From NCBI GenBank assembly GCA_022865845.1, contig JALHUC010000317.1:1-19621 (forward strand): 19,621 nt of DNA. Reading direction: 5' to 3'. Numbering within the stretch: position 1 is the first letter of the stretch; each line of letters opens with the position of its first letter. This DNA comes from a bacterium (GTDB taxonomy: Bacteria > BMS3Abin14). Below the pieces are notes generated by a model. It saw only the letters and a list, made by a program, of their open reading frames with translations, had not been told where the DNA came from and did not search any database. Made by a program: the position numbers and the translations under genes. Below are positions 1 through 19,621 of the stretch, piece after piece.

Positions 1-102
1 ATGATCGAGTCCACGGCCATCTATTGCTTCGTGGTCTCGATGATACTTATCTTCGCCAATCCGTTCTGGAACCACTTTATCGCCCAAGCGGCCGGAAAGT
101 AA
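1..102 (+). CDS. atpE: N-type F0F1 ATPase c subunit, C-terminal end (5' truncated by window)
   Basis: The frame is open at the window edge and encodes the last 33 residues of a membrane rotor (c) subunit, ending in TAA. The first visible residues read MIESTAIY, where the Glu is the ion-carrying carboxylate of the second transmembrane helix. The E-S-T-x-x-Y spacing matches the Na+ ligands known from the Ilyobacter tartaricus c-ring (Glu65, Ser66, Thr67 side, Tyr70). The rest is a hydrophobic helix ending in FANPFWNHF, typical of alternative (N-type) ATPases. The first codon is an internal Met, not a proven start. The b-subunit gene begins 4 bases downstream, so this is one operon. Na+ specificity is an inference, since the helix-1 Gln ligand lies outside the window. 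Confidence 0.85.
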   Translation: MIESTAIYCFVVSMILIFANPFWNHFIAQAAGK

Positions 103-106
103 GCTG

Positions 107-937
107 ATGCTGATCGACTGGTTCACTGTGGCTGCGCAGGTGATCAACTTCCTGATCCTGGTGTGGTTGCTGAAACGCTTTCTTTACAAGCCAATCCTCC
201 GCGCCATCGACGCGCGGGAACAGCGGATCGAGACGCAACTCGCGGACGCCGATGCGACAAAGGCCGAAGCCCAACAGGAACGCGACGAGTTCCTGCAAAA
301 AAATAAGGCGTTCGATCAGCAACGCGCCGCTCGCTTGAGTCAAGCGACCAATGAGGCGCAAGCCGAACGTCAACGGCTTCTGGATAAAGCGCGGCAGGAC
401 TCGGATGCCCTGCGTGCCGAACGCCAGCAGGCATTGAAGCGCGAACAACAAAGCCTGAATGCCGAGCTCTCCCGCCGTACCCGGGAGGAGGTGTTTGCCA
501 TTGCGCGAAGGGCGCTGACGGACCTCGCCGGGGCAAGTCTGGAAGTGCGCATGAGCGAGGTGTTCGCGCGCCGCTTGCGAGCGCTAAACGATGATGTGAA
601 GGAAGGTCTCACCGCGGCCCTGGAAACATCGTCCGCCCCGGTGCTCGTGCGCAGCACCTTCGAGCTGCCGTTCGAGCAGCGCGCGGCGATACAATCCGCG
701 CTCAACGACACCTTATCGGCGGAGATCCAAGTCCGTTTCGAGACCGTGCCGGACGGGATCAGCGGCATCGAACTCAGCATGAACGGACGGAAGGTCGCCT
801 GGAGCATCGCGGATTATCTCGTGTCACTGGAAAAGAGTGTCGGCGAATTGTTGGCAGAGCCGTTCAAACCCCAAGCCAAACCTGAGGCCAAGCCGAATTC
901 GGGAACTGAACCCGCCTCGTCCGAGGAGGCCGAATGA
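107..937 (+). CDS. atpF: N-type F0F1 ATPase b subunit with delta-like C-terminal domain
   Basis: This 276-residue protein is the peripheral stalk subunit of a membrane ATPase. Residues about 5-30 form one membrane helix ([18 protein letters not shown]), followed by the b-type segment [17 protein letters not shown]. Residues about 35-145 are a charged Glu/Gln/Arg/Ala-rich coiled coil. It is much longer than the usual b subunit of about 160 residues. The tail (about 170-255) ends in a pattern like the C-terminal part of delta/OSCP: a VLVRS strand, an [13 protein letters not shown] helix, then [29 protein letters not shown]. Known N-type operons lack a separate delta gene and have an elongated b subunit, and none is seen between b and alpha here. 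The start has a purine-rich GGAAAG upstream, and the end overlaps the alpha start by 4 bases (ATGA). Confidence 0.88.
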
Positions 938-2517
938 GCGAACCGCCCGATTCTTTGCAAAGTGTCTTCGAGCACGTGTTCGCCGGCTTAAGTCGGGGGC
1001 GCGAAAGCTTCACGCCACAGCTGGCGATGCACGAGGTGGGCACGATCAGCAGCGTCTCCACGGGCATCGCCCGGATCTCCGGCCTGCCCGGCGTAGGTTT
1101 TGACGAGCTGGTGAAATTTCCCGGCGATGTGTTTGGCATCGCTTTCAACGTGGACGAGGATGAGATCGGCGTCGTGCTGCTGGGCGAATACTGGCATCTG
1201 CAGGCAGGTGATGAAGTCGAACGCACAGGCCGGGTCATGGATGTGGCCGTGGGCGATGGTTTGCTGGGACGCGTCATCGATCCGCTCGGTCGGCCACTCG
1301 ATGGCAAGGGGCCGGTGGTTGCAAGCCGGCGTCTGCCCATCGAACGTCCCGCTCCTGCCATCATGGATCGCGCGCCCGTCACTGTGCCGCTGCAGACCGG
1401 CCTCAAAGTCGTCGATGCGCTCATTCCCATCGGGCGCGGCCAGCGCGAGCTGATTCTGGGTGACCGGCAGACGGGGAAAACCGCCATTGCGATCGACACC
1501 ATTCTGAATCAGCGCGGCAAGGATGTCCTGTGCGTCTACTGCGCCATCGGACAGCGCGCATCCGCCGTGGCCAGGGCGGTGGCTAACTTCCAGGAAAAGG
1601 GTGTGCTGGAGTACACCGTCGTGGTCGTCACCGAGGGCAACGACCCGCCGGGTCTCGCCTACATCGCGCCTTACTCCGCAACCAGCATCGCGGAGCATTT
1701 TATGGAGCAGGGCCGCGATGTGCTGGTTGTTTACGACGACCTCACGCATCATGCGCGCGCCTATCGCGAGCTGTCCCTGCTGTTGCGCCGCCCACCCGGT
1801 CGCGAAGCCTTTCCCGGCGACATCTTCTATATCCATTCACGGCTGCTGGAACGTGCGACGCATCTGCGCGAGGAACGCGGAGGTGGTTCGCTCACCGCCC
1901 TGCCCATCATCGAGACCGAAGCCCAGAACATTTCCGCCTACATTCCAACCAATCTGATTTCCATAACCGACGGGCAGATCTACCTCTCGCCGACGTTGTT
2001 CGAATTGGGTGTGCTGCCGGCGGTCGATGTCGGCAAATCCGTGTCGCGCGTCGGCGGCAAGGCGCAACGGGCGGCCTACCGCGCGGTGGCGGGCGACCTC
2101 AAGCTCGCCTATGCGCAGTTCGAGGAACTCGAAACCTTCGCCCGGTTCGGCGCCCGGCTGGATGAAGCCACCGGCAAGATCATCGAGCATGGGCGGCGCA
2201 TCCGCGCCTGCCTGAAGCAGCCGGAATTCGCCCCGGTGGGAGTGGCCGCCCAAATCGCTATCCTGCTGTCGTTGAGCGCCGGACTTTTCGACGCGGTTTC
2301 GCTGGACCGGATGACGAACGCCGAGCAGGCCGTGCGCAAGGCGGCGGCGGAGATACCGGCGCAGGTGAGCGAGCGCCTGGATAGCGCCGACACGTTGAGC
2401 GATGAGGATCGGGAAACGATTATCGACATTGCCCGCCAGGCACTGGCACGTTTCCAGCCCAAAGCTGATTCGCAATTTCAACCCGGGGCAGGGACGAATC
2501 CCGGGGAGGCATCATGA
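934..2517 (+). CDS. atpA: N-type F0F1 ATPase alpha subunit
   Basis: This 527-residue protein is the non-catalytic nucleotide-binding subunit of the F1 hexamer. The N-terminal beta-barrel region (about 25-95) includes [28 protein letters not shown]. The P-loop GDRQTGKT is at residues 176-183, and the region [14 protein letters not shown] follows. The [10 protein letters not shown] motif places the arginine finger at Arg372. The C-terminal helical bundle starts near [19 protein letters not shown], and length is normal for the family. The ATG is preceded by GAGGAGG with 4-base spacing and overlaps the end of the b-subunit gene; its own stop overlaps the gamma start. Arginine codons are nearly all CGN, unlike genes beyond 4.1 kb. 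The N-type assignment comes from its neighbours. Confidence 0.95.
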
Positions 2518-3419
2518 GCGACACCACAGCGAGCCTGCGTCGCAAGATCGACAGCGCCGGCGATCTGCAATCCGTGGTCCGTACCATGAAGGCCATGGCC
2601 GCGTCGAGTATCGGCCAATACGAGCAATCGGTGCGCGCCCTGGGTGATTACTATCGAACCGTGGAGCTGGGCCTGAGTGTGTGTTTCCGTGACATGGGTG
2701 CAGCGGAATCGATAAGCGCAGAGACAGGAAAAAAGGATGCGGGTGCGATTGGCGCGGTGGTGTTTGGTTCCGACCAGGGGCTGGTGGGCCAGTTCAATGA
2801 TGTGGCGGCCGATTATGCGCTCAAGACGCTGGCGGCGCTGCCCGGGGAACCCCGGGTCTGGGCGGTGGGCGAGCGCGTCCATGCGCGCCTGTCGGACGCG
2901 GGCCTTGCGCCGATGGGATGCTTCAGCGTACCGAATTCCGTCAAGGCCATCACCTCGCTGGTCGGGCAGATACTCATGGCGAGCGAGACGAGCCGCAGCC
3001 AGGGTGACATCGCCGAACTCCATCTCTTCTACAACCGGCCCGCGGTTGGGGCGGTTTATGCACCCGTCAGTCAGCGGCTGTTACCGCTGGATGAAAGCTG
3101 GCGACGTAAGCTAGCCGAACGTCCATGGCCGACGGAAAACCTGCCGGAGGTCATGGGTGGTGTCGCGCTGACCTTGCGGACGCTGATCCGCGAATACCTT
3201 TTCGTCTCGCTGTTCCGGGCGTGCGCCGAATCGCTGGCCAGCGAGAACGCGAGCCGTCTCGTGGCGATGCAACGCGCCGACAAGAATATCGGTGAACTGC
3301 TGGACGACCTCAACGGCACATTTCACCGTTTGCGCCAGAGTGGTATCGACGCGGAACTGTTTGACGTGATCTCCGGGTTCGAGGCGCTGAACGAATCCGG
3401 ACTCCATACGAGAGTTTGA
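2514..3419 (+). CDS. atpG: N-type F0F1 ATPase gamma subunit
   Basis: This 301-residue protein is the central rotor shaft of F1. The N-terminal coiled-coil helix is recognisable as [20 protein letters not shown] (residues about 8-27), followed by [14 protein letters not shown] Rossmann-like middle includes the stretch [13 protein letters not shown]. The C-terminal helix has the family pattern [22 protein letters not shown], then [38 protein letters not shown]. The ATG overlaps the alpha stop by 4 bases and has GGGGAGG upstream with short spacing, so alpha and gamma are translationally coupled. In N-type operons gamma is normally the last gene, which fits the loss of ATPase genes downstream. 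Confidence 0.93.
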
Positions 3420-3435
3420 TCCATATACTTCCGTC

Positions 3436-3609
3436 ATGACCAAGGGCGAACGCTTGTTAGGAGCCATTCAGCTGATCGTTCCGATTCTGCTGCTCATCGG
3501 CGTGATCCCAACCTGGCCCCACAGCCGGGGATGGGGTTACACACCCAGCGGAATATTTGGGCTGGCGCTGGTAATCCTGGTTATTCTGTTGCTGCTAGGC
3601 GAGTTATAG
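3436..3609 (+). CDS. Small DUF3309-like membrane protein, 57 aa
   Basis: A 57-residue reading frame lies 16 bases after the gamma stop. It has two hydrophobic segments (residues about 8-24 and 39-55) around a conserved-looking hinge, IPTWPHSRGWGYTPSG. That hinge and overall size are characteristic of the DUF3309 family of small proteobacterial membrane proteins, whose function is unknown. It shares the GC-rich composition of the ATPase genes and probably travelled with them. No clear ribosome binding site precedes the ATG, so it may depend on readthrough or coupling from the operon. The family match is from memory of the motif. Confidence 0.72.
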   Translation: MTKGERLLGAIQLIVPILLLIGVIPTWPHSRGWGYTPSGIFGLALVILVILLLLGEL

Positions 3610-3723
3610 CGCGTTTGGTTCAGCTCCATTCGCTCAAAGTTTGGAGCTTCCTCAAAACCCGGGTCGATTCAATCTGGTAAAGTATCTATCATTAGTATAA
3701 TCTGCGTCCTGAGCCTGGTTTTG

Positions 3724-3882
3724 GATGCAGGAAAGGGCTGCGTGAACGCCGCCGAGATCGGGCACGTGGTTGCAACCTGGGGCGAAGAGGCCGCGCGATT
3801 GGGCCTCACGCAAACCGAGATCGATCGCATGGCATCGGCTTCCGAACATGACGATTCGGGAGCGGTGCTTGCGGGACATTGA
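3724..3882 (+). pseudogene. HipA-like kinase C-terminal remnant
   Basis: The frame around 3742-3882 reads VNAAEIGHVVATWGEEAARL, continues GLTQTEIDRMASASEHDD, and stops at TGA 3880. This resembles the last 35-40 residues of HipA-family serine/threonine kinases (toxin of type II toxin-antitoxin pairs), which end in a W-x-x-x-A-x-x-x-G-[LI]-x-x-x-E-[IQ]-x-x-M-A-x-A-[FS]-E pattern. No kinase core or HipB-like gene is visible upstream; the frame is open to about 3667 but codes for nothing recognisable there. I therefore call it a relic rather than a gene, although a GTG at 3742 follows AAAGGG. A second short peptide-like stretch (WYPEQQALLAPIVDLLQNAL, 3888-3947) lies in another frame and may be more decayed sequence. 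Confidence 0.45.
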
Positions 3883-4058
3883 TCGCTTGGTATCCAGAAC
3901 AGCAGGCCCTTCTGGCACCGATCGTGGACCTGCTTCAGAATGCACTGCCTGCAATATAATTGATCATGGTATTGATACTTTTGACCACCTGAAAACCCGC
4001 GCCACTACTGGCTTTTCGCGGCCTATTTAAAATCGAATGGGAATAGAAGAATCAGAGG

Positions 4059-4090
4059 GGGAGAGCGGGAGAGTGGGAGAAGGGGAGAAA
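4059..4090. repeat. Four tandem purine octamers (GGGAGANN)
   Basis: Four adjacent 8-base units read GGGAGAGC, GGGAGAGT, GGGAGAAG and GGGAGAAA. The tract is purely purine apart from one C and one T, and lies about 55 bases before the dnaE start. Confidence 0.85.
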
Positions 4091-4113
4091 AACCTTTCCC
4101 ATGTTCCTTAACC

Positions 4114-4141
4114 GATCACTGATCACGGATCACCAATCACA
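4114..4141. repeat. Heptamer array, unit GATCACN (4 units)
   Basis: Four contiguous 7-base units read GATCACT, GATCACG, GATCACC and AATCACA. The array ends 5 bases before the dnaE ATG, where a ribosome binding site would normally sit. Confidence 0.85.
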
Positions 4142-4146
4142 CCTTT

Positions 4147-7100
4147 ATGAAACACGCCAATTTCGTTCATCTCCATGTCCATACATCCTACAGCCTCCTC
4201 GACGGGGCCTGCCGCGTTGCCGATCTGACCCGGTACGCTGCCGATCTCAAGTTTCCGGCCCTTGCTATTACCGACCATGGGGCAATGTTCGGCGCCATCG
4301 ATTTCTACAAAAGCGCCCGCGCAGCCGGAATAAAGCCGATTATCGGCCAGGAGTTCTATATCGCTCCCGAAAGCCGGCTTGATCGCAAACTTGATGAATA
4401 CGGAGAATCGGCCTATCACATCGTCCTTCTTGCGCGAAACTCGGAAGGTTATTCCAACCTGGTAAAGCTGTCCTCTATCTCTTATCTCGAGGGTTTCTAC
4501 CGGAAGCCGCGTATCGACAAGGAGGTCCTTTCCCGTCATTCCGATGGCCTGGTAGCCCTCTCCGCCTGCCTGAAGGGAGAGGTTGCCTACCTGGTCAGAC
4601 GGGGGAATTACGAAAGAGCCAGGGAAACCGTGTCCTGGTACAAAGACCTGTTCGGCGAGAATTATTTCCTGGAAGTTCAGCATAACGGGCTTGCCGATCA
4701 GGACAAGGCCAACGAGGGGATGCTCAGGCTGGCTAAAGACACAGGTGTCGGACTGGTTGCGACCAACGATATCCACTACCTGCGTAGGGAGGACACAAGG
4801 ATGCACGATGTCCTCCTTTGCATTCAGACCGGGAAAACGGTTCAAGACGAGAACCGGATGCGAATGGACACCGACGAGCTCTACGTCAAGTCAGCCGAAG
4901 AGATGGAGCTGTATTTCAAGGACTACCCCAACGCCCTGTCCAATACCCTTGCCATCGCTGAGAGATGCAACCTTGAGATCGCTATCGGTGAAACACACCT
5001 TCCCCGTTTTCCCATACCTGAAGGGATGACGGAGGGGTCTTTCCTTTACTCCAAGGTTCGTGGCGGATTCGACAAGCGAATGGAGCTCATTCTGGATGGG
5101 ACTCCGGAGGATCAAAGGGAGGAGGTGCTGGAGAAGTACCAGGCCAGACTGGGCACCGAACTGGAGGTGATCACCAATATGGGGTTCCCGGGCTACTTCC
5201 TTATTGTATGGGACTTCATACAATATGCGAGGGAGCAGGGCATCCCCGTTGGCCCAGGGAGAGGTTCAGCAGCTGGTTCCCTCGTGGCCTATTCCCTGAG
5301 AATCACCGATATTGACCCTATCAAGTATGGACTTCTCTTTGAACGTTTCCTCAACCCTGAAAGGATCAGTCTGCCGGATATCGATGTGGATTTCTGCATG
5401 CAGAGGCGCGACGAGGTCATCCGCTATGTGACGAATAAGTATGGCGAAGACAAAGTCGCCCAGATAATTACTTTCGGAACCATGGCGGCCAGGGGCGCCA
5501 TCCGGGATGTTGGCAGGGCTCTTGATATGAACTATGCCGAGGTGGACAGGATCGCCAAGTTGGTCCCGGAGATCCTGGGTATCAAGCTGTCTAAAGCCAT
5601 CGAGCAGGAACCTCAGCTCAAAGAGGCCATGAAAAACGACAAGAAGGTGGCCGATCTCCTTGAGTTGGCCCAGAAAATGGAAGGTCTCCACCGCCACGCC
5701 TCTACCCACGCTGCGGGAGTGGTGATCAGTGACCTTCCCCTTTCCAGCCACGTTCCACTCTACAGGAATATCAAGGATGACAGCGTACTAACCCAATACG
5801 CCATGAAGGAGCTGGAGAACATTGGGCTTGTCAAGTTTGATTTCCTGGGGCTCCGGACGCTGACCCTTCTGAATAACGCCGTACAGCTTGCCAACAGGAA
5901 GAGGTTGGCTCAGGGGCAGGAACCTGTCGAGATGGAAAGGCTGGACCTTCTGGACCAGAAAACCTATGAGCTCTTGTCCACCGGGGATACGGACGGAGTT
6001 TTCCAACTGGAAAGTTCCGGGATGAAGGATCTTCTGGTCAAGATGAAACCGGGGTGCTTCGAGGACCTCATCGCCCTTGTGGCCCTCTACCGTCCGGGAC
6101 CCCTCGGGTCAGGGATGGTGACCGATTTTATCAACCGGAAGCAGGGTCGGCAGGAGATCTCCTACGACACCAAGGAGTTGGAAAAGATCCTGTCCGAGAC
6201 CTATGGTGTTATCGTCTATCAGGAACAGGTTATGCAGGTGGCCAGCGAACTGGCCGGCTACAGCATGGGTGAGGCGGACAACCTCCGTCGTGCCATGGGC
6301 AAGAAGATGCCCGAGGAGATGGAAAAGGAAAGGGTTCGTTTCCTGGAAGGGTGCCAAAGAAACAATATTCCGGACAAGAAGGCGGCCGGTATTTTTGACA
6401 ACCTTGCTTTTTTTGCGGGTTACGGGTTCAACAAGTCCCACAGTGCGGCCTACGCACTTATCGCTTACCAGACAGCCTTTCTGAAGGCACATTTCCCAAT
6501 GGAGTTCATGGCCGCCCTTCTCACCAGTGAGATGGACAACTCGGACAAGGTGACCCAGCACATCGGCGTTTGCAAAGAGATGGGTGTCAAGCTGCTGCCG
6601 CCCGACATAACTCACTCGGAGATCCCGTTCACCGTTGAGGAGGGTGGGATCCGTTTCGGGCTCGGTGCTGTCAAGAACGTGGGAGTGTCGGCCCTGGAGG
6701 AGATCCTGAGTAAGCGCAGTGATGGCGGGACCTTCAAGTCTGTAAACGAATTTTGCAGCAGGGTGGATCTGAGAAAGGTAAACCGAAGGGTCATAGAGAG
6801 TTTGATCAAATCGGGGGCCTTCGATTGCTGCGGGGATCACAGAGCCCAGCTACTGGCTTCCCTGGACCAGGCCATGGAACGGGGACAGAAGGCTCAGAGG
6901 GATCGAGACAGCGGCCAGATAACCATGTTTGAGGGAGCCCTTGCATCCGACAGTGAGTATTCTATATCTCAGGTTGAACCGTGGTCGGAGCAGCAGCGGC
7001 TGGCTTTTGAGAAAGAGTGCCTGGGCTTTTATATCACCGGACATCCCCTTGAAAAATATCGCAAAGAGCTTGAGAGGTACGTTACCGTGGATCTGGGGCG

Positions 7101-7620
7101 CCTTGTGGAGATGTCTGAAGGACAAGAGGTCAAGGTGGCTGGAATGAAACAGAGCATGCGGGAAATAAGTACAAAGAGAGGGGACCGCATGGCTTTCCTG
7201 ACCCTGGAGGACCTGCACGGCAGCGCCGAGGTGATCGTTTTTTCGGATGCTTTTACCAAGGCAGGCCATATCCTGGCTTCTGAAGGTCCCTTCGTCGTTC
7301 AGGGGGTTATCGATTCTAACGGAGACAAACCAAAAATCAAGGCATCTGACGTGGAACTGTTGGAAGAATACCGGCAGAGGGTTACAAGGGAGATCCTTAT
7401 CAACCTGTCAACTATCGGGCTTTCAGGGGACGATCTCGAAAAACTGAAGAATGTCCTGTTGCAGCACAAGGGTGATTGCGCTGTCAGGTTAAAGCTTACG
7501 ATCCCCACCAAGGCAGAATCGGTTATTGCCCTGTCGGACGAATTCAAAGTGGGGTCTTCCGATGAAATGGTCAACGATGTGGAGAGGATCTTCGGCAGCG
7601 GGACGGTGACCTTTGTTTGA
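4147..7620 (+). CDS. dnaE: DNA polymerase III alpha subunit
   Basis: This 1157-residue protein is the replicative polymerase of the C family, of normal DnaE1 length. The N-terminal PHP domain (about 5-280) has H10-x-H12, D43-H44, E69, H91, C141, H179 and D208-x-H210, a complete-looking metal site. The polymerase core has GPGRGSAAGSLVAY, the catalytic acidic motif PDIDVDF at 410-416, HRHASTHAAGVV, and FNKSHSAAYALIAYQTAF. The YQEQVMQVASELAGYSMGEA region and the helix-hairpin-helix part follow. A C-terminal OB fold is seen around VKVAGMKQSMREISTKRGDR. The ATG at 4147 gives the standard MKHANFVHLHVHTSYSLLDG start but has no good ribosome binding site. accA follows 117 bases later, an order common in Desulfobacterota. 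AGG is a frequent arginine codon. Confidence 0.97.
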   Translation: MKHANFVHLHVHTSYSLLDGACRVADLTRYAADLKFPALAITDHGAMFGAIDFYKSARAAGIKPIIGQEFYIAPESRLDRKLDEYGESAYHIVLLARNSEGYSNLVKLSSISYLEGFYRKPRIDKEVLSRHSDGLVALSACLKGEVAYLVRRGNYERARETVSWYKDLFGENYFLEVQHNGLADQDKANEGMLRLAKDTGVGLVATNDIHYLRREDTRMHDVLLCIQTGKTVQDENRMRMDTDELYVKSAEEMELYFKDYPNALSNTLAIAERCNLEIAIGETHLPRFPIPEGMTEGSFLYSKVRGGFDKRMELILDGTPEDQREEVLEKYQARLGTELEVITNMGFPGYFLIVWDFIQYAREQGIPVGPGRGSAAGSLVAYSLRITDIDPIKYGLLFERFLNPERISLPDIDVDFCMQRRDEVIRYVTNKYGEDKVAQIITFGTMAARGAIRDVGRALDMNYAEVDRIAKLVPEILGIKLSKAIEQEPQLKEAMKNDKKVADLLELAQKMEGLHRHASTHAAGVVISDLPLSSHVPLYRNIKDDSVLTQYAMKELENIGLVKFDFLGLRTLTLLNNAVQLANRKRLAQGQEPVEMERLDLLDQKTYELLSTGDTDGVFQLESSGMKDLLVKMKPGCFEDLIALVALYRPGPLGSGMVTDFINRKQGRQEISYDTKELEKILSETYGVIVYQEQVMQVASELAGYSMGEADNLRRAMGKKMPEEMEKERVRFLEGCQRNNIPDKKAAGIFDNLAFFAGYGFNKSHSAAYALIAYQTAFLKAHFPMEFMAALLTSEMDNSDKVTQHIGVCKEMGVKLLPPDITHSEIPFTVEEGGIRFGLGAVKNVGVSALEEILSKRSDGGTFKSVNEFCSRVDLRKVNRRVIESLIKSGAFDCCGDHRAQLLASLDQAMERGQKAQRDRDSGQITMFEGALASDSEYSISQVEPWSEQQRLAFEKECLGFYITGHPLEKYRKELERYVTVDLGRLVEMSEGQEVKVAGMKQSMREISTKRGDRMAFLTLEDLHGSAEVIVFSDAFTKAGHILASEGPFVVQGVIDSNGDKPKIKASDVELLEEYRQRVTREILINLSTIGLSGDDLEKLKNVLLQHKGDCAVRLKLTIPTKAESVIALSDEFKVGSSDEMVNDVERIFGSGTVTFV

Positions 7621-7655
7621 CAGACAGGATATTTGCAGGAATACTGAGGGGTCAT

Positions 7656-7683
7656 GGAATGAAGAATGTAGAATGTAGAATAG
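7656..7683. repeat. Heptamer array, unit AGAATGT (4 units)
   Basis: Four contiguous 7-base units read GGAATGA, AGAATGT, AGAATGT and AGAATAG, in the dnaE-accA spacer. Confidence 0.85.
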
Positions 7684-7700
7684 GGGAAAATGAACCGCAT

Positions 7701-7728
7701 CCGAAACCCGAAACCTAAACTCAAAACG
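7701..7728. repeat. Degenerate heptamer array, unit CCGAAAC (4 units)
   Basis: Units read CCGAAAC, CCGAAAC, CTAAACT and CAAAACG. The array ends 9 bases before the chosen accA ATG. It would be translated only if accA began at the in-frame ATG 7690, which argues against that start. Confidence 0.7.
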
Positions 7729-7737
7729 GAATATATT

Positions 7738-8709
7738 ATGGTATACAACCTGCTGGAATTTGAAAAGCCCCTGGCCGAACTGGAACGGCGTATCGGCGAG
7801 CTGAAGCACATGGATCTGGACCAGCCCGGAGTGGACCTGTCTGACGATATCGCCAGGCTGGAAAAAAAGCTCAACAAAATGCGCCGTGATGTCTATTCAG
7901 GCCTTAGCCGGTGGCAGAAGACCCAGATCGCCAGGCATCCTCAAAGGCCGTACACCCTGGATTATCTGGAGTTCCTCATGGTGGATTTTGTGGAACTCCA
8001 CGGGGATAGAACATTCGCTGACGACAAAGCCATTGTGGGTGGAGTGGCGTGGTTCAACCGGAAACCGGTCATGGTGATGGGGCATCAAAAGGGACGCAAC
8101 ACCAAGGAAAAGGTGGAACGGAACTTCGGTATGCCCAATCCAGAGGGATATCGCAAGGCTCTCAGGCTGATGAAGCTGGCTGAAAGGTTCAGTATCCCTG
8201 TCATTACCCTCGTCGATACACCCGGCGCCTTCCCTGGGATCGGAGCCGAGGAGAGGGGACAGGCGGAGGCCATCGCGAGGAACCTTATAGAGATGGCGGA
8301 CCTCACAGTTCCCATTATAACTGTTGTGACGGGGGAAGGGGGCAGCGGCGGAGCCTTGGCCCTGGCAGTCTCCAACTGGGTCATGATGCTGGAAAACAGT
8401 ATTTATTCGGTCATCTCACCCGAGGGCTGCGCGGCTATTTTGTGGAAGAACCAGGCTTACGCCCAGGACGCTGCTGAAGCGATGAAACTGACGGCCCAGG
8501 ACAGTCTCAAGAACGGGATCATCGATGAGATCATCCCCGAACCACTTGGCGGTGCCCACATGGAGCCGGCGACTGCAGCCAAATCTATGGGAGCCGCCAT
8601 TCAGGTTCAACTTGACCGGTTGTCTGCCATGGGGCCCGAAGAGCTTGTCACGGACAGGTGGGCCAAATTCAGGAAAATAGGTGTCTTCAAGGATAAACCC
8701 GGTGACTGA
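7738..8709 (+). CDS. accA: Acetyl-CoA carboxylase carboxyltransferase alpha subunit
   Basis: The 323-residue product moves the carboxyl group from carboxybiotin to acetyl-CoA, making malonyl-CoA for fatty acid synthesis, together with AccD (not in this window). The N-terminal helix [19 protein letters not shown] is the family start. Crotonase-fold motifs follow: [71 protein letters not shown] and [13 protein letters not shown]. An in-frame ATG at 7690 would add 16 residues, but those come from repeat sequence, so 7738 is preferred; a weak ACGGA precedes it. The end overlaps the pheA start, which suggests coupled translation. Confidence 0.95.
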
Positions 8710-9532
8710 CCAGCTCAGGATCGCCTATCTGGGACCAGAGGCTACCTTCACCCATCAAGCTGCCCGCCAGACATTCGGACGCGGTGCCAGATACCTTGCT
8801 GCCGAGACAATAGGGGACGTTTTTAGCATGGTTGGGCAAGGGTACGCGGACATGGGGGTAGCACCTGTCGAAAACTCCAATGAGGGTGTGGTTACCTCGA
8901 CCCTTGATCTGCTCGTGGATTCCGATCAGCAGATCGCCGGGGAGATAATTCTTCCCATCAGGCTCATGCTCATGTCGAAGGAGCAAAGTCTCGATACCGT
9001 GAGGACAGTGTACTCCCATCCCCATGTTTGGGGACAATGCCGGCAATGGCTGGGAAGGAACCTGAGCGAAGCTAAACTGAAGGACGCCAGGAGCACCGCG
9101 GAAGCGGTGACCCTGAGTGCTGAGGTTGCCGGAACGGCCGCGGTAGGCGGGGAGTTGGCAGCGGAGCTTTATGAAGTCCCGATCCTGGTTGAAAATATCG
9201 GTGACTGGACGGAGAACCTTACCCGGTTCCTTATCTTTTCCAACCGAAAATCTGAACTTACCGGAGATGACAAGACTTCCATCGTTCTGTCCATAAAGGA
9301 CCGTGTCGGGGCTCTTTATGAGATCCTTAAACCTTTTGGCGACAACGATATTTCTCTCACCAAGATCGAATCGCGCCCCTCGAAGAGAAAAGCCTGGGAT
9401 TACCTCTTTTTCGTCGATCTGGAGGGCCATAGGGACGAACCGAAAGTGAAGGAGACCCTGGAGAGGGTAGGGGAGTATTGTGAGGATATGAGGGTACTGG
9501 GAAGCTATCCTAAAGGCAATGTGATCGAATAA
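8702..9532 (+). CDS. pheA: Prephenate dehydratase (no chorismate mutase domain)
   Basis: The product converts prephenate to phenylpyruvate for phenylalanine synthesis. From GTG 8702 it has 276 residues and starts [21 protein letters not shown]. The dehydratase domain (about 5-180) includes [19 protein letters not shown] and the catalytic T174-R-F motif. A C-terminal ACT domain (about 188-270) has GALYEIL and the ESRP motif (223-226) of phenylalanine feedback binding, so allosteric inhibition by Phe is likely. Unlike the fused P-protein of E. coli or Geobacter, no N-terminal chorismate mutase helices are present. An in-frame GTG at 8681 (AGGA upstream) is an alternative start adding 7 residues; 8702 is preferred for the family-like N terminus and an AAGGA 10 bases upstream. 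Either choice overlaps accA. Confidence 0.93.
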
Positions 9533-9550
9533 ATTAGATATCACATTGCC

Positions 9551-9578
9551 AGTGTCTAGGTTCTAGTGTCTGGTGTCT
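9551..9578. repeat. Heptamer array, unit AGTGTCT (4 units)
   Basis: Contiguous units read AGTGTCT, AGGTTCT, AGTGTCT and GGTGTCT, all in one 7-base phase. Confidence 0.85.
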
Positions 9579-9585
9579 GGCAAAT

Positions 9586-9620
9586 CAGAATGTAGAATGT
9601 GGAATGTAGAACATAGAATA
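9586..9620. repeat. Heptamer array, unit TAGAATG (5 units)
   Basis: Contiguous units read CAGAATG, TAGAATG, TGGAATG, TAGAACA and TAGAATA. The heptamer is a phase-shifted form of the one before accA (AGAATGT). Confidence 0.88.
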
Positions 9621-9654
9621 AAATCCTCAACCGTTGGCCAACTATTACTTTCCC

Positions 9655-9710
9655 TTGGATTTTGGATCTTGGATCACATTTAAAATCTGAAATTTGGAAT
9701 TTAAAATCAC
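9655..9710. repeat. Compound heptamer array, TTGGATC then AAATTTG type (8 units)
   Basis: Three units (TTGGATT, TTGGATC, TTGGATC) run without a phase break into five more (ACATTTA, AAATCTG, AAATTTG, GAATTTA, AAATCAC). The whole 56 bases keep a 7-base step up to the GGAG ribosome binding site of hisC. Confidence 0.8.
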
Positions 9711-9722
9711 ACGGAGTGTTCA

Positions 9723-10838
9723 ATGACCATAACCTACCGACCCGCTTACAGTTCAGTGGAGGACCTTGTCCCCTACAGCGCGGGAAAACCCATCGAGGAA
9801 GTAGCACGGGAGATGGGGCTTACCAGGATCGTGAAGCTGGCCTCAAACGAGAACCCCATGGGCATGTCGCCCCTGGCCGTCGAAGCGATGAATCAGGCTG
9901 CTGCCGGTGTAAACCGGTACCCTGACGGCGCTGGTTGGGACCTGAAGGGCAAACTTTCGGAAAGGTTGGAGGTACCTCGGGAGAACATCGTACTGGGGAA
10001 CGGGTCCAACGAGATCCTGGAACTCCTTGCACAACTGCTTCTCACAGAAGGGGACGAAACACTTTATGCCTGGCCTGCTTTCGTAGTCTATAGGTTGGCT
10101 ACTCTGGCTCACGGAGGCAGAGGGATCGAGGTGCCCCTGGACGGGAATCTCAAACACGATCTGGACGCCATGGCAGACGCCCTGACAGACCGGACCAGGA
10201 TCGTTTATGTAGCCAACCCAAACAACCCTACCGGGACCTGTGTCGGGCGGGATGAGTTGGAACGGTTCATGGACAGGGTTCCGGAAAATGTCCCGCTCGT
10301 GTTGGATGAAGCTTATTTTGAGTTTGCCAGGCATCTTGATGATTTTCCAGACGGGATGGAGTACTTCAGACAGGGCAGGCCCATTGTAGTGGTAAGGACC
10401 TTTTCCAAGGCCCACGGACTGGCAGGTCTTCGTGTAGGCTACGCTGTAATGCCTGAACCCTTGGCGAACCTTCTGAACCGTGTTCGCCAGCCGTTTAACG
10501 TCAACAGTATGGCTCAGGCTGCGGCTATGGCCGCTCTTGATGATAATGATTTTGTTCAAAGAGGACTCGACCACAACCGGAAGGAATTAAGACGTATCCA
10601 GGACGCTGTGGAAAGTATTGGTCTTACGGTTACCCCGTCATTTACCAACTTCATCCTCATTGATCTGGCGGGACGGTCCGGTCAGGATGTTTACGAGGGG
10701 CTGATGAAGAAGGGCGTTATCGTAAGATCCATGGTGCCCTACGGGATGCCGGGGACCATCCGGGTCACTGCGGGACTTTCGGAAGAGAACGATATGTTTC
10801 TGGAGGCGTTGGGGGAGATAATCGCTGAATTTCCGTGA
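9723..10838 (+). CDS. hisC: Histidinol-phosphate / aromatic aminotransferase
   Basis: This 371-residue PLP enzyme is a fold-type I class II aminotransferase. Motifs include SNENPMG (from residue 41), the NPNNPTGTC loop (from 165), LVLDEAYFEF with D195, and the PLP lysine K229 in TFSKAHGLAGLRVGYA. The sequence is HisC-like, but its position between prephenate dehydratase and DAHP synthase suggests that it also, or mainly, transaminates phenylpyruvate and hydroxyphenylpyruvate; this is inference. The ATG has GGAG 6 bases upstream. The 190-base spacer before it consists largely of heptamer repeats, so it may be transcribed from the upstream genes or from an unseen local promoter. Confidence 0.9.
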   Translation: MTITYRPAYSSVEDLVPYSAGKPIEEVAREMGLTRIVKLASNENPMGMSPLAVEAMNQAAAGVNRYPDGAGWDLKGKLSERLEVPRENIVLGNGSNEILELLAQLLLTEGDETLYAWPAFVVYRLATLAHGGRGIEVPLDGNLKHDLDAMADALTDRTRIVYVANPNNPTGTCVGRDELERFMDRVPENVPLVLDEAYFEFARHLDDFPDGMEYFRQGRPIVVVRTFSKAHGLAGLRVGYAVMPEPLANLLNRVRQPFNVNSMAQAAAMAALDDNDFVQRGLDHNRKELRRIQDAVESIGLTVTPSFTNFILIDLAGRSGQDVYEGLMKKGVIVRSMVPYGMPGTIRVTAGLSEENDMFLEALGEIIAEFP

Positions 10839-10864
10839 TTCGTAATTCGTAATTGGTAATTCAG
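10837..10864. repeat. Heptamer array, unit AATTCGT (4 units)
   Basis: Units read GATTCGT, AATTCGT, AATTGGT and AATTCAG. The first unit begins inside the hisC stop codon. Confidence 0.85.
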
Positions 10865-10885
10865 AGACAGGAGATTTTCCAAACC

Positions 10886-10906
10886 CGAGTCACGAGTCAC
10901 TAATCA
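10886..10906. repeat. Heptamer array, unit CGAGTCA (3 units)
   Basis: Units read CGAGTCA, CGAGTCA and CTAATCA, in the hisC-aroF spacer and just before the aroF ribosome binding site. Confidence 0.8.
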
Positions 10907-10929
10907 CGGAATTTATGAGGTAAAAAACC

Positions 10930-11943
10930 ATGATCATCGTACTGAAATCCGGTTCGACCCAATCAGATATTGATTACATCAAGGAAAAACTTCACGCCAA
11001 GGGTCTTAAGGTCCACGTCTCCCAGGGTGAGGAGAGGACGATCATAGGCGCTATCGGCGACGAACGTATTCTCAGGGAAGCTGCCCTGGCGGCCTACCCG
11101 GCAGTGGAAGCGGTTCTTCCCATTTTAAAGCCGTTTAAACTGGCAAGCCGCGATTTCCACAAGGAGGATACCCGCATCAAAGTGGGTGATGCGATTATCG
11201 GCAGCGACGACGTAATCGTCATAGCCGGTCCGTGCAGTGTGGAAACAAGGGAGGGTCTCCTTGAAGTGGCCAGGTCCGTGAAGAAATCCGGTGCCAAGTT
11301 GCTCCGGGGAGGAGCGTTCAAGCCCAGGTCCTCCCCTTATGCGTTCCAGGGGCTGGGTGAGGAAGGACTCAAGTACCTTGCCGAGGCCCGGGATGAGACA
11401 GGCCTTAAGATCGTCACCGAGCTTATGGATCCTCGGGATGCAGAACTGGTGGATAAGTACGCTGACATAATACAGATCGGCGCGCGAAATATGTCCAATT
11501 TCAACCTTCTCAAAGAGGTTGGTAAAATGAGAAAGCCGGTCCTTCTCAAGAGGGGTTTGTCCTCTACGGTCAAGGAGTGGCTCATGTCTGCCGAATATAT
11601 CCTTGATGAGGGAAACATGGAGGTCATCCTTTGCGAACGGGGTGTCAGGACTTTCGAGACCGAAACCCGGAACACCCTTGACCTTTCGAGCGTACCGCTG
11701 GTCCAGAGCATGAGCCATCTGCCGATTATCGTTGATCCCAGCCATGCTGTCGGGCGTGCCGACCTTGTGGCCCCCATGTCTATGGCCGCTGTGGCCGCCG
11801 GTACGGACGGACTCCTTATAGAGGTCCACGAGAACCCCGAAGAAGCATTGTGTGACGGGCCTCAGTCTCTCAGGTTAGGCGATTTCGCTTCTCTCATGAA
11901 GAGCCTCCGATCCCTTGCAAAGGCCCTCGGCAGGGAATTGTGA
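10930..11943 (+). CDS. aroF: 3-deoxy-7-phosphoheptulonate (DAHP) synthase, type I-beta with N-terminal regulatory domain
   Basis: The product condenses phosphoenolpyruvate and erythrose 4-phosphate, the first step of the shikimate pathway. At 337 residues it matches the Thermotoga-type enzyme: a ferredoxin-like regulatory domain (1-70, MIIVLKSGSTQSDIDYIKEK) followed by a TIM barrel. Metal ligands are visible as C102 in AGPCSVE, H272 in VDPSHA, E298 in IEVHENP and D309 in LCDGPQS. The substrate-binding segment LLRGGAFKPRSSPYAFQGLG is intact. The N-terminal domain suggests feedback control by Tyr or Phe, as known for the family. There is no fused chorismate mutase. GAGGT lies 8 bases before the ATG; the stop overlaps the tyrA start. 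Confidence 0.95.
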   Translation: MIIVLKSGSTQSDIDYIKEKLHAKGLKVHVSQGEERTIIGAIGDERILREAALAAYPAVEAVLPILKPFKLASRDFHKEDTRIKVGDAIIGSDDVIVIAGPCSVETREGLLEVARSVKKSGAKLLRGGAFKPRSSPYAFQGLGEEGLKYLAEARDETGLKIVTELMDPRDAELVDKYADIIQIGARNMSNFNLLKEVGKMRKPVLLKRGLSSTVKEWLMSAEYILDEGNMEVILCERGVRTFETETRNTLDLSSVPLVQSMSHLPIIVDPSHAVGRADLVAPMSMAAVAAGTDGLLIEVHENPEEALCDGPQSLRLGDFASLMKSLRSLAKALGREL

Positions 11944-12806
11944 ACCGTTCAACCTCCTCACCCCCACTTTTCAAACGGGTTTACCTTTTAGGGACCGGTC
12001 TCATCGGTGGCTCCCTGGCACTTGACCTGAAGGACAGCGGACTGGTTGAAACTGTTGTCGGATCCGATTCGCTTCCGGAGAGATCCGAGTCCGCCCTGTC
12101 CATTGGCATTCTGGATGAGATCCAACCCATGGTTCCGGAAGTCGTTAGGCGCTGCGACCTGGTTATCCTTGCTGTGCCTGTACTCAATTTAAGAGAGATT
12201 CTCAGCACCGGATTTGAAAAGGACACCCTTGTCACCGATGCGGGAAGTGTGAAGGGTGATGCTGTCAGTGGATATCGCGAGGCAGTTGCCGCTGGCAGGG
12301 GTTATCGTTACGTTCCCGGACACCCCATAGCGGGAGATGAAAAATCAGGCCCTGAAGCCGCCAGAAGGGGGCTTTTCGTTGGGGCAAGGGTCATCCTTAC
12401 CCCTGTGGATGCCTCCCGGCAGGATGTGTCCGATGTCAGCGCCCTGTGGGAAGGTGTTGGCGGCAGGATCAAGATCATGGATCCGGATGAACACGATGAA
12501 GTATTCGCCTGGGTCAGTCACATGCCTCACATGGCAGCCTATGCCATAATTGACAGTGTGTTGGCGCGAGATCCGGACCTGGTGGACCTTTCCGGTGGAG
12601 GGCTGAGGGATTATACACGTATCGCTGCGAGCAACCCCCGCATGTGGGCTGACATTGCTGTGGCCAACCGGGAGAAGCTCCTCATCGCCGCCAGGGGACT
12701 GGGTGATTCGCTGAACAAGATCATTTCCGCTCTTGAGGAGGGTGACCACGATCGCCTGGAGAGCGCTTTTCAAAGGATCGCGTCTGTCAGGAGGTCCCTG
12801 AAATGA
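11940..12806 (+). CDS. tyrA: Prephenate (arogenate) dehydrogenase
   Basis: The 288-residue product oxidatively decarboxylates prephenate to 4-hydroxyphenylpyruvate in the tyrosine branch. A Rossmann motif G18-x-G20-x-x-G23 is seen in LLGTGLIGGSLALDL. The family signatures VTDAGSVKG, PGHPIAGDEKSG (H128) and SHMPHMAAYAI (H194, H197) follow. The length fits a dehydrogenase without ACT or chorismate mutase domains, so end-product control is not visible. The GTG start overlaps the aroF stop by 4 bases (GTGA) and has AGGGA just upstream; the stop overlaps the aroA start. NAD versus NADP preference cannot be judged from this. Confidence 0.93.
   Translation: MNRSTSSPPLFKRVYLLGTGLIGGSLALDLKDSGLVETVVGSDSLPERSESALSIGILDEIQPMVPEVVRRCDLVILAVPVLNLREILSTGFEKDTLVTDAGSVKGDAVSGYREAVAAGRGYRYVPGHPIAGDEKSGPEAARRGLFVGARVILTPVDASRQDVSDVSALWEGVGGRIKIMDPDEHDEVFAWVSHMPHMAAYAIIDSVLARDPDLVDLSGGGLRDYTRIAASNPRMWADIAVANREKLLIAARGLGDSLNKIISALEEGDHDRLESAFQRIASVRRSLK
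12790..12796 (+). promoter_or_regulatory. Strong ribosome binding site for aroA inside tyrA
   Basis: A full AGGAGGT lies inside the last codons of tyrA, 6 bases before the overlapping aroA ATG. It fixes the aroA start and implies strong re-initiation. Confidence 0.8.
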
Positions 12807-14104
12807 GCTGGATGATCAAGCCAGGAGGATCTCTCCATGGTGATATTACTGTTCCTGGGGACAAGTCCGTTACCCAAAGAGCCTATATATTTGCCGCCAT
12901 GGCCAAGGGGACTTCCCATATAATCGCTCCCCTTCGCGCAGAGGATACGGACAGCACCCTCAACGCTGTGAGGTCGCTGGGTCCGGTTATAGACGACAGG
13001 GTTCAGGAGGTGTCCATAACAGGGGATGGAACACAATCCTTCACTGAGCCTGGTGATGTAATAAACCTTGGAAACAGCGGTACTGGTGCCCGTCTCATGG
13101 CAGGCCTTCTCGCGGCCTGCCCCTTTCTTTCTGTTCTCACGGGTGACGAATCCCTGCGCCGTCGTCCCATGGCCCGGGTGACAGAACCACTTCGGCTCAT
13201 GGGCGCTGTTATCGATGGACGCGCCGACGGTACCCTTCTTCCTCTTGCTATCAGGGGTGGGTTTCTAAAGGGTGTTAACTACATTAGCCCGGTCGCAAGC
13301 GCTCAGGTCAAATCAAGCGTGCTTATCGCTGCGCTGGGTGCCCAGGGAAAAACCATATTTACTGAGCCGGCTCTGAGCAGGGACCACACGGAAAGAATGC
13401 TCACCGCCATGGGCGTTCATATTTCCGCTCAAGGAAAGTCCCTCGTTGTTGAAGGAGGGCAGGTCCCGAAAGCTGCCACCATAAAGGTCCCCGGTGATAT
13501 ATCTTCAGCGGCCTTCTTCTTTGTTGCCGCCACCGTTATGGACGGGTCTGATATCGTTGTGCGCAACGTGGGTATAAACCCGACGCGAACCGGGATACTG
13601 CAGCTGCTGGAAGCCATGGGTGCCCGAATCTCAGTCATGCACCATGATGGTGATGGAGAACCAATGGCTGACATACGGGTGCAGGGAAACGGTTCCCTCA
13701 GGGGGATGAGCATCCCCGAGGAATGGATCCCGGCGATCATTGATGAGCTTCCCCTGGCGGCTGTCCTGGCGGCCGCGGCCAACGGTGTGACGGAACTGCG
13801 TGGGGCCAGTGAACTGCGTGTCAAGGAATCGGACAGGATCTCGACCACTGTTCAGATGCTCCAACGGGCCGGAGTTAAGGTTGAAGAGCTCAGCGACGGT
13901 TTCAGGATCCACGGTCCGGCCGCCGTAACCGGTTATGCTCACGAGAGCCACGGTGACCACCGTATTGCCATGAGTTCCACCATCCTGTCTCTTATGGCAA
14001 GGGACAAGAGTGAGATCCGGGATACAGGCTGTGTGGCAACCTCCTTCCCCGATTTTGTTAAACTCATGAACGATCTTCTGCCCGGTTCAGTGACCGTAAT
14101 CTGA
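12803..14104 (+). CDS. aroA: 3-phosphoshikimate 1-carboxyvinyltransferase (EPSP synthase)
   Basis: The 433-residue product joins shikimate 3-phosphate and phosphoenolpyruvate to make EPSP. The N-terminal PGDKSVTQRA holds K21 and S22. LGNSGTGARLMAG (from residue 89) is the phosphoenolpyruvate-binding loop, with Gly93 where glyphosate-sensitive enzymes keep Gly. Further motifs are RRRPMARVTEPL, SAQVKSSVLIAAL, GDISSAAFFFVAA, D314 in IIDELPLAAVLAAAA, K341-E-S-D-R, and GDHRIAMSSTILS. The NSGTG-x-RLM loop looks more like Bacillus-type enzymes than the E. coli GNAGTAMRPL loop. It overlaps tyrA by 4 bases and is followed 5 bases later by cmk. Confidence 0.96.
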   Translation: MSWMIKPGGSLHGDITVPGDKSVTQRAYIFAAMAKGTSHIIAPLRAEDTDSTLNAVRSLGPVIDDRVQEVSITGDGTQSFTEPGDVINLGNSGTGARLMAGLLAACPFLSVLTGDESLRRRPMARVTEPLRLMGAVIDGRADGTLLPLAIRGGFLKGVNYISPVASAQVKSSVLIAALGAQGKTIFTEPALSRDHTERMLTAMGVHISAQGKSLVVEGGQVPKAATIKVPGDISSAAFFFVAATVMDGSDIVVRNVGINPTRTGILQLLEAMGARISVMHHDGDGEPMADIRVQGNGSLRGMSIPEEWIPAIIDELPLAAVLAAAANGVTELRGASELRVKESDRISTTVQMLQRAGVKVEELSDGFRIHGPAAVTGYAHESHGDHRIAMSSTILSLMARDKSEIRDTGCVATSFPDFVKLMNDLLPGSVTVI

Positions 14105-14109
14105 GTGTT

Positions 14110-14787
14110 ATGAAACAGATCGTGGCAATAGATGGTCCGTCGGGTTCCGGCAAGAGCACAGTGGCCGCCATGCTGGCAACGAAGCTTGGTTACATGCATC
14201 TGGACACAGGGGCTATGTACAGGGCGGTGGCTCTGGCAGCTGCTCTTGACAACCTCCCCTACGACGATGCAAGGCGTCTGGATGAGTTGTGTGAGCAGAT
14301 CCGGATCGAGATGCGTCGGAACGAAGGCGTCGTGTCGGTATACCTGAACGGGCAGGATGTCACCGAGGAGATCAGAACACCCGAGATGAGTCTCGGGTCT
14401 TCCGCTGTCTCGGCGGTCCCGGAGGTCCGTTCTCACATGGTGAGGCTGCAGCGTGAAATTGGGAGTTCGGGTGGAATTGTGGCTGAGGGTCGGGATATGG
14501 GCACTGTGGTGTTCCCTGACACTCCGGCAAAATTCTACCTGGACGCTTCACCTGAGGAGCGCGCAAGACGAAGATGGCTGCAGCTTAAAGAGCTGGGAAT
14601 TGAAGAGGCACCGGAAAAGGTCCGAAGGGAGATGGATGAAAGGGACCAAAATGACACATCAAGGGAACATTCGCCTCTTAAGAAAGCTGAAGACGCCATT
14701 ATTGTAGACACGACAGGAATGTCTATCGACCAGGTTATCGAAAAACTTGCAGACAAGGTGAAGGAGTTGGAGGAATCCGGTGCATGA
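14110..14787 (+). CDS. cmk: Cytidylate (CMP/dCMP) kinase
   Basis: The 225-residue product phosphorylates CMP and dCMP for nucleotide pools. The P-loop GPSGSGKS is at residues 9-16. LDTGAMYRAVALAAA, EGRDMGTVVFPDTPAKFYLDAS and EERARRRWLQL (lid) follow in the expected order. Length is usual. The aroA-cmk pairing is widespread in bacteria, often leading on to rpsA. The ATG follows the aroA stop after 5 bases, so translation is probably coupled; the end overlaps the ispH start by 8 bases. Confidence 0.95.
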   Translation: MKQIVAIDGPSGSGKSTVAAMLATKLGYMHLDTGAMYRAVALAAALDNLPYDDARRLDELCEQIRIEMRRNEGVVSVYLNGQDVTEEIRTPEMSLGSSAVSAVPEVRSHMVRLQREIGSSGGIVAEGRDMGTVVFPDTPAKFYLDASPEERARRRWLQLKELGIEEAPEKVRREMDERDQNDTSREHSPLKKAEDAIIVDTTGMSIDQVIEKLADKVKELEESGA

Positions 14788-15619
14788 AGTGAAGCTGGCT
14801 GTATCAGCGGGGTTCTGCTTCGGTGTTGAAAGAGCAGTCAAAATGGCGGTCCTGGCCCTCGATGAGTTCGGGGGGCCGGTATACACCCTGGGCCCCATTA
14901 TTCATAACCCTCAGGAGGTACTCCGTCTTCAGAACATGGGGATAAAGATGGCTCACACCCTTGATGAAATCCCTGGAGGTACGGTGGTAATCCGTTCCCA
15001 CGGTGCTCCAAAAGGAGTGATCGAGGAGGCCGAAAAGAGGGGTCTCAAGGTCGTTGACGCCACCTGCCCCCTTGTGCAGCGGCTTACGGAAAGAGTCATG
15101 GAACTCGCAGACGAGGGGTACCAGATTGTTGTAGTAGGGGAATCCGATCACCCGGAGGTCATGGCGGTTCTCAGTTATGCCCCAGAATCATGTTTGGTTG
15201 TCCGGGGCCCGGAATGTGTGGAATCTGGAAATTTGAATAAAAAAGTGGGTCTTGTAGCCCAGACGACACAATCCCTGGAAAACCTGCGGGCAGTGGCCTC
15301 CCTATGTATATGCCATTGCCGAGAGGTTAGGACTTACAACACGATCTGTCATGCGACACACAAGCGGGGCGCTGAGGCGCTGGAACTTGCCGGACAGGTC
15401 CAAGTCATGATCGTGGTCGGAGGGAAGAACAGCGCTAATACGGCACGCCTGGCGAAGGCTGTTATCCAGGGAGGCACAAAGACATACCATATCGAGAGCG
15501 CGGATGAGTTAAGCAGCCTTGAGATCCCTACGGGAGTGCCCATAGGGATCACAGCCGGTGCCTCAACACCCGGTTGGGTCATTGTGGAAGTTATGACGGC
15601 GTTAAAGGCCATGGATTAA
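14780..15619 (+). CDS. ispH: 4-hydroxy-3-methylbut-2-enyl diphosphate reductase (IspH/LytB)
   Basis: The 279-residue [4Fe-4S] enzyme makes IPP and DMAPP in the last step of the MEP pathway. Cluster cysteines are C13 (GFCFGVERAV), C96 (DATCPLVQ) and C190 (TICHATHKRG). Substrate residues H42 (IIHNPQEV), H74 (SHGAPKG), H124 and E126 (SDHPEV) match E. coli numbering closely. GGKNSANTARLA and ITAGASTPGWVIVEV are also present. The GTG start is supported by GGAGGA about 6 bases upstream, within the end of cmk, and the N terminus is family-like. Extra cysteines in LCICHC near residue 175 are unusual, but I attach no role to them. Some bacteria fuse IspH to S1; here rpsA is separate. Confidence 0.95.
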   Translation: MHEVKLAVSAGFCFGVERAVKMAVLALDEFGGPVYTLGPIIHNPQEVLRLQNMGIKMAHTLDEIPGGTVVIRSHGAPKGVIEEAEKRGLKVVDATCPLVQRLTERVMELADEGYQIVVVGESDHPEVMAVLSYAPESCLVVRGPECVESGNLNKKVGLVAQTTQSLENLRAVASLCICHCREVRTYNTICHATHKRGAEALELAGQVQVMIVVGGKNSANTARLAKAVIQGGTKTYHIESADELSSLEIPTGVPIGITAGASTPGWVIVEVMTALKAMD

Positions 15620-15624
15620 CCACT

Positions 15625-15652
15625 ATCTTAAATCTCATATCTCATATCTTAA
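15625..15652. repeat. Heptamer array, unit ATCTCAT (4 units)
   Basis: Units read ATCTTAA, ATCTCAT, ATCTCAT and ATCTTAA, symmetric in order, starting 5 bases after the ispH stop. Confidence 0.85.
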
Positions 15653-15762
15653 AAGGTTCTGAATTTTTTTAACTTCAGTTACATAGGATGCTTTTTTCCA
15701 TAGGCTATTTATCGATCATCTCCATTCTAGCAGGCCGAAGCTGGAGCTCTGGGAACAGATTT

Positions 15763-15790
15763 CAATCTCCAATCCTCAATTCAATATTCA
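15763..15790. repeat. Degenerate heptamer run, CAATCYN-like (4 units)
   Basis: Units read CAATCTC, CAATCCT, CAATTCA and ATATTCA. It is looser than the other arrays. Confidence 0.5.
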
Positions 15791-15862
15791 CCATTTCCCC
15801 CTGATTCGGTAACAATTGTCAGGAAACCCACTATTTTCAGGGCTTGAGAGCCTGGTAATGAA

Positions 15863-15891
15863 TTGACATGGGGTATCAAATAGAGGATAAT
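15863..15891 (+). promoter_or_regulatory. Sigma70-type promoter for rpsA
   Basis: A perfect -35 box TTGACA (15863-15868) is followed after exactly 17 bases by GATAAT (15886-15891), one mismatch from consensus. Transcription would start near 15,898 and give a leader of about 40 bases that includes the AGGAGG site at 15921-15926. This is the best promoter in the window and fits a highly expressed ribosomal protein gene. Confidence 0.8.
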
Positions 15892-15937
15892 CCGCAACCG
15901 TTCAGAATGAATAAAATTCGAGGAGGTCACACAGCGT

Positions 15938-18022
15938 ATGACGATGGAAGATATGGAAGAAACGGAAGAGAACAGTCTCAATAGCGATGGGACGCCTGTG
16001 GTGGTAGACGATGACACCATGACAGACAGCGGAGATGCCGGTGAGGAATTGAGTGAGGAACTGGATGACGATGACGATGACAGTGAGGATTTCGCCAAGA
16101 TGTACGAAGCGAGTATCCGAGACCTGAGAGAGAGGGAGGTTGTCACCGGTACGGTAGTCGGAATCTCAAAGGATGGTGTTCTGGTGGACGTGGGCTACAA
16201 GTCCGAAGGCATTATTCCGAGGGTGCAGTTCCAGGATGAAAATGGAGAACTCACCATAGAAGAAGGCGATACAGTTGAGGTTTTCCTTGAGAAAAAGGAA
16301 GACTCTGAAGGCTTGATCTATCTGTCCAAAGAAAAGGCAGACAAGATGAAGGTGTGGAACGACATCGGCCAGTCCTACGAGGACAATGAACCTATTCGGG
16401 GTAAGATCATTACCCGGATAAAGGGTGGTCTCACAGTGGACATCGGCGTGAGGGCCTTCCTGCCCGGTTCCCAGGTTGACATTAGACCTATCCGAAACCT
16501 TGATCGTCTCGTAGGTGAAGAATTCTTTTTCAAAATAATTAAATTCAACCCCAGGCGAGGAAATGTTGTACTCTCCCGACGAGTTCTGCTTGAGGAGGAG
16601 AGGGAAACCAAGAAGGAAGATACCCTCAAGGTACTCGAGGAAGGTTCAGTGATGGAAGGGATCGTTAAGAATATCACCGATTACGGCGCCTTCATCGATC
16701 TGGGCGGAATAGACGGCCTTTTGCATATCACAGATCTTTCCTGGGGAAGACTGCAGCACCCTTCGGAAATGTTGACAGTTGGTGACAGTATCCAGGTCAA
16801 GATCCTGAAGTTTGACAAAGAGAAGGAACGTGTCTCCCTTGGAATGAAGCAGTTGTCCGAAGACCCATGGGAAGGTGTACCTGACAGGTACCCCATCAAC
16901 GCGAGGGTTAACGGCAAGGTCATGAGCGTCACCGATTACGGCGCCTTCATAAAGCTTGAGGATGGTGTGGAAGGACTCGTTCATATCAGCGAAATGACCT
17001 GGAACCGCAAGATCAAGCACCCTTCCAAAGTTGTTGAAGTTGGGGATTCGGTGGAAGCAGAAGTTCTTAGCATCGACAAGGATAACAGGCGCATCTCCCT
17101 TGGTATGAAGCAGATCGAACCCAACCCCTGGGATATCGTTGCTGAGAACTATCCCATCGGCAGCATTATCGAGGGAAAGGTCAGGACCCTGACCGATTTC
17201 GGCGCATTTATCGGGTTGGAAGAAGGCATTGACGGCCTTATCCATGTAAGCGATATGTCATGGACCCAGAAGATCAACCATCCTTCCGAGGTCATTAAAA
17301 AGGGTGATTCTGTCAAGGCGGTCGTCCTGAGTGTAGACAAGGGCAGGGAGCGCCTGTCACTGGGTTTGAAACAGCTGACGATGAACCCATGGGACGAGCT
17401 TGCCGCCAAGTATCCGGTCGGATCAGTAGTTACCGGGAAGGTTGTCAATCACGCTGATTTCGGCACTTTCGTTGAACTGATGGAAGGTGTTGAGGGGCTC
17501 ATACACGTTTCGGAGATTGATGCACGTGACGGTCAAAGCTCTGAGGATGCATACCCCTCCGGTACTGAGGTGACTGTCAAGATTCTGAACATCGATTCCG
17601 AGGAACGGAAAGTCAGTCTCAGCATGAAGGCTACCAAGGAAGGCGGCGCCTCTGCTCCTCCTTACAAGAGCTACCTGAACAATGACAGCGGTGGCGGGAC
17701 CCTGGGAGATATTCTGGGAGCATCCCTGGCAGCGGCCAAGAGCAGCGGGGAATCCCAGGAGCAGGAAACTGAGCCAGCGGTAGAGATCGAAGCCGTCCCT
17801 GAAGAAGTTGATGAATCTCCGGAGGAGGAGGTTGAGGCTTCCCTGGCAGAAGTTGAAGAAGATCTTCAGTCTGAAACGGAAGAGGATGTTGAAGCTTCCC
17901 CGGCGGAAGTTGAGGAAGATCTGCAGTCTGAAACGGAAGAGGATGTTGAAGCTTCCGCCCCTGAGACTGAGGAAGAAGAAACCTCTGAGGAAACCGAACC
18001 AGAGGAAGAGAAAACCGACTAA
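15938..18022 (+). CDS. rpsA: 30S ribosomal protein S1 with acidic N- and C-terminal extensions
   Basis: This 694-residue protein (about 557 in E. coli) binds mRNA at the 30S subunit. Residues 1-50 are an acidic Glu/Asp-rich lead. Six S1 (OB-fold) domains start near residues 68, 153, 236, 320, 408 and 495. Domains 3-6 share the strong pattern G-x-V-x-x-[IL]-T-D-[YF]-G-A-F-I and GLLHI or GLIHV; domains 1 and 2 are divergent, as is usual for ribosome-binding S1 domains. From about 566 a low-complexity acidic tail follows, with 19-residue tandem repeats near its end. AGGAGG lies 11 bases before the ATG; a second in-frame ATG at 15944 is possible. It has its own promoter upstream and a terminator downstream. 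Confidence 0.96.
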   Translation: MTMEDMEETEENSLNSDGTPVVVDDDTMTDSGDAGEELSEELDDDDDDSEDFAKMYEASIRDLREREVVTGTVVGISKDGVLVDVGYKSEGIIPRVQFQDENGELTIEEGDTVEVFLEKKEDSEGLIYLSKEKADKMKVWNDIGQSYEDNEPIRGKIITRIKGGLTVDIGVRAFLPGSQVDIRPIRNLDRLVGEEFFFKIIKFNPRRGNVVLSRRVLLEEERETKKEDTLKVLEEGSVMEGIVKNITDYGAFIDLGGIDGLLHITDLSWGRLQHPSEMLTVGDSIQVKILKFDKEKERVSLGMKQLSEDPWEGVPDRYPINARVNGKVMSVTDYGAFIKLEDGVEGLVHISEMTWNRKIKHPSKVVEVGDSVEAEVLSIDKDNRRISLGMKQIEPNPWDIVAENYPIGSIIEGKVRTLTDFGAFIGLEEGIDGLIHVSDMSWTQKINHPSEVIKKGDSVKAVVLSVDKGRERLSLGLKQLTMNPWDELAAKYPVGSVVTGKVVNHADFGTFVELMEGVEGLIHVSEIDARDGQSSEDAYPSGTEVTVKILNIDSEERKVSLSMKATKEGGASAPPYKSYLNNDSGGGTLGDILGASLAAAKSSGESQEQETEPAVEIEAVPEEVDESPEEEVEASLAEVEEDLQSETEEDVEASPAEVEEDLQSETEEDVEASAPETEEEETSEETEPEEEKTD
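17831..17956 (+). repeat. 57-bp tandem repeat coding the acidic S1 tail
   Basis: Two adjacent 57-base units (17831-17887 and 17888-17944) encode VEAS-[LP]-AEVEEDLQSETEED, and a partial third begins with VEAS. The units differ mostly at silent positions, so this is a fairly recent in-frame duplication. Confidence 0.9.
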
Positions 18023-18201
18023 CCCGCATTTCTCACCAGGGTTCGTCGCGAGGCGGTGTAGACGGGTGTGGATACAAGGCGCGCGACCGAGGGCCCCGCA
18101 GGCGTAGTTGACACTACGTCGAGGAGCGCGACCGAGCGAAACGCAGTAGACATGCCCGTATCCGCCGCTGCAGTAGAAGGCTGGTGAGAAGTGCGGGCTA
18201 A
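18019..18201. mobile_element. 175-bp palindromic MITE-like element after rpsA
   Basis: Terminal inverted repeats of 17 bases (18023-18039 and 18181-18197) match at 16 positions. Further partial pairing extends inward (around 18053-18070 against 18148-18167, with G-U-type mismatches). The exact centre is a hairpin, CGTAGT-TGAC-ACTACG (18103-18118). The direct repeat GCGCGACCGAG occurs on each side of the centre (18081 and 18126). CTAA borders both ends like a target duplication, and the left copy contains the rpsA TAA stop. There is no transposase gene inside. It could be a non-autonomous transposon or a structured RNA in the rpsA 3' UTR. Confidence 0.7.
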
Positions 18202-18231
18202 TACCGGCAACGGTAATTTTAATTTGATCAT

Positions 18232-18270
18232 GGCCGTGTGTATTCTCGATGAGATGCCACGGCCTTTTTT
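18232..18270 (+). terminator. Rho-independent terminator of rpsA
   Basis: A 7-base stem GGCCGTG (18232-18238) pairs with CACGGCC (18258-18264) and is followed directly by six Ts. A short inner TCTC/GAGA stem can form in the loop. A smaller hairpin with a GCAA tetraloop (18202-18215) precedes it. Confidence 0.85.
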
Positions 18271-18312
18271 GTGATACATTAATAAGAGCAATTGAAAATG
18301 GGATCAGGTATT

Positions 18313-18347
18313 TTGAAATTTGAAATTTGAAATTTGAAATTTGGAAC
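18313..18347. repeat. Heptamer array, unit TTGAAAT (5 units)
   Basis: Four exact TTGAAAT units are followed by TTGGAAC. The array ends 7 bases before the sppA ATG and contains a spurious in-frame TTG at 18334. Confidence 0.92.
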
Positions 18348-18354
18348 TTACCCT

Positions 18355-19242
18355 ATGAAACGTGCACATAAAATATTTATAATCATTACTTTGGTTCTGC
18401 TCGTAGTGGCTTTTGCCATCGGACGCTCAGACAGGTATGGTTCCGATGTTTTTGATGGGGATACCATTGCCCTGCTGCGTGTTGAAGGTCCTATAATCGA
18501 TGTTAGATGGTATATGGACCAGGTCCGTGATTTTATGGAAGATGACGGGATCAAAGGTGTAGTGCTACGCATAGACAGCCCTGGAGGTGCAGTCGCGCCC
18601 ACCCAGGAACTTTACATGGAACTCCTTAAGTTACGAGAGATCAAACCGATTGTTACTTCAATGGGAACAGTCGCAGCTTCAGGCGGATATTATCTCAGCT
18701 GCGCCACCGACTGGATCGTTTCCAACCCGGGCACCATCACCGGCAGCATCGGTGTCATTATGGAGTTCAGCAATCTGGAGGGTTTGTTCGGGAAACTGGG
18801 CATCAGCAGCCGAACCATCAAAAGTGGAAAGTTCAAGGATACTGGCAATCCAATGCGTCAAATGACTGTGGAAGAGGAAAGACTGCTTCAGGCTATGATA
18901 ATGGATACCTACGAACAGTTCGTCGAAGCGGTGCTAAAGGGACGGCCAGTGGAAGAGGACCTGGTGCGCCCTTACCTTGATGGCAGGGTCTTTACCGGCC
19001 GGCAAGCGCATGAACTGGGTCTTGTGGACCAACTGGGTAACATATACGACGCCATCGAAAAGGTATCTGAAATGGCAGGGTTGACGGAAGTGCCTGACGA
19101 AATTTACGAACCAGAACGGGAAAGGCCGGGGATCTTTTCGATCCTGTTCGGTGAAACTGCCGCCAGAGCATTGGTCAGCCTGTCTGATTCTGTGAATGAT
19201 CAAAGCAGCGACAGGTGGCTGCAGCTGTGGAGAGCGTTTTAA
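18355..19242 (+). CDS. sppA: Signal peptide peptidase SppA (short form)
   Basis: The 295-residue membrane-bound serine protease degrades leftover signal peptides. The N terminus MKRAHKIFIIITLVLLVVAFAIG is a single signal anchor. The S49 peptidase domain has RIDSPGGAVAPTQELY, then TVAASGGYYLSCATDWIVSNPGT with nucleophile S109, then TGSIGVIMEFSNLEGLFGKLGI and IKSGKFKDTGNP, where K156 is the likely general base. GRVFTGRQAHELGLVDQLG is also typical. The length fits the half-size Bacillus-like form rather than the 67-kDa E. coli form. The ATG 18355 is chosen because the TTG seven codons upstream lies in repeat DNA; the ribosome binding site is weak (GGA). Confidence 0.93.
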   Translation: MKRAHKIFIIITLVLLVVAFAIGRSDRYGSDVFDGDTIALLRVEGPIIDVRWYMDQVRDFMEDDGIKGVVLRIDSPGGAVAPTQELYMELLKLREIKPIVTSMGTVAASGGYYLSCATDWIVSNPGTITGSIGVIMEFSNLEGLFGKLGISSRTIKSGKFKDTGNPMRQMTVEEERLLQAMIMDTYEQFVEAVLKGRPVEEDLVRPYLDGRVFTGRQAHELGLVDQLGNIYDAIEKVSEMAGLTEVPDEIYEPERERPGIFSILFGETAARALVSLSDSVNDQSSDRWLQLWRAF

Positions 19243-19248
19243 GGGCAG

Positions 19249-19283
19249 GTAATCGGTAATCGGTAATCGGTGATCTGTAAACA
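19249..19283. repeat. Heptamer array, unit GTAATCG (5 units)
   Basis: Three exact GTAATCG units are followed by GTGATCT and GTAAACA, starting 6 bases after the sppA stop. Confidence 0.9.
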
Positions 19284-19326
19284 ATAATTAATGAAGGAAT
19301 ACTTGGTTAAATCGCTTTATGTTTTT

Positions 19327-19361
19327 ACCGATGACTGATCACTGATAACTGATAACCGTTT
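19327..19361. repeat. Heptamer array, unit ACTGATA (5 units)
   Basis: Units read ACCGATG, ACTGATC, ACTGATA, ACTGATA and ACCGTTT, in the sppA-ihfB spacer. Confidence 0.88.
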
Positions 19362-19444
19362 TTCCTAACCTCTTGACTTTCATAGCTATTTTAGTTAGCC
19401 TCTCCACTATATCTTAACTTCATGTTTCATTCCCGGGAGGGATC

Positions 19445-19621
19445 ATGACCAAGGCTGAACTCATTGAAGCTCTTGTAGACCGAATAGACAGACTGACCAA
19501 AAAGGAAGCGGAACTCATCGTCAACACGGTTCTCAAGAGCATTGCTGACTCCCTTGCAACTGGCGGTAAAGTGGAGCTCAGAGGGTTCGGCAGCTTCAAG
19601 GTCAAGGACAGGCGGTCCAGA
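19445..19621 (+). CDS. ihfB: Integration host factor beta-like / HU-family DNA-binding protein (3' truncated by window)
   Basis: The first 59 residues of a bacterial histone-like protein are visible: MTKAELIEALVDRIDRLTKK, then the helix EAELIVNTVLKSIADSLATG, and the strand KVELRGFGSFKVKDRRSR that leads into the DNA-binding arms. The window ends before the arm tip with its intercalating Pro. GGGAGG lies 4 bases before the ATG. Location after rpsA and sppA favours IHF-beta, since rpsA-ihfB linkage is common in proteobacteria, but HU cannot be excluded from this part alone. Confidence 0.88.
   Translation, partial: MTKAELIEALVDRIDRLTKKEAELIVNTVLKSIADSLATGGKVELRGFGSFKVKDRRSR

Follow-up and report, generated by a model that had tools for sequence, protein, structure and literature searches.

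What produces the short tandem repeats in the spacers of one bacterial genome, mostly at one step but with many different words? The window analysed here, a stretch of 19,621 nucleotides, had been described in a first-pass annotation as holding twelve arrays with a 7-base step, the heptamer changing from nearly every spacer to the next, a pattern that it tentatively attributed to a shared generating mechanism or to a 7-base reading unit of a binding protein. We compared the window and its genome (G000) with those of a sister species (G001), a relative (bin582, hereafter G061) and more distant genomes, and asked which features of the arrays any explanation has to account for.

Tandem arrays in the window

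Tandem Repeats Finder (score 30 or more) returned 12 period-7 rows in the window, the same number as the twelve arrays first described, and 11 of these 12 were retained at the working threshold of a mismatch-tolerant scan. Two runs fell under that threshold: CCGAAAC at 7701 (score 8) and a looser run at 15,763 that had been offered as a possible thirteenth array (score 6). The arrays, arms and weaker runs are as follows.

4111..4140: arm of NRATCAC, about four units, ending 6 bp before the start of dnaE; kept in G001
7657..7681: arm of GAATGTA, 3.6 units, in the dnaE-accA spacer; degenerate in G001
7701..7720: weak run of CCGAAAC, score 8, under the scan threshold
9555..9580: arm of GTGTCTR in the pheA-hisC spacer
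9587..9618: arm of GAATGTA in the pheA-hisC spacer
9655..9675: arm of TTGGATN near hisC
9683-9702: degenerate run of AAATYTG, score 8, after the TTGGATN arm near hisC
10834..10861: left arm of the hisC-aroF inverted pair, GTRATTC, beginning 5 bp within the end of hisC
10886..10907: right arm of the hisC-aroF pair, inverted, CGAGTCAC..TAATCAC, before the DAHP synthase gene
15625..15649: arm of ATCTCAN, 5 bp past the ispH stop; G001 retains it and has more units
18312..18349: arm of TTTGAAA, five units, immediately before sppA; G001 has other words
19248..19278: left arm of the sppA-ihf inverted pair, GGTAATC, four units, after sppA
19279..19326: 48-bp loop of the sppA-ihf pair; not related, direct or inverted, to the loop in G001
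19327..19356: right arm of the sppA-ihf pair, inverted, ACTGATCACTGATAAC

Seven spacers carry arrays, not the six first counted: upstream of dnaE, dnaE-accA, pheA-hisC, hisC-aroF, ispH-rpsA, rpsA-sppA and sppA-ihf. Across the 2,086 spacer bases of the window, the mismatch-tolerant scan found 11 arrays at period 7, one at period 8 and none at periods 4–6 or 9–12, and in 1000 Markov-1 shuffles of the same spacers period-7 arrays averaged 0.031 with a maximum of 1, compared with the 11 observed. The 7-base arrays are real. Neither of the two refuting conditions proposed with the annotation, on the period spectrum and on shuffled spacers, was borne out: spacers have a period-7 peak and shuffles hold almost no arrays. 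Two of the spacers, hisC-aroF and sppA-ihf, contain inverted pairs of same-word arms; neither this pairing nor the direction rule described below was part of the annotation, whose interpretation of the arrays is partly supported overall.

Abundance, period and arm length

Beyond the window, systematic sampling covered 821 kb of the 2.03 Mb of G061. For G000, 12 of the first 20 extra contigs were picked for holding GGTAATC and another 7 because of orthology, which inflates the array densities in that genome. Genes were called with our own script rather than a standard caller. In G061, 120 kb of spacer contained 278 period-7 arrays (shuffle mean 0.0), whereas coding DNA contained 17 in six times more sequence; the repeats thus exceed chance and lie mainly in spacers. 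Period 7 is not exclusive, as a constant 7-base period would have it, because period 8 forms the next peak in this genome with 71 arrays. A single 50-kb stretch of E. coli had no spacer array at any period from 4 to 16.

In the best-sampled family member, roughly a third of intergenic gaps carry arrays of 30 bases in which a 7-base word is repeated about four times. Arm lengths peak at 29–32 bp among period-7 arrays and at 34 bp among those of period 8, and an arm near 30 bp corresponds to four 7-mers or four 8-mers. Removing the arrays with three or more G or C runs (41 of 524) left the length peak in place.

One candidate source of such repeats is plain slippage, in which the footprint of the polymerase would favor 7-bp steps (a hypothesis of Mrazek 2007, cited through PMC4679880 and PMC4692102) and constraint on coding DNA would confine arrays to spacers. 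We consider this unlikely as a full account, though it readily fits the dominance of period 7, the confinement to spacers and a whole-unit indel between the sister species (35 vs 28 bp). In arrays of 41 bp and more, similarity between units falls with their distance (0.878, 0.854, 0.842), as slippage would have it, but arrays of 28–33 bp show no steady fall (0.857, 0.831, 0.861), a profile that is weak evidence because the scan maximises its first value. The evidence for a clean slippage decay is ambiguous. Slippage alone, as the annotation had suspected, does not predict the 30-bp length peak, the recurring lexicon, the fixed direction relative to gene edges or the inverted same-word partners; a slippage-like spread of copy number free of positional order is not what we see, given the length peak, the direction rule and the same-word pairing.

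Lexicon, direction and inverted pairing

Clustering placed 427 arrays in 92 word classes, compared with 208–221 classes for permuted words. The claim of a different heptamer in almost every spacer thus holds locally, in the window, but not genome-wide, where words recur. Each word also keeps to one orientation with respect to the gene edge closest to it: 208 of 229 cases conformed, where the null gave 142 (sd 4.5, maximum 159), and the rule extended to partnerless arms (97 of 108). Matches between outgroup words and the family lexicon numbered 3 of 35, with 4.8 expected; we therefore rejected a universal lexicon and take it to be lineage-specific. Outside the family, ATCTCAN alone turned up, in 10 of 374 genomes (genomes chosen for ATCTCAN left out); three tandem copies of TAACTGA were found in none of 61 genomes, the window's own included, and three of GAATGTA in none of 8.

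Within 150 bp, 36.7% of 349 arrays had an inverted partner, compared with 4.6% in the flanks of other arrays, while 63% of the 349 had no strong one. Opposite edges of one spacer carried the same inward word in 38 of 132 cases (4.6% at other loci). The two edges of one gene shared a word in 3 of 52, the baseline, and we rejected gene bracketing, as by cassette ends. Some pairing, palindromicity and G-run counts include loci L126 and L138 in two sets each; these loci hold no period-7 arrays, and one of their period-8 arrays was counted twice in one paired-site count. Outside the family the generality of inverted same-word pairing is mixed: it was found in three of four near pairs at aroF-neighbour loci (L002-L060) and two of three in G162, and in neither of two in G288 and G300, both of which were direct.

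Inverted pairs first suggested a selected hairpin, an RNA or bidirectional structure (terminator or mRNA stabiliser) with the arms as stems. The excess of inverted partners is consistent with this, as is the array density per kb in G061, which is highest in convergent spacers (3.33, with 2.28 in co-directional and 1.74 in divergent ones); in G001 and the other-family samples, however, convergent spacers are not the densest. Several properties of the arms weaken the idea. Pairing between arms scored 14.49, and permuting their units cost almost nothing (14.25), so that register-specific pairing is absent or very small; none of 107 pairs was a perfect mirror; and mismatches on the transcribed strand did not favor G.T over A.C (165 vs 216, a slight A.C excess). 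The poor register match, the lack of mirror copies and the mismatch types together argue against a selected RNA hairpin. Nor did a T-tract follow the 3' arm (T fraction 0.29 vs 0.27 in controls, n = 84), no Rfam match fell within the window, many arms are single, and arms also lie at start edges and in divergent spacers. We now regard hairpins as improbable. A counterpoint is that free columns match slightly above expectation (0.568 vs 0.526, p = 3e-8), a small register excess before correction for register choice.

That excess, the inverted same-word pairs and a loop inverted between same-word arms in G007 relative to G011 (score 13, vs 6 direct; 0 of 20000 shuffles) are what templating in cis would produce, with strand switching (quasi-palindrome correction) copying an arm into its inverted partner and slippage supplying the repeats. 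Inverted repeats that exchange with each other are known to invert the loop between them. A copy with equal divergence, however, predicts 0.697 in register with 0.562 expected, well above the match observed, perfect mirrors are missing, and templating would predict neither the fixed direction per word nor its recurrence in many spacers. This origin, too, seems to us improbable.

Operator arrays for oligomeric ribbon-helix-helix (RHH) proteins binding contiguous 7-bp or 8-bp sites would account for arms of four units with fixed and free columns. MetJ binds 8-bp sites. The omega protein of pSM19035 stimulates ParA fully only on four or more contiguous 7-bp repeats (PMC9499535), and the NRATCAC arm resembles WATCACW; arms here likewise have four or more contiguous sites. 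About one cognate regulator per word would be expected, yet family genomes encode 0–3 RHH_1 proteins, with none found in G000, far below the number of words. Arms also lie at stop as well as start edges, and their words turn over fast. We think operators likewise improbable. Omega_Repress matched none of 12 family genomes, but the same search had no match in any control genome and hence says nothing.

Turnover and comparison with known systems

Ten array-bearing spacers could be compared between G000 and G001 and were scored by hand (flank identity 93.6%): words were kept in four, one arm had changed in two, all words had changed in three, and one was a gain or loss. At sppA-ihf, the corresponding site of G001 also holds an inverted pair, with a different word and an unrelated loop; no target-site duplication was seen there by eye. 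The hisC-aroF spacer is 9–19 bp and array-free in 5 of 11 family genomes, and whole units are gained or lost in some arms. By eye, loops differ between elements that carry the same word, so these elements are not copies of one element and lack the conserved interior of MITEs. Of 368 array-bearing spacers, 94 had some masked homolog, and the strongest of these homologs were orthologs or other dispersed repeats.

We tentatively favor, at somewhat below even chances, extragenic inverted-pair elements that slippage remodels and whose words are read in trans. An arm comprises about 30 bp, four tandem words of 7 bp (sometimes 8 bp) in which one or two columns are free and most are fixed, and reads inward from a spacer edge, either singly or inverted against a partner across an unrelated loop. 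Words are drawn from a lexicon of dozens per genome. This architecture and the turnover are observed, whereas the reader and the mobility are inferred: each word would be read or written in trans by a putative sequence-specific factor, since a spacer's two arms share one word yet differ in their free columns. Entry or exchange at spacer edges may involve whole arms or pairs, with slippage afterwards adding and removing units. The shared mechanism or 7-base reading unit first proposed remains the leading idea, given the same word in both arms and no mirror copies. Against the element reading stand the unrelated loops, the partnerless majority of arrays, the slight register excess and the slippage-like whole-unit changes; no target-site duplication was recognised, no enzyme or reader was found, and Y1 transposases are absent from G000. 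Effects of the arms on the host may be neutral. A bolder version, in which a factor with many interchangeable specificities of 6–7 bases, protein- or nucleic-acid-guided, writes or exchanges four-unit arms at both spacer ends and so actively and repeatedly relabels spacers around unchanged genes, strikes us as improbable.

Until now, heptamer spacer repeats have been put down to slippage or taken for regulatory sites with a single word. Here they show a grammar (arm length, direction, pairing and lexicon) together with word swaps between sister species that keep the place; our literature searches turned up no description of the direction rule, lexicon or word replacement. If a trans-acting reader or writer exists, intergenic DNA would be shaped in a previously unrecognised way, and the old question of 7-bp dominance in bacteria could be put to the test in series of close strains.

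Among known systems, REP, BIME and REPIN sequences (PMC3116915, PMC3733652, PMC2817692) are likewise extragenic, form inverted pairs and reach hundreds of copies. They are palindromic and of few types, whereas our arms mostly are not palindromic (self-complementarity mean 5.1 vs 4.8 shuffled; 19 of 238 reach 10, with 3 shuffled) and use dozens of words. RAYT-type genes do not seem to track the arms: Y1_Tnp occurs in 8 of 12 family genomes, several of them incomplete, and not in G000, G008, G009 or G011, which lends no support to RAYT as a correlate. The parS of pSM19035 also consists of contiguous 7-bp units, four being needed there, but it is one word on a plasmid (PMC9499535), and here no matching protein family is expanded.

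GGGAATC and GGGGAYT of Xanthomonas and Nostoc (PMC4692102) also form heptamer arrays, some as convergent inverted pairs, that vary between species, and the Xanthomonas arrays mostly have four units, as do arms here. Their words are G-runs explained by G-quadruplexes; three or more G or C runs occur in 41 of 524 arrays here. The TAACTGA repeats of marine Beggiatoaceae, a rotation of GATAACT, the last unit of the window, are intergenic heptamers at gene edges, most of them oriented alike toward start codons. PMC4679880 describes a single word in 2–6 copies, mostly doublets, at start edges with one inverted case, related heptamers being rarely repeated. In Geobacter metallireducens (PMC2700814), sites built of four octamers or five heptamers in tandem, with free columns, pair on opposite strands at variable distance, as the 7- and 8-mers do here, and H4 elements are four-unit heptamer elements. 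That account has four paired-site classes and one heptamer family, read as regulator sites; here a 40% sample yields 70 word classes, and words turn over at orthologous sites. The prokaryotic heptanucleotide long simple sequence repeats (Mrazek 2007, as relayed in PMC4679880 and PMC4692102) are also tandem 7-bp units over-represented in spacers; to these the arrays described here add a lexicon of fixed direction, arms of some four units, partners that carry the same word inverted, and the replacement of words.

The contig and its closest relatives

The G000 assembly comprises 2.86 Mb in 662 contigs, and the window is all of contig C168. Its genes run as follows:

4147 onward: dnaE, accA, pheA, hisC, a DAHP synthase gene (called aroF), tyrA, aroA, cmk, ispH, rpsA, sppA and the start of an IHF/HU gene

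The tyrA product matches prephenate dehydrogenase models with scores below the model cut-offs, and the match of the 59-residue IHF/HU piece is likewise below cut-off. The nearest named relative is the MAG bin582 (CP070698.1; hereafter G061), whose aroF product is 92% identical; its coordinates coincide with those of G002. The sister species G001 is nearer to G000 (97%). In the searched sets kinship passes from the family level directly to the domain level, and these sets therefore hold no nearer relatives of the lineage.

Similarity to G001 begins only at 4032, within the last codons of the gene 5' of dnaE; these codons resemble the end of guaA. The first 4 kb carry genes for ATP synthase B, alpha/beta and gamma with 57–65% GC, versus 54% beyond. 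Chimeric joining in the assembly, or acquisition of the segment, probably accounts for positions 1–4031. TRF-type listings place an octamer array, AGAGGGGG, at 4054–4088, between the chimera point and dnaE, and a 57-bp tandem repeat encoding an acidic tail at the 3' end of rpsA (17820–17976). A conserved GC-rich stretch 3' of rpsA (18030–18270; 95% identical in G001) lacks an Rfam match and ends in a hairpin and T-run, as judged by eye; at gathering threshold, no Rfam family matched the window.

Period, length and words of the arrays

The heptamer arrays reported in the first-pass annotation proved real: TRF returned 12 period-7 rows in the window, and our mismatch-tolerant scan found 11 arrays in its 2,086 spacer bases, compared with a shuffle mean of 0.031. 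In an 821-kb systematic sample of G061, spacers held 278 period-7 arrays, 71 at period 8, 22 at period 9 and 15 at period 6, with at most three at each of periods 3–5 and 10–12 and 18 at period 13; periods 14, 16 and 21 are echoes of 7 and 8. Coding DNA, six times the spacer size, held 17 period-7 arrays. At least one array was present in 176 of 501 scored spacers (co-directional, 112/353; convergent, 40/74; divergent, 24/74). The period-7 peak appears likewise in G001, G000 and six further family genomes taken together, at lower density in some. Small first samples of G003, G004 and G010 contained no arrays; enlarged samples yielded 7 in G003 and 13 in G004.

Array lengths in G061 peak at 29–32 bp for period 7 and 34 bp for period 8, with medians of 30 and 33 bp, respectively. 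At period 9 an array has about three units, and lengths at period 6 are scattered; therefore either four units or a total of about 30 bp may be the invariant. Each array repeats a word that typically has one or two free columns. Clustering the words of 427 arrays gave 92 classes (45 singletons), versus 208–221 with columns permuted; ATCTCAN, the largest class, numbers 52 arrays, whereas permuted sets reach at most 9. The G061 lexicon, its set of words, comprises 70 classes, 26 of them with at least three arrays.

Direction and inverted pairing

Among arrays no farther than 80 bp from a gene edge, in 24 word classes with at least five members, 208 of 229 kept the majority direction of their class (null 142.4, sd 4.5, maximum 159 in 2000 draws). 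Word direction is identical at start and stop edges, and leave-one-out agreement reaches 97/108 for unpaired and 102/108 for paired arms. A stop codon is no more than 10 bp from the arm in 145 of 416 cases, above the 88.6 expected under random placement.

Two arms of the same word can face each other across a loop, as at two places in the window:

10834–10861 with 10886–10907: inverted pair
19248–19278 with 19327–19356: inverted pair

A shared inward word stood at opposite edges of one spacer in 38 of 132 pairs, compared with 4.6% when the arrays come from other loci of that set, 3/52 when both edges belong to one gene and 6/132 when the direction is reversed. Of pairs up to 300 bp apart, 59 of 203 at period 7 were inverted same-word and 13 direct; at period 8, 8 of 32 were inverted and 1 direct.

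Such arms do not mirror one another as copies would. Their free columns match in register above expectation (0.568 versus 0.526; p = 3e-8, without correction for best-register choice), yet below the value for an equal-divergence copy (0.697 versus 0.562). Permuting units costs almost nothing (mean arm-to-arm pairing score 14.49 versus 14.25; p = 0.17, 107 elements), and none of the 107 pairs is a perfect mirror, arguing against copying. On the simplest inference, both arms owe their sequence to something that knows the word, rather than to copying from each other.

An RNA hairpin under clear selection was not supported by the tests run, including unit permutation of the arms; G runs of the kind expected for G-quadruplexes occur in just 41 of 524 arrays; and the arms, unlike those of REP elements, are mostly not palindromic. 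Y1 transposases, in 12 family genomes of which several are incomplete, do not appear to track the arrays, and an RHH expansion does not track them either.

Turnover and relation to known systems

The sppA-ihf spacer of G001 has an inverted pair in the same place, with GAATGCA-type arms where G000 has GGTAATC. The right flank (72 bp) is 90% identical, and the loops are dissimilar whichever orientation is compared (score 5 for each, against a shuffle mean of 5.9). The pair is absent from the compared genomes G005 and G010. We compared 39 orthologous G000–G001 spacers (flank identity 93.6%); of the 10 with arrays in either genome, scored by hand, four kept their words (two degenerate in G001), two had one arm changed, three had all words changed and one showed gain or loss. 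One kept array differs by a whole unit (35 versus 28 bp). Relative to bin582 (flanks about 77% identical), arrays at the same edge frequently have different words. Within one genus, the 20-bp loop between GTTCCAG arms in the pheA-hisC spacer (L158/L160) is inverted between G007 and G011.

A dispersed repeat of about 170 bp (L161:10150–10320) is present in G001 and missing from the orthologous site of G000 contig C347; among the matches listed (40 of 198 candidates scored) it occurs on at least 19 other G000 contigs. It is an ordinary MITE-like family alongside the word arrays.

Outside the family, the inverted same-word form occurs in a few cases in Omnitrophota loci and G162, and was not seen in the two near pairs of G288 and G300. 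The lexicon is unshared, with 3 of 35 outgroup words matching it versus 4.8 by chance.

A trans-acting reader, together with mobility, is a tentative reading of the arrays, somewhat short of an even prospect. In kind, the arrays are known: heptamer repeats have been described, and the paired tandem sites of Geobacter, as far as the available part of their description goes, resemble them, whereas the grammar and dynamics found here are new.
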